The position numbers and the translations under genes were made by a program. This document shows, piece after piece, positions 1 through 64,000 of a stretch of 64,000 bases of DNA. Each line of letters begins with the position of its first letter. The stretch's first letter is position 1. The notes beneath the pieces are model-generated. The model ran no database searches and had not been told where the DNA came from. It saw only the letters and a program-made list of their open reading frames with translations. Origin of the DNA: Saccharospirillum sp. (GTDB lineage Bacteria; Pseudomonadota; Gammaproteobacteria; Pseudomonadales; Natronospirillaceae); NCBI GenBank assembly GCA_018402545.1, contig JAGYIL010000002.1, forward strand, positions 496,001 through 560,000, given 5' to 3'.

Positions 1-1
1 C

Positions 2-265
2 GGCTGGGGTGACAATGACAGCCCGGCCTATACCTTTAAAACCTCTGATCTGGATTACGACGTGCTGCGAGAACAGCCCGGTTTTCGACCCGCGCCCTAC
101 CTCGCTTCCCGGGGCATGAAGTGGATTCAGCAAGTTGATGCATCTGCCGGTGCAGATGAAGAACTCAAATATTACCTCACTGAATCACACCGGATTGTCT
201 CGCTTGGCCTAAGCAAGAAAAAACAGAAAGAGTTTGGGCTGAATCAGGATGAGAACCTTCAGTGA
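2..265 (+). CDS. MmcQ/YjbR family protein, 3' fragment
   Basis: This is the last 87 codons of a gene whose start lies before the window; the frame is open from base 2 to the TGA at 263-265. The segment with REQPGFRPAPYLASRG, then MKWIQ, and a C-terminal SHRIVSLGLSKKKQKEFG matches the C-terminal half of MmcQ/YjbR-like proteins, which typically read PGIRPAPYLA, a Trp-Val stretch and a final LPKK. These are small CyaY-like-fold proteins with a proposed DNA-binding role. The biochemical function is not established. The family call rests on the motif pattern only. Confidence 0.7.
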   Translation, partial: GWGDNDSPAYTFKTSDLDYDVLREQPGFRPAPYLASRGMKWIQQVDASAGADEELKYYLTESHRIVSLGLSKKKQKEFGLNQDENLQ

Positions 266-326
266 GGGCTCCCTAGTGACCTTAGCCGATGTTTATTGAA
301 CGAACACTGCCCAAGTGCGCGAACGT

Positions 327-731
327 TCAGGCGGTTGCCGCACCGGCCCTCATGCGCTTCAACCAGTAGCGTTCCAGGCAGGCAAACCCCATAACCAGCA
401 GTGCCACATCGGCCAGCAGCAGGTGCCCCCAGAGACTGAGTTGCTGCACATAAACCAGCATGACGACGGGCGTTGCGATGATCCAGCTCATATCCAGTGC
501 GAACACCCAGGCGACTCGGGTGATTGAACCGGAACCGGGCAGCGCGCGTCGCACCATAAAAACGCCGAGTGCGAACAGCACCAGGCCTGCGCCCACCAGT
601 TGCAGCAGCCAGGGCGCGACGCCCCCCATAAATTCGCCGATAGGGTTCGGAACGGCCATTAACAACAGGCCGGCAATGGCAGATGTAACGGTATTGGTCA
701 GTAAGGTGGCAGATAAGCTGGGTACTTTCAT
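327..731 (-). CDS. Small four-helix inner membrane protein, function unknown
   Basis: A 134-residue protein with about four hydrophobic segments (near residues 12-28, 38-59, 70-92 and 100-118) and a basic C-terminus (YWLKRMR). I recognise no catalytic motif. It is transcribed away from the XRE-type regulator at 870, with a 138-bp gap between the two starts, so that regulator may control it. That is inference from position only. Its stop lies about 60 bp from the end of the upstream convergent gene. Confidence 0.65.
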   Translation of the reverse strand: MKVPSLSATLLTNTVTSAIAGLLLMAVPNPIGEFMGGVAPWLLQLVGAGLVLFALGVFMVRRALPGSGSITRVAWVFALDMSWIIATPVVMLVYVQQLSLWGHLLLADVALLVMGFACLERYWLKRMRAGAATA

Positions 732-869
732 GGGGTCTTCCTCATCGAACGGGTTGAGCGTTCACTGTCCCGGTTTCGATGACGCCGCTCAATTACCCCG
801 GAGGTAATGGTCCTGCGTGCTTTTATGGGCGAGGATAGCGTTTAACCTATGGAATAACGGAGCACACCG

Positions 870-1661
870 ATGGGGTCGGCCGGTCACCTACTTGCTACCT
901 TGCGCCGCGCCAGGCGTTTTTCACAGCTGGAACTCAGTCTGCAGGCCGAGGTGTCCGCACGGCACATCAGTTTTATCGAAACCGGTCGTACCCAGCCCAG
1001 CCGGGAAATGGTGTTGCGACTTGCTGACGTTATGGGCCTGGCACACCGCGACTGTAACCGCTTGATGAACGCCTGTGGCTATGCCCCGGTATACACCGAC
1101 CTGCCACTTGAAGAAGCCGCGATGGAGCCGGTTCGGCATGCCTTGAAGATGATGCTCGACAAGCAAGACCCCTACCCGGCCGCCGTGCTTCACAACACCT
1201 GGGACCTGAACCTGGCGAACCAGTCGCTACAGCGATTGCTCAGTGCCCTGCTGCCGGCGTCTAGCCTTCAGGGGCGCATCAACATGCTGGAGATTATTTT
1301 CGACCCGCAAGGCCTGAGGCCCTACATGACCAACTGGGAGGCCATCGCCGGCATGTTGTTGCGACGCCTGGCACTGCAGCTGCAAACCCAACCGAAACAG
1401 GAGCTGACCAGTCTGATGGACCGGCTGCTCGCCATGGACCCACCCGCCAACTGGCAAACCCCGGAGCCGAACACTTGGGAAGGCCCCATGCTGACCTCGG
1501 AACTGCTCATCAATGGCCAGGCATTGAGTGTGTTTTCAACGCTGAGCAGCTTCGGTACCGCCCTGGATGCTGGCGTGCAGGAACTGATGATAGAAAGCTA
1601 TTTCCCGGCCAATGACGCAACGCGTCTGTTTTTTGAAACCATGGCCGCACAGGCCGATTAA
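870..1661 (+). CDS. XRE-family regulator with MmyB-like ligand-binding domain
   Basis: 263 residues. An N-terminal helix-turn-helix of the Cro/XRE type spans about residues 4-62 (LLATLRRARRFSQLELSLQAE, then SARHISFIETGRTQPSRE). A middle segment ends near NACGYAPVY, and the C-terminal half (VLHNTWDLNLANQSLQRLL) looks like the MmyB-type PAS-like domain found in this regulator class. Such proteins are presumed to sense small or lipid-like ligands. The ATG at 870 places the HTH at the N-terminus as expected. The divergent membrane protein at 327-731 is the obvious candidate target. Confidence 0.85.
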   Translation: MGSAGHLLATLRRARRFSQLELSLQAEVSARHISFIETGRTQPSREMVLRLADVMGLAHRDCNRLMNACGYAPVYTDLPLEEAAMEPVRHALKMMLDKQDPYPAAVLHNTWDLNLANQSLQRLLSALLPASSLQGRINMLEIIFDPQGLRPYMTNWEAIAGMLLRRLALQLQTQPKQELTSLMDRLLAMDPPANWQTPEPNTWEGPMLTSELLINGQALSVFSTLSSFGTALDAGVQELMIESYFPANDATRLFFETMAAQAD

Positions 1662-1669
1662 CAGCTCGA

Positions 1670-2251
1670 TCAGCGCAAATCATTCAGCCAGGCTTTGCAG
1701 CTTTGTTCGAATAACGCTCGCGGGGTCGCCTTCTTCTTCTTCGGGGGGTTGGCCGCCCACAAAACGCCCAGCCCTTCTGTCAACGCCATGGCCTGTATCG
1801 CCAGCGTGCGAGCGGTGTTGGTTGATACCAGTCGCCGTTGAGCCAGGTCTTCTTCGGCCAGTTGGGTGAGCCGGTCTTCGATTGTCCGCTGTCTTTCGAT
1901 AAATGCCTCGCTGTGTTCTGGCAGCAGTGACCAGACAAAGCGCTGATACGCCGGCAGCGGAATCTCCAGCGACGTCAGTTCATCGATTAGTTGAGCATAT
2001 TGCCTGGCACCGTCCAGCACCAGGTCTTCAAAATGTTGATGAGCGCTTGGGTCCATATCCGGTAGGAATCGGCCAAAGAAATGCTCAATGCAGGCGGTCA
2101 GCAGGTCGGCTTTGCGCGGGAAGTAATGGTGAAACGCCCCTTTCGACAAGCCGCTGGCAGCTACCAGATCTTGCATGCGAGTCTGTTCATAGCCGTTTTT
2201 CAAGAACAGCCGAAAGGCAATCAGCAGGAGGGCATCCCGGTTGGTTTTCAT
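1670..2251 (-). CDS. TetR/AcrR family transcriptional regulator
   Basis: 193 residues with a typical N-terminal TetR DNA-binding domain: helix 1 (ALLLIAFRLFLKNGYEQT), the recognition segment (MQDLVAASGLSKGAFHHYFPRKADLL) and a helical C-terminal ligand or dimer domain. It is the last gene of a minus-strand run with the GNAT protein (10 bp gap) and the membrane protein. A repressor placed at the end of its own operon suggests autoregulation, but no operator was identified. Confidence 0.88.
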   Translation of the reverse strand: MKTNRDALLLIAFRLFLKNGYEQTRMQDLVAASGLSKGAFHHYFPRKADLLTACIEHFFGRFLPDMDPSAHQHFEDLVLDGARQYAQLIDELTSLEIPLPAYQRFVWSLLPEHSEAFIERQRTIEDRLTQLAEEDLAQRRLVSTNTARTLAIQAMALTEGLGVLWAANPPKKKKATPRALFEQSCKAWLNDLR

Positions 2252-2261
2252 GGCGTTCGGG

Positions 2262-2873
2262 TTACTCCGGTGGCAGGTGCAGTCGGTAAATGCTCAGTGT
2301 ATCCAGCTTTCGTTCGTCGTGCAGGTGAAAGCCGAGGTGCTGGTACAAGGGCACGTTCGCCGGGTTTTCGGTATCCAGCGCCAGCGTTTCACCCAGCTGA
2401 AAGCAATAGTCTGCCAGGGCCTGGATCAGCTGTTTACCAAACCCCTGGCCTTGCTGGCCGGGTGCGACCCCGATTTTGACCAGAAAGTAGCGAAAGGTCG
2501 CTGGCAGGCCTTGGCGACTGTGCAGGGCGTAACGGTTCATACGCGTCACACAACGCCAGGGAACCCGGCCAATCAGGGAGGGTAGCGTTGTGAGCACGGC
2601 AATGGCTCGTTGCCAGCCCGGGGCAGGCACTTCCAGCAGGGCACAGGCAACCAGCACGCCCTGGTGGGTCACCCCCCAAACCGGCATACCCGAGCGGCAG
2701 TGATAACTGACGATAAACCGGACCAGACGATCGCGGTAGCGGTCCCGGTCGGCCGGCGCGCAGCCTTCAAGGAAGTACTGGTACGCCGGGTCTGCGGCAA
2801 AGGCTTTGCTCAGCAGGGCACTGACAGCAGCCTGATCCGGGTTGGCCAGGGGCCCGATGGTTATCGACGTCAC
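2262..2873 (-). CDS. GNAT family N-acetyltransferase
   Basis: 203 residues. The acetyl-CoA binding motif A appears as VAPGQQGQGFGKQLIQALAD, preceded by the beta-4 strand LVKIG and followed by LALDTENPANVPLYQHLGF, the usual end of a GNAT fold. The start is a GTG whose last three bases form part of the upstream stop (GTGA overlap at 2870-2873), so translation is probably coupled to the membrane-protein gene. The substrate cannot be read from sequence. Confidence 0.85.
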   Translation of the reverse strand: MTSITIGPLANPDQAAVSALLSKAFAADPAYQYFLEGCAPADRDRYRDRLVRFIVSYHCRSGMPVWGVTHQGVLVACALLEVPAPGWQRAIAVLTTLPSLIGRVPWRCVTRMNRYALHSRQGLPATFRYFLVKIGVAPGQQGQGFGKQLIQALADYCFQLGETLALDTENPANVPLYQHLGFHLHDERKLDTLSIYRLHLPPE

Positions 2874-3439
2874 AGGGCTCGAGCCTCCCGTTCCGGGTAA
2901 TGATTTACCGCAAAGGCATACAGCACCTTAATCATGAACAACAGGGCCAGCGACAGTTGCCAGGGTGGCAGTGACAGCCTGGTTAGCACCAGAACGCCAA
3001 CACAGACCAGGCTACCCGCCAGAACGGGTTGCCAGGCCCGGCCGTAACAGGCGTTAACCAGAGATGCAGTGATCACGGTGTAAGCCCAAACCCACAGCAG
3101 TGGCGTTAGGGGTAAACCGAGCAGCCAGCCTATCGCCAGCAAGTGAAGGTGAATGGCAATAAACCCCCAGCGCCAGGCCGGGCGTTGTGCATAAAAAGCG
3201 TTGGTGCCAGGGGTAAAATTGGCCACGGCCCCAGCGGCGATATCGAGCATCAGCAACCAGGCAAGAACCCATCGCGCCAGCCCAAAGGGCACCCCTTCCG
3301 GCCTGGGAACATGGCTCCAGAAAACCGCCGCCAGCGCAGTAATGAGTGCAATGCACAGCAGGGCGCCTGCACTTTGCCTGGCACCCAGCACCTCCTTGAA
3401 GGCGCCGGGAATGGGGAATTCCCGTTCAAATAGCGTCAT
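2870..3439 (-). CDS. Multi-pass membrane protein, function unknown
   Basis: 189 residues with about six hydrophobic segments after a short polar N-terminus (MTLFEREFPIPGAFKEV). No motif is recognised. It is the first gene of the operon ending in the GNAT and TetR genes. The AT-rich stretch upstream (3440-3530) probably carries the promoter. Membrane protein plus acetyltransferase plus TetR could form a small resistance or detoxification unit, but nothing here shows a substrate. Confidence 0.65.
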   Translation of the reverse strand: MTLFEREFPIPGAFKEVLGARQSAGALLCIALITALAAVFWSHVPRPEGVPFGLARWVLAWLLMLDIAAGAVANFTPGTNAFYAQRPAWRWGFIAIHLHLLAIGWLLGLPLTPLLWVWAYTVITASLVNACYGRAWQPVLAGSLVCVGVLVLTRLSLPPWQLSLALLFMIKVLYAFAVNHYPEREARAL

Positions 3440-3533
3440 GGTAATGGTCCTTTTGCGATCAAAACATACCGGCTGTCCGGTTTTTAATATGAAGCCTTTG
3501 AGGGTGTGCTGTCAACAGATATCCGAATGCGAC

Positions 3534-3773
3534 ATGTCGCATAACAGGGCTAGGAAAGCCGTGCCTTTCAGTCGTAATCTAGGGTTACCAATAGGCTACA
3601 ACCTGACCCTCATCAGCGATGGTCATACCACCGAAACCATCAAATTCGAAGACGGTACGGTGATTGAAGCGGCCACCATCATCAAAGAGCTCAACGTTGC
3701 CATGACATGGCTTGAGTACTCAAAGCGTAAAAACACCACGGTCACGGCCCAGGCACTCGTGTTTCATGCCTGA
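3534..3773 (+). pseudogene. Small ORF resembling an RTX-associated (HCBP-related) segment, probable remnant
   Basis: The frame from the ATG at 3534 encodes 79 residues. The stretch NLTLISDGHTTETIKFEDGT followed by VIEAATI resembles the haemolysin-type calcium-binding related motif that flanks RTX repeats (consensus roughly I..I.FADGTVWDAA). There are no glycine-rich nonapeptide repeats and no room for a full protein between the neighbours. I read it as the degenerate tail of a lost RTX-type gene. It could instead be a short expressed orphan; no good ribosome-binding site is visible. Confidence 0.4.
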
Positions 3774-3902
3774 TGGCGGGGCCCGTTTAGGCAAACAGAG
3801 TCGCTAGAACGGTAGAACGCCGGTGCCGAGATGAATAATCGGTAGGCTAATGTGCAGTGGGCTATGCTTGGATTATCTTGGCCCAATCGGCAGGACGATG
3901 TA

Positions 3903-4673
3903 ATGGTCTCAGTTCGGAAAGTACTTCTCGGCCTGGTGTCACTGGCATGCTGTACCCCCCTGGCTGCCCAGGAAACAGTGCGCATTGCGGTCGGAGAGTG
4001 GCCCCCTTATTTGTCTGAAAACGCCCAGCATTATGGTGTGGCGGCACACATCGTTGAAGAAGCGTTTCAGGCCAGTGATATGAAAGTGGAATTCGATTTT
4101 CTGCCCTGGACCAGGGTACTGGTCTATGTCGAGAGTGGCCAGTACGACGCGTCGATTCTGTGGGTGAAAACGCAAGCGCGGGAAGCCAGCTTCCTGTTTT
4201 CAGACGTCGTTCTGGAAGGCGAGGCCGTGTTTTTTTACCACAAGGATAACCCCCTGATCTGGCAAGAATTCAGGGATCTGGACAATAAACGCTTTGGCGG
4301 CCTGCGCAGTGCCAGCTACCCCTGGTTCGACGCCGCCCGCGCTGCCGGTGCGGATGTGGAGATGGAGCTGGTCTCTACAGAACAGCAAAACTTCTCAAAA
4401 CTCCTGTCGCAACGAATAGACGCCTACGCCATGGACAAACTGGTTGGCCTGCACATACTGCAACAGGACTTCGCCGACCGGCAGAACGACATCAGCTACG
4501 ACCCAACCCCCATAGAAACCTGGCCATACCGCCTGATCTTCACCCGAAGCCCCCGTGGCGAAGCGCTGACCGAGGCGTTTAATCAGGGGCTGGAAGCCAT
4601 TCAGGAACAACAGAAAGTGCAGGTTCATCTGAATAATGTGGCTAATGGTGTGTATTTGCCAAATGAAAACTAA
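3903..4673 (+). CDS. Periplasmic substrate-binding protein, SBP_bac_3-like, orphan
   Basis: 256 residues from the ATG at 3903, chosen because it places a clean signal peptide at the N-terminus (VRKVLLGLVSLACCTPLAAQ, cleavage near AAQ-ET). The mature protein starts VRIAVGEWPPYLSENA, the classic opening of family 3 solute-binding proteins for amino acids and similar solutes. No permease or ATPase gene adjoins it. Such stand-alone proteins of this fold are common in marine gammaproteobacteria and may feed sensory systems. The ligand is unknown. Confidence 0.8.
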   Translation: MVSVRKVLLGLVSLACCTPLAAQETVRIAVGEWPPYLSENAQHYGVAAHIVEEAFQASDMKVEFDFLPWTRVLVYVESGQYDASILWVKTQAREASFLFSDVVLEGEAVFFYHKDNPLIWQEFRDLDNKRFGGLRSASYPWFDAARAAGADVEMELVSTEQQNFSKLLSQRIDAYAMDKLVGLHILQQDFADRQNDISYDPTPIETWPYRLIFTRSPRGEALTEAFNQGLEAIQEQQKVQVHLNNVANGVYLPNEN

Positions 4674-4726
4674 GGGACTCGATAAATATTGAAGTAATGT
4701 GTTGTACAAAGTGGGTAAACAGGCAA

Positions 4727-4925
4727 GTGCCGACTGCCGGGTAGCTCTGATTGAGGTAGTCCGCAGCATGGACTAAAACGCCGGGAGCGTTTTAGCATGA
4801 GCATAGCGAGCCCGAAGGGTGAATCCCATGGATGGGATTCATATCCTGCGGCCTAGGCTCGAGACGTCGGACCGCCATGGACAGATCCACGCCGACCTCA
4901 ATCAGAGCTACCCGGTGGTCGGCAC
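4727..4925 (+). repeat. Dispersed multi-arm palindrome, copy A (long form)
   Basis: The outer arms at about 4727-4757 and 4895-4925 pair over 31 bp with about two mismatches (GTGCCGAC ... GGGTAGCTCTGATTGAGGT). The core holds CCGCAG...CTGCGG and a CCATGG-centred element. This long form has two extra hairpins inside the first arm: CTAAAACGC/GCGTTTTAG and GAATCCCAT/ATGGGATTC. It fills the gap between the binding protein gene and ppk1. Confidence 0.88.
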
Positions 4926-5035
4926 GAACTCGAGCCTCCAAGTCAAATCCGAACGAAAAGCGTAAATCCTGTCGTCTGTCATACCTCTGCAACAGTTTTG
5001 TCATACACTGATCGCATCTGAATCAGAGGTGGGTC

Positions 5036-7117
5036 ATGGCTGAACCGATTACGCACGAGCATTTCATCAACCGCGAGCTGTCGTTGCTGGAATTTCACGA
5101 CCGGGTGCTGTCTCAGGCACTGGACGACACCATCCCCCCGCTCGAGCGTCTGCGGTTCCTGTGCATCTCCAGCACCAACCTGGATGAATTCTTTGAAATT
5201 CGCGTTGGCGGCTTGAAAGAACGCTTTGAAGCCGGCTCCATGGTCACCGGGCCCGAAGGCATTTCACCGCGCACCCAGCTCGACCAGATCGCCAGCCGCG
5301 CTCATGATCTGGTTCAACGCCAGTACGATACCCTCAACACCACCCTGCTGCCGTTGCTGGCAGAACACGACATACGGGTGATTAAACGCGAAGACTGGAG
5401 CGAGCAGCAAACACAATGGCTGCAGTATTATTTCGAACATGAAGTCTTGCCGCTGCTGAGCCCGATCGGGCTGGACCCGGCGCATCCGTTTCCGCGCATT
5501 CTGAACAAAAGCCTTAACTTCATCGTCAAGCTCGATGGCAAAGACGCCTTTGGCCGCAACAGTGGCCAGGCCATCGTACAGTGCCCGCGCGCCCTGCCCG
5601 ACATGATCAAACTGCCGCCGGAGCAAACCCAGTCTGGCTCGAACGATTACGTCTTCATGTCGTCGATCATTCACTATTTTATGGACGAGATTTTCTTCGG
5701 CATGACGGTGATTGGTTGCTACCAGTTCCGGGTAACGCGCAATTCAGACCTCTTTGTCGATGAAGAGGAAACCGGTGACTTGCGTCGTGCCATCGAAGGC
5801 GAACTGGTGTATCGCCAGTACGGCGATGAAGTGCGCCTCGAAGTCGCCGCCAACTGCCCGGATGAACTGGTGCAGTTTTTGTTCAAGCAATTTGAAATCA
5901 GCGAAGTCGATTTATACCGCGCTGATGGCCCGGTCAACCTGAACCGGCTGGTCACACTGATCGACCAGGTCAACCGGCCGGATCTGCTTTATACCCCCTT
6001 CGATGCAAGAGTGCCGCGAGTTCTAAAACGCAAGGACACCATCTTCGACGCCATTCGCAAAGGCGACATCCTACTGCATCATCCGTTCGATTCATTCATG
6101 CCGGTGGTGGATCTGATTCGCCAGGCCGCGAAAGACCCGCAGGTGCTAACCATCAAGCAAACCCTGTATCGCACCGGGGTGAACTCGATCATCGTCGAAG
6201 CGCTGGTGTCGGCCGCCAGAGCAGGCAAGGAAGTAACGGTGATTATTGAACTGCTGGCCCGGTTCGATGAAGAGGCGAACGTGGCGCTGGCCGAGCGGTT
6301 ACAGGAATACGGCATTCACGTGGTCTACGGCATCGTGGGTTACAAGACTCACGCAAAAATGCTGCTTATTGCCCGGCGCGAAGGCGAAAAGCTGCGCCAT
6401 TACGTGCACCTGGGTACCGGCAACTATCACCCCAAAACCGCTCAAATTTATACCGATTACGGTCTGATGACCTGCAACAAGCAGATAGGCGACGATGTCT
6501 ACCGGGTCTTCCTGCAACTGACCAGCCTGGGCAAGGTGAGCAAGCTGGAGTGCTTGTATCAGTCGCCGTTCACGTTGCACAAAAACCTGATGCGCAAAAT
6601 CGATCGCGAGATCGAATTCGCCAAGGCGGGCAAACCCGCCCGGGTGCTCGCAAAAATGAATTCGCTGTATGAAGAGCAACTGGTGCGCAAGCTGTATGAA
6701 GCCAGCCAGGCCGGTGTGCAAATTGATCTGATCATTCGCGGTATTTGCCAGATCCGCCCGGGTATCAAGGGCATCTCGGAAAACATCCGGGTGCGTTCCA
6801 TTGTCGGCCGGTTCCTGGAGCATACCCGGGCGTTTTGCTTCCACAACGACAACGACCCGGAAGTCATTCTCGCCAGCGCCGACTGGATGAGCCGCAACAT
6901 GTTTCACCGCGTCGAATCCGGCTTCCCGCTGCTGAATAAAAAGTTGCGCGACAAGGTCATCAAGGATCTGGAGCTGTACATGACCGACAACCTGCAAGCC
7001 TGGGAACTCGATGCCGACGGTCGCTATCACCAGCAAAAACCCAACGGCCACGACCCCTTGTCAGCACAAATGATGCTACTCGAAGAAGCCATCGGCTCGG
7101 GCAGCTTGACGCCCTGA
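5036..7117 (+). CDS. ppk1: Polyphosphate kinase 1
   Basis: 693 residues, the usual length for PPK1, which reversibly polymerises the gamma phosphate of ATP into polyphosphate. The N-terminal domain opens with FINRELSLLEFHDRVL. The first phospholipase-D-like domain carries THAKMLLI and HYVHLGTGNYHPKTAQIYTD, where the autophosphorylated histidine corresponds to about H458. The second has FCFHNDNDPEVILASADWMSRN with a conserved His near 603. The ATG at 5036 fits the family N-terminus. Repeat copies A and B flank the gene; no ppx gene follows. Confidence 0.97.
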   Translation: MAEPITHEHFINRELSLLEFHDRVLSQALDDTIPPLERLRFLCISSTNLDEFFEIRVGGLKERFEAGSMVTGPEGISPRTQLDQIASRAHDLVQRQYDTLNTTLLPLLAEHDIRVIKREDWSEQQTQWLQYYFEHEVLPLLSPIGLDPAHPFPRILNKSLNFIVKLDGKDAFGRNSGQAIVQCPRALPDMIKLPPEQTQSGSNDYVFMSSIIHYFMDEIFFGMTVIGCYQFRVTRNSDLFVDEEETGDLRRAIEGELVYRQYGDEVRLEVAANCPDELVQFLFKQFEISEVDLYRADGPVNLNRLVTLIDQVNRPDLLYTPFDARVPRVLKRKDTIFDAIRKGDILLHHPFDSFMPVVDLIRQAAKDPQVLTIKQTLYRTGVNSIIVEALVSAARAGKEVTVIIELLARFDEEANVALAERLQEYGIHVVYGIVGYKTHAKMLLIARREGEKLRHYVHLGTGNYHPKTAQIYTDYGLMTCNKQIGDDVYRVFLQLTSLGKVSKLECLYQSPFTLHKNLMRKIDREIEFAKAGKPARVLAKMNSLYEEQLVRKLYEASQAGVQIDLIIRGICQIRPGIKGISENIRVRSIVGRFLEHTRAFCFHNDNDPEVILASADWMSRNMFHRVESGFPLLNKKLRDKVIKDLELYMTDNLQAWELDADGRYHQQKPNGHDPLSAQMMLLEEAIGSGSLTP

Positions 7118-7150
7118 GCTCGGCTCCAGTTTCCTGGTTGCCAGAAGCTC

Positions 7151-7263
7151 GTGTCAGACACCGGGTGTGCCTATCTGGGGTCGGCGTAAACCCGTCCATG
7201 GGGCCTAGACCGCAACATCCATGTTGCGGACTTCCCCAGATAGGCACACCCGGCGCCTGACAC
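7151..7263 (-). repeat. Dispersed multi-arm palindrome, copy B
   Basis: Arms at about 7151-7180 and 7234-7263 pair over 30 bp with two mismatches (stem centre GGGTGTGCCTATCTGGGG). The core is in reverse orientation: GTCGGCGTAAACCC, TCCATGGGGCC, then a perfect CCGCAACAT/ATGTTGCGG hairpin. It lies just after ppk1. Confidence 0.9.
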
Positions 7264-7331
7264 TCAGTTGGTTGCCAACTCTTAATCGTGACTGATAACT
7301 CAAGTTTCGGAGTTCGCTAGCAAAGGATGAG

Positions 7332-7442
7332 CGCCGGGTGCCAGGTAGGGCTATCGAGGGTGGTCCGCAGCAAGGATGCTGCGGTCCAGGCCCCATGGAT
7401 GGGTTTACGCCGACCCTCGATAGCCCTACCTGGTGGCCGGTG
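7332..7442 (+). repeat. Dispersed multi-arm palindrome, copy C, nested in a wider inverted repeat
   Basis: The arms share the stem CCAGGTAGGGCTATCGAGGGT in inverted orientation around the standard core (CCGCAGCA/TGCTGCGG hairpin and CCCCATGGATGGG). An additional outer inverted repeat, CAAGTTTCGGAGTTCGC near 7302-7318 against GCGAACTCCGAAACTTG near 7469-7485, encloses the whole element. It sits between the convergent ppk1 and deoxyinosine glycosylase genes. Confidence 0.9.
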
Positions 7443-7487
7443 TGGGCGACTGGCAACATAGCCAACCGCGAACTCCGAAACTTGGGT

Positions 7488-8003
7488 TTATAAATAGTCG
7501 AGTAGTATCCGCCACTGGTCTTTCTTTTGTTCAAAACTGAGGCTGGCGTGTGCCGGGCTGGTTGAGGGTAATTTGTGCAGAGGCAGGGCCTGGTCTGTGG
7601 TGCTCAGTGTTGGCAGGACTTTCTTGCGATAGTTTTCGTACGCCGCTGTGCCATTGCACAGTACTGCCTGTGTTTGTGGGTGGCGGGCAAACCAGGCGGC
7701 AAAATCATTCGGGACGATACTGGTTTTTACGATGTCGGCATCGAGGCTTGAGGGTCGTTCGCATTGGTAGAGGGCATCCCATAAGCCAATGTGATGGTGG
7801 GTCAAGTGGGTGAGCCGTTGCTCGTAGGGCAGTGTTGCATCAAAGCCCAGCCAGTGGCCGAGTATTGGCCAGAAAGCGTTGCGTGGGTGGGCATAATACT
7901 GGTGGGCGTTTAGCGATGCCTTGCCCGGCATTGAACCTATGATAAGCACTCTGGCCTGTGTCGGTTCAACCGGGGCAAAGCTGTTGATGGTGACGCCGGT
8001 CAT
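7488..8003 (-). CDS. DNA-deoxyinosine glycosylase, UDG superfamily family 6 type
   Basis: 171 residues. The opening SFAPVEPTQARVLIIGSMPG, followed by KASLNAHQYYAHPRNAFWPI, matches the hypoxanthine-DNA glycosylase family, whose members excise deoxyinosine formed by adenine deamination. Later landmarks are IGLWDAL, the VLCNGTAAYENY segment and a C-terminal LPSTSPAHA, equivalent to the HPSPL-like motif of the superfamily. It starts one base after the uvrD stop, so the two are almost certainly cotranscribed and probably share LexA control. Confidence 0.88.
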   Translation of the reverse strand: MTGVTINSFAPVEPTQARVLIIGSMPGKASLNAHQYYAHPRNAFWPILGHWLGFDATLPYEQRLTHLTHHHIGLWDALYQCERPSSLDADIVKTSIVPNDFAAWFARHPQTQAVLCNGTAAYENYRKKVLPTLSTTDQALPLHKLPSTSPAHASLSFEQKKDQWRILLDYL

Positions 8004-8004
8004 C

Positions 8005-10170
8005 TCAGATCGCTTCGAGTTTGGCGTACTGCATCATCAGCCAGCGTTCGCTTCCGTCGTCGAAGGAGACTTGTACCCGGGCATGGGCGCCGCCGCCTTC
8101 GGCGTTAATTAATGTGCCCTCGCCGAACATGGGGTGCAGCACGCGCTGGCCCAGGCTGAAGCCGGCATCGTCCATGGCCATATCCTGTTGCAGGCCGAAA
8201 TTAACCGGCCGGCTGACGGTTGAACGCAAGCGCACTTCGGTGAGTAATTCCTGCGGAATTTCGCGTACAAATCGTGACAGAGAATTGAAGGTTTCCGAGC
8301 CGTAGAGTCGGCGGCTTTCAGCGTAGGTGAGGGTGAGAATCTGACGCGCGCGGGTGATGCCTACGTAGGCCAGTCGTCGTTCTTCCTGCAGGCCGGAGGC
8401 GTCGTCCATCGACATCTTGTGCGGGAACAGCCCTTCTTCCAGGCCGACCAGAAATACATGATCGAATTCCAGGCCTTTGGCACTGTGCAGTGTCATTAGG
8501 TTCACGCTGTCTTCGAACTCATCGGCCTGGCTGTCGCCGGCATCGAGTGAGGCTTCGCCGAGAAATTGCGCGAGCAGTGCAATTGGGGTGTCGGCTTCGT
8601 CGTTGCCGGCAAAACTCTGGGCGGCGGAGACCAGTTCCTGCAGGTTTTCTACCCGGGCCCGGCCCTTTTCACCCTTTTCTTTTTCGTGGTGTTCAATTAA
8701 CCCCGAAGCAGCGGTCACGTCCTTGACCATGTCGCCGAGCTCTTCTTTGTCGGTGACAATTTTTTCAAGATCGGCAATCAGCAGCATAAAGTCTTCGAGT
8801 GCATTGGCGGCGCGCTTGGGCAGTACTGAATTTTCCAGTGCCGAGAGGCAGGCTTCCCACAATGAAAAGCCCTGGTCGCGCGCCAGGACTCGCAGGGTTT
8901 CGATGGTTTTGTTGCCAATGCCGCGCGTCGGTACGTTGATGATGCGTTCAATTGCGGCGTCGTCTTGCCGGTTCAGTACCAACCGCAAATAGGCCACTGC
9001 GTTTTTAACTTCCAGCCGTTCATAGAAACGCTGGCCGCCGTATATGCGGTAGGGAATCTGGCTGTGAATCAGTGCTTCTTCCAATACCCGGCTCTGGGCG
9101 TTGGAGCGGTAGAGCATGGCGATGGTGTTGGCGTTGGTGCCGTTTTCCATCAGCCGGTTGATTTCGTCGGCAACGTAACGGGCTTCGTCCTGTTCGTTGA
9201 AGGCAGCATACAGGCGAATCGGGTCGCCACGGTCGCCTTCGGTCCAGAGGCTTTTGCCGAGCCTTGCCGGGTTGTTGGCGATGACGGCGTTGGCGGCATC
9301 GAGAATGGTGGCGGTTGAACGGTAGTTTTGTTCCAGCCGTACCATGTGGGTGCCGGGGAAATCCTGATTGAAGGTCTGAATGGTTTCGACCTTGGCACCG
9401 CGCCAGCCGTAAATGGACTGATCGTCATCACCGACGATGGTGAGGCTGAGTTTGTCGCCAGCCAGTACCCGCAGCCAGGCGTACTGAATGGTGTTGATGT
9501 CCTGAAACTCATCGACCAGCAGGTGGGTAAACCGCTGCTGGTAGTTGGCCAGCAAGTCCGGGTTGTTGAGCCAGAGTTCGTGCGCGCGCAACAGCAGCTC
9601 GCCAAAGTCGACCAGGCCACTGCGCTGGCAGATTTCTTCGTAACGCAGGTAGATGTTTTTCAGTGTTTCCTGGAACCAGTCGCCATGGGTTTGTACGAAC
9701 TCGGCGCGGATGCCTTCGTCTTTCTGGCCGTTGATGAACCACTGTACCTGCTTGGGTTGCACCCGCTCGTCAGTGATGCCCAGATCGACCATCAGGCGTT
9801 TGACCAGCCGCAGCTGATCGTCGCTGTCCATGACCTGAAAGTTATCGGGCAGGTGGGCCAGCTTGTTGTGGTGTTTCAGCAGGCGGTGCGCCAGGCCGTG
9901 AAAGGTGCCGATCCACAGGCTGTTCGAGGGGGTTTCCAGCAACTCTTCAACCCGGCCGCGCATTTCCCGGGCGGCCTTGTTGGTAAAGGTGACGGCCAGC
10001 ACGCTGTAGGGCGAGGCCAGACCGGCGGCAATCAGCCAGCCAATACGGTGCGTCAGTACCCGGGTCTTGCCGCTGCCGGCACCCGCCAGCACCAGCAGAT
10101 GCTGGGCATCGCTCTCCACAGCCTGGCGTTGTTCGGGGTTAAGTTGGTCTAGCAGGGTATTCAGGCTCAT
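8005..10170 (-). CDS. uvrD: DNA helicase II, UvrD
   Basis: 721 residues from the ATG at 10170 (LNTLLDQLNPEQRQAV). It is an SF1A 3'-5' helicase acting in nucleotide excision and mismatch repair. Motifs in order: Q motif, Walker A AGAGSGKT, AVTFTNKAAREMR (Ia), VDEFQDIN (II), GDDDQSIYGWRGA (III), QNYRST (IV), TLHSAKGLEFDHVFLVGLEEG (V) and YVGITRARQ (VI). The C-terminus has the Tudor-like segment found in UvrD/PcrA. A GTG at 10182 would add four residues, but it overlaps the LexA box, so I prefer the ATG. Confidence 0.96.
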   Translation of the reverse strand: MSLNTLLDQLNPEQRQAVESDAQHLLVLAGAGSGKTRVLTHRIGWLIAAGLASPYSVLAVTFTNKAAREMRGRVEELLETPSNSLWIGTFHGLAHRLLKHHNKLAHLPDNFQVMDSDDQLRLVKRLMVDLGITDERVQPKQVQWFINGQKDEGIRAEFVQTHGDWFQETLKNIYLRYEEICQRSGLVDFGELLLRAHELWLNNPDLLANYQQRFTHLLVDEFQDINTIQYAWLRVLAGDKLSLTIVGDDDQSIYGWRGAKVETIQTFNQDFPGTHMVRLEQNYRSTATILDAANAVIANNPARLGKSLWTEGDRGDPIRLYAAFNEQDEARYVADEINRLMENGTNANTIAMLYRSNAQSRVLEEALIHSQIPYRIYGGQRFYERLEVKNAVAYLRLVLNRQDDAAIERIINVPTRGIGNKTIETLRVLARDQGFSLWEACLSALENSVLPKRAANALEDFMLLIADLEKIVTDKEELGDMVKDVTAASGLIEHHEKEKGEKGRARVENLQELVSAAQSFAGNDEADTPIALLAQFLGEASLDAGDSQADEFEDSVNLMTLHSAKGLEFDHVFLVGLEEGLFPHKMSMDDASGLQEERRLAYVGITRARQILTLTYAESRRLYGSETFNSLSRFVREIPQELLTEVRLRSTVSRPVNFGLQQDMAMDDAGFSLGQRVLHPMFGEGTLINAEGGGAHARVQVSFDDGSERWLMMQYAKLEAI

Positions 10171-10181
10171 CGGCAAGGTCA

Positions 10182-10197
10182 CTGTACAAAAAAACAG
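10182..10197 (-). promoter_or_regulatory. LexA (SOS) box upstream of uvrD
   Basis: The 16-bp sequence has perfect CTGT and ACAG half-sites separated by eight mostly A/T bases, the gammaproteobacterial LexA consensus. It lies 11 bp upstream of the uvrD ATG at 10170. In E. coli uvrD is a known SOS gene. The divergent gene starts at 10344, so control is most likely directed at uvrD and the glycosylase gene behind it. Confidence 0.88.
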
Positions 10198-10343
10198 GGG
10201 TAGTGTACCAGAAGGTATTGGCCTTTGTGGATGGGCATAGTCTCCTTACCCCTTTAGTCGAAGACCCTGCCGGTTTGTGCCGTTTCGCCCTGTGACTGGT
10301 GATGACTGGTCTATACTCTGCTGCAAATCAGTCAGGATTGATC

Positions 10344-13073
10344 ATGCAGTCGGCCAGCCACTCATTTCGTCAGGAACGTCAGCGTCAGGTGTTGCGCCAC
10401 AGCAATTTGTTGTGGGTGTCTTCACTGGCCATGGGGTTGGTGTGTGTTGCGGTGCACCCGGCGCGGCCCGATATGCTGTTGGTGGGCGGGCTTATTGCGG
10501 CAGTGGCGCTGGCGGGCCTGGCGTTGTCCCGGTATGGACTGGGCTGGCAGGCCCAGTACCCGGCTTTCAGGGCCATGCCGGCCGTGGTTGCTCTAACAGC
10601 GCTGCAGTCGTTGGTCTGGGGGTACGAGGCACATTACGGCGGGCTCTGCCTGACACTGTCCATTGCCTATGTCGGAATGGCGGCTATCGCGTTGTATGCC
10701 CAATGGCGTGCCTTTCTGGCCGCCTGGGCACCGGTAATGGTGTTGCCCATCTTTGTAGGGCCGCCGTTGCCGGCCGAAACTCTGATTGACGTGCATCTGC
10801 CACTGATGAGCATGGTGCTGCTGGGCGCCTGGCAGGGGCATTTGATGGCACGTCGTGCCACGCGGAGGGCGCTGGTGAACAGACGCCTGAATGCGTTGCT
10901 GGCGCGTAATCGCGATACCCTGGAAGCCACGGTTGAAGAGCGTACCCGGGCGTTGCACCAAAGTAATGAACGCCTGCAGGAAGAGGTTGCGTTGCGCAAG
11001 CAGGTTAACCAGTCGCTGATCAAGCACGAGGAGCAAATGAACCTGGCAATGACCGCCAGTGGCATAGGCTTCTGGGACTGGGACATCACCGGCCGCCGCG
11101 TTTACCACTCCGACCAGCACCGGTTTTTTGGCCAGAGTACGGAAACCGACGATGGCATCGACCTGATTGCCCGGGTTCACCCGGATGACCGCTGCCAGGT
11201 AAAGCGCGCCCTGTCGGCCCACCTGACCCGGCGCAGCGATTTTTACCACGCCCGCTATCGCCTGGTGACCGATGAAGGCGCCGAGCCGGTGTGGCTGGAA
11301 GACAGCGGCAAGGTAATTGAACGCACCGAGTCCGGTCAGGCCGTGCGCATGGTCGGCACCCGGCGCGACATCAGCACCGACATGCGCCAGCGCGAAGAAC
11401 TCAGCCTGTCGGCCTCGCTGTTCAACAACAGTTCAGATGGGGTTTTTGTACTGGGCCGCGACCATCGCTTCAAAACGGCCAACCGGATGTTCAGCCAGAT
11501 TGTAGGCATGCAGAAAAGCCAGTTGCTGGGGCGTGATCTGTTTTCAATTCTGCCCACCCATCAGTCGCAATGCATTGCCAAGGCGTTACTCAACAACGGG
11601 CGCTGGCACGGAGATCTGGTGATCAGAGTGGGCGGCTCGCGCCGAATTCAGGTGTTGCTGACACTTACGGCGGTGCGCGACAAAGACCGCACTACAAGCC
11701 ATTATCTGGGTATCTGTCAGGATTTGTCACAGCGCTACAATGGACTGATCCCCACCGATAAGGACGCCTACGATGCGCTGACCGGAGTCTACAACCGGCG
11801 CTTTTTTCAGGAGTTGCTGGCCGGCTTTCACCAGCACGATCCGCTGCTGCCAGACCACTACGCCATTGCCATTCTGAACCTCGATGATTTTACCGCGCTG
11901 AACCGTCACGTTGGCACCAACACCGGTGACCAGTTGTTGCGCGATGTCGCTGCCAGGCTGACCAACCAGAACGATCCGCTGCGCTGGGTGGCGCGGCTTG
12001 GAGGTGACCGGTTCGGCTTGTTCCTGGAATACGAAGGCGACCGTGCAATGCTCGAAGACTGCCTGAAAACTCTGTTGCAGGAAGTAGCGCGGCCAATGCT
12101 GGTCGACGATCAGGTAGTGTCGGTGACGGCCAGTATTGGGGTGTGCCGGGTTCAGTCAGACAACATCGATACCCTGCTGACACTGGCGCAACAGGCGATG
12201 ATTCAGGCCAGCGCCAATGGTGGCAATACCATCAATTACCATGCGGCTTACCCGCCCGGGTTGCCACAGCTGGGTGATGCCTGGGCCCGTGAATTCAGGC
12301 AGGCGCTCGACGGACAGTTGCTGCATCTCGATTTCTGGCCGCGTACCCGCCTGGCGAACGGCCGGCTGGAGGGGGTGGATGCACGCGTTAGCTGGCATCA
12401 CCCGGTATACGGCCGACTGGAGTCGGACGTGTTGCTATCCATGGCTCATACCGTCGGCCTTGGCCCGGCCTTGCAGCACTGGTATTTGCAACGCAGCTGC
12501 ACTGAGGCGGTGCGCTGGCAGCGCGAAGGTTGTGAAACGGTGCGTCTGTCGCTGCGTCTGGCAAGCAACCAGCTCGACGATGAAGGCTTTGTCAATCAGG
12601 TCAGCGCCGTGCTCGCTGAAACCGGTCTGGCCAGCGATGCGCTGGAACTGGTGCTCACGGAAAGCCAGTTGATGGCTGATGTGACCCATGTGCGCGGCGT
12701 TCTCGATCGCCTGGCAACGCTGGGGGTGAAGCTGGTGTTGGGTGATTTCGGCGCCGGCCAGTCGTCGCTGAGCCACCTGAAACACCTGCCCGTCAATGCA
12801 TTGAGCCTGGCACCGGGCCTGGTGCGGGAGGCCGTCGCCAAAGGCCAGCAGCCGGTGCTCAAGGCAGTGATTGAGATGGCGCACAGCCTGAACCTGGCGG
12901 TCATCGCCAGCCCGGTCGAGCAACCTGCGCAACTGCGGTTGTTGAAGAAACTGGAGTGCGACATCGCCCAGGGCGGGCTGGTTAGCCAGTCGATGAACGC
13001 CGACACCCTGCTGGCGCTGGTTAAGCAACGCCACCAGATGCACCTGGCGGCCTCGCCCATTCAGGTGCACTGA
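10344..13073 (+). CDS. Membrane PAS-GGDEF-EAL protein with degenerate catalytic motifs
   Basis: 909 residues from the ATG at 10344, preceded by CAGGA at a good distance; an upstream in-frame ATG at 10299 lacks this. About five or six membrane helices (residues 25-170) are followed by a coiled coil (residues 185-230), two PAS domains (about 235-350 and 360-470), GGDEF (about 485-640) and EAL (about 650-890). The signature GGDEF reads GGDRF at 553-557. The EAL triplet is DAR near 679, DDFG is GDFG, the KID lysine is lost and AEGVE is ASPVE. I infer loss of both cyclase and phosphodiesterase activity, leaving a sensory or binding role. Confidence 0.87.
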   Translation: MQSASHSFRQERQRQVLRHSNLLWVSSLAMGLVCVAVHPARPDMLLVGGLIAAVALAGLALSRYGLGWQAQYPAFRAMPAVVALTALQSLVWGYEAHYGGLCLTLSIAYVGMAAIALYAQWRAFLAAWAPVMVLPIFVGPPLPAETLIDVHLPLMSMVLLGAWQGHLMARRATRRALVNRRLNALLARNRDTLEATVEERTRALHQSNERLQEEVALRKQVNQSLIKHEEQMNLAMTASGIGFWDWDITGRRVYHSDQHRFFGQSTETDDGIDLIARVHPDDRCQVKRALSAHLTRRSDFYHARYRLVTDEGAEPVWLEDSGKVIERTESGQAVRMVGTRRDISTDMRQREELSLSASLFNNSSDGVFVLGRDHRFKTANRMFSQIVGMQKSQLLGRDLFSILPTHQSQCIAKALLNNGRWHGDLVIRVGGSRRIQVLLTLTAVRDKDRTTSHYLGICQDLSQRYNGLIPTDKDAYDALTGVYNRRFFQELLAGFHQHDPLLPDHYAIAILNLDDFTALNRHVGTNTGDQLLRDVAARLTNQNDPLRWVARLGGDRFGLFLEYEGDRAMLEDCLKTLLQEVARPMLVDDQVVSVTASIGVCRVQSDNIDTLLTLAQQAMIQASANGGNTINYHAAYPPGLPQLGDAWAREFRQALDGQLLHLDFWPRTRLANGRLEGVDARVSWHHPVYGRLESDVLLSMAHTVGLGPALQHWYLQRSCTEAVRWQREGCETVRLSLRLASNQLDDEGFVNQVSAVLAETGLASDALELVLTESQLMADVTHVRGVLDRLATLGVKLVLGDFGAGQSSLSHLKHLPVNALSLAPGLVREAVAKGQQPVLKAVIEMAHSLNLAVIASPVEQPAQLRLLKKLECDIAQGGLVSQSMNADTLLALVKQRHQMHLAASPIQVH

Positions 13074-13340
13074 GCCTTTCAGCCCATTGCGATCTTTTGG
13101 GCTTAAAATACCATACCAATATGGGCATACAAACTGCATGGGCAAGGCTCGGTAGCGGGTCGTCCCCTGTTCGATGAAGACATTGACTGGCGTCACTGAA
13201 TTGCCATACGAAGCGGATAATATGGCGCCCGGTTCGGTGTTATCAGGCCTTTCCCGAAATGGATGCTGCCCGAAACCACACCCTTGTTTCCATTACGATC
13301 AACAATAAGAAAACGGCAGTCGCCCTAAGGAGTTCAACTT

Positions 13341-13532
13341 ATGTCGGTCAATCTGTTCGATCTTGAACTGGCTAATATTGAAGACGATCAGCTGCATAAG
13401 CCCACGGAATCGAGCGAGAACAAGCGTTCCAATAATCATCGCCGGCTGGCCGCACGCCGCGCCATCGAAGACCATATGGAACAGCAACGGCTGCGCAAGG
13501 ACCTGGACGATCTGGATCTGGAGTTGTTCTGA
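13341..13532 (+). CDS. Small PA3496-like putative envelope integrity protein
   Basis: 63 residues behind a strong ribosome-binding site (TAAGGAG, 8 bases before the ATG). The charged C-terminal half, with RRLAARRAIEDHMEQQRLRK and DLDDLDLELF, resembles small proteins annotated as the PA3496 family, named for a Pseudomonas envelope-integrity phenotype. No signal peptide or membrane segment is visible, so direct envelope localisation is doubtful. A strong hairpin terminator follows at 13575-13615, which suggests a single-gene transcript. Confidence 0.65.
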   Translation: MSVNLFDLELANIEDDQLHKPTESSENKRSNNHRRLAARRAIEDHMEQQRLRKDLDDLDLELF

Positions 13533-13574
13533 ACGATCTGAGTTCACGCCGGCAATACCGGCCTGAAACAGCCA

Positions 13575-13615
13575 CTGGCAAAAGGCAGACCCGTCACCCG
13601 CCTGCTTTTTGCCAG
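13575..13615 (+). terminator. Rho-independent terminator after the small PA3496-like gene
   Basis: CTGGCAAAAGGCAG pairs with CTGCTTTTTGCCAG across an 11-13 base loop, giving a long hairpin with a U-rich 3' arm. A smaller GCCGG/CCGGC hairpin precedes it at about 13548-13562. Confidence 0.65.
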
Positions 13616-13736
13616 CGGTTATCCTCTCTGGTAGGGCTGACGAGCGCCCGTGCCACGGGCCTTGTAAACTAACACTTCCCAAAGCCGGGCTATTCAAAAC
13701 AGCCTGGCCTGATGTTACCCAATCCTACACCGCGTG

Positions 13737-14696
13737 TTACGAACCGTTACCCGGGCGCTCAGATTGCCCCAATTCTGCGCGAATGGAGCTCAGGGTGGGG
13801 GGCGCGATTGACACCTCGGTCAGTTGTTGGCGCAACGCCTGGTCGGCCGCCAGGTTGCTGTCCCGCATTTGCTCATCCAACTGGCTGGCCCAGAGCGTCA
13901 GCACCCGGTGCGCGGCGGTCTGCTGGTCGTCCGTTAGCCGGGCCAGACTGCGCTCGGGCAGCACCAGCATACCCCAGGTATACACCACAGGCTGGTCGGT
14001 TAAGTAGCCAACCCGGCTGTGCCAGTTGAGTGTCAGGGCGGCACTGGGCGGTGCGACCAGCGTATCGAGTGCCCCGGTTTCCAGGGCCGGCAGCACATCG
14101 GCAATGCCCAGTACCTGATAATCCACCCGGATCTGCTGGCTGAGCTCGCGAATGGCATCGGTATTGGGCAGCCAGAGCTTGCTGGCTCTCAGACCGGCCA
14201 GGTCCGCTACCGGTTGCTGCGACATGACGTAAGAGAAGCCACCGTCGAGCGGGCCGAAGCCATGCCAGCCACGCTCGGCCAGTCGCTCGCGCATGGTTGC
14301 GTCGAAGGTTTCCCGGGCCTGGTGCACTTCACCAAGGTTGTCGAACTGAAACGGCTGGCTGAGATCGCTGATCTCCACGTCCAGCGCTTCCAGTGTGCTG
14401 CTGCTGACCAGAGCACCCTGCAATTGCCCGATGCGCAATTTGCGCATTACCGTCGCATCATCACCCATCACCCCGCCGGGGTAGACCTTCAGCGTCAGGG
14501 CGCCGCTCGTTGCGCTTTCAAGCTCGGCAGAAAGATCGGTCAGGCTGCGCACCGGGGCGGAGCCTGGCGGGTAGAGCGTTGAGATCTTCAGGGTACCGGC
14601 TAATACCGGCCCGGCCATGAAACCGAGCGCCAGCACTCCCAGAGCCCGGCGCGCATAACGCGGCGCGCCTGTAGTGATCGATGTAATGACCGACAT
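13737..14696 (-). CDS. TRAP transporter substrate-binding protein, DctP family, orphan
   Basis: 319 residues with an N-terminal signal peptide (hydrophobic LGVLALGFMAGPVLA, cleavage near VLA-GT). The mature start LKISTLYPPGSAPVRSLTDL and the segment VYPGGVMGDDATVMRKLRIGQLQ are typical of DctP-type receptors for carboxylates and related anions. The arginine-bearing segment LRASKLWLPNTD corresponds to the ligand-contacting strand. No DctQ or DctM membrane subunit is adjacent, so it must work with distant partners or act as a sensor input. The C-terminal tail is slightly extended. Confidence 0.87.
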   Translation of the reverse strand: MSVITSITTGAPRYARRALGVLALGFMAGPVLAGTLKISTLYPPGSAPVRSLTDLSAELESATSGALTLKVYPGGVMGDDATVMRKLRIGQLQGALVSSSTLEALDVEISDLSQPFQFDNLGEVHQARETFDATMRERLAERGWHGFGPLDGGFSYVMSQQPVADLAGLRASKLWLPNTDAIRELSQQIRVDYQVLGIADVLPALETGALDTLVAPPSAALTLNWHSRVGYLTDQPVVYTWGMLVLPERSLARLTDDQQTAAHRVLTLWASQLDEQMRDSNLAADQALRQQLTEVSIAPPTLSSIRAELGQSERPGNGS

Positions 14697-14853
14697 ACTC
14701 TTCCCCTGCCTTGATAGCTAAAACTCGCAGCTTAAGGGCGCAATGTTACGAGCGGATGGCATCGCCGCCGGGCAGCCGCCGAAGACCGGGAAAAACCGCT
14801 GCAGCCATGGTAGATTGCAGGTGCACACGAGCCGCCCAGGCAGAGGATGGACT

Positions 14854-16719
14854 ATGAACAGCGATGATTTGCACGACGTGGTGGAATTCCTGGCCCGGAC
14901 CCTGCCGTTTTCGGCACTCTCAGCCGAGGAGCGCTCCGAAGTCGCCCGACGCCTCAGCATCGACTACGTACCCCGGCAACAGCAATCGGCCCTTACCCTT
15001 ACCGGCTACCTGTACCTGATTCGCACCGGCGCCTTCGAACTGCGCACTCAGCACGATGAGCTGATCGACCGGCTGGGCGAACACGAGATTTTCGGCGTCA
15101 ACACTCTGCTCGAAGGTAATACCGGCGGCATTCGGGTGTTCGCCATTGAAGATGCTCTGGTGTTCAAACTATCGAGTGACGATTTCACGGCCCTGTGTGA
15201 ACGCTACCAGCCAATGCGCCAGTTCTTTCAGCAGATCAGCGAGCAGCGCCACCGCCAGAACCGGATGCTGCTCGACCGCGATGTTCAGCCTCGCTTCGAG
15301 CAACCCCTGAACCAGTCGGTACGGCAGTTTGCGCACCTGGGGCCGGTGATTGGCCAGAGCGACATCAGCATTAAAGCCGCCGCCGGCATAATGCGCGAAC
15401 ACCGGGTCTCGTCGTTGTTGCTGATGAACGGCGACGCCCTGGCCGGCATCGTCACCGACCGGGATTTGCGTAATCGCGCCGTGGCCGAAGGCATGGACCT
15501 GACCCTGCCGGTGTCGAGCATCGCCACCGACGAACCCTCGACCATCGATGTCGACGCCCCTCTTTTTGATGCCCAGAAACTGATGACTCAGCAGCAGATC
15601 CATCACCTGCCGGTCATGGAAAAAGGCAAGCCGGTCGGCATGATCTCCGCCACCGACCTGGTGCGTGCCCAGCAGGTGTCGCCGCTTTACCTGATCAACG
15701 ATATTCAACGCCAGTCATCGCTCGACGCCCTGGCCGAATTGCGCCACCGCATTCCACGGCTGATTCACAACTGGGTGCAGGTAGACACCAGCCCCTACGA
15801 GATGGGCCACATACTGGCGGCCATCGGCGATGCCTTCGTGCAGCAATGCCTGCGACTGGCCAAGCTGGAAGTGGGCGAGGCACCGATGCGCTTTGCCTGG
15901 CTGGCGTTCGGTTCCCAAGCCCGCATGGACCAGACCTTCGCCTCCGATCAGGACAACGCCCTGATTCTGGCGCGTGAACCGACACCGGAAGAAGCCGACT
16001 ATTTTGCGGCGCTGTCTGACTGGGTGTGCGTTGCGCTCGACCGCTGCGGCTACGTGCTGTGCCCGGGCGACATCATGGCGCGCAACCCAAAATGGCGGCG
16101 CAGCGTCGCCGGCTGGCAAGCCGCCTTCGACGACTGGATCGACCAGCCCACCCCCGAGGCCCTGCTCAACAGCAGCATCTTCTTCGACGTACGCGTCATC
16201 GATGGCGATGCCAGCCTGCTTGACCCGATACAGGCGCACCTGGCCGAACGCACCCCCAAGGCCGACATCTTCCTCGCCATGCTTACCCAAACCGCCGTGC
16301 GCAGCCGTCCGCCGCTCGGATTTTTCCGCCAGTTCGTACTGAAAAGCAGCGGCGAACAGGAAGATGCACTGGACCTGAAACACCGCGGCGTTGCGCTGGT
16401 GAACGACCTGGCCCGAGTCTACGCCCTGGCCTCGGGCGTCACCGTGGCCAACACCCAGGAACGGCTGCTGGCGGTAAAGGCCGCCGGAACCATCGACAGC
16501 GAACTGGCCGAAAGCCTGATCGAAGCCTGGTCACTCATTGCGCATCTGCGCATTGAAGGGCAGAGCAACGCCCTGGCCAATGGCGAAGAACCCACCAGCT
16601 TTGTCGACCCGGATACCCTCAGTTCACTTACCCGGGCGCACCTGAAAGACGCCTTCGCCACCATAAAACGCGCCCAGTCGCTGGCCCTGCAACGCTTCGC
16701 GCGAGGTCAGCTTGGTTAA
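14854..16719 (+). CDS. CBS-domain and DUF294 nucleotidyltransferase-like signalling protein
   Basis: 621 residues from the ATG at 14854, which has AGAGGA upstream and begins at the cNMP-like domain. Order: cyclic-nucleotide-binding-like domain (about 15-120), two CBS repeats (about 165-290, with VSSLLLMNGDALAGIVTDRD and HHLPVMEKGKPVGMISATDL), a DUF294 nucleotidyltransferase-like core (LAFGSQARMDQTFASDQDN) and a C-terminal helical substrate-binding domain. Such proteins pair with acetate or solute symporters and with exonuclease-like genes; here the exonuclease follows with an 8-bp overlap and no symporter is present. Confidence 0.88.
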   Translation: MNSDDLHDVVEFLARTLPFSALSAEERSEVARRLSIDYVPRQQQSALTLTGYLYLIRTGAFELRTQHDELIDRLGEHEIFGVNTLLEGNTGGIRVFAIEDALVFKLSSDDFTALCERYQPMRQFFQQISEQRHRQNRMLLDRDVQPRFEQPLNQSVRQFAHLGPVIGQSDISIKAAAGIMREHRVSSLLLMNGDALAGIVTDRDLRNRAVAEGMDLTLPVSSIATDEPSTIDVDAPLFDAQKLMTQQQIHHLPVMEKGKPVGMISATDLVRAQQVSPLYLINDIQRQSSLDALAELRHRIPRLIHNWVQVDTSPYEMGHILAAIGDAFVQQCLRLAKLEVGEAPMRFAWLAFGSQARMDQTFASDQDNALILAREPTPEEADYFAALSDWVCVALDRCGYVLCPGDIMARNPKWRRSVAGWQAAFDDWIDQPTPEALLNSSIFFDVRVIDGDASLLDPIQAHLAERTPKADIFLAMLTQTAVRSRPPLGFFRQFVLKSSGEQEDALDLKHRGVALVNDLARVYALASGVTVANTQERLLAVKAAGTIDSELAESLIEAWSLIAHLRIEGQSNALANGEEPTSFVDPDTLSSLTRAHLKDAFATIKRAQSLALQRFARGQLG

Positions 16720-17335
16720 CTGGATCAAACACCTTTTCCGCTCGGGCGAAGCCTGGGAATCTCGCCGCTATTGGGTACTGGACCTGGAATTATCCGGCCT
16801 GGACCCGGTCGACAGTCACATCCTGAGCGCCGGCTGGGTGTGCATTGAGGATGGCGTCATTCAACTGGACCAGGCAGGCTATTGCCTATTCAAAAAAAGC
16901 GCCCTGATGGGCGACGACGTCAGCGACAGCGCCCACGTGCATCACATTACCGACCAGCAACGTGAACAGGGCGTAGACCTGCGACTCTGGCTGCAACAGC
17001 AACTGGCACAGCATCACCACGACATTTGGGTGATGCACCATTCGCCGCTCGACCTGCGTTTCTTGAAAATGCACAGCCAGCGACTCGGCGTGCACTGGCC
17101 AAAGCCGGAAACGCTCGACACCATGCTCTACGAAAAGCGCCGCGTCCCACCAGACCGGCTGGGCACCCATGCAACCCTGAACCTGAATGCCTGCCGCCAC
17201 CGTTACAGCTTGCCGCACTATCGCTCACACCATGCGTTCAGCGATGCACTGGCAACGGCGGAATTGTTTCTTGCACAGGTGAAATCACGTCGTGATACCA
17301 ATCTTACTGACCGGAAATTAAAGCGGTTGTTTTAA
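16712..17335 (+). CDS. DnaQ-like 3'-5' exonuclease (DEDDh type)
   Basis: 207 residues starting at a TTG that overlaps the preceding gene by 8 bp, so translation is probably coupled. Exo I is VLDLELSGLDP (the DxE pair), Exo II is MHHSPLDLRFLK, and Exo III is HHAFSDALATAELF, which supplies the H and D of DEDDh. It resembles the epsilon-subunit family but is encoded beside a CBS/DUF294 regulator rather than in a replication locus. The in vivo substrate is unknown. Repeat copy D follows the stop codon. Confidence 0.85.
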   Translation: MVNWIKHLFRSGEAWESRRYWVLDLELSGLDPVDSHILSAGWVCIEDGVIQLDQAGYCLFKKSALMGDDVSDSAHVHHITDQQREQGVDLRLWLQQQLAQHHHDIWVMHHSPLDLRFLKMHSQRLGVHWPKPETLDTMLYEKRRVPPDRLGTHATLNLNACRHRYSLPHYRSHHAFSDALATAELFLAQVKSRRDTNLTDRKLKRLF

Positions 17336-17366
17336 TGGTTTAAGCCTGAAATAAGCAACAAATTAA

Positions 17367-17479
17367 GTGCCAGGTGCCGGGTAGGCTTATCCGGGGTAGT
17401 CCGCAGCAGGGATGCTGCGGTCTAGGCCCCATGGAAGGGTTCACGCCGACCCCGGATAAGCCTACCCGGTGACTGGCAC
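17367..17479 (+). repeat. Dispersed multi-arm palindrome, copy D
   Basis: Arms at 17367-17397 and 17449-17479 share the inverted stem CCGGGTAGGCTTATCCGGGGT, with a few mismatches near the ends. The core is standard: CCGCAGCA..TGCTGCGG hairpin, GTCTAGGCCCCATGG and ACGCCGACC. It lies between two convergent genes. Confidence 0.92.
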
Positions 17480-17524
17480 GAGCGATGGGCAAAATAGTAA
17501 AACGGACCGCCGAATTAAGTGGTT

Positions 17525-18352
17525 TTAATTGCTTTGTGACTTACCTTCCAGCAATTGTTCCATCCGCTTCATCTGCGCCTGCATCTGGTTCATTTGTTCG
17601 GCCAGATCGTGTCGTTCCTGGTGTGCCTGCTCCTGTGAGCTGGCGTTTTGCTCGGCCGTCATGACATCGAGAATGGCACCGACCATCATGTTTAAAAACA
17701 CAAAGGCCGTCAGGAAAATGAACGTCAGGTAGTAGACCCAGCTAAGTGGATGCACCGCCATGGTTTCGTACATGACGTCGGTCCAGTCTTCGAAGGTCGC
17801 GATGCGGAACAGCGTCAGCATGGCAATGGAGACATCGCCCCAGAGAAACTCATTGATGTTGGCAAAAAACAGCGAGCCGATGGCACCGTAGATGTAGAAA
17901 ATAATAAACATCAGCAGCGCAATGTAACCCATGCGCGGAATCGCCTTCAGCAACGCATTGATCAGCGAGCGCAACTCCGGCACCACCGATACCAGGCGCA
18001 GTACCCGGAAGACCCTAAGCAGCCGACCAATTAATACCGCATCGGCATTTTCCAACGGGATTAAACTGCCAACGACAACCAGGGTGTCGAACAGGTTCCA
18101 GCCATCACGAAAAAAGCGCTTCTTGTTTTCGCAGACCGCAAATCGAAACAGGATTTCCGCCAGGAAAAAGTAGGTAATGGCGTAATCCATCACCGACAGC
18201 GCCTGGCTGAACAAGGGCGGTAGGTCGTAGGTTTTGGCCCCTATGGTGATGGCTGACAGAATAATGATGCCAATGACCACGATTTGAAACAGGCGACTCG
18301 ATTCGACCCGTTTCAGCTTTGCTGCCACAGATTGGTAAGGCAAACCAGACAT
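17525..18352 (-). CDS. Voltage-gated cation channel, NaChBac-like, with calcium-like selectivity filter
   Basis: 275 residues. Six transmembrane segments: S1 about 22-40, S2 51-72, S3 86-102, S4 106-122 with arginines at 110, 113, 116 and 119, S5 143-164 and S6 204-231. The pore loop reads LFRIATFEDWTDVM; the filter TFEDWTD (186-192) has three acidic residues, where NaChBac-type sodium channels have sequences such as TLESWAS. The C-terminus (about 240-270) is a predicted coiled coil for tetramer assembly. I infer calcium-permeable or calcium-selective conduction. Confidence 0.88.
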   Translation of the reverse strand: MSGLPYQSVAAKLKRVESSRLFQIVVIGIIILSAITIGAKTYDLPPLFSQALSVMDYAITYFFLAEILFRFAVCENKKRFFRDGWNLFDTLVVVGSLIPLENADAVLIGRLLRVFRVLRLVSVVPELRSLINALLKAIPRMGYIALLMFIIFYIYGAIGSLFFANINEFLWGDVSIAMLTLFRIATFEDWTDVMYETMAVHPLSWVYYLTFIFLTAFVFLNMMVGAILDVMTAEQNASSQEQAHQERHDLAEQMNQMQAQMKRMEQLLEGKSQSN

Positions 18353-18503
18353 AATTCAGGGACTCCGGAATTCTCAAGTCGGCGATTATACGGTGGCAAT
18401 GCGTCACATCCTATGGTCTTGGTCACTGGACGTGAAAAGATCGCGTCTGCATTGCACCGCACCCCCGCCTTCCCTAAGCTGATGGCTAGCGACAGGAGGA
18501 TAC

Positions 18504-18815
18504 ATGAAGCTGGTGTTTACCCACCCCAATCACTTTGCCGTCATCCATATACGCCATTTACTGGAATCCCGCGGGATCGACTGCCAGGTGCGCAATGAAT
18601 TCGCCGTTGGCGCCATGGGCGAGCTGGCACCCATCGATGTCTGGCCCGAGCTCTGGGTGGCCGAAGACGATGACGAAGCACGCGCCCGCGAGTTGATTGA
18701 CGAAGCAACGGCCCAGGCTGATGAGGCCGACTGGTTCTGCGGCCAGTGCGGCGAACGCAATGCCGGCAGTTTCGAACTGTGCTGGGCTTGCGGAGCCGAA
18801 CCACCACAACGATGA
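18504..18815 (+). CDS. DUF2007 domain protein with C-terminal RanBP2-type zinc ribbon
   Basis: 103 residues with a strong ribosome-binding site (AGGAGG). Residues 1-70 form a DUF2007-like domain (MKLVFTHPNHFAVIHIRHLL, then ELWVAEDDDEARARELID). The last 30 residues contain WFCGQCGERNAGSFELCWAC, a four-cysteine zinc ribbon. DUF2007 proteins are described as putative signal-transducing proteins, without firm function. Confidence 0.85.
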   Translation: MKLVFTHPNHFAVIHIRHLLESRGIDCQVRNEFAVGAMGELAPIDVWPELWVAEDDDEARARELIDEATAQADEADWFCGQCGERNAGSFELCWACGAEPPQR

Positions 18816-18851
18816 TTAACGGCCGTTTTGGCCAAGTGAGGAATCACCACC

Positions 18852-19649
18852 ATGACTATAGATGAACTCCTGGAACGGGCCCGACAGTGCGGCACTGACC
18901 AGACAATGGCGGTGCCCGACAGCTGGGGCCAGGGCCGCACCGTTTTCGGTGGCTTGTCGGCCGGGCTGGCGTATCAGGTAATGCGCGCATCGGTGCCTGC
19001 GGACCGGGTCTTGCGTTCAATGAGCATCAGCTTTGTCGGGCCAGTAGCGACAGACACACCCTTCGGGTTTCAGGTCGAGGTGCTGCGCGAGGGCAAGAAC
19101 GTCACTCAGGTAGAAGCCCGGGTGGTGCAGGACGGGCAAGTGGGCGTCGCCATTCTGGCCAGCTTTGGCCAGGCGCGCACCTCTGTCACCGGTGTCGAGA
19201 ATACCGAGACACCGCCTTTTACTCTGCCGGAGAAGCCGGTCTTTCTGCCTTTTATACCCAAGATAACGCCCCAGTTTTTCCAGCACATCGACGTCAACCT
19301 GATCGATGGCAACATCGCCTTTACCGGGTCCGATACCTCCCACCATGGTGGCTTCATGCGGTTCAGGGAAGCACCGGCAGCGCTCACCGATGCGCATCTG
19401 ATCACCCTGATCGACGCCTGGCCACCCACACTGTTGCAGCAACTGAAGACGCCCGCGCCCGCCAGCACCCTGGCCTGGAATCTGGAATTCCTGCACCCCC
19501 ATGCCGAGGTACCGGCCGATGCCTGGTTCGGGTATCGCGCCATCACCCGCCAGGCGGGCGAAGGCTATGGCCACACTGAGGCCAACATCTGGAATGCGCA
19601 TGGCGACCTGATCGCCATCAGCCGACAAACCATTACGGTGTTTGCGTGA
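18852..19649 (+). CDS. Acyl-CoA thioesterase-like double-hotdog protein
   Basis: 265 residues. The N-terminal hotdog shows WGQGRTVFGGLSAGLAYQVM and VLRSMSISFVGPVATDTPF; the C-terminal hotdog ends with ANIWNAHGDLIAISRQTI, typical of TesB-type or 4HBT_3 thioesterases that hydrolyse acyl-CoA. The start ATG at 18852 has GAGGA upstream. It follows the DUF2007 gene by 36 bp and precedes the sirtuin gene by about 80 bp. Chain-length preference cannot be told. Confidence 0.85.
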   Translation: MTIDELLERARQCGTDQTMAVPDSWGQGRTVFGGLSAGLAYQVMRASVPADRVLRSMSISFVGPVATDTPFGFQVEVLREGKNVTQVEARVVQDGQVGVAILASFGQARTSVTGVENTETPPFTLPEKPVFLPFIPKITPQFFQHIDVNLIDGNIAFTGSDTSHHGGFMRFREAPAALTDAHLITLIDAWPPTLLQQLKTPAPASTLAWNLEFLHPHAEVPADAWFGYRAITRQAGEGYGHTEANIWNAHGDLIAISRQTITVFA

Positions 19650-19732
19650 ACGAAAACCGGATTATTGTCGTATGCTAAAGCGTTATCTGCCGAATTTTCG
19701 CTAACCAACCGCCATATGGAGACTGCTTCACA

Positions 19733-20623
19733 ATGAGGGCCGCCGAGTCAGGGTTTCGCAGCATCGCCATGCCACCGTCCAGCCGTGACCCCCGGGTTTT
19801 GGCTGTTGACGAGGCGGCAGAGCGGCTTAGGGACTTCATCGACCGGCACCCCCGGCTGTTCATCCTCACTGGCGCGGGCATCAGCACGGCCTCGGGCATT
19901 CCGGATTATCGAGACGATAAAGGCGGCTGGAAGCGTCGGCCACCGGTGCAACACCAGGAGTTCATGACCCGTCACCCGGTGCGTCAGCGCTACTGGGGGC
20001 GCAGCCTGATCGGGTGGCCGGTGATGCAAACCGCGGCTCCGAACGCCGCCCATCAGGCGCTGGTGTCACTGGAACAGGCCGGGCAGGTGTCGGCCCTGGT
20101 CACCCAGAATGTAGACCGGCTGCACCAGAAAGCCGGCAGCCAACAGGTGGTCGACCTGCATGGCCGGGCCGACGAAGTGGTGTGCATGAGCTGCCATTAC
20201 CGTTGCCCGCGCGATGAGGTCCACGATCGCTCACGCCTCGCCAACCCCGCCTTCAACGGCTACAGTGCCGCAACCGCCCCCGATGGCGATGCCGACCTAG
20301 AGTTGGATTTCAGCCAGTTCGAGGTCATCGATTGCCCACACTGCGGTGGCATTTTAAAGCCAGATGTCGTCTTCTTCGGCGACAATGTCCCCAAAGCCCG
20401 GGTAGAACACGCCATGGCGGCGCTGGAAGCCAGCGATGCCGTGCTGGTCATCGGCTCCTCCCTAATGGTCTTCTCAGGTTATCGCTTCTGCCGTCACGCC
20501 CACCAGTCCAACATCCCCATGGCAACCCTCAACCTCGGCGCCACCCGGGCAGACGCCTTAATGGACCTGACCCTGAACGCCCCCATCGGCGATACGCTGG
20601 CCAGTTGGGCGCTGTCCCGATAG
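19733..20623 (+). CDS. NAD-dependent protein deacylase, sirtuin family (class II-like)
   Basis: 296 residues. The NAD-binding motif GAGISTASGIPDYR lies at about 47-60. TQNVDRLHQKAG and the catalytic-histidine motif DLHGR follow. A zinc site is made by CMSC and CPHC, and KPDVVFFGDNVP and VIGSSLMVFSGYRF complete the Rossmann domain. The GRADEVVC spacing and the long insert before CPHC resemble SIRT4-like class II sirtuins, which remove acyl groups from lysines. The target proteins are unknown. Repeat copy E follows. Confidence 0.93.
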   Translation: MRAAESGFRSIAMPPSSRDPRVLAVDEAAERLRDFIDRHPRLFILTGAGISTASGIPDYRDDKGGWKRRPPVQHQEFMTRHPVRQRYWGRSLIGWPVMQTAAPNAAHQALVSLEQAGQVSALVTQNVDRLHQKAGSQQVVDLHGRADEVVCMSCHYRCPRDEVHDRSRLANPAFNGYSAATAPDGDADLELDFSQFEVIDCPHCGGILKPDVVFFGDNVPKARVEHAMAALEASDAVLVIGSSLMVFSGYRFCRHAHQSNIPMATLNLGATRADALMDLTLNAPIGDTLASWALSR

Positions 20624-20676
20624 TAAGTTTTGGTGGTTGGTTCAAGAACGTTGAATTGAAATTGATGGCAGAATTC

Positions 20677-20813
20677 GTGACCAGAGCCGGGTGGGGCCAC
20701 CCGGGGTCGTGCGGAATGCCGCCCACTCAATCCTTCCATGGAGACTAGACCGCAACATCCATGTTGCGGACTACCCCGGGAGACCCCACCCGGCTCCGGT
20801 CACTGGCGAATCT
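20677..20813 (-). repeat. Dispersed multi-arm palindrome, copy E
   Basis: Arms at about 20677-20707 and 20783-20813 pair with roughly four mismatches (GTGACC, GCCGGGTGGGG, CCCGGGGT). The core is reversed, with a perfect CCGCAACAT/ATGTTGCGG hairpin, but its other half (CGTGCGGAATGCCGCCCACTCAATCC) differs from the usual sequence. The rest of 20624-21026 shows no gene; an AT-rich stretch at 20820-20960 may carry the promoter of the next gene. Confidence 0.85.
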
Positions 20814-21026
20814 GGTTAAATTCAATCCTAAAAACACCATTAATGTTTCTTTGCACCGATTCTTAATTGCCGAACGCTTTCAAGCGGCAAGGCATAGCCG
20901 CTAATCTGACTGCAATCTGCATAGAGTTTCCTTAAAACACGAATAAACCGCCTTATAGCGCGGGTTTCATCTAACTGGAATAGCCCTTGCACGGGATCGC
21001 TCAAGATTCCAGACAGGATGCAAACG

Positions 21027-21695
21027 ATGGCCATTTCACCTCTAACCCCAGTGTCGCCAACCGGGGTGAACCAGAACGCCAGCGGGCAGGACACAGCGGT
21101 TAGCGCCACCACGCTACCTGCCCAAAATGCTCAGGCAGAATCAGCCACGGCAACGAGTGATGACAGTGCCACTTTTAGCTCCCGGGCAGAGCGCCTAGCG
21201 GCGTTAAATGAGGAGTTCACCATCACCGGCCCGAGCTTTGAAGTCAGCGCTGCTTTTATCAGTCGTTTGCAAGAACTCGAGTTTATCGACAGCAGTGAAG
21301 CAGAGCGTTTACTGGGCCAGTCGCAGGCCGCGAACAGCGCGGATCAACCGGCCATTAAAGATGCCGGGCCACAGGCAATCATCGACCTGCAACAGGACCT
21401 CGAAGCCCTGGCCGTTAAAGTGCCCGAAGACGGCAATCTGGCGCTGTTACTCAACGAGACCTCCGCAGCCCTGACCGAACTTAAAGCGTCTTCCCCGCTA
21501 TCCAATGCTCCCCAATACAAAGCCCTGCAGCAACGCCTTGAGCAGGCGCTGGCCAACGACACAGATGCAGCCTCCTTCAGCGACGCCGACCGCTATCGCA
21601 TGACCCAGGCCATGGACGTCATGCTAATCGCCAGCCGGCTGGCTCCCGGCTCCGAAACCAACGCAGGCATTCGCAGTTATCTGGCAAATACCTGA
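21027..21695 (+). CDS. Hypothetical protein, Ala/Ser/Thr-rich N-terminus
   Basis: 222 residues from the ATG at 21027, which has AGGA nine bases upstream; an in-frame ATG at 21018 is possible but too close to that site. The first 55 residues are low-complexity and probably disordered. The rest is acidic and helical, with leucine-rich stretches such as SAAFISRLQELEFIDSSEAE. No signal peptide, membrane helix or known domain is seen. It stands between repeat copies E and F with its own promoter region. Confidence 0.65.
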   Translation: MAISPLTPVSPTGVNQNASGQDTAVSATTLPAQNAQAESATATSDDSATFSSRAERLAALNEEFTITGPSFEVSAAFISRLQELEFIDSSEAERLLGQSQAANSADQPAIKDAGPQAIIDLQQDLEALAVKVPEDGNLALLLNETSAALTELKASSPLSNAPQYKALQQRLEQALANDTDAASFSDADRYRMTQAMDVMLIASRLAPGSETNAGIRSYLANT

Positions 21696-21823
21696 GGTTG
21701 GCTACGATGGTTGCTTTGCTTCCGGTGGTTAAAATAAACCTTGTAGCAGAAATCGTAACCGGCACTGGTCGTTGAGTTAAGATTGTTTTGAATATGGCCT
21801 GGTGAAGAAGACTGATCAGACCA

Positions 21824-21936
21824 GCGTGGGTATCGGGTGCGCCTCCAGTGGGGCGTCGGTCCCCATGGATGGGGACCGTCGAGCTTACACGGATGTACTT
21901 GCAGCGACCCGCTGGAGGCGTACCCGGTGCCCACGC
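21824..21936 (+). repeat. Dispersed multi-arm palindrome, copy F (divergent core)
   Basis: Arms at about 21824-21854 and 21906-21936 pair with about four mismatches (GCGTGGG, CGGGTGCGCCTCCAG). The core keeps a GGTCCCCATGGATGGGGACC hairpin but lacks the usual CCGCAACAT hairpin, having GTCGAGCTTACACGGATGTAC instead. The rest of 21696-22156 has no supported gene. Confidence 0.8.
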
Positions 21937-22156
21937 GGCCGACTGCCCCCAGGCTAACTCAACAGGGACTTGATTTAACCCCAGGGTCCCTGACCGCCTC
22001 CCAGCCCAACTCAACGGCAAACAGGAGCAAGCCGTCAACAATACTCAAACCACCCGCCTGATTAGCAACCAGAAAGACGAGCTGACGTGACAGCCGTTTA
22101 TTCTGTGCCCGGCTCGGCCTACACTCGTGGCAAATCCGCTTTGTACAGGTTTTCAA

Positions 22157-23002
22157 ATGTCGACGTTTTCCGGTTCCGATCGTTATATTGCCACGGGTGA
22201 GTTACAACGCGCGGTGAATGCTGCCATTACCTTGCAGCGGCCTTTGCTGGTAAAAGGGGAGCCAGGCACCGGTAAGACGCTGCTGGCCGAGGAGATTGCC
22301 GCCGCGCTCGGGATGCCGCTGGTGCAGTGGCACATTAAATCGACTACTCGGGCGCAGCAGGGGTTGTATGAATACGATGCGGTGTCGCGCTTGCGCGACA
22401 GCCAGCTTGGCGATGACCGGGTGCATGATATCCGCCATTACATTCGCCCCGGCAAACTCTGGGAAGCCTTCACTGCCGAACAGCGCGTGGTGTTGCTGAT
22501 CGACGAGATCGACAAGGCCGACATCGAGTTTCCCAATGATTTGCTGGTCGAATTGGATCGCATGGCGTTTCACGTCTATGAAACTGGCGAAACCATCGAA
22601 GCGGTGCAGCGGCCGGTGGTGATCATTACCTCCAACAATGAAAAAGAACTGCCCGATGCGTTCCTGCGCCGATGTTTTTTTCATTACATTCAATTCCCGG
22701 ATGCTGAGACTTTACAGGCCATTGTTGATGTGCACTTTCCTGATCTTGAATCCCGACTGGTGCGCGATGCCTTACAGGTTTTCTTTCAGGTTCGGGAAGT
22801 GCCCGGTCTCAAGAAGCGGCCGTCAACGTCTGAGCTGATCGACTGGTTAAAGCTGCTGGTCAGCGACCGGTTGGCCGCCGATGCGCTGAAAGACGGTGAC
22901 ATTCGTCAGGCATTGCCACCGCTGTACGGTGCCTTGCTGAAAAATGAACAGGACGTACACTTGCTCGAACGGCTGGCCTTTATGAGCCGGCGCGAGCGCT
23001 GA
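22157..23002 (+). CDS. MoxR-family AAA+ ATPase
   Basis: 281 residues from the ATG at 22157, which gives the usual start of the family just before the ATPase core. Walker A is GEPGTGKT (about 34-41), Walker B VVLLIDEIDKAD, sensor 1 VIITSNNEKELPDAFLRRCFF, and a helical lid follows. MoxR ATPases act as chaperones for cofactor insertion or complex assembly together with VWA-domain partners; the VWA gene follows after 6 bp. The client complex is not encoded here. Confidence 0.92.
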   Translation: MSTFSGSDRYIATGELQRAVNAAITLQRPLLVKGEPGTGKTLLAEEIAAALGMPLVQWHIKSTTRAQQGLYEYDAVSRLRDSQLGDDRVHDIRHYIRPGKLWEAFTAEQRVVLLIDEIDKADIEFPNDLLVELDRMAFHVYETGETIEAVQRPVVIITSNNEKELPDAFLRRCFFHYIQFPDAETLQAIVDVHFPDLESRLVRDALQVFFQVREVPGLKKRPSTSELIDWLKLLVSDRLAADALKDGDIRQALPPLYGALLKNEQDVHLLERLAFMSRRER

Positions 23003-23008
23003 GTTGCC

Positions 23009-24190
23009 ATGCTGATTCGCTTTTTTAACACGGTCCGCCAGCACGGGGTCAGTGCCACGCCCAAAGAATTGCTGACGTTGCTGGAAGCCCTCGATGCCGG
23101 TCTGGGCTCGGCCGACGCGGATGCCTTCTACGAGCTGGCACGGTTGTGTCTGGTTAAGGATGAAACCCAGTTCGATCGCTTCGACCGGGCGTTCGCCGAC
23201 TTTTACGACGGCCTTGAGGCGCTGCCGAACCCCCTGGAGGTGGATGTCCCCGAAGACTGGCTGCGCCAGCAACTGATGCGCGATTTGAGTGAAGACGAAA
23301 AGGCCGCACTCGAGGCCATGGGCAGCCTTGACGAATTGCTGGCTACGCTGGAAGAGCGACTCAAAGAACAGGAAGGCCGGCACGAGGGTGGCAACCGCTG
23401 GATCGGCACCGGTGGCACCAGCCCGTTCGGGCACGGTGGTTACAACCCCCAGGGCGTTCGCATCGGCGGACCCGGCAAGCACCGTCGTGCAGCCAAGGTG
23501 TGGCAGCAGCGCCAGTATCGCAACCTGGATGATCAGGTCGACATTGGCACCCGCAACATCCAGATGGCGCTGCGCAAACTGCGTCAGTTTGCCCGCACCG
23601 GTGCGCGCGAGGAACTGGCTCTCGACGACACCATTCGTTACACCGCCCGTAACGCAGGCATGCTGGACATTCGCACCCGGCCCGAGCGGCATAATGCGGT
23701 TAAAGTGCTGTTGTTTCTGGATGTGGGCGGGTCGATGGACGATCACGTCCGGGTCTGTGAAACCCTGTTTTCGGCCTGTCGCAGCGAGTTCAAGCACCTG
23801 GAGCACTTCTACTTCCATAACTTCATCTACGATCACGTCTGGCACGACAACCGCCTCGGGCGGCAGTCGGTTACGCCGCTGAGCGAGGTGCTGCACAAGT
23901 ACGGACCGGACTACAAAGTTATTTTCGTGGGTGATGCTGCGATGGCGCCCTACGAAATTGCCGCAGCGTACGGCAGCATCGACTTTATGAACGAAGAGCC
24001 CGGGGCCGTGTCGTTTGAACGCCTAAGGCGCCATTTCAAACGCAGCATCTGGCTTAACCCGATCGGCCGTGAGTACTGGTCGTACACCCAAAGCATTGGC
24101 ATGGTGCGCCAACTAATAGAAGACCGGATGTACCCGCTGACGGTAGAGGGGTTAAGCCAGGGTATCGGAGCACTCAGCGGTAAAGCCTGA
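23009..24190 (+). CDS. VWA domain (CoxE-like) protein, MoxR partner
   Basis: 393 residues. The N-terminal helical region (LIRFFNTVRQHGVSATPKEL) and a Gly-rich middle (IGTGGTSPFGHGGYNPQG) precede a C-terminal von Willebrand A domain. The MIDAS motif appears as FLDVGGSMDDH (DxGxS with an extra Asp), followed by FFYFHNF-like and VIFVGDAAMAPYE segments. It pairs with the MoxR ATPase in an evident operon. Such pairs mature metal enzymes or envelope complexes in other bacteria. The specific target here is unknown. Confidence 0.9.
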   Translation: MLIRFFNTVRQHGVSATPKELLTLLEALDAGLGSADADAFYELARLCLVKDETQFDRFDRAFADFYDGLEALPNPLEVDVPEDWLRQQLMRDLSEDEKAALEAMGSLDELLATLEERLKEQEGRHEGGNRWIGTGGTSPFGHGGYNPQGVRIGGPGKHRRAAKVWQQRQYRNLDDQVDIGTRNIQMALRKLRQFARTGAREELALDDTIRYTARNAGMLDIRTRPERHNAVKVLLFLDVGGSMDDHVRVCETLFSACRSEFKHLEHFYFHNFIYDHVWHDNRLGRQSVTPLSEVLHKYGPDYKVIFVGDAAMAPYEIAAAYGSIDFMNEEPGAVSFERLRRHFKRSIWLNPIGREYWSYTQSIGMVRQLIEDRMYPLTVEGLSQGIGALSGKA

Positions 24191-24258
24191 AGGTGCCTTC
24201 TCTGGCTGGCAGGGGTATACTCGATGTAAAGAGTTACGGCAACACACCGAGGTTACGG

Positions 24259-25044
24259 ATGATGAAAAAGGTGTGGGTGTATGCATTGTTTTGGGCGGCG
24301 TTGGCTCTGTGCCAGGTGCCCCTGGCCAGTGGTGACACCATTCGGCTGGTCGCCGACCCCTGGTGCCCCTACAACTGTGAGCCGGGAACCGAACGGGCGG
24401 GTTTCATGGTTGAGATTGCGAAGCGGGTTTTCCAGGCCGAGGGGCATCGGGTGGAATACCATCAGCGGCCCTGGGTGCGGGCGTTACAGGAAGCGCGCGA
24501 TGGCAATTTTCATGGCGTTATCGGCGCCACCCGGCTCGAAGCGCCCGATTTTATCTTCCCCGAACTGGCCCAGGGGCAGATGGCAAATGCCTTCTGGACG
24601 CTGGCTGAATCCCCCTGGCAATACCGCGGCACGAGCTCGCTTGAACGGCAGCAACTGGCGGTGATCGCCGGCTACAGCTATGGCGATGCCATCGAAAACA
24701 TGCTGCAGGATGAGCGGCATCGCCCCCTCATTACTGAGCTGCACGGGGTAAGCCCGTTGAAAAACGGACTGAGGATGCTGGAACGGGGCCGCATTCAGGT
24801 GTTGCTCGAAGATGAGCATGTAATGCGCTATCACCTGCACCGGTCCGGACAGTCCAATAAGTTTAGACGGGCGGGCTATGTACCGGCAGAGCCCGATGCC
24901 GCGCGTGTTTACATTGCTTTCAGCCCCGCCCATCCATCCTCCACAGATTACGCCCGACTATTGACCGACGGCATTGCCCGTCTGCGCGCCAGTGGCGAGC
25001 TGGCGCAGATTCTTGCCGCTTATGGCGTCAGTGACTGGCGTTAA
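24259..25044 (+). CDS. Periplasmic substrate-binding protein, SBP_bac_3-like, orphan
   Basis: 261 residues from the ATG at 24259 (a second ATG follows directly). A signal peptide (KVWVYALFWAALALCQVPLASG) is followed by IRLVADPWCPYNCEPGTERAG and MVEIAKRVFQAEG, typical of family 3 solute-binding proteins. Two cysteines near the mature N-terminus (WCPYNCEPG) could form a disulfide. No permease or ATPase genes adjoin it. A short GC hairpin and U-run terminate the transcript at 25047-25067. Confidence 0.8.
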   Translation: MMKKVWVYALFWAALALCQVPLASGDTIRLVADPWCPYNCEPGTERAGFMVEIAKRVFQAEGHRVEYHQRPWVRALQEARDGNFHGVIGATRLEAPDFIFPELAQGQMANAFWTLAESPWQYRGTSSLERQQLAVIAGYSYGDAIENMLQDERHRPLITELHGVSPLKNGLRMLERGRIQVLLEDEHVMRYHLHRSGQSNKFRRAGYVPAEPDAARVYIAFSPAHPSSTDYARLLTDGIARLRASGELAQILAAYGVSDWR

Positions 25045-25046
25045 CA

Positions 25047-25067
25047 GGGGTAATATCCCCGTTTTTT
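25047..25067 (+). terminator. Intrinsic terminator after the binding protein gene
   Basis: GGGG and CCCC arms separated by TAATAT are followed by G and six T residues. The stem is short but the U-run is clear, and it starts three bases after the stop codon. Confidence 0.6.
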
Positions 25068-25108
25068 CTGGTAGGCTGACGGTCGGTTGTCTGTTGGGGT
25101 AGTCACGT

Positions 25109-26224
25109 ATGGTTCCGGTTATTTCCTATCTGGCCCGGGTTGTCAGGGGTGGTTTTATAACGCTGCTGATGCTCGCGACCAGCGTTTCCGGCGCGTTTGG
25201 CGAGCCGGTGGGGGTCGATGATTCGGGCGTTAGTGAAGAGGCAGAAACAGAAACAGAGACCGAATCAGAAACAGAAGCAGAGCAGCAGTCGATCGTTTTA
25301 ACTCCCTATGAACAGTGCATGCTGCAGTTGATTGAGAGCGCCTCCAATGTCATCAGCACCTCAGAGCTGCGCAATTATTGCAGCCTTGAAAGCCGTACGG
25401 GCAGTGGAGTCAGTGTCGACGAGACGCCTCTGCGACGACGCATCGCACTTGAACAGTTTTCGCTGAATAACCCCTTTAGCCTGTTGCCGCACCGGCCCAA
25501 CTATTTATTGCCGATCGCCTATTCCACCGACCCGAACCCCAATACTCAGGGTGAAGACGACCTGCAACCGATTGAAATTGAGTTTCAGCTGAGTCTCAAG
25601 GTCGTGATTCTGGACAGCCTATACCGGGATTACGGGTCTCTGTCGTTCGCCTATACCACCCGGTCATTCTGGCAGGCCTACAATTTCGACCTGTCGTCCC
25701 CGTTTCGCGAAACCAACCACGAACCCGAACTGATTCTTGCAATGGGCAGCCGGCTTGAGCTGGGCGGCCTGCGAAACATTGGCAACGCCATCTCCCTGAA
25801 TCATCAGTCCAATGGCCTGGCCGGAGACGACTCCCGCAGCTGGAACCGGGTGATTTTTCAAACCGTCTGGGAACGCGATCGCTGGGCCTTTGCCTTTCGG
25901 CCATGGCTGCGCATACCGGCGCCTGAAGAGCGTTACCCGGGTGACCCCCTGGGTGATGACAACCCGGATATCCTCGATTACATGGGGCATTTTGACCTGA
26001 ACGTTGTCTATGGTGGCGATACGCACCAGTTTGCCCTGATGATGCGGAACAATTTACAGACCGATCCCAACCGCGGCGCGGCGGAATTTAGCTGGTCGTT
26101 TCCGGTAAACGACCGGGTAAGGGGGCGACTGCAGTATTTTCATGGCTATGGCGAAAACCTGATCGATTACGACCGCTTCAACCAAACCCTGGGTCTGGGC
26201 TTTGAGCTGAGTGGCTGGCTCTAG
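25109..26224 (+). CDS. pldA: Outer membrane phospholipase A (OMPLA)
   Basis: 371 residues with a signal peptide (about 1-31, cleavage near FGEP). An acidic Glu/Thr-rich linker (about 43-60) precedes the mature domain, which contains NNPFSLLPHRPNYLLP and a 12-strand barrel pattern. The catalytic triad is visible: H232 and S234 in NHQSNG and N246 in SRSWNR, with the same 14-residue spacing as H142 and N156 of E. coli PldA. It hydrolyses phospholipids that reach the outer leaflet. The acidic linker is not part of the standard enzyme. Confidence 0.95.
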   Translation: MVPVISYLARVVRGGFITLLMLATSVSGAFGEPVGVDDSGVSEEAETETETESETEAEQQSIVLTPYEQCMLQLIESASNVISTSELRNYCSLESRTGSGVSVDETPLRRRIALEQFSLNNPFSLLPHRPNYLLPIAYSTDPNPNTQGEDDLQPIEIEFQLSLKVVILDSLYRDYGSLSFAYTTRSFWQAYNFDLSSPFRETNHEPELILAMGSRLELGGLRNIGNAISLNHQSNGLAGDDSRSWNRVIFQTVWERDRWAFAFRPWLRIPAPEERYPGDPLGDDNPDILDYMGHFDLNVVYGGDTHQFALMMRNNLQTDPNRGAAEFSWSFPVNDRVRGRLQYFHGYGENLIDYDRFNQTLGLGFELSGWL

Positions 26225-26318
26225 TGCTCCCTGACCAAAGTGAACCCAACCCGTGCCTCACGCACAGAGCGCCAAAGGGTAAAGCCCGGTAAAACACGGT
26301 ACATCACTTGCCTCATAC

Positions 26319-26333
26319 TGATATTCATTTACA
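26319..26333 (+). promoter_or_regulatory. Possible Fur box upstream of fbpC
   Basis: TGATATTCATTTACA matches the 7-1-7 Fur consensus TGATAATNATTATCA at 11 of 14 positions. It lies 42 bp upstream of the GTG start of the iron transporter ATPase. A better box precedes fbpA. Confidence 0.5.
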
Positions 26334-26374
26334 CTTGCTAGTGAGAATCTGAATAGATCAGCACTGGGGGTGCG

Positions 26375-27511
26375 GTGAATTCGTTGTTGAGAATCGACAG
26401 TCTGGCATGCCAGTATGGCCCGGTCCCGGTGTTGCAGGACATTGGGCTGGAGGTTAACGAAGGCGACATCTGTTGCCTGCTGGGCCCCAGTGGCTGCGGT
26501 AAAACCACTCTGTTGCAAGCCATTGCCGGCTTTACTCCCCTGGTCGCCGGCCAAATCGAGCTCGATGGTGACTGCATTGCCCAGCCTGGCGCTGGCGTTG
26601 CTCCGGAAGCCCGGGGCATCGGCATGGTGTTTCAGGATTATGCTCTGTTCCCACATTTGACCGTTCGCGAAAACATTGGCTTCGGGCTAAAAGCATTTGG
26701 CCGGTCTGAACGCGAAGCTCGCATCCGCGAAGCGCTGGATCTGGTCAAAATGGATGCCCTGGCCGACCGTTACCCCCATGAACTGTCTGGCGGCCAGCAA
26801 CAGCGAGTCGCGCTCGCCCGCGCCCTGGCACCAAAGCCGCGCTTGCTGTTAATGGACGAACCCTTCTCGAACCTCGATACCGAATTGCGCCGTACCCTGT
26901 CGCGCGAAGTTCGCCACATCCTGAAAACCGCCGGTATCACCGCCATCATGGTCACTCACGACCGCGATGAAGCCTTTGTGGTCAGCGACCGTCTGGGCAT
27001 TATGGACCAGGGCCGCCTGCTGCAATGGGGCACGCCAGCCGAGGTCTATCACCAGCCAGCCACACCCTTGGTGGCCAGTTTTGTCGGCGATGGCAACTGG
27101 ATTGAGGGCCGGGTACTGGATAGCCAAACGCTGGAAACCGAACTGGGCCGGGTTCACCAACCGGGCCACCTCTGGGCTGCGGGCACCAGTCTGGATATTT
27201 TCGTTCGGCCGCATGAAGTCAACGTCACCGACGCCTTCGACGCCGTACAGGTAGAAACACTCAGTGGCGAGTTTCTGGGCACCCAGACGCTCTATCGGTT
27301 CAAATTACACAGCGGCCGCGAACTCGAAGCCCAGTTTGGCTCCCAGGCCGTGTTTCAGCCCGGTTCAACCCTTGGGCTGGCACTCACTTCCGCCAACCTG
27401 GTGGCCTTTCCCACCAGCAACCACTACGACTCTACTGACTGGCATAGCCCAGTCACACCTGTGGCGAACCAGCCACAACCAGCGGCCATGTTCGGCGCAG
27501 CGGCCCGGTAG
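26375..27511 (+). CDS. fbpC: Ferric iron ABC transporter ATP-binding protein
   Basis: 378 residues from a GTG start. Walker [11 protein letters not shown]-loop in [14 protein letters not shown], signature [15 protein letters not shown], Walker [13 protein letters not shown] and the H-loop in [10 protein letters not shown]-terminal TOBE-like domain follows (about 245-355). It energises the Fbp-type ferric iron importer with the permease and binding protein encoded on the opposite strand downstream. The usual fbpABC operon is split, so fbpC has its own promoter and a Fur-like box. Specificity is inferred from the neighbours. Confidence 0.9.
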
Positions 27512-27548
27512 TTCACTCATAGGGTAGATTGACGAGGCAAAGAGCCAA

Positions 27549-27732
27549 GTGCCCGCTGCCGGGTAGGTCTGTCCGGGGGAGTCCGCAACAGGGACTAAAA
27601 CGCCTGGAGCGTTTTAGCATGAGCGCAGCGAGCCCGGAGGGTGAATCCCATGGAAGGGATTCATATCATGCGGTCTAGGCCCCATGGATGGGTTCACGCC
27701 GACCCCGGACAGACCTACCCGGTGGCGGGCAC
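27549..27732 (+). repeat. Dispersed multi-arm palindrome, copy G (long form)
   Basis: Arms at about 27549-27579 and 27702-27732 share the inverted stem CCGGGTAGGTCTGTCCGGGG. It carries the same two-hairpin insert as copies A and H (CTAAAACGC/GCGTTTTAG and GAATCCCAT..GGGATTC). It lies between convergent fbpC and fbpB. The right flank GGCACGAACTC is the same as for copy A. Confidence 0.9.
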
Positions 27733-27779
27733 GAACTCTAGGCACCGAAGTAAATTCAACAAGGGAAAAAGGTGCTACC

Positions 27780-29486
27780 CTACCCCTGTTCAGCCACCGG
27801 CAAAACAGCCGCCGCCTTACGCCCGCCTTTGATCGACCGACTCAGCATGATGACCGGCAACAAGCCCACCAGCACAATCATCAGTGCACCCATGGCGGCG
27901 ACTTCGATTTGTTCATCTGAGGCGTACTGGTAGACATAGGTTGCCAGGGTGTCGAAATTGAAGGGTCGTAGCATCAGGGTGGCTGGCAGTTCCTTCATGG
28001 TATCGACGAAGACGACCAGAGCACCAGTGAGCAGGCCCGGGCGGATCAGCGGCAGATGGACCCGGCGCAAGGTCTCCAGGCTGTTCATGCCGAGTGAACG
28101 GGCGGCCTTGTCCATCGACGGGGTCACCTTGTCGAGGCTCGACTCAATAGCCCCGGCGGCGACGGCGAGAAAGCGCACGCTGTAGGCGAAGATCAGCGCG
28201 AAGACTGTGCCGCTGAGCAACAAACCGCTGGAGACATTGAACCGGGCGCGCAAGAACGCATCGATGCTGTTGTCGAACGCCGCCAGTGGTATCAGAACGC
28301 CTATCGCCAGTACCGTTCCCGGCATCGCGTAACCCAGTTTCGACAGGCTGACAAACAGGCGGACACTCCGGTTGGGGTGCAGGCGCCGGCCATACGCCAG
28401 CAGGGTTCCGATAACGACGGTCACCAGGGCCGCGGCACTTGCCAAAAACAGGCTGTTCCAGGAAATCTCGACGAAATCATCGGTCCAGTAGGTGGAGAAG
28501 TTGCCCAGGGCGTAGCTGGCCAGCTGAAATGCCGGTACCGCAAACCCGAGCACCAGAGGCAGAGCGCAGGCCAGAAAGGCCAGCCAGGCTCTCAGGCCGG
28601 TAAGGGTGTAAAGCGCCGAATCCTGGTTGGGCTTGCCTTGCCCGAAGTGGCGTTGCCGGGCGCGGCCGATGCGCTCCAGTGTCACCAGCACCACCACAAA
28701 CACCAGCATCATGCTGGCGATCTGGGCGGCACCGCCGAGGTTGCCCATGTTCAGCCAGGTATCGTAAACGCCAAGGCTCAGGGTTCGAATCGCAAAATAG
28801 TCGACCGTGCCGAAATCGTTCAGGGTTTCCATCAGCGTCAGCGCCAGGCCGACGGCGATGGCTGGTCGGGCCAGGGGCAACGACACCCGGTAGAAGCTCT
28901 GCCAGGGCGTGCAGCCCAGGGTTCGGCTGGCAGCCAGCACGTTGCTGCCCTGCTCCATAAAGGCCGCACGGGCCATCAGATAGACATAAGGGTAGAGCAC
29001 CAGCGACATCAGCACGATGGCGCCACCCATGCTGCGAATTTCCGGGAACCAGTAGTCCCGGCGGGTCTGCCAGCCAAAGAGATCGCGCAGCGCGCCTTGC
29101 AGCGGGCCCGCGAATTCAAGCATATCGGTGTAGATAAAAGCTATAACGTAGGCCGGTACTGCAAACGGCAGCAGCAGTGCCCATTCAAACACCCGTCGCC
29201 CCGGAAAGCGGCACAGGGTGACCAGCCAGGCGGTAGTGACCCCAATGACAAAACTCAGCAGGCCGACGCCCCCCAGCAACAGCAGCGTGGCTTCAATGTA
29301 GCGAAACAGAACGGTGTTGTAGAGATGACGCCAGATGTTATCGGTCGGGAACAGGGCCAGGTAAAACACCGACAGTACCGGCAACACCACTAGCCCGGCG
29401 ATGATGAACACCGTGGCCGGCCAGGCACGCAGATGCCTGAAAAACGGAATGCCCGGTCGGGTGCCCAGTGCTGGCTGGTTGGCCAT
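27780..29486 (-). CDS. fbpB: Ferric iron ABC transporter permease (fused two-domain type)
   Basis: 568 residues from the ATG at 29486, which has AGAGG seven bases upstream; an in-frame upstream start would add 15 residues that look like leader sequence. About twelve transmembrane helices form two BPD_transp_1 domains. Each half carries an EAA-like loop, for example AASRTLGCTPWQSFYRVSLP and AARSLGMNSLETLRRVHLPL. This duplicated architecture is characteristic of FbpB/SfuB permeases. It follows fbpA, separated by an intrinsic terminator. Confidence 0.93.
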   Translation of the reverse strand: MANQPALGTRPGIPFFRHLRAWPATVFIIAGLVVLPVLSVFYLALFPTDNIWRHLYNTVLFRYIEATLLLLGGVGLLSFVIGVTTAWLVTLCRFPGRRVFEWALLLPFAVPAYVIAFIYTDMLEFAGPLQGALRDLFGWQTRRDYWFPEIRSMGGAIVLMSLVLYPYVYLMARAAFMEQGSNVLAASRTLGCTPWQSFYRVSLPLARPAIAVGLALTLMETLNDFGTVDYFAIRTLSLGVYDTWLNMGNLGGAAQIASMMLVFVVVLVTLERIGRARQRHFGQGKPNQDSALYTLTGLRAWLAFLACALPLVLGFAVPAFQLASYALGNFSTYWTDDFVEISWNSLFLASAAALVTVVIGTLLAYGRRLHPNRSVRLFVSLSKLGYAMPGTVLAIGVLIPLAAFDNSIDAFLRARFNVSSGLLLSGTVFALIFAYSVRFLAVAAGAIESSLDKVTPSMDKAARSLGMNSLETLRRVHLPLIRPGLLTGALVVFVDTMKELPATLMLRPFNFDTLATYVYQYASDEQIEVAAMGALMIVLVGLLPVIMLSRSIKGGRKAAAVLPVAEQG

Positions 29487-29529
29487 TAATGCCTCTGTTA
29501 CAGATAAAAGGAGTGGTCTGGTAGCGGAC

Positions 29530-29557
29530 AAACAAAAACGGCAGCCGAAGCTGCCGT
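29530..29557 (-). terminator. Intrinsic terminator or attenuator between fbpA and fbpB
   Basis: On the minus strand ACGGCAGC-TTCG-GCTGCCGT forms a perfect 8-bp stem with a UUCG tetraloop followed by TTTTTGTTTG. It lies 29 bp after the fbpA stop and before fbpB, so it probably lowers permease expression relative to the binding protein. Confidence 0.85.
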
Positions 29558-29585
29558 GTGCAAGTTTACTGCAAGGCCGGGGTGC

Positions 29586-30632
29586 TTAGAAGTCGAAACC
29601 GACTTCATCGACCAGACGGGAGGCTTCATCGACGTGGTCAACGACGGCCGTCAGGCTGACGTCATCGGCCACAAAGTCGCCCATGTATTGGTTCAGCAGG
29701 GCGGAGTAAGGCGTTCCGGGCTTGACCGGGAATTCGAAGTTTTCCTGGGCGTACATGTACTGCGCCAGATCCTGGCTCATGAATTCCAGCAGTTGTACCG
29801 CTTCGTCACGGTTTGGCGCGTGCTTGGCAACGGCGGCGCCGGAGATGAACATGTGCGTGCCCCGGTCTTCCTGGTTCGGGAAGACGATGTTGACCGAGTT
29901 GGCCCATTCAACCTGTTCCGGTTCCGCGGTGTTGGTGATCATCTTTCCGAAGTAGTAGGTGTTGCCCAGAGACAGGTCGCATTCACCTTCCATAATGGCC
30001 TTCACCTGGCCACGGTCGTTACCCTGAGGGGTGCGCGCCAGGTTGTTCTTGACGCCTTCCAGCCAGGTTTTAGTGTATTCCTCGCCGTGGTGTTCGATCA
30101 TCGAAGCGAACAACGACAGGTTGTAGTTGTGCTTGCCACTGCGCGTGCAGATGCGGCCTTCCCACTGAGGGTCTGCCAGTTCTTCATAGGTGGTGATTTC
30201 GCCTGGCTCGACGCGATCTTTCGAGGCGTAGATCACGCGGCCACGGGTGGTCAGGCCAAACCAGTGGTTGTCGTCGGCGCGGTACTGGGCCGGGATGTTG
30301 CTGGTGAGAATGTCGCTTTCAACCGCCTGGGTCAGGCCTTTGTCGTAGGCGTCGACCAGAATGGTGGTGTTTGGCGTCAGGATAATATCGGCTGGGCTGT
30401 TGCGGCCTTCCTGCTCGATGCGCTCATTCAGGCCGGAGCTGGCGTAGATGACATTGGTTTCAATGCCGGTCTGCTGGGTAAAGGCGTTCAGCAGGGGTTC
30501 GATCAGAAATGCCTGGCGGTAGGAGTAAATGTTTACTTCCTCGGCCTGGGCGGCAGTTACGGTCAGGCTGGCGGCCAGCGGCAGGGCCGCGAGCGTCAGG
30601 TGTTTCACTGTGCGTTTGATAGTCGTTGTCAT
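29586..30632 (-). CDS. fbpA: Ferric iron-binding periplasmic protein
   Basis: 348 residues with a signal peptide (LTLAALPLAASLTVTAAQA, cleavage near AQA-EE). The mature start VNIYSYRQAFLIEPLLNAF, followed by ASSGLNERIEQEG, matches FbpA/FutA ferric-binding proteins. The tyrosine pair in SLGNTYYFGKM corresponds to the iron-coordinating tyrosines. It captures Fe3+ in the periplasm and passes it to the permease. A well-conserved Fur box lies 32 bp upstream of the start, so iron repression is likely. Confidence 0.94.
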   Translation of the reverse strand: MTTTIKRTVKHLTLAALPLAASLTVTAAQAEEVNIYSYRQAFLIEPLLNAFTQQTGIETNVIYASSGLNERIEQEGRNSPADIILTPNTTILVDAYDKGLTQAVESDILTSNIPAQYRADDNHWFGLTTRGRVIYASKDRVEPGEITTYEELADPQWEGRICTRSGKHNYNLSLFASMIEHHGEEYTKTWLEGVKNNLARTPQGNDRGQVKAIMEGECDLSLGNTYYFGKMITNTAEPEQVEWANSVNIVFPNQEDRGTHMFISGAAVAKHAPNRDEAVQLLEFMSQDLAQYMYAQENFEFPVKPGTPYSALLNQYMGDFVADDVSLTAVVDHVDEASRLVDEVGFDF

Positions 30633-30663
30633 TCTTGATCTCCATTGCGAAAGGCTTTCAACA

Positions 30664-30678
30664 TGATAAGTATTCTCA
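30664..30678 (-). promoter_or_regulatory. Fur box upstream of fbpA
   Basis: On the minus strand TGAGAATACTTATCA matches the 7-1-7 Fur consensus at 12 of 14 positions. It is placed 32 bp before the fbpA start, where a repressor would block transcription. Confidence 0.75.
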
Positions 30679-30850
30679 GTTGTGTGTGAGTCGCTGTCAA
30701 TAGACGCAATCGCCGAAAGTCACGAATAAGGGGTTTTAAGGGGGGTCCTGGCAAATGTCTGATGGCATGGTGAATCCCAAGCAGGCTGCTAGACTGGCTG
30801 GTGTGCTGCCTTAGCCCGATCAGCAAGCCCACTACGGGCAGGAGTGACCG

Positions 30851-31279
30851 ATGATCCGACACGCCACCAATACCGATTTCCACGAGCTGGCCGAGCTATA
30901 CCAGGATGCCAGCCTGATCGCCCACCCCTTTATCGACCCCGACTACATCGCCCGGGATATGCGTCACCTGCGCGAGCACCGGCTACCGCTGGAGCAGGCG
31001 TTTCTGTGGGAGCGACAGGGTGACATTGCCGGGTACATTGCGCTGGAGGGCAAACGGATTAATGGTTTGTTCATCAAGGTGGAGCATCAGCGCAAGGGCA
31101 TCGGCCGGGAGCTGGTCGAGCACGTGAAGCAGCTACACGACGAGTTGCGGGTCAAGGTGTTTCAGGAGAACTATCAGGCGCAGCGATTCTATTTCGCGAT
31201 GGGGTTCGAGATTGTTCCCGAAGCGGACGCTCCGGAAGACGGGCCACACGCCCAATATTGCATGCGCTGGCCCGTTTAG
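30851..31279 (+). CDS. GNAT family N-acetyltransferase
   Basis: 142 residues. IRHATNTDFHELAELYQDAS is a typical N-terminus. INGLFIKVEHQRKGIGRELV contains the acetyl-CoA motif (Q/RxxGxG/A as RKGIGR), and VFQENYQAQRFYFAMGFEIV closes the fold. It stands alone between the iron operon and repeat copy H. Substrate unknown. Confidence 0.87.
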   Translation: MIRHATNTDFHELAELYQDASLIAHPFIDPDYIARDMRHLREHRLPLEQAFLWERQGDIAGYIALEGKRINGLFIKVEHQRKGIGRELVEHVKQLHDELRVKVFQENYQAQRFYFAMGFEIVPEADAPEDGPHAQYCMRWPV

Positions 31280-31296
31280 ATGAGTGGGCATAACCC

Positions 31297-31490
31297 GCGG
31301 CAGCTACCAGTGGTACCTCTGCAGGGTCGGCGTGAATCCGTCCATGGAGCCTAGGCCGCATGATATGAATCCCATCCATGGGATTCCCCCTACGGGCTCG
31401 CTGCGCTCATGCTAAAACGCTCCCGGCGTTTTAGTCCCTGTTGCGGCCTACCCTGCAGAGGCACCACTGGCATCTGCCGCTCACATTTTG
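31297..31490 (-). repeat. Dispersed multi-arm palindrome, copy H (long form, reversed)
   Basis: Arms at about 31297-31327 and 31460-31490 pair with about four mismatches (CCAGTGGT, CCTCTGCAGGGT). A weaker outer repeat (GAGTGGGCA near 31282, complementary to the sequence near 31505) extends the palindrome. The two-hairpin insert is present in reverse orientation. It lies between two convergent genes. The stem sequence is the most divergent of the family. Confidence 0.87.
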
Positions 31491-31505
31491 CTCACTCCTA
31501 CTACA

Positions 31506-33281
31506 TTACTGCTGTTGCACCTGATACACGCTCAATGTGCCGCTAACTTCGTTGGCAACCAGCAACAGGGCAACGCCCGACGGGCTCTGGCTGGCAGGTA
31601 TGAATTGCATGCCTTCCGGGGCCAGGTCGCCGGCTTGTGCGGCCGTTGCGCTGGTTACTTCACCGTCTTCAGTGGCGACGTCGGCGTCGTAATTGCGGTG
31701 GTTGGTGTAGGCCACAAACTCAACCGCTTCCGGGTCGGTGATGTCGAAGGTCATGAAACCGCCCATGCGCTCCAGGCCGATAAAAGCCAGGGTGCGGTCA
31801 CCCAATTGTCCCAGTGCCAGTCCTTCGGGCTCGGGCCCTTTGTTGTCGCTGCGGTCATCGATGGCCAGTTCGTTATCGGTGGTGTTGAAGTAATCGGGGA
31901 AACGATCCGCCGTGATGCGTTCTATCAGATCACCGGAGTCGTACACCAGGGCGCCGATGTCGTCGAAAATCGCGAATGAACGGGCACCGTAGGCGTAAAC
32001 GGCTTCATAGACGCCATCGCCGTCGCGGTCACCCAGTGTTTTATTGATTTTCAGGTCAGCGATGTCGTCGAAACCGGTCAGCGAGCTATCCAGTTGTACG
32101 TCGCCGATTTCAGTTTCGTCGGTGTACACCAGGCAGCCGTCGCCTTCATCCCATTCGTATTGCCCCAAGGGCAGCGGGCCCCTGCATTGATCTTCGGTTT
32201 CAGCGTCTGAAAAATACTCGCGTGCGTCGCCTTCGTTGGCTGTGACCACGTAGTTGCGGCCGTTAACACTGTAGCTAGCGATGCTGTCTGGCTGATAGAT
32301 ACCGAACAAGCCGGTATAAGTCGACAGGGCGGCTTGTTCATCGTTCTTGTTGGCATCCAGGCTGTTTTCTACGAGTCCGTGATCCTTGAAGCCCAGCGGG
32401 AATAGCCCGGTGATGCTGGGGGTTTCGTTCAGACTGATTCTCGCCAGGGCGTTGTTTTCCTGCAGCGCAACAAAGGCGGTGCGGCTGTCGGGCGTGACGG
32501 TAATGTATTCCGGTTCCAGGTCTTGCGACAGACGCGTGTAGGCCGGGTCCGGGTTGTTGCCGGTGATGATATCGGGATGGTAGTTGTCGTCAAAGCCATT
32601 GAAGTTCAGCTGAATCGCCAGATCATCCGGGATGCCCCGGGTAATCGGAATGACAGAGATGCTGCCTTCGGGGTCGATCAGGTAGTCTCCGCTGGGCTCG
32701 CCTTCGTTGGCGACCAGTACAAAGCGGCCATCGGGTGAGAAGGTCACCATGTCGGGCAAGGCTCCGGCCATCACGCCTTTGACGAAGTCGGTGTCGCCCT
32801 GATCGTTGAGGCGATAAAACAGAATGGCACCCTTATCGACCTTGTTTTCATTCTCGACGGCAATAGCCAGCAAGTCACCGTGCACGGCTAGGCTGTTGGC
32901 TCCGCCGATCATGATCTTGCGCTGGCCCATAAAGGGGTCTGCCACCCATACCTGCTCCGGTACCGCATCGCTGCGATCGGCCAGATTGCTTAGGGTGTAG
33001 GGGTTAACCGCTGGCTCAGACAGCAGGTTGCTGATGCGTACGGCATTCACGCGGCCGGTTGCGCCGTTGGTCAGATAGGCATAGCCCGATGCACGGTGAT
33101 AGGCGACGATTTCGGCGGCACTTTCATCGAAAATGCCGCTGGTGTAGCGGCCTACCATATCGATTTGTACGCTGGGGTCGCCGGCGGGCAAGGCGCGGTC
33201 GGCAGACTGGGTCGGGTTAGTGCTGCAGGCGCTGAGCGTCAGGCCGGCAGCCAGGCTTAAAGCAAAGGGTTTTAGGGTCAT
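31506..33281 (-). CDS. Choice-of-anchor I family lipoprotein (beta-propeller-like)
   Basis: 591 residues from the ATG at 33281, which has AGGA eight bases upstream and opens a lipoprotein signal (LSLAAGLTLSAC, lipobox LSAC). The body contains repeated beta-propeller-like blades and the segments VVTANEGDAREYFSDAE, KINKTLGDRDGDGVYEAVYA and KGPEPEGLALGQLGDRTLAF, landmarks of choice-of-anchor I proteins. Members are exported and some are annotated as alkaline phosphatases or surface glycoproteins, without firm activity. It is probably tethered to a membrane here. Confidence 0.87.
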   Translation of the reverse strand: MTLKPFALSLAAGLTLSACSTNPTQSADRALPAGDPSVQIDMVGRYTSGIFDESAAEIVAYHRASGYAYLTNGATGRVNAVRISNLLSEPAVNPYTLSNLADRSDAVPEQVWVADPFMGQRKIMIGGANSLAVHGDLLAIAVENENKVDKGAILFYRLNDQGDTDFVKGVMAGALPDMVTFSPDGRFVLVANEGEPSGDYLIDPEGSISVIPITRGIPDDLAIQLNFNGFDDNYHPDIITGNNPDPAYTRLSQDLEPEYITVTPDSRTAFVALQENNALARISLNETPSITGLFPLGFKDHGLVENSLDANKNDEQAALSTYTGLFGIYQPDSIASYSVNGRNYVVTANEGDAREYFSDAETEDQCRGPLPLGQYEWDEGDGCLVYTDETEIGDVQLDSSLTGFDDIADLKINKTLGDRDGDGVYEAVYAYGARSFAIFDDIGALVYDSGDLIERITADRFPDYFNTTDNELAIDDRSDNKGPEPEGLALGQLGDRTLAFIGLERMGGFMTFDITDPEAVEFVAYTNHRNYDADVATEDGEVTSATAAQAGDLAPEGMQFIPASQSPSGVALLLVANEVSGTLSVYQVQQQ

Positions 33282-33505
33282 TTCGGCATCCTGTCGTTGG
33301 TCGGTGAGTGTTGTTATACCCAAGCACGCTACGGAGCCTGTGTGACAGCCTGACGACAAAATGGTGACAGCAAAACGACAAGCGGCTTTCATGCGGATGA
33401 CATTGGTTCTGGCTTTGGTTAGTCTTTCCCGATCCAAGTCGGGTGCGGTCTGACATAAACCCCAAAACACGCGACGATCAAGACACGACTCTTCAGAGGT
33501 GAACT

Positions 33506-34120
33506 GTGACCTGGGCAACCTGGCTGGCGGTGGTAAGTATTTGCATGTTGGGCGCGATGTCGCCTGGCCCTTCGCTGGCGGTGGTGCTCAAGCAAACCCT
33601 GGCGGGCGGGCGCTCCAACGGCATTGTTGTGGCGCTGACGCACGGTCTGGGCATTGGCCTCTACGCGTTACTGAGTATTTTTGGCCTGGCAGCACTAATC
33701 ACCGCCTCACCGGTCGCCTTCACCGCCTTGCAATGGAGCGGTGCACTTTACCTGGCCTGGCTCGGCGTTAAGGGGCTGCGCGCGCGGGCCAACCCCGATG
33801 CCAAATTACCGGATGTACCTACCACCGCCAGCGCCGCCCGGGATGGTTTTCTGGTGGTGTTCCTGAACCCCAAGGTCGCGGTGTTCTTCATTGCCCTGTT
33901 CAGTCAGGTTGTCGGTGCCGATACCTCAGTGCTGGCCAAGCTGGGTTACGCCGCCACCGCCATGGTGATTGACGGCGGCTGGTACCTGGTGGTGGCCTGG
34001 TTGTTCTCGACGCCCGCCTGGCTGGACCGTCTGAAGCGGCATTCAGTCTGGTTCGAGCGGGTATTCGGAGTCATTCTGGTAGGGCTGGCAGGCCGGCTGG
34101 TGGTGTCGATTCTGAAGTAG
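33506..34120 (+). CDS. LysE/RhtB family amino acid exporter
   Basis: 204 residues starting at a GTG with AGAGGTG just upstream. The sequence opens with a first helix followed by SPGPSLAVVLKQTLAGGRSNG, the typical LysE signature, and has about six transmembrane segments (ITASPVAFTALQWSGALYLAWLG in part). Family members export lysine, homoserine or threonine. The substrate cannot be assigned. A hairpin at 34149-34172 separates it from the convergent MBL gene. Confidence 0.9.
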   Translation: MTWATWLAVVSICMLGAMSPGPSLAVVLKQTLAGGRSNGIVVALTHGLGIGLYALLSIFGLAALITASPVAFTALQWSGALYLAWLGVKGLRARANPDAKLPDVPTTASAARDGFLVVFLNPKVAVFFIALFSQVVGADTSVLAKLGYAATAMVIDGGWYLVVAWLFSTPAWLDRLKRHSVWFERVFGVILVGLAGRLVVSILK

Positions 34121-34148
34121 CTGAAATACGGCATTAGAACTAACCTTC

Positions 34149-34172
34149 CCGGGTCAGATCAAACTGACCCGG
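34149..34172. terminator. Symmetric hairpin between the convergent LysE and MBL genes
   Basis: CCGGGTCAG and CTGACCCGG form a perfect 9-bp stem with a six-base loop. There is no clear U-run on either side, so it may be a bidirectional or Rho-assisted terminator. Confidence 0.5.
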
Positions 34173-34187
34173 CAGTGTCGCCCTCTC

Positions 34188-35033
34188 TCAAACAGCAACC
34201 GTCTCGTCGGCAACGGAAAACTTTCCTTTCTCATCCTTGATCACCCGGCCCGCAGCAATGTTGGGGTCGTGGGTGAAGAACAGCCGTCCGTTGCGTCTGG
34301 CCAGGTCGGACAGCAGGCGTCGTTTCTCGTCGATCAGCGCTTCCGGAAAGCGGTCGTAGCCCATGGTGATGGGCAGGTGTACCCAGGCTTTGCCGGGAAT
34401 CAGGTCGGCGGCAAACACCAGGGGGCCGTCATCGGTCTGAATTTCGGTCAGTAACATGCCCGGTGTGTGGCCATCGCTGTAATGAAAGCGATAAGCATCG
34501 CCCAGGCGTTTCGACCGGGTACCGTTGATTCGCTCAAGCCGGCCCGAGGCTTCCAGCAGGGCGGGTAACTCGGGAATAAACGATGCCTTGTCTCGCGGGT
34601 GTGGCTGAATCGCCCGCTGCCACGCCTGTTCACCCACAATAAACCAGGCGTTTTTGAACACCAGCTGCGGCGCTTTGCCTTCCTGCCAGGCACTGAGCAG
34701 CCCACCGGCGTGATCGAAATGCAGGTGAGATAACACCACGATGTCGATGTCATCGGGCCCCAGGCCAAGGCCGGCCAGGGCGTCCAGCAGGCAATGCTGC
34801 GCCTCCTGCACCCCATAGCGCTCACGCAGGTCTGGCGGGAAAAATGCGCCGACACCGGTTTCAAACAGGATGTTTCGATCTGCTTCCTGCACCAGCAGGC
34901 AGCGACAGTTGAGATCGATCCGGTTCTGGTCATCGCTGGGGAGCCAGCGCTCCCACAAGGCCTTGGGGGCGTTGCCAAACATGGCTCCGCCATCCAGTTT
35001 CTGGGAGTTTCCGAGCAGGGCGTGCAGTTTCAT
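34188..35033 (-). CDS. MBL-fold metallo-hydrolase
   Basis: 281 residues. The zinc-binding motif is [13 protein letters not shown] (HxHxDH). Later ligands are supplied by [10 protein letters not shown] and [13 protein letters not shown], and a C-terminal FFTHDPN. This arrangement fits the quorum-quenching lactonase-like and AttM-like subgroup as well as general MBL hydrolases. Activity is not determined. It has no signal peptide and is transcribed alone. Confidence 0.87.
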
Positions 35034-35736
35034 TCTGGTCTCCTGTGGCAGGCATGACCTTACCTTAGGCGTTCGACGGCCCGCTTCACAGGTCAGCGAC
35101 CACTGAGAAACCCGTTTGCAATGTCACGACGGCGTTACGAGACGAGCGAAAGCGCTGACCCGGGCGTTTTGATGGTGGAAGGTGCACGGTGAGGGATTAT
35201 AAAACAGACAGACACAGCAAAATCGCCCGGAGGGGGCGACTCGATCAATACAGTGAATCGATGCAGATAATACACGTGATGATCACGTAGGTTAGCAAAT
35301 TAGCTAAGCCGGCCCTGTTGTTGTTTTTAGGAGGCCTTAAATAAAAACTGTGCCCTTGTTATTGTTTTTGGGCGGGCACGTATCGTTCTTATCTCACCCT
35401 GTTTTTGTTTTTGTTTGTGGGTGTCTTTATCGTTGTGCGTAGATGATTGCAGTCTGCGTGCCAGTTTTAAAAAGTACTTTAAAAACAACAACTTAGAAAA
35501 TACCGTTCAATATGTGACCAGTCAGCAGTCTGGCTAACATCGCTTTACACCATGCTGACGTGTGTATAGGTAACACTTGGGGAGTGTCAGTAACACTTTT
35601 AGAATCCCGTTCGATCACTTTACCCGCGCGGGTTACCTAACATTACAGTATGCGCAGTGAATTTGACGCCATGACCGCAGGAAGGCGGTACAATCTTGGC
35701 TTGCGGTGGCTGTGTTTGCTTTTCTGCCATGGGTCC
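35034..35736. other. Long AT-rich intergenic region without a supported gene
   Basis: No convincing coding frame was found. The stretch has T-rich runs (TTTTTGTTTTTGTTT near 35400-35420), a small TCGCCC/GGGCGA hairpin near 35222-35238, a palindrome at 35274-35288 and a repeated GTAACACTT near 35568-35600. It could carry a small RNA, or regulatory sites for the MBL and HlyU genes. Neither is shown. Confidence 0.5.
35274..35288. promoter_or_regulatory. Perfect 15-bp palindrome, possible operator
   Basis: ACGTGAT and ATCACGT are exact inverted 7-mers around a single G. It lies about 240 bp upstream of the MBL gene start in an otherwise empty region. No regulator can be named. Confidence 0.4.
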
Positions 35737-35849
35737 GTACTGGCCGCCGGGTGGGCCTATCCGGGGGCGGCATGAACCCGTCCATGGGGCCTAGACTTCG
35801 GCATCCATGCCTCAGACTACCCCGGATAGGCCCACCCGGCAGCCAGCAC
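35737..35849 (-). repeat. Dispersed multi-arm palindrome, copy I
   Basis: Arms at about 35737-35767 and 35819-35849 share the inverted stem CCGGGTGGGCCTATCCGGGG. The core is reversed, with CATGAACCCGTCCATGGGGCC. Its second hairpin is changed to TTCGGCATCCATGCCTCAG. It ends 86 bp before the hlyU-like gene. Confidence 0.9.
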
Positions 35850-35934
35850 TCGGTCTGTCGCAAAGTTTATGCAGAGTTGATTGAACTCAGTCGCCATAAC
35901 AATAAACGCACGACTGCGGCAGCAGTAAGGAAAA

Positions 35935-36219
35935 ATGATGTTTGGATGGTTAAAGAAAGCAATGGCCGGTGGGCCGGCAAGCCCGCGGGAAGTGAAGGGT
36001 GAAACGATTGAGTACAAAGGGTACCAGGTGACACCAACGCCGATTCCCGAAGGCGGTCAGTACCGGGTTAGCGGCATCATTGTTAAGCCGGGCGAGCCGG
36101 AACAGCGCCATACCTTTATTCGGTCTGACCTGGTCGCCGGTGAAGATGAAGCCTGTAATTTTACGCTGGTGAAGGCGCGATTGATGATTGACCAGTTGGG
36201 TGATCGGATCTTTGATTAA
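35935..36219 (+). CDS. HlyU family protein
   Basis: 94 residues matching the Pfam HlyU family. IEYKGYQVTPTPIPEGGQYR is followed by VSGIIVKPG, HTFIRSDLVAGEDEA and a conserved C-terminal KARLMIDQLGDRIF. Despite the name, this family is distinct from the winged-helix HlyU of Vibrio and has no DNA-binding motif I can see. Two ATG codons in tandem (35935, 35938) follow AAGGA. It converges with hslO; the hairpin at 36226-36253 separates them. Confidence 0.85.
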   Translation: MMFGWLKKAMAGGPASPREVKGETIEYKGYQVTPTPIPEGGQYRVSGIIVKPGEPEQRHTFIRSDLVAGEDEACNFTLVKARLMIDQLGDRIFD

Positions 36220-36225
36220 AGATCG

Positions 36226-36253
36226 TCAGCCCCGGCGCAGTGACCGGGGCTGA
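36226..36253. terminator. Bidirectional terminator-like hairpin between hlyU-like gene and hslO
   Basis: TCAGCCCCGG and CCGGGGCTGA form a perfect 10-bp stem around an eight-base loop, between the two convergent stop codons. Confidence 0.65.
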
Positions 36254-36257
36254 ATAC

Positions 36258-37130
36258 TCAGTTCAACTGTTGCTTGTATGACTCGAACAGTTCGGTAACG
36301 TCGTCGGGCCCGAACTGGTAGTGCTGGTGGCAGAACTGGCAGTCGCTGCGTATCTCCCCCTGCTCGGCTACAACGGCCTGGGCTTCCTCTTCACCCAGCA
36401 TCAGAATCGCATTGGCGCAGCGTTCGCGGGTACAGGTGCATTCAAACTCCAGAGGGCGGGCCTCGTAGACACGAACTTCTTCTTCGTGGAACAGACGCTG
36501 CAGCACCGTGGTGTTGTCGAGCGACAGCATCTCGTCGGCCGTTAACGTTTCCGCCAGATGAACCACCCGGTTCCAGGCGTCGTCGTCCACTTCCAGGCTG
36601 CCTTCGCTGGCCGAATGAGGCATCGCTTGCAGCAGCAGGCCGGTCGCGATCTGCTGGTCGGCGAACAGCCATACCCGGGTGCGAATCTGCTCGGACTGGC
36701 GAAAGTAATCTTCCAGCGCGTGGCTCAGGCTGTGGTCGCCGTCGTTGATCGACACGATGCCCTGGTAGCGCTTGCCGTTTTTCGGCTCAATGGTGATCGC
36801 CAACTGCCCGTTACCGAGCAGTGCCTGGTCGGCGATGAAATCATCGTTGTACTGGGCAATGGCACGCAGAGCCCTGTTATCCCGGCATTCGGCCATCAGC
36901 ATACGCACCTGGCCAGCGCCCCGAACCTGCAGGCTCAGAGTGCCATCGAATTTCAGGGTGTCGCTCAGTAACGCCACCGCCGCCATGAACTCCCCCAGCA
37001 ACAGGCGCACCGGCTCGGGGTAATTGTGCTTGGCCAGAACTTCCTGATAACTGCGCTGTAACCCGGTAATTTCACCGCGAATGTGTGTATGGTCGAACAA
37101 AAAGCGTTGGGTCTGATCGGGGTTGCTCAT
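36258..37130 (-). CDS. hslO: Redox-regulated holdase chaperone Hsp33
   Basis: 290 residues, the usual Hsp33 length. The N-terminal core (RFLFDHTHIRGEITGLQRSY and LLGEFMAAVALLSDTLKFDG) is followed by the zinc-binding redox switch: ECTCTRERCA supplies the CxC pair and DCQFCHQHYQF the CxxC pair. Oxidation releases zinc and activates holdase function in the cytoplasm. It follows hslR on the same strand by 39 bp, the conserved heat-shock pair. Confidence 0.96.
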   Translation of the reverse strand: MSNPDQTQRFLFDHTHIRGEITGLQRSYQEVLAKHNYPEPVRLLLGEFMAAVALLSDTLKFDGTLSLQVRGAGQVRMLMAECRDNRALRAIAQYNDDFIADQALLGNGQLAITIEPKNGKRYQGIVSINDGDHSLSHALEDYFRQSEQIRTRVWLFADQQIATGLLLQAMPHSASEGSLEVDDDAWNRVVHLAETLTADEMLSLDNTTVLQRLFHEEEVRVYEARPLEFECTCTRERCANAILMLGEEEAQAVVAEQGEIRSDCQFCHQHYQFGPDDVTELFESYKQQLN

Positions 37131-37169
37131 GCAGGCCTCGTCATGGGCCAGGGCGGTGTAACTATTGCC

Positions 37170-37562
37170 CTAGGCGTTAAAGGAATCTTTCATTTTACGG
37201 ATATCGCGCCGGTCTTTCTTGCTCGGCTTGTGATCAGGCGCGGCCTGGCCCGCATTCTGGGCTTTACGCTGCGCCGCCATGGCCAGCCGTTTCTCGACTG
37301 ACTCTTCCGTCTCGCGATACAGCAACTGCGCTTCCGGCGCGCCACGGCGCTTGTCACTGAGCGCCAGCACTTCAACGGTTTTTTCGTCGAAGCCCAGCCG
37401 CATGCGCAGCATGGCACCCACTTCAACATTGCGACTCGGCTTGGCACGGGCGCCATCGTAATGCACCTTGCCGCCTTCAATGGCGTCTTTCGCCAGGCCG
37501 CGCGTTTTGAAGAAGCGCGCAGCCCAGAGCCATTTGTCGAGACGTACGGGAGTATCGGTCAT
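37170..37562 (-). CDS. hslR: Ribosome-associated heat shock protein Hsp15
   Basis: 130 residues from the ATG at 37562, behind GAGAGAGG. A longer in-frame start at 37613 would add 17 residues without family support. The S4 RNA-binding domain reads VRLDKWLWAARFFKTRGLAK and GKVHYDG, and the tail is basic (KPSKKDRRDIRKMKDSF). Hsp15 binds 50S subunits that carry nascent chains after heat shock. It is transcribed with hslO. Repeat copy J lies just upstream, between it and cysQ. Confidence 0.93.
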   Translation of the reverse strand: MTDTPVRLDKWLWAARFFKTRGLAKDAIEGGKVHYDGARAKPSRNVEVGAMLRMRLGFDEKTVEVLALSDKRRGAPEAQLLYRETEESVEKRLAMAAQRKAQNAGQAAPDHKPSKKDRRDIRKMKDSFNA

Positions 37563-37620
37563 AACCTCTCTCAATAGATCTTTAAGGTCAGTGGTCGCTT
37601 TAAAGTAAGCCACATATCGA

Positions 37621-37733
37621 GTGCGGGGCTGTGGGTTAGCCTGTCCAGGGTAGTCCGCAACATGGATGTTGCGGTCTAGGCCCCATGGACGGGTCTACGC
37701 CGACCCTGGACAGGCTAACCCACTGCCGTGCAC
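37621..37733 (+). repeat. Dispersed multi-arm palindrome, copy J
   Basis: Arms at 37621-37651 and 37703-37733 share the inverted stem GTGGGTTAGCCTGTCCAGGGT. The core is canonical, with a perfect CCGCAACAT/ATGTTGCGG hairpin and CCCCATGGACGGG. It lies between the divergent hslR and cysQ starts, where it could affect both promoters. Confidence 0.92.
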
Positions 37734-37879
37734 GAACGCCTGGCACCAAACATAACCGGGCAGCCGTTAATAAGGGTTGGGTCCCCGAGTTACAAGGGGG
37801 CCTTCAGGTTCATGGTAGACTGGGCGGTGTTGAATTCAAAACCGTTATCGCGATGAGGACATTCTATGAGAGGTGGTTC

Positions 37880-38695
37880 ATGACCCCCCGGCCCGAGCTG
37901 TCTAACGCGCAGATCGCCGCCCTGTTTGAACTGATGAAGCAGGCCGGGGACGACATTCTTGCTGTGTATCACGACCAGTCGCGCTGGGAGACGGATCACA
38001 AAGCCGATGATTCCCCGGTGACGGCGGCAGATCTTGCCGCATCGCGCCGGCTGGTGGCTGGGCTGCCAGCCATTCTTGACTGCCCGGTGCTGTCCGAAGA
38101 AGCGCTCGTTCCTTATACGGAACGGCAGGGCTGGCAGACTTACTGGCTGGTTGACCCTCTGGACGGTACACGGGAGTTTCTGCACAAAAGCGACGAATTC
38201 GTGATCAATGTCGCCCTGATGCACGATGATCAACCCATCTTTGGAATGGTATTTCAGCCCGTTGGCGGCACTGGCTGGTGGGGCGGTGTGGATGTTCCAG
38301 CACAGCAGGGGTTTCCGGGAGTGGCTGAAATCATCAGTGCGGCGGCGGCAACCGCGCCGGTTCGGGTGCTGGGCAGTCGGCGTTCCGCCTGGCAGGGCGC
38401 CTGGCGCGATCGGCTTGAAACCGCCGGTTATGATGTTGAAACCCGCTCGGTCGGCAGCGCGCTCAAATTCATGATGCTGGCCAATGGCAATGCCCATTGC
38501 TACCCCCGGCTGGGGCCAACCAGCGAATGGGATACCGCCGCGCCCCAGGCCATTCTTACCGCAGCCGGAGGGCGACTGGTGCAATGGAACGGCGAGCCGC
38601 TGCGTTACGGCAAAGCCTCTACACTCAATCCCGAATTTGTCGCCGTATCCGATCCGGTCTTACTGACTATCCTCTGTTACCAGGGGAGCCCTTAG
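37880..38695 (+). CDS. cysQ: 3'(2'),5'-bisphosphate nucleotidase CysQ
   Basis: 271 residues from the ATG at 37880 with AGAGGT upstream. It belongs to the lithium-sensitive inositol monophosphatase fold and removes the 3' phosphate of PAP/PAPS in sulfur assimilation. Metal-site motifs: SPVTAADLAASRRL, VLSEEAL, WLVDPLDGTREFL and TSEWDTAAPQAIL. The last 36 bp overlap the convergent imelysin gene. Confidence 0.92.
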   Translation: MTPRPELSNAQIAALFELMKQAGDDILAVYHDQSRWETDHKADDSPVTAADLAASRRLVAGLPAILDCPVLSEEALVPYTERQGWQTYWLVDPLDGTREFLHKSDEFVINVALMHDDQPIFGMVFQPVGGTGWWGGVDVPAQQGFPGVAEIISAAAATAPVRVLGSRRSAWQGAWRDRLETAGYDVETRSVGSALKFMMLANGNAHCYPRLGPTSEWDTAAPQAILTAAGGRLVQWNGEPLRYGKASTLNPEFVAVSDPVLLTILCYQGSP

Positions 38696-39811
38696 CTGAC
38701 TGATCTGATCGGCCAGCCCGGTAACCGCAGTCACCGCCTGTTGCCAGGCTGCTGCGTCCGGGTTACCGGCCGGTGCGTTTTCCGGCAGGGCATTCAGGGC
38801 GTCAACTGCCGTCGTCAGCTGGTCGCCCAGTGTTTCAGCAGTGACGGGCCCGCCGAGGCGTTCCAGCCAGGATGCCAGCGCGCTTATGCCCTCGTCCGGG
38901 CTTTCCAGCAGGGCTTCGAGCCCCGCCAGGCGTGCCAGCAGGTGGCGCTGGCCCTGGCCCGCCACCACGCTGGGGTGATGCCAGTCCGGCTCTTGCGGTG
39001 CGTCGTCGGCAAAGGCCAGCTCAAGCAGGTCTTGGCGGATCTGCTGGTCCAGACTGGTCAGCACAATGCGTTGCTGGGCCGGCTCCGGTAGGGCGGTGAA
39101 GCCGGTTTGATCGGACCAGCGCTGACGTGCCTGCTCCAGTTGCTGCAGCAGATGCTCGGTCGCCAGTGACAGATACTGGTGCCGGCGCGTGATGGTGAGG
39201 TCGCCACCTTCACCGGAGGTCAGCCAATAGGTATCCAGGTCTGCTTGCCAGAGCAGAGTTTCGACCACCGGGAACCCCAGGGCCGGTGACTCCAGGTCCA
39301 TCAACTGATGCTGTTCCAGCAGGTTATTCAGCGTTAAATCCATGCCGGTTTCATGCACGAGGCCGCTGTACGGATAGTCTGGCAGGGCATCGACGTAACC
39401 GGGCAGAAAGGGGCGCACATTAATCAGCCGGCGCGAGCGATCCAGCGCCTCCTGGGCCGCCGGATTAAACGCCACCCGGTGAAACAGCGAGAAGGCTTGC
39501 CAGCCTTCGTAACAGGCGTGCCAGGCAGATTGGGCATCACTTTGCAGGTCGGTCCCCGGGTTATCCAGAAACGCCTGAACGGCTGATCCCAGTGGCTGGC
39601 AGGCCGCCTGCATGACTTCACCGGCGGTGTCGGCCCGGGCCTGAAATGCCCGGGCCAGGCCGGCGAACGGAACAACGGGTTCGGGCTCGGCTTGCTCGGG
39701 CCGGGCGGCCGGGGTTTCGGCCTCGGTTGCCGGTTCGTTCGACGAAGAACAGCCCAGTAACACCAGTGAGAGCAGGGCAAGCAGTACGTGGGCAGGTGTC
39801 ACGTGGCGCAT
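38660..39811 (-). CDS. Imelysin (peptidase M75-like) family lipoprotein
   Basis: 383 residues with a lipobox signal (VLLALLSLVLLGC) and a Pro/Glu-rich spacer. The helical imelysin domain follows (AWHACYEGWQAFSLFHR). The position of the GxHxxE motif reads GFPVVETLLW, with proline instead of histidine, as in the second imelysin subgroup. These are outer-surface or periplasmic iron-regulated proteins and are not proven peptidases. It starts 3 bp after the HAD-IB gene and overlaps cysQ at its end. Confidence 0.85.
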   Translation of the reverse strand: MRHVTPAHVLLALLSLVLLGCSSSNEPATEAETPAARPEQAEPEPVVPFAGLARAFQARADTAGEVMQAACQPLGSAVQAFLDNPGTDLQSDAQSAWHACYEGWQAFSLFHRVAFNPAAQEALDRSRRLINVRPFLPGYVDALPDYPYSGLVHETGMDLTLNNLLEQHQLMDLESPALGFPVVETLLWQADLDTYWLTSGEGGDLTITRRHQYLSLATEHLLQQLEQARQRWSDQTGFTALPEPAQQRIVLTSLDQQIRQDLLELAFADDAPQEPDWHHPSVVAGQGQRHLLARLAGLEALLESPDEGISALASWLERLGGPVTAETLGDQLTTAVDALNALPENAPAGNPDAAAWQQAVTAVTGLADQISQLRAPLVTEDSQ

Positions 39812-39814
39812 GGG

Positions 39815-40471
39815 TTAGTCCCTCAGGCTGATGATGGGCCAGTTCTGGCGCTGGGCCTCGGCCGCCAGGGTGGCATCCGGGTCAACGGCGACCGGGTTGT
39901 CGACCAGGCGGAGTAACGGCAGGTCGTTCAGTGAATCGCTGTAAAACCAGGCGCCGTCGAGTGACTCGCCGTGTTCCTCAAGCCAGGCTTGCAGGCGCAC
40001 CACCTTGCCTTCCTGATAGCTGGGAATGCCCGTTGGCAGGCCGGTATAGGTGCCGTTTTGCAGTTCAGCTTCGCAGGCGATCAGGTGCGATATGCCCAGG
40101 TGTTCGGCGATCGGCCCGGTCACAAAGCGGTTGGTCGCGGTGATGATCATCAGCGTATCGCCCCGGTCGCGGTGGTGCTGCAACAACGCCTGGGTGCCCG
40201 GAGCGATCATTGGTTCTATTATCGTCTCCATAAAAAGACGGTGCAGGCTGGCCAGTTCGTCTAGCGGCTTGTTGGCCAAAAACGACAGCGAAAAGCGCAA
40301 ATAGCGGTCTATATCGAGCTCACCGGCCTGGTATTGCTGGTAAAAGGCTTCATTGGCGGCCTTTACCACGGTGGCGTCGACCAGGCCCTGATCGATCAGG
40401 AACTGGCCCCAGGCGTGATCTGAGTCCCCGGCCAGCAGGGTGTTGTCCAGGTCAAAAATGGCGAGGGTCAA
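39815..40471 (-). CDS. HAD-IB family phosphatase
   Basis: 218 residues from a TTG start at 40471, supported by AAGGAG six bases upstream and by the family N-terminus ([18 protein letters not shown]). Motif I is DLDNT, motif II IITATN, motif III the lysine in [10 protein letters not shown], and motif [13 protein letters not shown]. Homologues are annotated as SerB-like or phosphoethanolamine-type phosphatases, and the substrate is open. The order HAD-IB, rppH, ptsP is conserved with Pseudomonas PA0335-PA0337. Confidence 0.88.
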
Positions 40472-40823
40472 GGCGGGCTCCTTAGTGGCCAAACGGCTCG
40501 CATGGCAGGGTAGACTCGAAGGTCGCCAGGCAGAGGCTTTTATTGGCCGCCAAGAATACGGGCATGGCCGGTCAGGTACAAGCGACAGGCTGCACGGCAG
40601 GCCTGACAGCCCCGATTGCTGCCCTGAATGTGACCTGTTTGGTGTTTTCGGGCCGATGTGGAACAATGCAGTCAGAACAGACGGACTCTGCACCCTGCTC
40701 TCCACCGGTCTTTTGGGGAGAGGGTCGAGCGTCGTGCACGCCGGCAGGCCAGGCTGCGGCGGTCACCAACATTCATTGATTCGTGCCCGGCACGGATCCG
40801 GTCACAGGGGGATGCTGGCGATC
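40472..40823. other. Intergenic region between divergent HAD-IB and rppH genes
   Basis: About 350 bp with no supported gene and no copy of the dispersed repeat. It must hold the promoters of the HAD-IB/imelysin and rppH/ptsP operons. No clear operator was recognised. Confidence 0.5.
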
Positions 40824-41315
40824 ATGATCGATTCCGATGGCTATCGCCCCAACGTGGGCATTATTCTCACCAACCCGCGCGGACAGGTGCTCTGGGCCCG
40901 GCGCATAGGCCAGGATGCCTGGCAATTCCCGCAGGGCGGCATTCGTGCCCATGAAACCCCAACCGACGCCCTTTACCGCGAATTGCAGGAAGAAGTAGGC
41001 CTGCAGCCCGAGAGCGTCGAGATCCTCGCCTGCACCCGTGGCTGGCTGCGTTACCGGCTACCCAAGCGGATGATCCGCTACAACGCCTTGCCGATCTGCA
41101 TCGGTCAGAAGCAGAAATGGTTTCTGCTGCGCATGACCGGGCAGGATCACAACATCATCCTCAACGACTGCGACGACCCCGAATTCGATGGCTGGGAATG
41201 GGTATCTTACTGGTATCCGCTGGCCCGGGTGGTCTCGTTCAAACGGGAAGTTTATCGCCAGGCCCTCGCGGAACTGGCGCCCAGGGTGCACAAGGAGCTG
41301 AGACGACGTGGTTGA
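40824..41315 (+). CDS. rppH: RNA pyrophosphohydrolase RppH
   Basis: 163 residues from the ATG at 40824, matching the E. coli start ([13 protein letters not shown]). An earlier ATG at 40812 is possible. The Nudix box [17 protein letters not shown] with EEVGL follows WQFPQGG. RppH removes pyrophosphate from 5' triphosphorylated mRNA and so triggers decay. It overlaps ptsP by 8 bp, the same operon as in E. coli. Confidence 0.96.
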
Positions 41316-43587
41316 TATGTTGCATTTACTCCGCCAGGTGGTGGAGGAAGTAAACAGTACCCGGGACTTGCAAGCCTCGCTGCGCACGGTGGTTGGCCGC
41401 ATTCGTGAGGGCATGAACGTCCAGGTCTGCTCCGTCTTCCTGTGGGATGCCCACGTTAACCGCTACGTGCTGATGGCCACCGATGGCCTGAGTGCCGATG
41501 CCATCGGCAAGGTGACGCTGACCCAAAACGAGGGCCTGATTGCTCTGGTCGGTAAGCGTGAAGAGCCACTCAACCTCAGCGACGCCACCCGACACCCCAA
41601 CTATCACCATGTGCCCGGCCTGGGCGAGGAGCCGTTCAAGAGCTTGCTGGCTGTGCCCATTATCCACCATCGCAAGGTACTGGGGGTGATGACCATTCAG
41701 CGCTCCGAACCGGGCCGGTTCGGGGATTCCGAAGAAGCCTTCATGGTGACGCTGTCGGCCCAGCTGGCCGGGGTAATCGCCCATGCCGAAGCCACCGGGG
41801 CGCTGTCGGGTCTGAACCTTATGGGCGGCGAACAGCTCGATGTTCGCTTTGCCGGTGTGGCCGGATCGCAAGGCGTTGCCATCGGCAAGGCCCATGTGCT
41901 GGTGCCGCCCTCTGATCTTAACTCGGTGCGTTACCGGCCAGCGCGCGACATTGCTGCTGAACTGGCGCTGTTTGAAACCGCACTGACCAAGGTCCGGTCT
42001 GAGCTTACGGCGACCCGGGAGCGGTTGCGCAGCGAGTTGCGTCCCGAAGAGCTGGCGCTGTTCAACGTCTACGTCGGTATTCTGGAAGACCGGGCCCTGG
42101 GCGATGCAGTGGTGGAGCTGATCAACAAGGGCGAGTGGGCACAGAGTGCCCTGGCCACGGTGATGCGCCGTTACATCGACCACTTTGAAAGCATCGAAGA
42201 CGATTATTTGCGCGAGCGCGCCGCCGACATGCGCGACCTGGGGCGCCGGGTATTGTCGCACTTGCAGGCCTCGGTGCCCGACGTTGCCATTCCCGACCAC
42301 GCCATTCTGGTTGGCGAGGAAATATCGCCCACGGTCTTTGGTGACCTTGCCGCCGGGCGTATCGCAGCCATTGTCTGCACCACCGGCTCGGCCAACTCGC
42401 ACGTAGCCATTCTGGCCCGGGCCCTGGCCATTCCGACCATCATGGGCGTTCAGGAATTGCCCTGGCAGGGCCTGCAGGGTGAAGAGCTGGTGGTCGATGG
42501 CTACCGCGGCCATGTGTATTACCGGCTGTCGGCCGAAAAGCGCCAGTATTTCGAATCCATCTGCAAGGAAGAGGCGGAACGCGAAGCGGATCTTGAAAGC
42601 CTGACCGATGTGGCCAGCGAAACCAGCGATGGCGTTGCCATCAGTCTGATGGTCAATACCGGTTTGCAAACCGATGTGGTGCGCTCGCAGAACAAGGGCG
42701 CCGACGGGGTTGGCCTGTTTCGAACCGAAGTGCCGTTCATGATGCGCGACCGCTTTCCGTCGGAAGACGAACAAGCCAAGATCTACCGCGGTCAACTGGA
42801 AGCCTTTGCCCCCTTGCCAGTCACCATGCGGATGCTCGATGTGGGCGGTGACAAAAGCCTCGATTACTTTCCGATCGTCGAAGATAACCCCTTTCTGGGC
42901 TGGCGCGGCATTCGGGTCATGCTCGATCACCCGGAGCTTTTTATGGTGCAGATTCGCGCCATGCTGCGCGCCAGCCTGAATCTGAATAACCTGAAAGTCA
43001 TGCTGCCCATGGTCACCAGCGTCAGCGAGGTGGAAGAGGCCCTGGCGATCATTCACCGGGCGGTGCTGGAGCTGAACGAGGAAGGTGTGGCGGTCACCCT
43101 GCCGGAAGTGGGGGTGATGGTTGAAGTGCCCTCGGCGGTTTATCTGGTTAAGGAATTTGCCACCCAGATCGATTTTATTTCAGTTGGGTCCAACGACCTG
43201 ACGCAGTATTTGCTGGCGGTCGATCGCAACAACCCGCGCGTTGCCAACATCTACGACTCACTGCATCCGGCGGTGCTCAAAGCCCTGAAAATGGTGGTCG
43301 ATGCCGCCAATGAAGGTGGTATTCCGGTCAGCCTGTGCGGTGAGTTGGCCGGCGACCCGCTCGGCGCCGTGACGCTGGTGGGGCTGGGTTACCGTAATCT
43401 GTCGATGAGCAGCTCTAACCTGTTGCGCGTTAAGTCGGTGTTGCGCCAGATCGACAGCGACTGGGCCCACACCATTGCCTCGGGCCTGCTGCATCTTGAC
43501 GACCCCAAAGTGGTGCGCTCCACTCTGCGACTGGCGCTGCGCAAAGCCGGCATCCCGCTCACCGACATTGGCATCCTGCCTTCCTGA
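41308..43587 (+). CDS. ptsP: PEP-protein phosphotransferase PtsP (Enzyme I-Ntr)
   Basis: 759 residues from a GTG at 41308 with AAGGAG upstream; an ATG at 41317 is an alternative. An N-terminal GAF domain (about 10-160) precedes the Enzyme I domains. The phospho-accepting histidine is about H365 in [15 protein letters not shown], and the PEP-binding domain has [33 protein letters not shown] and [10 protein letters not shown]. It starts the nitrogen PTS cascade by phosphorylating NPr. Confidence 0.96.
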
Positions 43588-43624
43588 GCAGGGCATTCTG
43601 CCACCCTGACCGGCTGGCTCGCGC

Positions 43625-46087
43625 TCAGTTGTTACCGAGCAGCCATTTGCTCAGAGTAAGCTCCAGGGAACGGCGGCGCAGTGGTTTGGTCAGGTAATCA
43701 TCCATGCCGGCCGCCAGTGCTTTTTCCTGTTGTTCCATCATCGCGTGGGCGCTGAGCCCAATAATCGGTATGCGCCGCACCCGCTCGTTGTCCGAATGGC
43801 GAATGGCATGGGTGGCAGCGTAGCCATCCATCACCGGCATTTCGCAGTCCATAAGCACCAGGTCGACGCCGGCTGGCAAGTGGCCACGTTCGTCGATGGC
43901 TTCTGCCCACTCATCGCCCAGTTCATTCTCCGGCACGTTGTTTTCCAGATAATCCAGGGCCTGCTGGCCGTTGCTGGTGACGGTAACCGTCAGCCCAAGC
44001 CGTTTTAGCATGCCTTCGGCAACGCGCTGATTGATGTGGTTGTCTTCAACCAGTAACACATGGGAGGGAGGAAACTCAGGAGACTGAAGGCCCAATTCCT
44101 CACTCGATAGCCCCGTCGGGCCGGGCCGCCGGTCTTCACTCAAATTCAGCAGGCTGCGCGGCAGCGACAGCGGCTTTTCCATCAGGCGCTTGAACTGGTA
44201 GCCGGTCAGGGTTTGCCAGTCGGGTGAGGCCATGCGGCTTGCAATCAGCGCGAGCAGAGCCTCGGGCTGGGCGTCGGCCAGTTTGGGGCCGAGCTTCAGC
44301 CCGGTATCGTGATCTACGGTGGCGTCCACCAGAATGACATTGAACTGTTGCTGGGCGCACAGGGCCAGCGCCTCAACGCCGCTGGAGGCGCAGTTAAGCG
44401 TCAGCGCCGTACCATCGGTGTGGTGACTGAACAGGCGCTGCAGGGTCAGGTTGCTGGTCACCAGCAGGGCATTGCCACTCAGGCCGCTGCGATCGGTCGC
44501 GGAAAAGGGCAGGGCCGGGCTCAGGTTGGTGGTGGCGGCGTCGAGGGGGATCTCGATCCAGAACGTTGAGCCTTTACCGGGTTCACTGTCGACACCAATC
44601 TCACCCTTCATGAGTTCAACCAGACGTTTGCAGATGGCCAGCCCCAGCCCGGTACCGCCGCGTTCGCGGTGAGTGCTTTTGTGCGCCTGGAAGAACGCAT
44701 CGAACAAGACGGCCAGCTTGTCCGGTTCAATGCCAAGCCCGGTATCGCTCACCGCGAGACCCAGACGCCGACGGTCCGCATGCCACTGAAGATGAACGAC
44801 GATCTCACCATCATCGGTAAACTTGAACGCATTACCGAGCAGGTTCAGCAGCAATTGTTGCATGCGAATGGGGTCGCCAACCATGGTCTCCGGTGTGCCC
44901 CGGTCGATATCGGCCACCAGCAATAACCCTTTCTCTTCAGAGGGTTTTATAAACAGGGCCAGGGTTTCTTCGACCAGCTCTGGCAGGTTGAAACGAATGG
45001 ATTCCAGCTCCAGCCGCCCGGCTTCAATTTTCGACAGGTCCAGAATGTCGTTGATGATGGTGGTCAGGGTGTGGCCGGAATTGAGAATGGTGGTGAGGTA
45101 GTCGCGCTGGCGCTGATCCAGCCGGGTATCCTGCAGCAGCTCGGCCATGCCGATGATGCCGTTCATTGGGGTGCGAATTTCGTGACTCATGTTGGCCAGA
45201 AACTGGTTCTTGTGGTCGGTGCTGATTTGCAACGCTTCCAGGGTTTCTTCCAGTTCATGCGTGCGCGCCTGAATCTTCTGTTCCAGGTTGCTCTGGTGCT
45301 GGCGTATGCGCTGTGATTTTTCCGCCAGTTGCACCTGCAGCTGGTTCAGGGTGTCGCACAGCGTCGCGATCTCGTCGCGCTCACGGCCGATCCATTCGGG
45401 GATCAGGCGCGCCCGAAAGACATCGTCTTCCGGTTCGATGGTCGCCAGCACTCGCTCGACCACATTAAGACGCCGTGCCACCAGCCGGTGCACCGACCAG
45501 GCAGTGACAGCTACCACCAGCAGGCACAGCAGCACCGAGCTGGTCAGTGTAAACACGAAGTTCAGCAGGCTTTGGTTGAGGATCAGGCGCACGTTGGAAT
45601 AGACGGTTACCGTGCCGACCGGGTAGCGGCCATCACCGGTGTCGAAATCGATAGGCTCGGTGAATTGCAGGGCTTTCTGCAACAGCCGCCCCTGGCTGGC
45701 GACGTCGATACCCGGGTAGCCGGGGTCCAGATCGGTTGTGGGCTGGTAGCCCGAAGGGTCGGGCAGTTCTCCGCGAACCTGATTCAACTCCGGATCTTCA
45801 GATTCGATTAATACGCCTTCGATCAGCGGGTGAGCGATTAGTAAGTCGGCGGTGGCGCTTAACTGAACCGGGTCGAAACTCCAGAGGGCATTGGCCAGCA
45901 CATCGCGCGAGCCGAATAGGGCAAAGCCGATTTGCTGAGCGCCGGAGTCTTCTTCGAGCGAGTATTCGAGGCTAAGTTGCAGAGCGGTGGTAAGGCTGAC
46001 GAGGGCAATAAAGATACCGGCTATCCATACCAGCAAGCGGCGCGATAATGACAGCGGGTGCCGGTTAGGCAAGACAGGTGTGCTCAA
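43625..46087 (-). CDS. Hybrid sensor histidine kinase with receiver domain
   Basis: 820 residues. An N-terminal helix (about 17-38), a periplasmic sensor region (about 40-180) and a second helix (about 188-210) lead into HAMP and a coiled coil. The HisKA phospho-site is [15 protein letters not shown], and the HATPase has [13 protein letters not shown] and [17 protein letters not shown] degenerate receiver-like segment precedes a full receiver ([18 protein letters not shown], phospho-Asp in [13 protein letters not shown]). There is no Hpt domain, so phosphotransfer needs a partner elsewhere. The signal is unknown. Confidence 0.93.
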
Positions 46088-46208
46088 AGTCGCTCTTCCG
46101 CTAAGCTTTTAGGGCAGTGTAGCTCAGTTTCCGGAAAAACGTCACCCTTCCAGAAAGCGCCAGTGGCGCGATCTGGAACGGTGGTTAGGCAGGGTTAACG
46201 ACAGGCCT

Positions 46209-48026
46209 TTACTTGGGGCCGCGACCGGCGCGCTTGCGCTCGTTTTCGGTCAGCAGTTTCTTGCGGATGCGGATCGACAGCGGCGTCACTTCGACCAGTT
46301 CATCGTCTTCAATGAACTCCAGGGCCTGCTCCAGCGTGTGCTGAATTGGCGGTGACAGCGTCAACGCTTCATCGGTACCGGCGGCACGGATGTTGGTCAG
46401 CTGCTTGGCCTTGGTCGGGTTAACCACCAGGTCGTTGTCACGCGAGTGAATGCCGATGACCTGGCCTTCGTAGATATCCACACCGTGGCCTAGGAAGAGA
46501 CGACCGCGACTCTGCAGTGTGAACAGGCTGTACGCCAGGGTTTTACCCTTGGCCATGCTGACCAGTACACCGTTCTGGCGGCCGGACATGTCACCGCCTT
46601 TTACCGGACCGTAGTGGTCAAAAATGCTGGTCATGATGCCGGAGCCTGACGTGAGCGTCAGGAACTGACCGCGGAAACCGATGAGGCCGCGAGACGGCAC
46701 CATGAATTCAAGCTTCATGCGGCCCTGACCGTCGTTTTCCATGTTGGTCATTTCGGCTTTGCGCAGACCCAGCTCTTCCATCACGCCGCCCTGGTGTTGC
46801 TCTTCCAGGTCGATCACGACTTGTTCGTACGGCTCCTGAATTTCCCCGTCGATCACCCGCTGAATAACCTCGGGGCGGGAAACCGCCAGCTCGAAGCCTT
46901 CACGGCGCATGTTTTCGATCAGTACCGACAGGTGCAGTTCACCCCGGCCGGAGACTTTGAACTTATCCGGAGTGTCGCCCTGCTCAACCCGCAGCGCCAC
47001 GTTGTGAATCAGCTCCTGGTCGAGGCGGTCTTTCAGGTTGCGCGAGGTGATGTACTTGCCTTCACGACCGGCGAACGGAGAATCGTTAACCAGGAAGTTC
47101 ATGCTCACGGTCGGTTCATCGACCGTCAGTGGCGGCAGCGCTTCCGGGTGGTTCGGGTCGCACAGGGTGTCGGAGATGTTCAGGCCTTCGATGCCGGTGA
47201 CACAGACGATGTCGCCCGCTTCGGCTTCAGGCACTTCAATCCGCTCGAGGCCGTGGTAACCCATGACCTGCAGAATACGGCCTTTCTTCTTGCTGCCGTC
47301 TTTACCGACCACGATCACTTGTTCGTTGGTCTTGAGGCGACCGCGCTTGATGCGGCCCACGCCGATAACACCCACGTAGCTGTTATAGTCGAGTGCGGAA
47401 ATCTGCATCTGGAAGGGGCCATCCCGCTCTACTTCCGGCGGCTGTACCTGGTTGACGATCATCTCGAACAGCGGCGTCATGTCTTCAGCCATGTTCAGCG
47501 GGTCGTCACCGGCCACACCATTAAGCGCCGAGGCGTAAATGACCGGGAAGTCGAGTTGTTTGTCGGTCGCGCCGAGGCGGTCGAACAGGTCAAAAACCTG
47601 GTCCATCACCCAGTCTGGCCGGGCGCCGGGGCGGTCGACCTTGTTGATGACAACAATGGGGTGCAGACCCTGCTCGAAGGCTTTGGAGGTTACAAAACGC
47701 GTTTGCGGCATGGGGCCGTCTACTGCGTCGACCAGCAGCAGCACGGAATCGACCATCGACAGTACCCGTTCAACTTCGCCACCGAAGTCGGCGTGTCCCG
47801 GGGTATCTACGATGTTGATGTGGTAATCCTGCCAGTTGATGGCCGTGTTTTTGGCCAAAATCGTAATACCGCGCTCACGCTCCTGGTCGTTGGAGTCCAT
47901 GATGCGTTCAGTGCCCTGGTCTTTACGGCCCAGAGTGCCGGATTGTCGAAGCAGTTTGTCGACCAGTGTGGTTTTACCATGGTCAACGTGGGCAATAATG
48001 GCGATATTACGAAGTTTCTCGATCAC
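46209..48026 (-). CDS. typA: Ribosome-associated GTPase TypA/BipA
   Basis: 605 residues starting at a GTG ([20 protein letters not shown], as in E. coli BipA). The G motifs are [25 protein letters not shown] and [12 protein letters not shown]. Domains II, III, V and the BipA-specific C-terminus ([20 protein letters not shown]) are complete. It assists 50S assembly and stress adaptation. Confidence 0.97.
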
Positions 48027-48195
48027 AAGCAGGGTGTCCGGCTTTAAATTAGGGCGCGCATTATACCTGTTAAAGCTGAATAAAAAAGAGACAACTGGGT
48101 TACAGAGCGTGACTGGGTTAAAAAGCGTCTGTTTTACTCATTTTAAGCGCCAAAACAGGGCAGACTGGCCTATTTTCGGTAATTGGAGCCCGACC

Positions 48196-48906
48196 ATGAT
48201 CAAACTGTATTACTGGACAACCCCGAACGGTCACAAAATCACAATGTGCCTGGAAGAAATGGGCCTTCCTTACGAGGTAACTCCGGTCAATATCGGAAAA
48301 GGCGACCAGTTTGAAGCAGAATTTCTGCGATTTTCGCCAAATAACAAAATACCGGCGATTATTGATACCGAGCCTGACGATGGCGGTGAACCGGTTTCGG
48401 TGTTTGAATCCGGCGCCATTCTTACCTACCTGGCGGAGAAAACCGGCCGGTTTTATGGCGAATCACCCCGGCAGCGGCTGGAGGTCATGCAATGGCTGTT
48501 CTGGCAAATGGGCGGCCTGGGGCCCATGGCGGGTCAGAATCACCACTTCAACGTGTATGCGCCCGAACCCGTGCCCTATGCGATAGAACGCTACGTGAAA
48601 GAAACGGCCCGGCTCTATGCCGTAATGGACCGGCAACTGGCCGACCGGCCGTTTCTGGCAGGCGACTATTCCATCGCCGATATGGCCAGCTACCCCTGGG
48701 TGGCCTCCCACGAACGCCAGAAACAGGATTTGAACGACTTCCCCAATGTTAAACGCTGGCACGCCAGCATCAGCGAGCGACCGGCGACCCAGCGCGCCTA
48801 TGCCCTGGTCGACCAGATTGCCTCGGCCAAACCAGGCTTTACCGACGATGAGAAGAAAGTACTCTTTGGACAGGATGCAACGAGCATTACCCGCACCAAA
48901 GGCTGA
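48196..48906 (+). CDS. Glutathione S-transferase family protein
   Basis: 236 residues from the ATG at 48196 with TTGGAG upstream. The thioredoxin-like domain begins IKLYYWTTPNGHKITMCLEE, with the glutathione-contact segment NNKIPAIID and SVFESGAILTYLAE. The C-terminal helical domain includes YSIADMASYPWVASHE. It resembles the YfcG/Ure2-like (nu) group, which has disulfide reductase activity. It is followed by the DUF3703 gene after 48 bp. Confidence 0.9.
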   Translation: MIKLYYWTTPNGHKITMCLEEMGLPYEVTPVNIGKGDQFEAEFLRFSPNNKIPAIIDTEPDDGGEPVSVFESGAILTYLAEKTGRFYGESPRQRLEVMQWLFWQMGGLGPMAGQNHHFNVYAPEPVPYAIERYVKETARLYAVMDRQLADRPFLAGDYSIADMASYPWVASHERQKQDLNDFPNVKRWHASISERPATQRAYALVDQIASAKPGFTDDEKKVLFGQDATSITRTKG

Positions 48907-48954
48907 CCAGACACCCTGGCAGCCCACCCAACACCGGAGCCCGTGGAGATAACC

Positions 48955-49323
48955 ATGAACCAGCGTTTCAGCAAAAACATAGCGCCCTTCGTAGAAAAGG
49001 AACTGGCGGCGGCCCGCCATGCCAGTGCAGTTAACGACGCTCAGCAAGCCTTTGCCCATCTTGAGCGGGCGCATGTTCTGGGGCAGGAATCCACCTACTG
49101 GCACGTTAAAGTCCATTGTCTGATGCTGTTGTGGGCCTTTCGACACCGGTCCGTCCGCGAAGCACTGGGCCAGGTTTTCCGCATCATCGGTGCTGCTACA
49201 AAAACCGCCTTCGGTTGGGTGCCCCAGGGAAATACCGGAGGTGCCAACGTCAGCCCCTTCCGCAAAATGCCCATCGCGCCTGAACTGGCCGAGGTGATTA
49301 GCAAGGCAAAAGTAGGTCTCTAA
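48955..49323 (+). CDS. DUF3703 domain protein
   Basis: 122 residues from the ATG at 48955 with GGAG upstream. Family landmarks are AFAHLERAHVLGQ, a His-rich YWHVKVHCLMLLW, then GWVPQGNTGGANVSPFRKMP. The conserved His, Asn and Gly residues suggest a ligand or metal site. No function is established. Its stop codon abuts the palindromic element at 49324-49484. Confidence 0.85.
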   Translation: MNQRFSKNIAPFVEKELAAARHASAVNDAQQAFAHLERAHVLGQESTYWHVKVHCLMLLWAFRHRSVREALGQVFRIIGAATKTAFGWVPQGNTGGANVSPFRKMPIAPELAEVISKAKVGL

Positions 49324-49484
49324 CAGGTTGTTGAAAAAGGCATCCTGCCTTTTTCAAAACACGAGAAGCGAAAATTGCGATTTCCGCTTCTCTCCCAAAA
49401 TCAATGACTTAACGTCATCGATTTTGCCGGAACATCCATGTTCCGGTAGCAGGCAGCCGAAATTCTACGTATTTCAACAACCTG
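49324..49484. repeat. Second-type palindromic element with terminal inverted repeats and four internal hairpins
   Basis: The ends CAGGTTGTTGAAA (49324-49336) and TTTCAACAACCTG (49472-49484) are exact inverted repeats. Inside are four successive hairpins: AAAAAGGCA/TGCCTTTTT, GAGAAGCG/CGCTTCTC, AAAATC.ATGAC/GTCATCGATTTT and CCGGAACAT/ATGTTCCGG. The last resembles the CCGCAACAT/ATGTTGCGG hairpin of the main repeat family. No reading frame of note. Confidence 0.85.
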
Positions 49485-49562
49485 CTAAACAGGACTTCTG
49501 GCCCATAGCGCTTTTTGTTAACTGGCATAAGCTGGAGCATCACCTGCTGACAGGAGACAAGG

Positions 49563-50183
49563 ATGAACACCACAGCCAAATTCTGGGATAAACTGGCGCC
49601 ACGTTATGCCGCCATGCCGATTGCGGATGAAGCGGCCTATCAGAAAAAACTTGAGATCACGCGTCAGTATTTGCGGCCAGAAAGCGACGTGCTTGAACTC
49701 GGTTGCGGTACTGGCTCGACCGCCGTGCTGCATGCTCCCAATGTTAAACACTACCTGGCGGTGGATTGCTCGTCTGCCATGCTGAACCTGGCGCGCACCA
49801 AAGCACAGGATTCAGGGGTGAGTAACCTTGCCTTCGAACAAGCAACGGTCGACGAATTCCGCTCACCAGAGACGCGTTTCGACGTGGTACTGGCGCTCAG
49901 CCTGTTACACTTGCTGGAAGACAAAGAAGCCGTTATCTCGCGGATTCACAGCTTTTTGAAACCCGGTGGTGTGTTTATTTCCAGCACAGCCTGCCTGGGT
50001 GACCGCATGGCGTTCATTAAATACATCGCGCCCATTGGGCGGTTTGTTGGCAAGATGCCACTGGTGAAAGTGTTCACCGTAGCCGAATTGGAATACAGCA
50101 TGGTGGAAGCTGGCTTTGCCATTGAATACCAATGGCAGCCCGACCCCAAAAAAGCGGTGTTCATGGTCGCCAGGAAACGTTAG
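49563..50183 (+). CDS. Class I SAM-dependent methyltransferase
   Basis: 206 residues with a good ribosome-binding site (GGAGACAAGG). Motif I is VLELGCGTGSTAV, motif II has HYLAVDCSSAMLNLAR, and the post-II region VVLALSLLHLLEDKEAVISR is typical of the Methyltransf_11/25 group acting on small molecules or lipids. The C-terminal part (MVEAGFAIEYQWQPDPKKAV) closes the Rossmann fold. The substrate is unknown. It is followed by the CPBP protease gene. Confidence 0.88.
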   Translation: MNTTAKFWDKLAPRYAAMPIADEAAYQKKLEITRQYLRPESDVLELGCGTGSTAVLHAPNVKHYLAVDCSSAMLNLARTKAQDSGVSNLAFEQATVDEFRSPETRFDVVLALSLLHLLEDKEAVISRIHSFLKPGGVFISSTACLGDRMAFIKYIAPIGRFVGKMPLVKVFTVAELEYSMVEAGFAIEYQWQPDPKKAVFMVARKR

Positions 50184-50249
50184 CCAACTGACTGAACGGT
50201 GGGTTTAATAAGAAACCGCCGAATAACACCGAATAATACACAGGGATTT

Positions 50250-51092
50250 ATGCTCACCTTCGGATTGTTCTACTCAACCGCACTTATCCTCATCGGCCTG
50301 AGCAACCGCGCTCAACTGCGCTACGGCGGTGCTGCCCTCATCCTGCTGGCCGCAGCCACCATTGGTTACACAACCTGGGTCTTCGCCGCGGCAGCACTCG
50401 CCTACATTGGCCTGACCGCCTGGATGGTAGAGCAAGCCGTACCCACCGCCCTGCGCTGGGCGCGATATGGCGTATGGTTTCTGGCCAGTGCAGCCCTGGT
50501 AATTCATGCCATGCCAGGTTACGAAGGCCTGGTAGTGGCCGATTACGTGCTGCTCAAAGCCGGCAGCACCTATACCGACCTTTATTTCAACCACGACAAA
50601 GTGCTCGTCGCCTGGTCCCTGCTGAACTTCATTCCCCTATTCCGGCAAAGCCTTACACTCAAACCGTTAACCCCTTTCTGGCTGATACCCTTCGCCTTAA
50701 CCCTGGGCATAGCCGCAACCCTAACCCTGGCCGTTACCCTTGGCCTAATCAACTGGCAACCCGGCTGGACCCCCTGGTTCTGGATATTCGCGGCCGGCAA
50801 TCTGCTGAACACCTGCATCGCGGAAGAACTTCTCTTCCGTGGCCTATTGCAACGCCAACTGCAAAAACGACTGGCGCCATTACTGGCGCTGGTTGTAACA
50901 GCCGTACTTTTCGGGTTTGCCCACCTGGCCGGTGGCTGGGCCTACGTAGGCGTTGCCACTCTGGCGGGCGCGGTATATGGCCTGGCGTATTACTTCACCG
51001 GTAGAGTGGCCTGGGCCGTACTCGCCCACTGGCTACTAAACCTGAGTCACTTTGTGTTGTTCACCTACCCAGTTTCAACGGGGTATATATAA
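50250..51092 (+). CDS. CPBP family intramembrane glutamic endopeptidase
   Basis: 280 residues from the ATG at 50250 with CAGGGA upstream; the in-frame GTG at 50199 lacks such a site. About eight transmembrane helices. The CPBP (Abi) motifs are EELLFRGLLQRQL (EExxxR), FGFAHLAGG (FxxxH) and HWLLNLSHF near the C-terminus. Family members cleave prenylated proteins or take part in bacteriocin immunity and membrane homeostasis. The stop lies 3 bp before an 18-bp tandem repeat. Confidence 0.88.
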   Translation: MLTFGLFYSTALILIGLSNRAQLRYGGAALILLAAATIGYTTWVFAAAALAYIGLTAWMVEQAVPTALRWARYGVWFLASAALVIHAMPGYEGLVVADYVLLKAGSTYTDLYFNHDKVLVAWSLLNFIPLFRQSLTLKPLTPFWLIPFALTLGIAATLTLAVTLGLINWQPGWTPWFWIFAAGNLLNTCIAEELLFRGLLQRQLQKRLAPLLALVVTAVLFGFAHLAGGWAYVGVATLAGAVYGLAYYFTGRVAWAVLAHWLLNLSHFVLFTYPVSTGYI

Positions 51093-51095
51093 CAG

Positions 51096-51149
51096 GCAAA
51101 ACCCCTATTCCTGGCAAAACCCCTATTCCTGGCAAAACCCCATTTTTGG
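51096..51149 (+). repeat. Short tandem repeat, 18-bp unit, about three copies
   Basis: GGCAAAACCCCTATTCCT occurs twice exactly (51096-51113 and 51114-51131), followed by a degenerate third unit (GGCAAAACCCCATTTTTG). It starts directly after the CPBP gene stop. Confidence 0.9.
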
Positions 51150-51834
51150 CAAAAAAACCAACAAGTGGGAGGCCAGTCCCCTGGGCGACAGGAAGCAAAA
51201 CAAACAACAGACCCATACGATGTCCGCTCGCCCCACGCCTGTTGAAGGGCCCGGAGGAAACAGAGTGAGCAGAGGTGTAAACGACACCTCTGAAACATAA
51301 ATACTTGTCAACTTTGCAACATAATGCCAAGGTATCCACACAACTTATCTCCCCTTGGTGTGCCCTGTAACCGGCCGGGCGGTAGCGAATTTAAACGATC
51401 TTCCCAGGCTCTATATTCCAAGCTCACCTAACCCCGTAATGTTTGAATACAGCAGTTTCTTTCAGTAGAACTATGCCACGGTACTTCCTGAATATTGGTC
51501 TTGATAAACCCAGGCTACTGCTCCTTAGTTTTCAGTTACTGTGCTTTTGTTATAAGCAGGCTTGGGCTTAGTAGGGAATAACCTCAGCAAGGGGCATTGG
51601 GGCACATATCCAGGCGATTATGCTGGATATGTTACAAATGTTTCGGCATATCCTGGATAGTCTGCGTATTTATCGGTTTGTGGGGGTTGTGATATAGATG
51701 TGCTGAAGTTGGATTATAGTGCTGAACGCCCCTGAAATGTGGGTTAGGGTAGTATGGGTCAGTATGGTTATTCAAAGTACCCGTGGATCATGGGTAAGGT
51801 TTAATGAGAACAAACTGTTACGTGTACTAGAGCC
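51150..51834. other. AT-rich stretch at the edge of the accessory island, no supported gene
   Basis: About 690 bp without a convincing coding frame. Two hairpins stand out: CAGAGGTGT/ACACCTCTG at 51270-51292 and CATATCCAG/CTGGATATG at 51605-51631. Composition shifts visibly to A/T from about 51300, marking the left edge of the island. Confidence 0.55.
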
Positions 51835-52392
51835 ATGAATCGAGTATTTGGAAATTATGAAGTCACCTTGAGAGATGAGCCAACATACTCTCGTAATTCG
51901 GCTGACAATCCGAGACGATATATTCATGAATACTGTCGTAATGACGAGTACCAGTATGTCTCAGCTCATGGCATAAATGTCGAGGAAAACGAGGAGGCAT
52001 TAGGTTCAGTTGTACTTCTAGGTGTTGGTGGTGCAACAGGGGTTAACGAAAACTCTTTAGCTTTTGATGGCAATAGCCTTTATGTGGCAGCCGGTGATGC
52101 TCTTTATTCGCTATCACTCCCGGGCCTGGAATTGAACTGGTGTGAAAAAGTAGATTTCGCTACATGCTTTGGTGTCTATTGGCTTAAAGATAGAAACTGC
52201 CTTCTCACATGGGGAGAGCTAGAAATTGGATGTTATTCCAAAGCAGGTGTGAAGCTGTGGGGTTCGTCTGGCCAGGATATTTTTACCGAGGGCCTAAAGA
52301 TTAAAAATAATATTGCCAAAGTTACCGACTTTAGCGGCGACGTATATGAAATTAATTTAGATGATGGCGTAATATCCAGTGCAAACACGTAA
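51835..52392 (+). CDS. Hypothetical protein with beta-propeller-like repeats
   Basis: 185 residues from the ATG at 51835. It is rich in beta-strand patterns, with phrases such as SLAFDGNSLYVAAGDALYSL, CYSKAGVKLWGS and DFSGDVYEINLDDG, typical of WD40/PQQ-like blades. There is no signal peptide. It is AT-richer than core genes. Similar small propeller proteins occur in accessory islands, sometimes as immunity-like or contact-dependent system proteins, but nothing here proves that. Confidence 0.6.
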   Translation: MNRVFGNYEVTLRDEPTYSRNSADNPRRYIHEYCRNDEYQYVSAHGINVEENEEALGSVVLLGVGGATGVNENSLAFDGNSLYVAAGDALYSLSLPGLELNWCEKVDFATCFGVYWLKDRNCLLTWGELEIGCYSKAGVKLWGSSGQDIFTEGLKIKNNIAKVTDFSGDVYEINLDDGVISSANT

Positions 52393-52449
52393 CAAGTTTG
52401 TCAAAAGAACGCTCTTAGTGTCGCGCCTTTTACAAAAGCGCTACATGCC

Positions 52450-52932
52450 ATGAGACTTCCTACCATCATCATAGTTTTAAGTCTTACCTTCCCATCATTC
52501 TCATTGGCGTCGGCAGATCTTGTTGTCGTAGATAAATCGGAGCGAAGGATGACTCTGTTCAAGCAGGGGGAGGCCCTCGCGGCTTACGATATATCGTTAG
52601 GCAGATCTCCTCAGGGGCATAAGACTGAGGAGGGAGATCAGAAAACCCCAGAGGGGGAGTATATTCTGGATTACAAGAACGAACAGTCCTCCTACTATCG
52701 ATCCATGCATGTGAACTATCCAAATGCGGGAGATATAGCGCAGGCGGAGAGACGGGGGGTAAGCCCTGGTGGCCTTATCATGGTTCATGGGCAACGAAAT
52801 GGCTTTGCGTGGCTTGCATGGATCATGCAGAGAGTTGATTGGACGGATGGTTGCATTGCGATTACCAACGAAGAGATGGATGAATTTATGAGCTTGGTTG
52901 CTCCCGGAACCCCTATTCACATTAGCTGGTGA
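52450..52932 (+). CDS. L,D-transpeptidase (YkuD) family protein
   Basis: 160 residues with a signal peptide (LPTIIIVLSLTFPSFSLASA). The YkuD catalytic motif appears as MVHGQ, then DWTDGCIAITNEEMDEFM, with the nucleophilic Cys in DGC. Supporting segments are VVDKSERRMTLFKQGE and KTPEGEYILD. Such enzymes form 3-3 peptidoglycan cross-links or attach lipoproteins. It is a short, minimal version, usual for accessory copies. Imperfect palindromes lie before it (52383-52440). Confidence 0.88.
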   Translation: MRLPTIIIVLSLTFPSFSLASADLVVVDKSERRMTLFKQGEALAAYDISLGRSPQGHKTEEGDQKTPEGEYILDYKNEQSSYYRSMHVNYPNAGDIAQAERRGVSPGGLIMVHGQRNGFAWLAWIMQRVDWTDGCIAITNEEMDEFMSLVAPGTPIHISW

Positions 52933-53013
52933 GAATGTAGCAAGCAGCTGCAGCGGACAAATTTCCGCTGTCTCCTTTTGGCGGGGAAGATCACTGCCCA
53001 TAGAGAATCGAGA

Positions 53014-53388
53014 ATGCCACCAGAAATACAAGCACTTGAATTTGCGAACCTGCTAGAAATAGCGAATCTTTCGGCAGACGACGGTGATGGCTACGCAAAG
53101 CAAGAAAGCCTAGTTAGGTCTTTTCGAGCCAAAAAGAAGCCTTTTCTCGCAATAATGCCAATGAGGCATAGATTTCGTTGTGATGTCTGTAGAATGGAGC
53201 GGGCCGAATCGATCTATCATTTTGAAAATCCAAATATTACTGATGATCAAAATGAAAAAGACATCATGTGGGGGTCAGCAGTTGGCATCTGGGTGCAAGT
53301 AGAAGCAAGTGAATTGCACAGAGCGTTGGCTCATGGCGATGAGGCAAGCCAAAAACTTCAAGAGGTGCTGGCAAGTGTCAGCTACTAA
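53014..53388 (+). CDS. Hypothetical protein
   Basis: 124 residues from the ATG at 53014; a TTG at 52978 would add 12. It is charged and cytosolic, with an RFRCDVCRMERAESIYHFEN segment that has a CxxC pair, perhaps half of a metal site. I recognise no family. It stands between the L,D-transpeptidase and VOC genes on the same strand and shares their AT-rich composition. Confidence 0.5.
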   Translation: MPPEIQALEFANLLEIANLSADDGDGYAKQESLVRSFRAKKKPFLAIMPMRHRFRCDVCRMERAESIYHFENPNITDDQNEKDIMWGSAVGIWVQVEASELHRALAHGDEASQKLQEVLASVSY

Positions 53389-53461
53389 CAATTCAAAGCA
53401 CGCGGACGTCGCTACGCTCCGCCGGTTTTTGAGGCGTCATGCGCTATGAGAGGAGGTAGAT

Positions 53462-53797
53462 ATGACAGCCAAATTATCCACTATAGGCCAGATCGCTATT
53501 ACTGTAAGTGATGTCGAGCAGGCCCTCGCTTTCTACCGCGACGTGTTGGGATTGGATTTTCTGTTCAGTGCTGGCCCTGAGCTTGCGTTCTTAGATGCCG
53601 GTGGTGTGCGTATAATGCTAAGTACACCTCAAGGAGCAGGAACGATCGGTGGCAACTCTATCCTCTACTTCACAGTTTCGGATATCGAAGCAGTCCATTC
53701 TACTGTTGTTGCGCGTGGCGCCAGAAATGAGCGTGATCCACAACTCGCTGCAAAAATGCCTGATCATGAGCTTTGGACAGGGCCCGGTTTCAAGTAA
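53462..53797 (+). pseudogene. VOC (glyoxalase-like) gene cut by an IS30-family insertion
   Basis: 111 residues with a strong ribosome-binding site (GAGAGGAGG). The N-terminal betaalphabetabetabeta modules are clear: TIGQIAITVSDVEQALAFYR, LELAFLDAGGVRIMLS-like and SILYFTVSDIEAVHS. The protein stops right after MPDHELWTGPGFK because the TAA stop belongs to the inserted terminal repeat. The usual end, FxDPDGN and the last metal ligand, is missing. Across the IS the frame continues into a HAD fragment. Confidence 0.75.
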
Positions 53798-54855
53798 TAA
53801 GTGCAATTAATTATGCAGCAAGCAAATTAACTTGCTGCCCCAAAAATAGTTCATTCGGTGACTTTCCACCTCTCGTAGCTCTTGGCCTGGAATTTAGTCT
53901 GTCCATGACAAACTGGATTTGTTCATCGGTTACTGTGTTGAAGTCAGTTCCCTTGGGAAAGTACTGACGTATCAGCCCGTTTGTGTTCTCGTTGGTGCCA
54001 CGCTCCCATGAGGCGTAGGGATGTGCGAAGTAAATGTTCGCTTTCAGTCCCGCAGCTATGGCTTCGTGTTCGGCAAACTCCAGCCCGTTATCCAATGTAA
54101 TCGTTTTTACCCTGTCCCGGTATTGAGCCATGCTTTCGATAGCAGCATCTGCAAGTGCGTTTGCATTTTTTCCAGGAAGCCTTGCGATTACCGTGTACAG
54201 TGTTTTCCGCTCGACCATAGTTAGAAGCGCACCTTGATGGCCTTTTCCTATAACTGTGTCGCCTTCCCAGTCCCCGACTCGACTGCGGCTATCAACAATC
54301 GCTGGGCGATCGTCAATGCTCACACGATTCTTGAGCTTGCCACGGCGATCATAATGACCGTAGCGCCTTCGATACCGTTTCGAGGCCACTCTCAAGTGCT
54401 TATAGAGGTCCCCACCATTGGCTTTATCCGCGAGAATGATCTGATAGATCGTCTCATGGTGCAGCGACACTCCTGCATGTTTTTCAAGATAGCTGGAAAC
54501 CTGTTGTGGGCTTAGATCCTGACGAATCAGCTGTTCAATCATGTGTCGGACACTATTCGTGACCTTGATCGCCTTATGTGCCTCGCAGCGACGCTTATCG
54601 GAAAACTCCTGGGCTTGCTTAGGCCTGTAGCCACGCAGACCACGGTTCCTTTGCAGCTCCCGACTGATGGTGGATGCACTTCTGCCCAACACATCGGCTA
54701 TGCTTTTTTGTGAATGTCCTGCTTTCATTAGCGCATAAATTTGGTATCGTTCATTACTGGTCAGCTGGTTGTAACTCATAAGTGCTTTTTCTCTTGGCGG
54801 AGGAAGGTGCTGAGTCTACCAGCTGACCTCTCTCTCTATCCAATTGCACTTATTA
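53795..54855 (-). mobile_element. IS30-family insertion sequence
   Basis: About 1061 bp bounded by exact inverted repeats TAATAAGTGCAATT (53795-53808) and AATTGCACTTATTA (54842-54855). The outermost TA could be a 2-bp target duplication. One transposase gene fills the element. The joined flanks form an inverted repeat, CGGTTTC and GAAACCG eight bases apart, consistent with the preference of IS30 for palindromic targets. Confidence 0.88.
53811..54779 (-). CDS. IS30-family transposase
   Basis: 322 residues, full length. The N-terminal HTH (ERYQIYALMKAGHSQKSIAD and GRSASTISRELQRNRG) is followed by a second helical domain. The DDE catalytic core has GDWEGDTVIGKGHQGAL (first D), TITLDNGLEFAEHE (second D) and YASWERGTNENTNGLIRQYF (E), then the C-terminal RPRATRGGKSPNELF. 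It looks intact and so may be active. Confidence 0.95.
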   Translation of the reverse strand: MSYNQLTSNERYQIYALMKAGHSQKSIADVLGRSASTISRELQRNRGLRGYRPKQAQEFSDKRRCEAHKAIKVTNSVRHMIEQLIRQDLSPQQVSSYLEKHAGVSLHHETIYQIILADKANGGDLYKHLRVASKRYRRRYGHYDRRGKLKNRVSIDDRPAIVDSRSRVGDWEGDTVIGKGHQGALLTMVERKTLYTVIARLPGKNANALADAAIESMAQYRDRVKTITLDNGLEFAEHEAIAAGLKANIYFAHPYASWERGTNENTNGLIRQYFPKGTDFNTVTDEQIQFVMDRLNSRPRATRGGKSPNELFLGQQVNLLAA

Positions 54856-54856
54856 T

Positions 54857-55099
54857 ACGAAACCGCGAGGTTTTACGCCAGACCAATGCTGGTTTATAGG
54901 TGATCACCCAGTAAATGATGTTGATGGTGCAAACAAGGCTGGGATGCGTACTATCTGGCTAAGGGGTTTCCACGACTGGCCAAAAGATTTGAAAATGTCG
55001 ACGCATTCAATAAAGTCTTTATATGAGGTAAAGCCCCTGCTAGTATCACTCTCTCCTAATCAAAGCCAAAGCGATGCAAATGACGCCCGCTTTCTGTAA
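54857..55099 (+). pseudogene. HAD-family hydrolase, C-terminal fragment
   Basis: An open frame without a start encodes KPRGFTPDQCWFIGDHPVND, then VDGANKAGMRTIWLRGFHDW and a short tail to the TAA at 55097-55099. GDHPVND is HAD motif IV, and the following GANKAGMRTIWL is typical of GmhB/Gph-like hydrolases. The N-terminal two-thirds are missing. It is in frame with the VOC segment on the other side of the IS. Confidence 0.75.
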
Positions 55100-55384
55100 T
55101 CGTTATACGCCCAATGTTTCTATCCGAGAACTTACATACATACGGTTGCTAGCCTTCCATGTAGTAGTCTGGGAAGATCCCGGTTTCAATCGGCCTTCCG
55201 GTCAGTCAACTGGTTCCAGATACTCCTTTAATCGGAAAATCATGCTAGCTGGTATATTCTCGTGGAGGTCCTTGAATTCTTGCTTTTACCAGGAATTAGC
55301 GGAACAGAGCAGTTATAAAAGACAGTCAAGGGCTGAGCTTGATTTCCCATTCCCTCCCTAACATTGTTCCACCAAGGGTGATTC
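55100..55384 (+). other. Intergenic stretch after the HAD fragment
   Basis: About 285 bp. An open frame exists (from 55074) but has no family signal, repeats or good ribosome-binding site, so I do not call it a gene. It presumably carries the promoter of the cupin gene. Confidence 0.45.
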
Positions 55385-55726
55385 ATGACGGTAGTTACTA
55401 TCGAGAATGCTGAACATTATACGTGGGGTAACAAATGTGATGGCTGGCATCTAGCTAAAAGTTCTGGCCTCAGTGTAATTCAGGAAAGAGTACCGTTTGG
55501 GTGTTCTGAAGTTCGACATTATCATGAACGTTCGGAGCAATTTTTCTATGTACTTTCTGGCGTGGCTACAATAGAAGTTGACGGTGATACTTTTCAACTG
55601 GGGGTGGGTACAGGAATACATGTTCCGGTAGGGGTGCCTCATCAGGTGAGTAATCAAATAACCGAGGATCTTGTGTTTCTTGTTGTATCTACACCACCAA
55701 GTCATGGAGATCGGGTTCTTTCCTGA
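55385..55726 (+). CDS. Small single-domain cupin
   Basis: 113 residues. Cupin motif 1 is FGCSEVRHYHERSEQFFYVLSG-like (two His and one Glu), split here as RHYHERSEQFF and LSGVATIEVDG. Motif 2 is GIHVPVGVPHQVSN, supplying the last His. This small metal-binding beta barrel could be an isomerase, dioxygenase or binding protein; no substrate is indicated. It lies in the AT-rich island on the same strand as its neighbours. Confidence 0.87.
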   Translation: MTVVTIENAEHYTWGNKCDGWHLAKSSGLSVIQERVPFGCSEVRHYHERSEQFFYVLSGVATIEVDGDTFQLGVGTGIHVPVGVPHQVSNQITEDLVFLVVSTPPSHGDRVLS

Positions 55727-55906
55727 TGGTTACTATTTTGTCGATTGGGTTTCTAGAATTAGTAGAGTTCACCATATCTCTATTTGTCATAGGATGGTTT
55801 ATCAAGTAAATCAATGCCAATGGGGTTCAAATTTTAGTCTTCCAGAAATTTTGAACCAGATAATAAGGTAACCTGTGGAAGGTCCGGTAAACCGAAGGTT
55901 AGAGAA

Positions 55907-56446
55907 TTGATAATTGAATCCAATCGCCTAATACTGCGAGACTTTGAAGCCAGAGACGCTGACGCTTACTGCACGTTCACCAGCGATCCAAAGTACCAGC
56001 GTTTCTATAGTGAGGAGGATTGCTCCGAGGAACAGTCTCGCCGCCTGGTTACCATGTTTATCGCTCAGTCTCAGGAAGACAATAGAAGCAAGTTTCAAAT
56101 GGCGGTTGTGCTTAAAGAGACCGGAGTATTTATTGGAACCGCCGGGCTTCGCATCGAATCGGATAGGCAAGCATCTATTGGGTGTGGTATCGGGCGTGAA
56201 TATCAGTCATCTGGTTATGCCAAAGAGGCGATGGAAGCACTTTTGGAATTTGGATTTGATGTTCATAACCTGCATCGAGTCTACGCTGAAACAATCTCAG
56301 AGAATACCGCCGCCATCAGGCTCTGCCATATGGTAGGAATGCGTGAAGAGGCTCGTTTTATGGAAAACAAGTTCTTCAAAGGCAAGTGGTGGAGTACCGT
56401 TGTAATGGCAATGCTGAAATCAGAGTGGCTGGGAACTCGCTCCTGA
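55907..56446 (+). CDS. RimJ/RimL-type GNAT acetyltransferase
   Basis: 179 residues from a TTG start, which reproduces the family opening (IIESNRLILRDFEARDADAY). The acetyl-CoA region is IGCGIGREYQSSGYAKEAME, and the C-terminal part has VYAETISENTAAIRLCHMVG. RimJ/RimL-like enzymes acetylate ribosomal proteins or small amines. A hairpin AGCTATCA/TGATAGCT follows at about 56461-56488. It belongs to the accessory island. Confidence 0.88.
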   Translation: MIIESNRLILRDFEARDADAYCTFTSDPKYQRFYSEEDCSEEQSRRLVTMFIAQSQEDNRSKFQMAVVLKETGVFIGTAGLRIESDRQASIGCGIGREYQSSGYAKEAMEALLEFGFDVHNLHRVYAETISENTAAIRLCHMVGMREEARFMENKFFKGKWWSTVVMAMLKSEWLGTRS

Positions 56447-56560
56447 TACACATACTATTGGCAGCTATCAAGAAGTGCTTTCTGATAGCTTTCACTAATA
56501 AGCTAGAGGGGTGATTAAGTCGCACACCTCTCTGCCGCACGCTGGAGTGGAGGTGACAGA

Positions 56561-56911
56561 GTGACTTACTACATTGCAAAGGTCGCAGTAACCGCTGTTC
56601 TTGTGGTGCTGATCTCGGAAATAGCCAAACGCAGCTCGTTTCTTGGGGCTGTTCTTGCTTCCATACCTTTGACTTCAGTGTTGGCAATGCTCTGGATTTA
56701 TATCGACACGGGGGATGTTGACAAGGTTACTGAGCTTGCCAGCAGTGTATTCTGGTTGGTTTTGCCTTCATTAGCACTGTTTTTAGCCTTGCCGGTTCTG
56801 TTGGCCCAGGGTGTCAATTTCTACCTCAGCCTCGGGCTTTCAATCGGTATCACAGCAATGTGCTATTGGTTGATGGTGATTGTTCTTCGTTATTTGGGCG
56901 TGGAGCTATGA
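56561..56911 (+). CDS. DUF3147 family small membrane protein
   Basis: 116 residues from a GTG start. Four transmembrane helices (about 5-22, 28-48, 62-84 and 88-110). The segment EIAKRSSFLGAVLASIPLTS is characteristic of DUF3147 proteins, whose function is unknown. It is the last gene of the island. Immediately downstream is the terminator of the minus-strand glycoside hydrolase operon. Confidence 0.75.
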   Translation: MTYYIAKVAVTAVLVVLISEIAKRSSFLGAVLASIPLTSVLAMLWIYIDTGDVDKVTELASSVFWLVLPSLALFLALPVLLAQGVNFYLSLGLSIGITAMCYWLMVIVLRYLGVEL

Positions 56912-56920
56912 AGCACGTAT

Positions 56921-56944
56921 AAAAAAGGCGACCAATAGGTCGCC
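56921..56944 (-). terminator. Intrinsic terminator of the sugar transporter/glycoside hydrolase operon
   Basis: On the minus strand GGCGACC and GGTCGCC form a perfect 7-bp stem with a four-base loop followed by six T residues. It ends 36 bp after the glycoside hydrolase stop. Confidence 0.85.
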
Positions 56945-56979
56945 AAAAAGTGCTACGAGGTCGCACTGAAACTCATTGG

Positions 56980-57987
56980 TCACTGGCTGCTTTCTATTCC
57001 AGTCAGCTTGCGAATCAGGTTAATTTCTTCTGTCAGATAGGGCGTGCCGTCTTTACGGAAAATATCGTGAAACCACAGTGGCGGTTCGTCTTGTCCGGGT
57101 TGCGCTTCCCAGGGAAATTGGGTTTGTATTTTACCGGCCACCAGCCCCCAGTTCAGTGCGCCGATGTTGTGTTCTTTAAAGTAGGGCAGGTGCGTATCGA
57201 AACGGCATCCGGCCGGGCGGGCCATGTACTCGGTGCACAGTAGGGGGCGGCCGTATTCAGTGAGTGTATTGACGATGCCCTGTGTCACCTCAAGCACTTC
57301 ATAATTGTGAAAGCTGATAATGTCGGCATTGGCCAGGTGGCAGTCGTTGATTTCCTTGAACCCCTCTGTCCAGCGAAAGGGGCCCGTGGTTAACGGTTGC
57401 GAAGGGTTTACTTCACGGGCCCATTGATACACGGCTTCCAGTAACCCCAGTGAGTTACCGAGCATGCCTTCATTGCCCGGTTCGTTGTACAAGTCCCAGC
57501 CATAGATACGTCGATCGTCCCTGAAGTGTTGCATCACGCCCTGCACATAGCGTTGTAGCTGCGGCCAAACGTCAGGGTTGATGACATGGCGAGCGCCGGG
57601 CGATTGCAGCCATTGAGAGTTGTGAATGCCCGGGCGTGGTTGGGGTTGCGCTCCCGGGAACGCATAGTTGCTCCAGCAGTCGTCGAAGAAAACAAACAGG
57701 ATTTTAATATTCCGATCCGCAGCGAGTGCCAGAAACTGATCGATTCGGCTGAGCAGACCGGGTGCGTCTGTTTTCCAGAGCAGGTCGTGCAAATAGACGC
57801 GCAACAAGTTGAAACCCAGGCCAGAAGCCAGGTCGAGTTCCCGCGCCAGCGTGGTCGCGTCAAAGGTATCGGCCTGCCAGAATTCGAGCTGGTTACACGC
57901 GCTGCTCGGCGTGAAGTTGCAGCCAACGGGCCAGCCATGCTGTTCGGTCCAGTGCCTGGCGGCTTCCGGGCTCCATCGGTGTGACAT
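56980..57987 (-). CDS. Clan GH-A glycoside hydrolase (GH5-like), cytoplasmic
   Basis: 335 residues, a single TIM-barrel domain with no signal peptide. FNLLRVYLHDLLW, then the acid/base Glu169 in YGWDLYNEPGN, and the nucleophile Glu253 in RPLLCTEYMARP are the clan-A landmarks. It probably hydrolyses an oligosaccharide imported by the ABC transporter encoded upstream in the same operon. Beta-mannosidase, xylosidase and glucosidase activities are all possible. Confidence 0.85.
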   Translation of the reverse strand: MSHRWSPEAARHWTEQHGWPVGCNFTPSSACNQLEFWQADTFDATTLARELDLASGLGFNLLRVYLHDLLWKTDAPGLLSRIDQFLALAADRNIKILFVFFDDCWSNYAFPGAQPQPRPGIHNSQWLQSPGARHVINPDVWPQLQRYVQGVMQHFRDDRRIYGWDLYNEPGNEGMLGNSLGLLEAVYQWAREVNPSQPLTTGPFRWTEGFKEINDCHLANADIISFHNYEVLEVTQGIVNTLTEYGRPLLCTEYMARPAGCRFDTHLPYFKEHNIGALNWGLVAGKIQTQFPWEAQPGQDEPPLWFHDIFRKDGTPYLTEEINLIRKLTGIESSQ

Positions 57988-58019
57988 GATGATATTCCTG
58001 TAATTGTTACGGGTGCGAA

Positions 58020-58042
58020 GGCGGAGCCACGAGAGCTCCGCC
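58020..58042 (-). other. Intercistronic hairpin between binding protein and hydrolase genes
   Basis: GGCGGAGC and GCTCCGCC form a perfect 8-bp stem between the two genes. There is no U-run, so it is more likely an mRNA stabiliser or processing site than a terminator. Confidence 0.55.
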
Positions 58043-58049
58043 CGGGGGT

Positions 58050-59339
58050 TTACAGTAAGCGGTGGATCTCGCGTTCTGCGTCAGCCAGCGCCTCTTCAAT
58101 GCCCTTGCCCTGCAGCCAGATCGATTGCAGTTCACGGTTAAGCACGTCCTGGATGGCGCTGTAACGTGCTGCCGGTGGGTTGTCGCGGGCGATGTTGACG
58201 GTGTTGCTGTACTCATCGCGGTGGGCGAGGTTCTGGTACTCAGCCGAGTCCAGTACCGATTGCCGTACGGCCAGATGGCCGGTGCGCGCCCAGTCGACAT
58301 TGTGGTCATTCAGCCAGGCCAGAAAGCCGAGGGCCGCTTCGTACTTTTCCGGGTCGTTTTGCAGGGTAACCGGCAACGCCCAGGTGTGGCTGTCGGCCCA
58401 GGTAGCGGCTTCATCGAACAACTGCGGGTAATCGGCGACGTAGTAGGACGCCAGGGCCGAGTCGTCGTTGCGGGTCTCACTGCTGTAGACATCAACCATC
58501 CAGGTGCCGTTGATCTGAATGGCGGCATCGCCTTCCAGAAACGCCTGCTGGGAATCGTTGTAGTTCAGGTTCGGGTCGGCATAGCCGGCATCGAACAGGC
58601 CAACAATGGTTTCAACGGCGCGCTGTGCTTCAGGTGTATTGACCGTTGCTTTGTCGCCACTGAAGACATTGCTGTCCTGTTGCCACAGCATGGCCAGTAC
58701 CATCCGAACCCCGATCGGGAACTGGGCAAAATCGGCGGTGAGATAATCCTTGCCGGTGGCGTCTTTCACTTGTTTGGCATGGGCCATCAGTTCTTCTGGC
58801 GAGCTGGGTAAAATGGGTTCGCCAGCATCATTCACCAGACCGGCCTCTGCCATGATATCCATATTGATGTGCCAGAGGTTGGCGTGTATATCCATGGGAA
58901 TGGCATACATCTGGCCGTCGTAGGTAACCGCATCACGCGCACGGTCGACCCAGTCGTCCGGGTTGATGCCGGCGGCACGCAGATCGTCTTCCTGCAATGG
59001 CATCAGTGCGCCCAGCGAAGCAAATTCAGCAATGGACGACTTGTGGATAACGTGAACGTCCGGTGCACTGTTGCCAGCATACATGGCTTTTAACTGGTCA
59101 TAGTAATTGCCCCAGTCTGTAGGCAGGGTTTCAATGGTGACGCCGTTATCTTCTGCCGAATAGGCATTGATAATGGTCTGAATAATACAGGCTTCACCGA
59201 CCGCTGCGCTGACATCGGTACCCGCATCGTCACAGGAACCGAAGAAGCGGGCCAGTTCCAGTTCGGTCTCGGCTTGAACGCCGGTGGCGGTAACGCACAG
59301 AGCCAGCGCGCTGGCGGTGAGTGTGTTGGTCAGTCTCAT
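58050..59339 (-). CDS. Sugar ABC transporter substrate-binding protein (family 1)
   Basis: 429 residues with a signal peptide (LTASALALCVTATGVQA). The mature domain has the family 1 pattern: LELARFFGSCDDAGTD, DVHVIHKSSIAEFASLGALM, AIPMDIHANLWHINMDIM, then a C-terminal HTWALPVTLQ and FLAWLNDHN. It delivers an oligosaccharide or sugar to the two permeases encoded upstream. No ATPase gene is present, so a shared MsmX/UgpC-like ATPase is expected elsewhere. Confidence 0.92.
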   Translation of the reverse strand: MRLTNTLTASALALCVTATGVQAETELELARFFGSCDDAGTDVSAAVGEACIIQTIINAYSAEDNGVTIETLPTDWGNYYDQLKAMYAGNSAPDVHVIHKSSIAEFASLGALMPLQEDDLRAAGINPDDWVDRARDAVTYDGQMYAIPMDIHANLWHINMDIMAEAGLVNDAGEPILPSSPEELMAHAKQVKDATGKDYLTADFAQFPIGVRMVLAMLWQQDSNVFSGDKATVNTPEAQRAVETIVGLFDAGYADPNLNYNDSQQAFLEGDAAIQINGTWMVDVYSSETRNDDSALASYYVADYPQLFDEAATWADSHTWALPVTLQNDPEKYEAALGFLAWLNDHNVDWARTGHLAVRQSVLDSAEYQNLAHRDEYSNTVNIARDNPPAARYSAIQDVLNRELQSIWLQGKGIEEALADAEREIHRLL

Positions 59340-59421
59340 GTTGTTCTCCTGCTGTTGTTGTTTTTACGACCCGGTCAGAGTCGATTTTGAACACTGTGTT
59401 TGTTGTGAGTGTCGTTCAGTT

Positions 59422-59446
59422 CCGGGGCCTCTGTCGCAGGCCCCGG
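59422..59446 (-). other. Intercistronic hairpin upstream of the binding protein gene
   Basis: CCGGGGCCT and AGGCCCCGG form a perfect 9-bp stem between the MalG-like permease and the binding protein. Such hairpins often protect downstream mRNA and raise binding-protein expression. Confidence 0.6.
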
Positions 59447-59469
59447 TTCGCTTCGGTTTTCATGCGTTG

Positions 59470-60306
59470 CTATTTATCCGTCGACAACGCAATGCCGCGC
59501 AGAATGTATTTTTGAAACATCAGGAACAGAATGATCACCGGCAGCGATGCCAGCACACCGGAGGCCATTAACTGGCCTAGCCCCTGCGACTGGGCAAAGT
59601 TGCCCTGAATTTTGGCCAGGCCGACGGTGATGGTGAAAAAGTCGGTACGTTGCGCAGATACCAGAGGCCAGAGGTAATCGTTCCAGGAATACAGAAAGGT
59701 GATGATCGCGAGTGTCATCATCATCGGCGTAGCCAGCGGCAGCATGATCGACCAGAAAATACGAGCGTGACCGCAGCCTTCAAGGCGCGCCGCTTCTTCC
59801 AGTGAATCCGGAATGTCTTTGAAAAACTGCGTCATCAGAAACACACCGATCGGCAGGGCCACCCGGGGCAGGGCCAGTGTGGGCAAACTGTTGTGTGCAT
59901 CCCAGCCGGCGAACATCACATAGAGCGGAATAAATACCACCTGCTCCGGCACCATCAGCCCGGCCAGCACCAGGGGGTAAACAATACGGCGCCCGGTAAA
60001 GCGAATGCGGGCAAAGGCGTAACCGGCCAGGGTTGAGGTGGCCAGTACCAGAAAGGTTGAGGTGCCGGCAACGATCATTGAGTTCATGAACCAGCGCGGT
60101 GTGTCACCGATAGAGAGAATCGCGCGAAAGTTATCGAGCGTGAACGGCACCGGTATCAACCCCAGAAAGGTGTTGGCGGTGGTGCGACTGAGCAGGTCGT
60201 TTGGCTGCAACGAAAGCGACAGCATCCAGACCACGGGGATCATCCAGAGGACGGCCGCAGCCGTGACAACGATGAACACCCAGCGGGGCAAGGCACGTTG
60301 ATTCAT
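59470..60306 (-). CDS. Sugar ABC transporter permease (MalG type)
   Basis: 278 residues with six transmembrane helices. The EAA loop is SLEEAARLEGCGHARIFWSI followed by MLPLATP, typical of MalG-like subunits. It starts one base after the upstream permease, so translation is coupled. With the MalF-type subunit it forms the channel for the carbohydrate importer. Confidence 0.94.
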   Translation of the reverse strand: MNQRALPRWVFIVVTAAAVLWMIPVVWMLSLSLQPNDLLSRTTANTFLGLIPVPFTLDNFRAILSIGDTPRWFMNSMIVAGTSTFLVLATSTLAGYAFARIRFTGRRIVYPLVLAGLMVPEQVVFIPLYVMFAGWDAHNSLPTLALPRVALPIGVFLMTQFFKDIPDSLEEAARLEGCGHARIFWSIMLPLATPMMMTLAIITFLYSWNDYLWPLVSAQRTDFFTITVGLAKIQGNFAQSQGLGQLMASGVLASLPVIILFLMFQKYILRGIALSTDK

Positions 60307-60307
60307 G

Positions 60308-61387
60308 TTAAGACTCCTGCCGCTTGGTGACCCAGAACTGGATCACTGAAAAGATCATCATGAAGGCGAACAGAACCGTCGCCATGGCCGAGGCATAACC
60401 CACTTCCGAATCCCGAAAGGCGGTCTGGTAGATGTAGCGCACCCAGACATTGGTCGCATCCCCGGGGCCGCCCTGAGTCATCAGTTGCGATTGGCCGAAC
60501 ACCTGAAAGTGCAGAACGATTTGCATGATCATCACAAACTGCACGGTACGAATGATCGAGGGCACAATAATTTGCACGATCTTGCGCCAGCCTTCGGCCC
60601 CATCGAGCGTGGCCGCTTCGAGGCGTTCACCGGGAATTTGCTGCAGGCCTGCCAGGAACAGAATCAATGCGAACCCAACCGACCACCAGACCGTGGCGGC
60701 AACAATGGCGCCCATGGCGAGCTGGTCGTCGGTCAGCCAGTTGGGCGAATCAATCCCGAACGGCGCCAGCACATTGGCAATAAAGCCGTTGCGCACGCCA
60801 TATACCAGTTGCCAGATCAGCGTGACCACAGTGACCGACAGAATCTGTGAAAAGAAAAATACACTGCGCAAGGTGGCGGCCCAGCGCCCCTCTCTGTTCA
60901 GGGCAATGGCCAGTAACAGGGCAATGATGGTGGTAACGGGCACCACCCAGGCGACAAACACCAGCGTGTTGCGCACCACAATCCAGAACCGTGTGTCGTA
61001 CCAGTCGCCGGTGAGACCGAGCAGAATGACGGTCGTGAACAGCGTGAGCCCGGCCATTATGTGGTGGCTGTAACCTACGGCGCGGCGTCGAAGCGATCGC
61101 ACATACAGCGCGACCACCAGCACAGACACCACCAACCGGAATGGCCACATTGGCTGCAGCGACCAGCCAATGTCATCGCCGCCCATCAGGCGAATGTAGT
61201 TACCCAGCCCAATGAATTCCTTGGCGGCCGGATTGAACGTCACCGCCAGCAGGTTCCACTCGTGCAGGCTCATCCAGAACCCCTGAATGAACGGCCACAG
61301 CAGCAGCGGCACAAAGGCGATCAGATAGGGCAGAATGAACGCCCAGCCGGAAAAGTTGTCACTTTGTAGAAACGAAGTCAGACGCAT
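60308..61387 (-). CDS. Sugar ABC transporter permease (MalF type)
   Basis: 359 residues from the ATG at 61387, with AAGG nine bases upstream; an upstream in-frame start would add 20 residues in the promoter region. About seven transmembrane helices and an inserted hydrophilic segment. The EAA-like loop is IPGERLEAATLDGAEGWRKI. It is the first gene of the operon (permease, permease, binding protein, hydrolase), facing away from the ArsR-type regulator gene. Confidence 0.92.
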   Translation of the reverse strand: MRLTSFLQSDNFSGWAFILPYLIAFVPLLLWPFIQGFWMSLHEWNLLAVTFNPAAKEFIGLGNYIRLMGGDDIGWSLQPMWPFRLVVSVLVVALYVRSLRRRAVGYSHHIMAGLTLFTTVILLGLTGDWYDTRFWIVVRNTLVFVAWVVPVTTIIALLLAIALNREGRWAATLRSVFFFSQILSVTVVTLIWQLVYGVRNGFIANVLAPFGIDSPNWLTDDQLAMGAIVAATVWWSVGFALILFLAGLQQIPGERLEAATLDGAEGWRKIVQIIVPSIIRTVQFVMIMQIVLHFQVFGQSQLMTQGGPGDATNVWVRYIYQTAFRDSEVGYASAMATVLFAFMMIFSVIQFWVTKRQES

Positions 61388-61473
61388 CGCGCTTGCCTTT
61401 GTTATTGTTGTTTTTAAAATAATGCGCTTCAATGCGAGTTCAGGCAAGACGCATCAGAAAACCGATTTGGTAT

Positions 61474-61502
61474 CTTAAGTTATTGAAATATAAAGACTTA
61501 AG
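61474..61502. promoter_or_regulatory. Inverted repeat, candidate operator of the sugar operon
   Basis: TTAAGT and ACTTAA are exact inverted repeats 15 bp apart, each inside a CTTAAG hexamer, in the AT-rich gap between the divergent sugar transporter operon and its presumed ArsR-type regulator. Confidence 0.55.
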
Positions 61503-61556
61503 TGTAAAAAAACTTACCGGAAACTGGTGGGTGCGAATAATAAAGGTATTGAAATA

Positions 61557-62522
61557 GTGGAACTAAAGACGAAACGCCTGACCGACCCGACCCATGTTTC
61601 GCCGACGCTGGTGTTGAAATCGGACGATCGGCGCGATCTCAACACCATTAAAGCGCTGGCCAGCGAACCGCGGGTGCGCATACTCAGTGAACTGGCAGAA
61701 GGTCTGCATAGCGTAGGTGATTTGTCCCGCTCTCTGGGGTTGCCACTGTCGACGGTGTCTCAACACGTCAAGAAACTCGAGTCCTGCGGCCTGGTGCATA
61801 TCGAGGAAAAACCGGGCGAGCGCGGCTTGCAGCGCATTTGTCAGCGCGTCTACGATCGCATCGTTATTGACATGCCCACCCATTCCGAACCCAGCCACGA
61901 ACATCCGATCTGGGAATTCAGCTGGCCGGTAGGTGCTTATTCGGATGCCAGTGTCACCCCGACCTGCGGCCTGACCAGCGAAGTGGGCCTTATTGGCCTG
62001 ACCGACGATCCAAGTTCCTTTTACGAACCGGATCATCCCAGTGCTCAGCTCATCTGGTTTAAATCGGGGTATCTGGAATACCGTATTCCCAACCGGCTGC
62101 CGCAATCGGTGCGGCCGCGCAATCTCTGGCTGACCATGGAGATCTGTTCCGAAGCCCCGATGTATCACCCGGACTGGCCCTCGGATATTACCCTGTGGAT
62201 CAATGACGTTGAGCTGGGTAGCTGGACCTCACCGGCCGATTTTGGTGATCAGCGCGGCCTGCTCAACCCCAGTTGGTGGGAAGATCGCAACACCCAGCAT
62301 GGGTTACTCAAAGGCTGGCGGGTTACAGAGCGCGGCAGCTTCATCGACGGCATTCGGCTTTCCGATGTGACCTGTGACGATCTGAAGTTAATGAAGAATC
62401 GCTTTATCAGTGTCCGCATTGGCGTAAAGGAAGACGCCAGACACGTAGGCGGCATTAACCTCTTCGGTCAGAAATTCGGTAACTATGAACAGGATATTGT
62501 GCTGCGGGTAGAATATATCTAA
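61557..62522 (+). CDS. ArsR-type transcriptional regulator with large C-terminal domain
   Basis: 321 residues from the GTG at 61557; a GTG at 61527 would add 10. The winged helix (NTIKALASEPRVRILSELAE, then VGDLSRSLGLPLSTVSQHVK) is followed by some 220 residues of beta-rich sequence (LIWFKSGYLEYRIPNRLPQS, LWLTMEICSEAPMYHPDWPS, INLFGQKFGN). This is far longer than metal-sensing ArsR proteins and lacks their cysteine motif. The tail may bind a sugar. It probably controls the divergent transporter operon. Confidence 0.85.
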   Translation: MELKTKRLTDPTHVSPTLVLKSDDRRDLNTIKALASEPRVRILSELAEGLHSVGDLSRSLGLPLSTVSQHVKKLESCGLVHIEEKPGERGLQRICQRVYDRIVIDMPTHSEPSHEHPIWEFSWPVGAYSDASVTPTCGLTSEVGLIGLTDDPSSFYEPDHPSAQLIWFKSGYLEYRIPNRLPQSVRPRNLWLTMEICSEAPMYHPDWPSDITLWINDVELGSWTSPADFGDQRGLLNPSWWEDRNTQHGLLKGWRVTERGSFIDGIRLSDVTCDDLKLMKNRFISVRIGVKEDARHVGGINLFGQKFGNYEQDIVLRVEYI

Positions 62523-62561
62523 ACGACTTGGTTGGAGGTTCCAGGCTACTGTACTGGTCCC

Positions 62562-63455
62562 TCATTTGCGCGCAGAAGACGCCACCGCTGCACCCGCCAA
62601 TACCAACGGCAAGGCCAAAAAGAAGGCTAGCCCCAAGCCCGTGCCAAACCAGACGACATCGATCATCCCCGCCCAGATCAGGGTCAGGTATTCAAAGGGC
62701 GCCAGTAGTGAGGCTTCGGCGTATTTGAACGCCAGCGTCATGGCAATGTGCGCACAGCCGCCGAAGAGCCCGGCCAGTATCAGCGGTAGCAAGTCTTTGG
62801 TGTCGGGCACGACCCAGCCAGCGGGCACGGTGAGCAGGGCGGCGAGCATGGAAACCAGCACAAAGTAAAAGGCGATGGCCCCGGGGGATTCCGTTGCCGT
62901 CAGGCGTCGCACCTGAATCAGTGCCGCCGCGGTGAAAATACCCATAAGGATTCCAAAACCATAACCCGCCAGCCGGGTTGCGTTGAGCTCTGGCGCGCTT
63001 ATTTCAGGTAACGTCAAAACCAGAACCCCCAGCATGCCCAAACCTATGCCAATTACACGGCGAGCGTTCAGTTGTTCCTTGAGTACCAGCACTGCCAGTA
63101 CGGCCATCATGATCGGCGCCAGGTAGCCAATCAGTGTCGCCTCGGCCAGTGGGAGTCTCGCGATGGAGGCAAAGGAGGCGAACATGGCGGCGGCCCCCAG
63201 GCTTGAGCGGGCCAGGTGGCCCAGCGGTCTTTTGGTGTACAGGCCGCGTGGGAAATGGCCCAGTAGAAATAGAAATATTACCAGAGGAATCAGCGCAAAG
63301 GCCGAGCGAAAGAAGACAATTTGCCCAAGTGGTATGGTGTCGCTGGTCAGCTTGATGCACAGCCCCATGGCGGTGAACAAAAAACCGGAAAGTATCCGCA
63401 ACTGAATGCCCCGTCGGTTTTGGTTGAGCTGGGTCAGAACGTCAGGAGTGGTCAC
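62562..63455 (-). CDS. DMT superfamily (EamA) transporter
   Basis: 297 residues from a GTG start. Ten transmembrane helices in two EamA repeats. Landmarks are SGFLFTAMGLCIKLTSDTIP, FFRSAFALIPLVIF and LKEQLNARRVIGIGLGMLGV at the end of repeat one, and FKYAEASLLAPFEYLTLIWA in repeat two. Family members export metabolites and amino acids. The substrate is unknown. Confidence 0.92.
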   Translation of the reverse strand: MTTPDVLTQLNQNRRGIQLRILSGFLFTAMGLCIKLTSDTIPLGQIVFFRSAFALIPLVIFLFLLGHFPRGLYTKRPLGHLARSSLGAAAMFASFASIARLPLAEATLIGYLAPIMMAVLAVLVLKEQLNARRVIGIGLGMLGVLVLTLPEISAPELNATRLAGYGFGILMGIFTAAALIQVRRLTATESPGAIAFYFVLVSMLAALLTVPAGWVVPDTKDLLPLILAGLFGGCAHIAMTLAFKYAEASLLAPFEYLTLIWAGMIDVVWFGTGLGLAFFLALPLVLAGAAVASSARK

Positions 63456-63653
63456 GCAGTTGGTCTCCGGCTAGGTTAAAGGTTATCGCTGCTTGGAAAG
63501 CAGGGCATGATATAACATATCACTATGAGCAGGCAGTGTTGCTGACCGTTATCTGTTAGCGAAGCTCATGATCATAGCGATGACACCCAGCGTGCTGGTG
63601 GAATATGATGACAGAGACAAACGAAAAATGGGCAGTGAGATGAGTGTTCTATT

Positions 63654-64000
63654 GTGTTAATTCCGTCTGAGGTGGTGGTTACGCTGGTAACGGCGCTGGT
63701 TGTTGGGCTGGTGGTTGTCTTCCACTATGAGGTGATTCAATTATTGAACCGCTGGGTGGTGCGCCGGCAGCATCGGCTGCATGAGTCTGTACGGGATCGA
63801 CCCATTATCCTGACGGTGATGTTTGCACTGCTGTTCGCTCATGTGGTCGAGATCTGGTTGTTTGGTGGCGCGACTTATCTGTTGCTGAGCCAGGGTGGCT
63901 ATGGCGCAATTACCGGGTATTCGGACGTTACCTTTCTAGACTGTGTGTATTTTTCGGCAGCCAATTACACCACCGTAGGCTGGGGTGACCTGGCGGCGAC
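63654..64000 (+). CDS. Two-TM potassium channel family protein, 5' part
   Basis: An open frame from a GTG at 63654 runs off the window (115 codons). A first helix (VTALVVGLVVVFHYEVIQLL), a second (ILTVMFALLFAHVVEIWLFG) and the pore segment FSAANYTTVGWGDLAA are seen. TVGWGD is a variant of the potassium filter TVGYGD with Trp for Tyr. The start codon is tentative, with no strong ribosome-binding site. Confidence 0.7.
   Translation, partial: MLIPSEVVVTLVTALVVGLVVVFHYEVIQLLNRWVVRRQHRLHESVRDRPIILTVMFALLFAHVVEIWLFGGATYLLLSQGGYGAITGYSDVTFLDCVYFSAANYTTVGWGDLAA

Follow-up and report, generated by a model that had tools for sequence, protein, structure and literature searches.

The window analysed here, a 64-kb stretch of a Saccharospirillum genome, contains ten copies of a dispersed repeat that is best explained, with a probability of roughly 0.55, as a high-copy, non-autonomous, MITE-like mobile element with a TwoAYGGAY-type RNA body, for which binding of CsrA and re-matching of the stem arms are proposed. 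The structure, its covariation, the one-sided tolerance of mismatches in the outer stem, the copy number, the terminal inverted repeats of some copies, the empty sites, the flips and the hairpin motif are all observed. The closest known thing is the TwoAYGGAY RNA (RF01731).

Structure of the copies in the window

In all ten copies, one strand folds into an outer stem of approximately 30 bp closed by two hairpins. The first-pass annotation had described such a structure at ten places, and 10/10 are matched by the R1 covariance model, which was built from five of them, with E-values from 1.8e-29 to 1.8e-16; the 18 R1 matches in the window are the ten copies and the opposite strand of eight of them. 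The density then given, about one per 6 kb, was wrong, since ten copies within approximately 33 kb makes one per 3–4 kb. The shared architecture holds, but not the presence of every motif in every copy, as ACGCCGAC is missing from the copies at 20677, 21824 and 35737. With the GGA strand as reference, six copies are on the + strand and four on the - strand.

There are three forms of the inner arms. The short form, of about 119 nt, is that of copy 2 (7148..7266, - strand, R1 score 137.1 bits), which is head-to-head with copy 3 (7328..7446, +, 129.7 bits), and of copies 4 (17364..17482, +, 135.3 bits), 9 (35734..35852, -, 129.7 bits) and 10 (37618..37736, +, 129.7 bits). A form of about 133 nt is seen in copy 5 (20674..20806, -, 93.6 bits). 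The long form, of about 190–205 nt, is found at 4727, 27549 and 31297, these being copy 1 (4724..4928, +, 80.8 bits, also supported by its fold), where arm A is about 70 nt longer, copy 7 (27546..27735, +, 109.2 bits) and copy 8 (31294..31483, -, 87.8 bits). Copy 6 (21821..21939, +, 82.4 bits) is divergent, its inner hairpins differing from those of the other window copies.

Some copies, for example that at 7332, have an additional stem, the outermost, which behaves like a terminal inverted repeat. This is copy 3, which lies within an intact unit with terminal inverted repeats, recognised from the inverted repeat and with probable ends at 7297..7488 on the + strand (AACTCAAGTTTCGGAGTTCGC ... 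GCGAACTCCGAAACTTGGGTT). The left repeat (7299..7316, +) has 0 mismatches to CTCAAGTTTCGGAGTTCG and the right repeat (7469..7486, -) has 1.

Copy number and genomic location

At least 150 copies are dispersed between the genes of the window's own genome, which supports the earlier view that this is a dispersed family. The host is a marine bacterium. Extrapolated from the window and four neighbouring stretches, a non-random sample in which 22 copies were found and 12 listed, the genome total is estimated at about 275. Within the genus, each of the four Y1-positive genomes has 95 or more copies, against 12 and 5 in the two that lack a Y1 match. There are 55 copies in genome G015 and 43 in G021, of which a stricter cut leaves 39 and 30.

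None of the 138 copies examined (0/138) is inside a gene predicted by a simple in-house gene caller, and a predicted gene boundary is within 60 nt of 7/10 window copies. Such locations would suit a host element acting in cis at mRNA ends as a terminator or stabiliser, like REP or ERIC, yet this is very improbable, as the orientation relative to genes is random, the bias of the fold is independent of that orientation, and there are empty places and flips between species. Nor does the flank profile have a T-run directly after the stem, on which ground an intrinsic terminator was also rejected. Compared with shuffled flanks, the left flank has no excess of promoter-like sequence, and an own promoter there was rejected.

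Covariation between the arms

As had been proposed, the arms match each other better within a copy than between copies. Outer-stem pairing in 117 own-genome copies is 96.7% within copies and 76.9% between them; in other genera, where the stems share little sequence, Watson-Crick pairing is 90% within a copy and 30% between copies. The 117 unique copies derive from 138 matches in 39 sources, including stretches picked for density, after opposite-strand second matches and identical sequences were dropped. The 45 copies from other genera used below derive from 52 matches at 35 loci, after opposite-strand, identical and <100 nt sequences were dropped. The covariation score for the own genome is 0.486 against 0.164 when shuffled, a score reached by 0/500 shuffles (134 distinct rows, 18 matches being opposite-strand), and for other genera it is 0.959 against 0.194 in shuffles (49 distinct rows, about five opposite-strand). 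Because the pooled copies share descent, the p-values are overstated.

Changes at the same locus in S. impatiens include the double change T-A to A-T in copy 6 (k=84). In the ortholog of copy 2 (k=0), one arm is identical and the other has three uncompensated changes, and in that of copy 5 the core is kept while the outer stem is different, its inner part being self-matching. At the place of copy 4 there is a copy of the long form whose stem is different and self-matching. In total there are 15 same-locus double Watson-Crick changes at 11 loci, or 7 at 8 loci with a stricter cut. The cut used for same-locus stems (49/60) corresponds to the 95th percentile for random pairs, and one or two replacements may therefore be among the 11 loci.

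Conversion of one arm by the other, which had been raised as an option, is supported by the inner third of the outer stem. In nearest-neighbour comparison, stem pairs 22–30 have 44 double Watson-Crick changes to 1 one-sided G.U, and ordinary RNA selection alone does not predict change that is nearly without G.U intermediates. Arm-to-arm copying of DNA probably adds to the strand-specific selection described next.

Strand asymmetry

Wobbles in the outer stem favour the GGA strand: the own genome has 256 G.U to 12 A.C and the other genera have 75 to 12. When copies are selected by motif spacing instead of by the covariance model, the ratios are 141:9 and 32:3, and the stem is present for 65/76 motif pairs in genome G000 and 16/20 in S. 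impatiens; this selection was not used for the distant genomes because there the stem is at fixed offsets in 1/37 motif pairs. Same-locus changes have the same direction (20:3 at 11 loci; 14:3 at 8 loci with the stricter cut). Of the earlier alternatives, folded RNA or cruciform DNA, selection on a folded strand is supported, the asymmetry of 256:12 indicating selection that acts on one strand, folded as RNA or as single-stranded DNA, rather than on a double-stranded cruciform. Outer-stem A.A:U.U is 3:13. The inner hairpins have no G.U bias (G.U:A.C of 4:2 in the own genome and 4:8 in other genera), and in the own genome their G.G:C.C is 0:10.

Orientation relative to tandem neighbouring genes is random (G000 has 32 sense and 29 antisense copies, S. 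impatiens 9 and 11), and antisense copies (91:6) are biased no less strongly than sense copies (93:2). The transcripts of the neighbours are therefore not the route of selection, which was rejected as an explanation.

It is unlikely that these are purely DNA-level events, in which template switching or hairpin-templated repair homogenises the arms of palindromic mobile repeats and the GGA hairpins are incidental or recognised solely as DNA. The 44:1 ratio in the inner third and the unbiased inner hairpins would suit this, as would the interiors that flip in place, the inverted cores and the palindromes that reach into host flank (below). Correction of this kind should ignore strand, yet the outer stem does not, and the GGA tips stay on the one strand even between genera with stems that have little sequence in common.

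Hairpin tips and the TwoAYGGAY family

The hairpin tips read CA-N-GGA-N-G, which is the RsmA/CsrA site as published; the recognition motif and hexaloop are described in the available sections of PMC4353343 and PMC7652899. Among the 117 own-genome copies, CANGGANG occurs twice in 98, once in 18 and three times in 1, and on the opposite strand in 0/117. Variation in the tips lies at the N positions, CATGGATG being the commonest tip. The 45 copies from other genera have it twice (25), once (19) or three times (1), with 2/45 having it on the opposite strand, and GGA is present in loop region A of 43/45 and loop region B of 45/45. In copy 3, the putative CsrA-type sites, judged by sequence and motif counts, are CAAGGATG at the tip of hairpin A (7371..7378, +) and CATGGATG at that of hairpin B (7394..7401, +).

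The tips of the short form are at model positions 44–51 and 67–74, 23 nt apart. This form has C-G-closed ANGGAN hexaloops and two sites more than 18 nt apart, as described for CsrA/RsmA in the parts of the literature consulted. The gene csrA is present in 38/38 examined genomes and CsrA does not track the element. A very stable structure may disfavour CsrA, according to the portion of PMC7652899 consulted.

Few-copy sRNA genes encode the Csr/Rsm decoys CsrB, CsrC and RsmX/Y/Z, whereas the repeat here has at least 150 copies without a promoter-like excess. Both carry GGA in hairpin loops and have at least two sites in each molecule (PMC7652899, PMC4353343, available sections).

The first-pass statement that no named family of this form was known is not supported, as the core overlaps Rfam TwoAYGGAY, with copies above and below the gathering cut-off of 43 bits. 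RF01731 matches that coincide with R1 copies are above it at G010:C1:438389 (43.5 bits) and G014:C90:94 (49.6 bits), and below it in the own genome at C5:223437 (38.6 bits) and at G018:C7:73875 (39.7 bits), sub-cut-off matches being weak alone, since unrelated long-hairpin families score alike. One other own-genome locus, C6:287664-287784, scores 49.6 bits. Of the three own-genome matches, 1/3 is above the gathering score, and 8/38 genomes have such a match. Among the window copies there is no Rfam match at the gathering score and no RF01731 match listed up to E 10, and an ordinary Rfam member in the window was therefore rejected.

TwoAYGGAY was proposed in 2014 as a candidate CsrA-binding sRNA, with an external stem that is "not well conserved" (PMC4333381, in the sections available). 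Common to it and the repeat are two hairpins with AYGGAY-type terminal loops on an external stem, CANGGANG being present twice in 98/117 copies here, although the window copies score below that family. The repeat differs in being dispersed and mobile, in part with terminal inverted repeats, and in its hypervariable, self-matching stem, on which the literature consulted is silent in the parts available.

Mobility of the element

Between collinear flanks in S. impatiens, 38/107 own-genome copies could be placed. Of these places, 9/38 have no R1 copy and 6/38 are empty, with a gap of at most 73 nt. The place of copy 1 (k=87) has no copy and a gap of 73 nt; the site of copy 3 is empty, the whole unit 7297..7488 being absent from the orthologous place. 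Among the single-slot filled places, 6/27 are flipped, a count that excludes the second-copy rows k=33 and k=52 and an extra k=84 row, all three opposite. By eye, the cores of L191, L200, L227 and L228 are in reverse orientation with respect to their flanks. Palindromes at times extend into the host flank; a palindromic host target as a general rule was rejected, inverted flank matches being only slightly in excess.

End sites matching CTCAAGTTTCGGAGTTCG with up to 2 mismatches number 105 in the own genome, against 0 for a control pattern, and 37 paired inverted-repeat units are present in the examined DNA of two species. The terminal inverted repeats expected of a MITE are on a minority of copies, a clear outermost stem being found in only 27/137 (score of at least 22; 3.4% in mismatched controls), and there is no clear flanking inverted repeat in 22 copies of G120, G126 and G223. 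In the distant genome G242, 5/8 examined copies form whole 234-bp units bounded by 18-bp inverted repeats. For the own genus, target duplications are not clear, at 3/37 against 1.1 expected. The empty sites, inverted repeats, random orientation and flips, together with the direct repeats of the G242 units (below), show that the element is mobile.

In the MITEs ERIC, Correia/NEMIS and YPAL there is a similar size (about 100–200 bp), intergenic location, base pairing and occurrence of empty and filled sites, and most have terminal inverted repeats (PMC2229807, sections available). In contrast to these, the arms here vary between copies yet self-match, the CsrA-type tips are on one strand and the sequence is not A+T-rich. 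Such covariation is undescribed in the available text of PMC2229807, in which "compensat" occurs 0 times.

Search for a transposase and for carriers

No transposase of the element was found. REP/RAYT systems also have dispersed intergenic palindromes, and a search for a RAYT-like partner had been suggested. Such a partner is not supported, as the one RAYT-like gene of this genome sits among different repeats of its own, with no copy of the family within about 1.5 kb either side. Of 20 Y1 loci, 1/20 has an R1 match, which is weak (L083, 33.4 bits), and there is none at the own-genome RAYT. It was rejected, with the reservation that the copy-rich congeners are the Y1-positive ones.

That correspondence would also suit a single-stranded DNA mobile element, in which the folded GGA strand is the substrate of a strand-specific recombinase, much as in IS200/IS605 or REP/RAYT. 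The strand asymmetry regardless of gene orientation, the conserved tips, the recurrent wobble positions and, for the own genus, the lack of clear target duplication are in keeping with this. It is nevertheless quite unlikely, as the RAYT-like gene has unrelated repeats, G015 and G021 bear copies without a Y1 match, and the loop fits an RNA-binding consensus. In addition, G242 has direct repeats of 8–9 bp at 3/5 complete units, one with a mismatch (by eye), and target repeats of this length are as DDE transposases make.

One facing pair of ends 1.3 kb apart, among the own-genome sites listed, encloses an IS481-type transposase gene. This was rejected as the autonomous form, since it has other ends and was inserted in a copy, where it separates hairpin A from hairpin B and is flanked on both sides by CCTAGG. 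No autonomous relative with the same ends is among the own-genome sites listed. The IS30-like element of the window was rejected as donor of the ends, its own 24-bp ends being different. A single 201-nt query had no match in either the phage or the plasmid collection; there is one similar core in one viral contig. The ends of the G242 unit, as an exact pattern, are not found in viral contigs, and against plasmids the only match is one of 41 nt, internal to the query, in two records.

Proposed mechanism and implications

In the mobile element with a TwoAYGGAY-type body that is favoured here, the long stalk would present two GGA hairpins, resembling the two-site target of a CsrA/RsmA dimer. The GGA strand may at some stage be a folded RNA bound by CsrA, and copies in which that strand folds would be kept or spread. 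Arm-to-arm copying of DNA, by hairpin-templated repair or template switching, would re-match the arms after mutation and could invert the interior too. The likely outcome would be potential CsrA-binding sites across the genome, titrating CsrA or acting locally where transcribed.

More tentatively, TwoAYGGAY RNAs might be the functional part of bacterial mobile elements of a widespread class, in which the CsrA-binding RNA is cargo or contributes to mobility and the folded GGA strand is needed for spread. That need would explain selection that is independent of gene orientation, and the stem sequence could drift freely since each arm would be re-copied from the other.

TwoAYGGAY, a predicted RNA family of unknown function, gains a genomic identity as a repeat that moves, flips and amplifies. 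As both signatures are present in different parts of one stem, it is a clear natural case for telling compensatory selection from conversion, and many natural stem variants are available for tests of CsrA binding and of selection at the RNA level. If CsrA binds, there would be well over 100 mobile decoy sites in one genome, and a mobile element would be able to rewire a global post-transcriptional regulator.

Architecture and distribution of the element

The ten copies claimed in the first-pass annotation are all present in the window and have the structure described there. With strand given as that of the GGA reading, they lie at 4724-4928 (+), 7148-7266 (-), 7328-7446 (+), 17364-17482 (+), 20674-20806 (-), 21821-21939 (+), 27546-27735 (+), 31294-31483 (-), 35734-35852 (-), and 37618-37736 (+). 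A covariance model (R1) trained on five short copies regained all ten (E 1.8e-29 to 1.8e-16), 8 of its 18 matches in the window being the reverse strand of copies already counted. The outer stem, about 30 bp long, closes a junction bearing hairpin A (CCGCARCA-NGGA-TGYTGCGG) and hairpin B (CCCCATGGANGGG...CGCC). In the long copies arm A is about 70 nt longer, while in the 133-nt form the arm-B side differs. The long-form arm A (window 4752-4866) has many matches in genomes G001, G003, and G004, most of them 90-96% identical, although the outer stems around these vary. None of the ten lies past 38 kb in the window. An IS30-like gene with HTH_38 and rve domains (53785-54865), flanked by 24-bp inverted repeats, sits in a low-G+C stretch at 52-56 kb.

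The 4.25 Mb genome (G000) carries at least 150 copies, as 150 of 150 scored candidates, out of 1256, match R1; the total is roughly 275 when extrapolated from the counts in the window and in four stretches near it, where 22 were found against 12 among the matches listed. The element is present in each of the five congeners examined, with 12 copies in G002, 5 in G005, and at least 95-96 in each of the other three, at most 96 candidates being scored per genome. Counting G000, R1 matches are present in 19 of 38 genomes of the family and order sample and in 29 of 229 genomes (25 of 196 genera) of the class-wide sample, in which at most 15 candidates were scored per genome and 22 of the 28 other positive genomes have at least two. 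Copy pairs less than 300 nt apart in G000 are all head-to-head with the GGA strands outward (16/16; 25 loci), and close neighbours in nine other genomes (149 rows) are head-to-head in 17 cases, tandem in 10, and tail-to-tail in none.

Covariation of the arms

The two arms do match better within copies than between them, as had been claimed: across 117 unique copies, Watson-Crick and G.U pairs together account for 96.7% of the outer stem when both arms come from one copy and for 76.9% when they come from different copies, and in the variable middle of the stem Watson-Crick pairs make up 93.8% against 56.7%. For 45 copies from other genera the outer-stem Watson-Crick values are 89.8% and 30.2%. 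Two-sided changes are seen at 46 of 46 pairs in the other-genera alignment (A5) and 44 of 46 in that of G000 (A3). Covariation scores are 0.959 against 0.194 in shuffles (A5) and 0.486 against 0.164 (A3), figures from model-fitted alignments that are inflated by kinship among copies; slide controls that retain this kinship score 0.046 to 0.155.

The G.U pairs are unevenly placed along the stem, with 192 at pairs 1-11, 4 at pairs 12-16, 35 at pairs 17-21, and 2 at pairs 22-30 (106 complete copies). Between nearest-neighbour copies, pairs 22-30 show 44 double Watson-Crick changes (including 17 transversions) and one-sided changes to G.U once, to A.C twice, and of other kinds 20 times. The stems are nearly all distinct (105 among 106). 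This pattern is more in line with DNA copying from arm to arm than with gradual compensation by way of wobbles.

Strand asymmetry of mismatches

The outer stem tolerates mismatches as read on one strand. On the GGA strand in G000 there are 256 G.U against 12 A.C (69 and 11 with six recurrent positions removed), 45 G.A against 13 U.C, and 28 G.G against 2 C.C, with the reverse trend for A.A (3) against U.U (13). Other genera have 75 G.U against 12 A.C, and when copies are selected by tip spacing only, free of the model, G.U:A.C is 141:9 in G000 and 32:3 in Saccharospirillum impatiens. DNA-level correction alone would be expected to be strand-blind, yet G.U exceeds A.C; a strand-specific single-stranded DNA intermediate may be responsible instead of RNA. 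No G.U bias was found in the inner hairpins (G.U:A.C 4:2 in G000, 4:8 in other genera), where G.G:C.C is 0:10 in G000.

By orientation to neighbouring genes, called with a simple gene caller made for this analysis, G.U:A.C is 93:2 sense, 91:6 antisense, 64:4 convergent, and 27:2 divergent. Orientation relative to tandem genes is random (32 sense, 29 antisense in G000; 9 and 11 in S. impatiens). Since the bias is equal in every gene orientation and the copies are randomly oriented, selection on the fold apparently does not operate via read-through transcription from the neighbours.

Comparison of the same loci in S. impatiens

In S. impatiens DSM 12546, whose polyphosphate kinase is 97% identical, 38 of 107 copies from G000 could be placed in collinear gaps of the DNA examined, with flanks mostly 77-89% identical. 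Six of the 38 places are empty, with gaps of 6, 11, 37, 64, 64, and 73 nt against 206-319 nt; three others hold longer sequence in which an R1 match was not found. At 27 filled places with a single slot, orientation is the same in 21 and flipped in 6. The 11 places with arms at least 49/60 identical have 15 double Watson-Crick changes and one-sided changes to G.U (20), A.C (3), and others (11); the 8 places at a 52/60 cut have 7, 14, 3, and 9, respectively. Copy 7151 is a counter-example, with three uncompensated changes in its ortholog. The stems at 17367 and 20677 are far more diverged in S. impatiens, yet largely self-matching.

Ends of the unit and mobility

A subset of the copies is enclosed by an outermost stem made of (TA)ACTCAAGTTTCGGAGTTCGC and its complement, which scores at least 22 in 27 of 137 copies against 3.4% of mismatched controls. 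With up to 2 mismatches allowed, the ends occur 105 times in G000, many as facing pairs, and a control pattern gave 0. Paired units are 183-199 bp, with longer forms of 252-299 bp and a few of 83-107 bp. Miniature units of 86-107 nt at three loci (L126, L127, L128) have the same ends without the two-hairpin core; that at L127 retains a short outer stem closed by ATT.

In G242, 5 of 8 examined copies form complete units of 234 bp whose 18-bp end is a different one, CACTGCTGTCCCGTTAAC, and direct repeats of 8-9 bp lie outside 3 of the 5, one with a mismatch. In G104, 7 of 10 end in yet another 30-nt sequence, and the true ends are unsure because the sequence beyond is also repeated. Next to the G104 units (flanks at L191-L198) lies another hairpin, tipped with GGATGC; several nested repeats in this genome have a GGA-type loop in common. 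No clear flanking repeat was found in 22 copies from G120, G126, and G223. The core is inverted relative to its flanks in two copies each of G104 and G242.

Target duplications give no clear signal in the genus (3 of 37 against 1.1 expected). Two facing ends in G000 lie 1.3 kb apart around an IS481-type gene, but this IS, with CCTAGG on both sides, is an insertion into a copy of the element, between hairpins A and B (L231 595-1744, G000:C1:2714.4-2715.5 kb). A search for a RAYT partner, suggested in the first-pass annotation, led to a gene flanked on both sides by its own, unrelated REP-like repeats; it encodes a 147-aa RAYT-like Y1 protein (L001, G000:C1:1871362).

Hairpin tips, CsrA, and TwoAYGGAY

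The tips read CANGGANG, with two in 98 of 117 copies, one in 18, and three in 1; variation falls at the N positions, and the motif was found on the opposite strand in none of the 117. Among 45 copies from other genera it occurs twice in 25, once in 19, and three times in 1, with one on the opposite strand in 2, and GGA lies within loop region A in 43 and B in all 45. PMC4353343 gives the Rsm motif as A/U-CANGGANG-U/A. RsmE contacts an ANGGAN hexaloop, the SELEX consensus is RUACARGGAUGU, and the optimal arrangement is a pair of sites separated by more than 18 nt (PMC7652899). The presence of csrA in 38 of 38 genomes is a precondition without discriminating power.

The Rfam TwoAYGGAY model (RF01731) scores below cut-off on L060 and L063, where unrelated long-hairpin families score similarly. 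Run against whole genomes, it had matches in 13 of 38, above cut-off in 8 of these, and in 0 of 14 control genomes; four matches are R1 copies, above cut-off in G010 and G014 and below it in G018 and at C5:223437 of G000. In a sub-form of hairpin A (e.g. L027 2737-2855), adjacent G.A and A.G mismatches, two pairs each seen in 15 of 117 copies, resemble the tandem-GA feature given for TwoAYGGAY in PMC4333381, where CsrA binding is also proposed. TwoAYGGAY was entered as a probable RNA, probably not cis-regulatory (PMC2864571); its dispersed, mobile nature is apparently unreported in the literature reached through one open-access library. A second TwoAYGGAY-like core occurs in near-tandem copies inside a larger repeat (L182, G001:C53:1-3500), which also contains a GGGGACTGCCCTCCTAC motif similar to RAYT-type repeats. 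One viral contig from IMG/VR has one core of similar type (L179 6229-6255), after which comes a terminator-like inverted repeat.

Proposed mechanism

The GGA strand would at some stage be a folded RNA, a candidate for binding by CsrA. Copies able to fold and bind CsrA may then persist or spread, with DNA copying presumably re-matching the arms. As a possible function for the host, titration of CsrA by the putative RNA of the element is plausible, but no promoter-like excess over shuffled flanks was found in the left flank of the copies.
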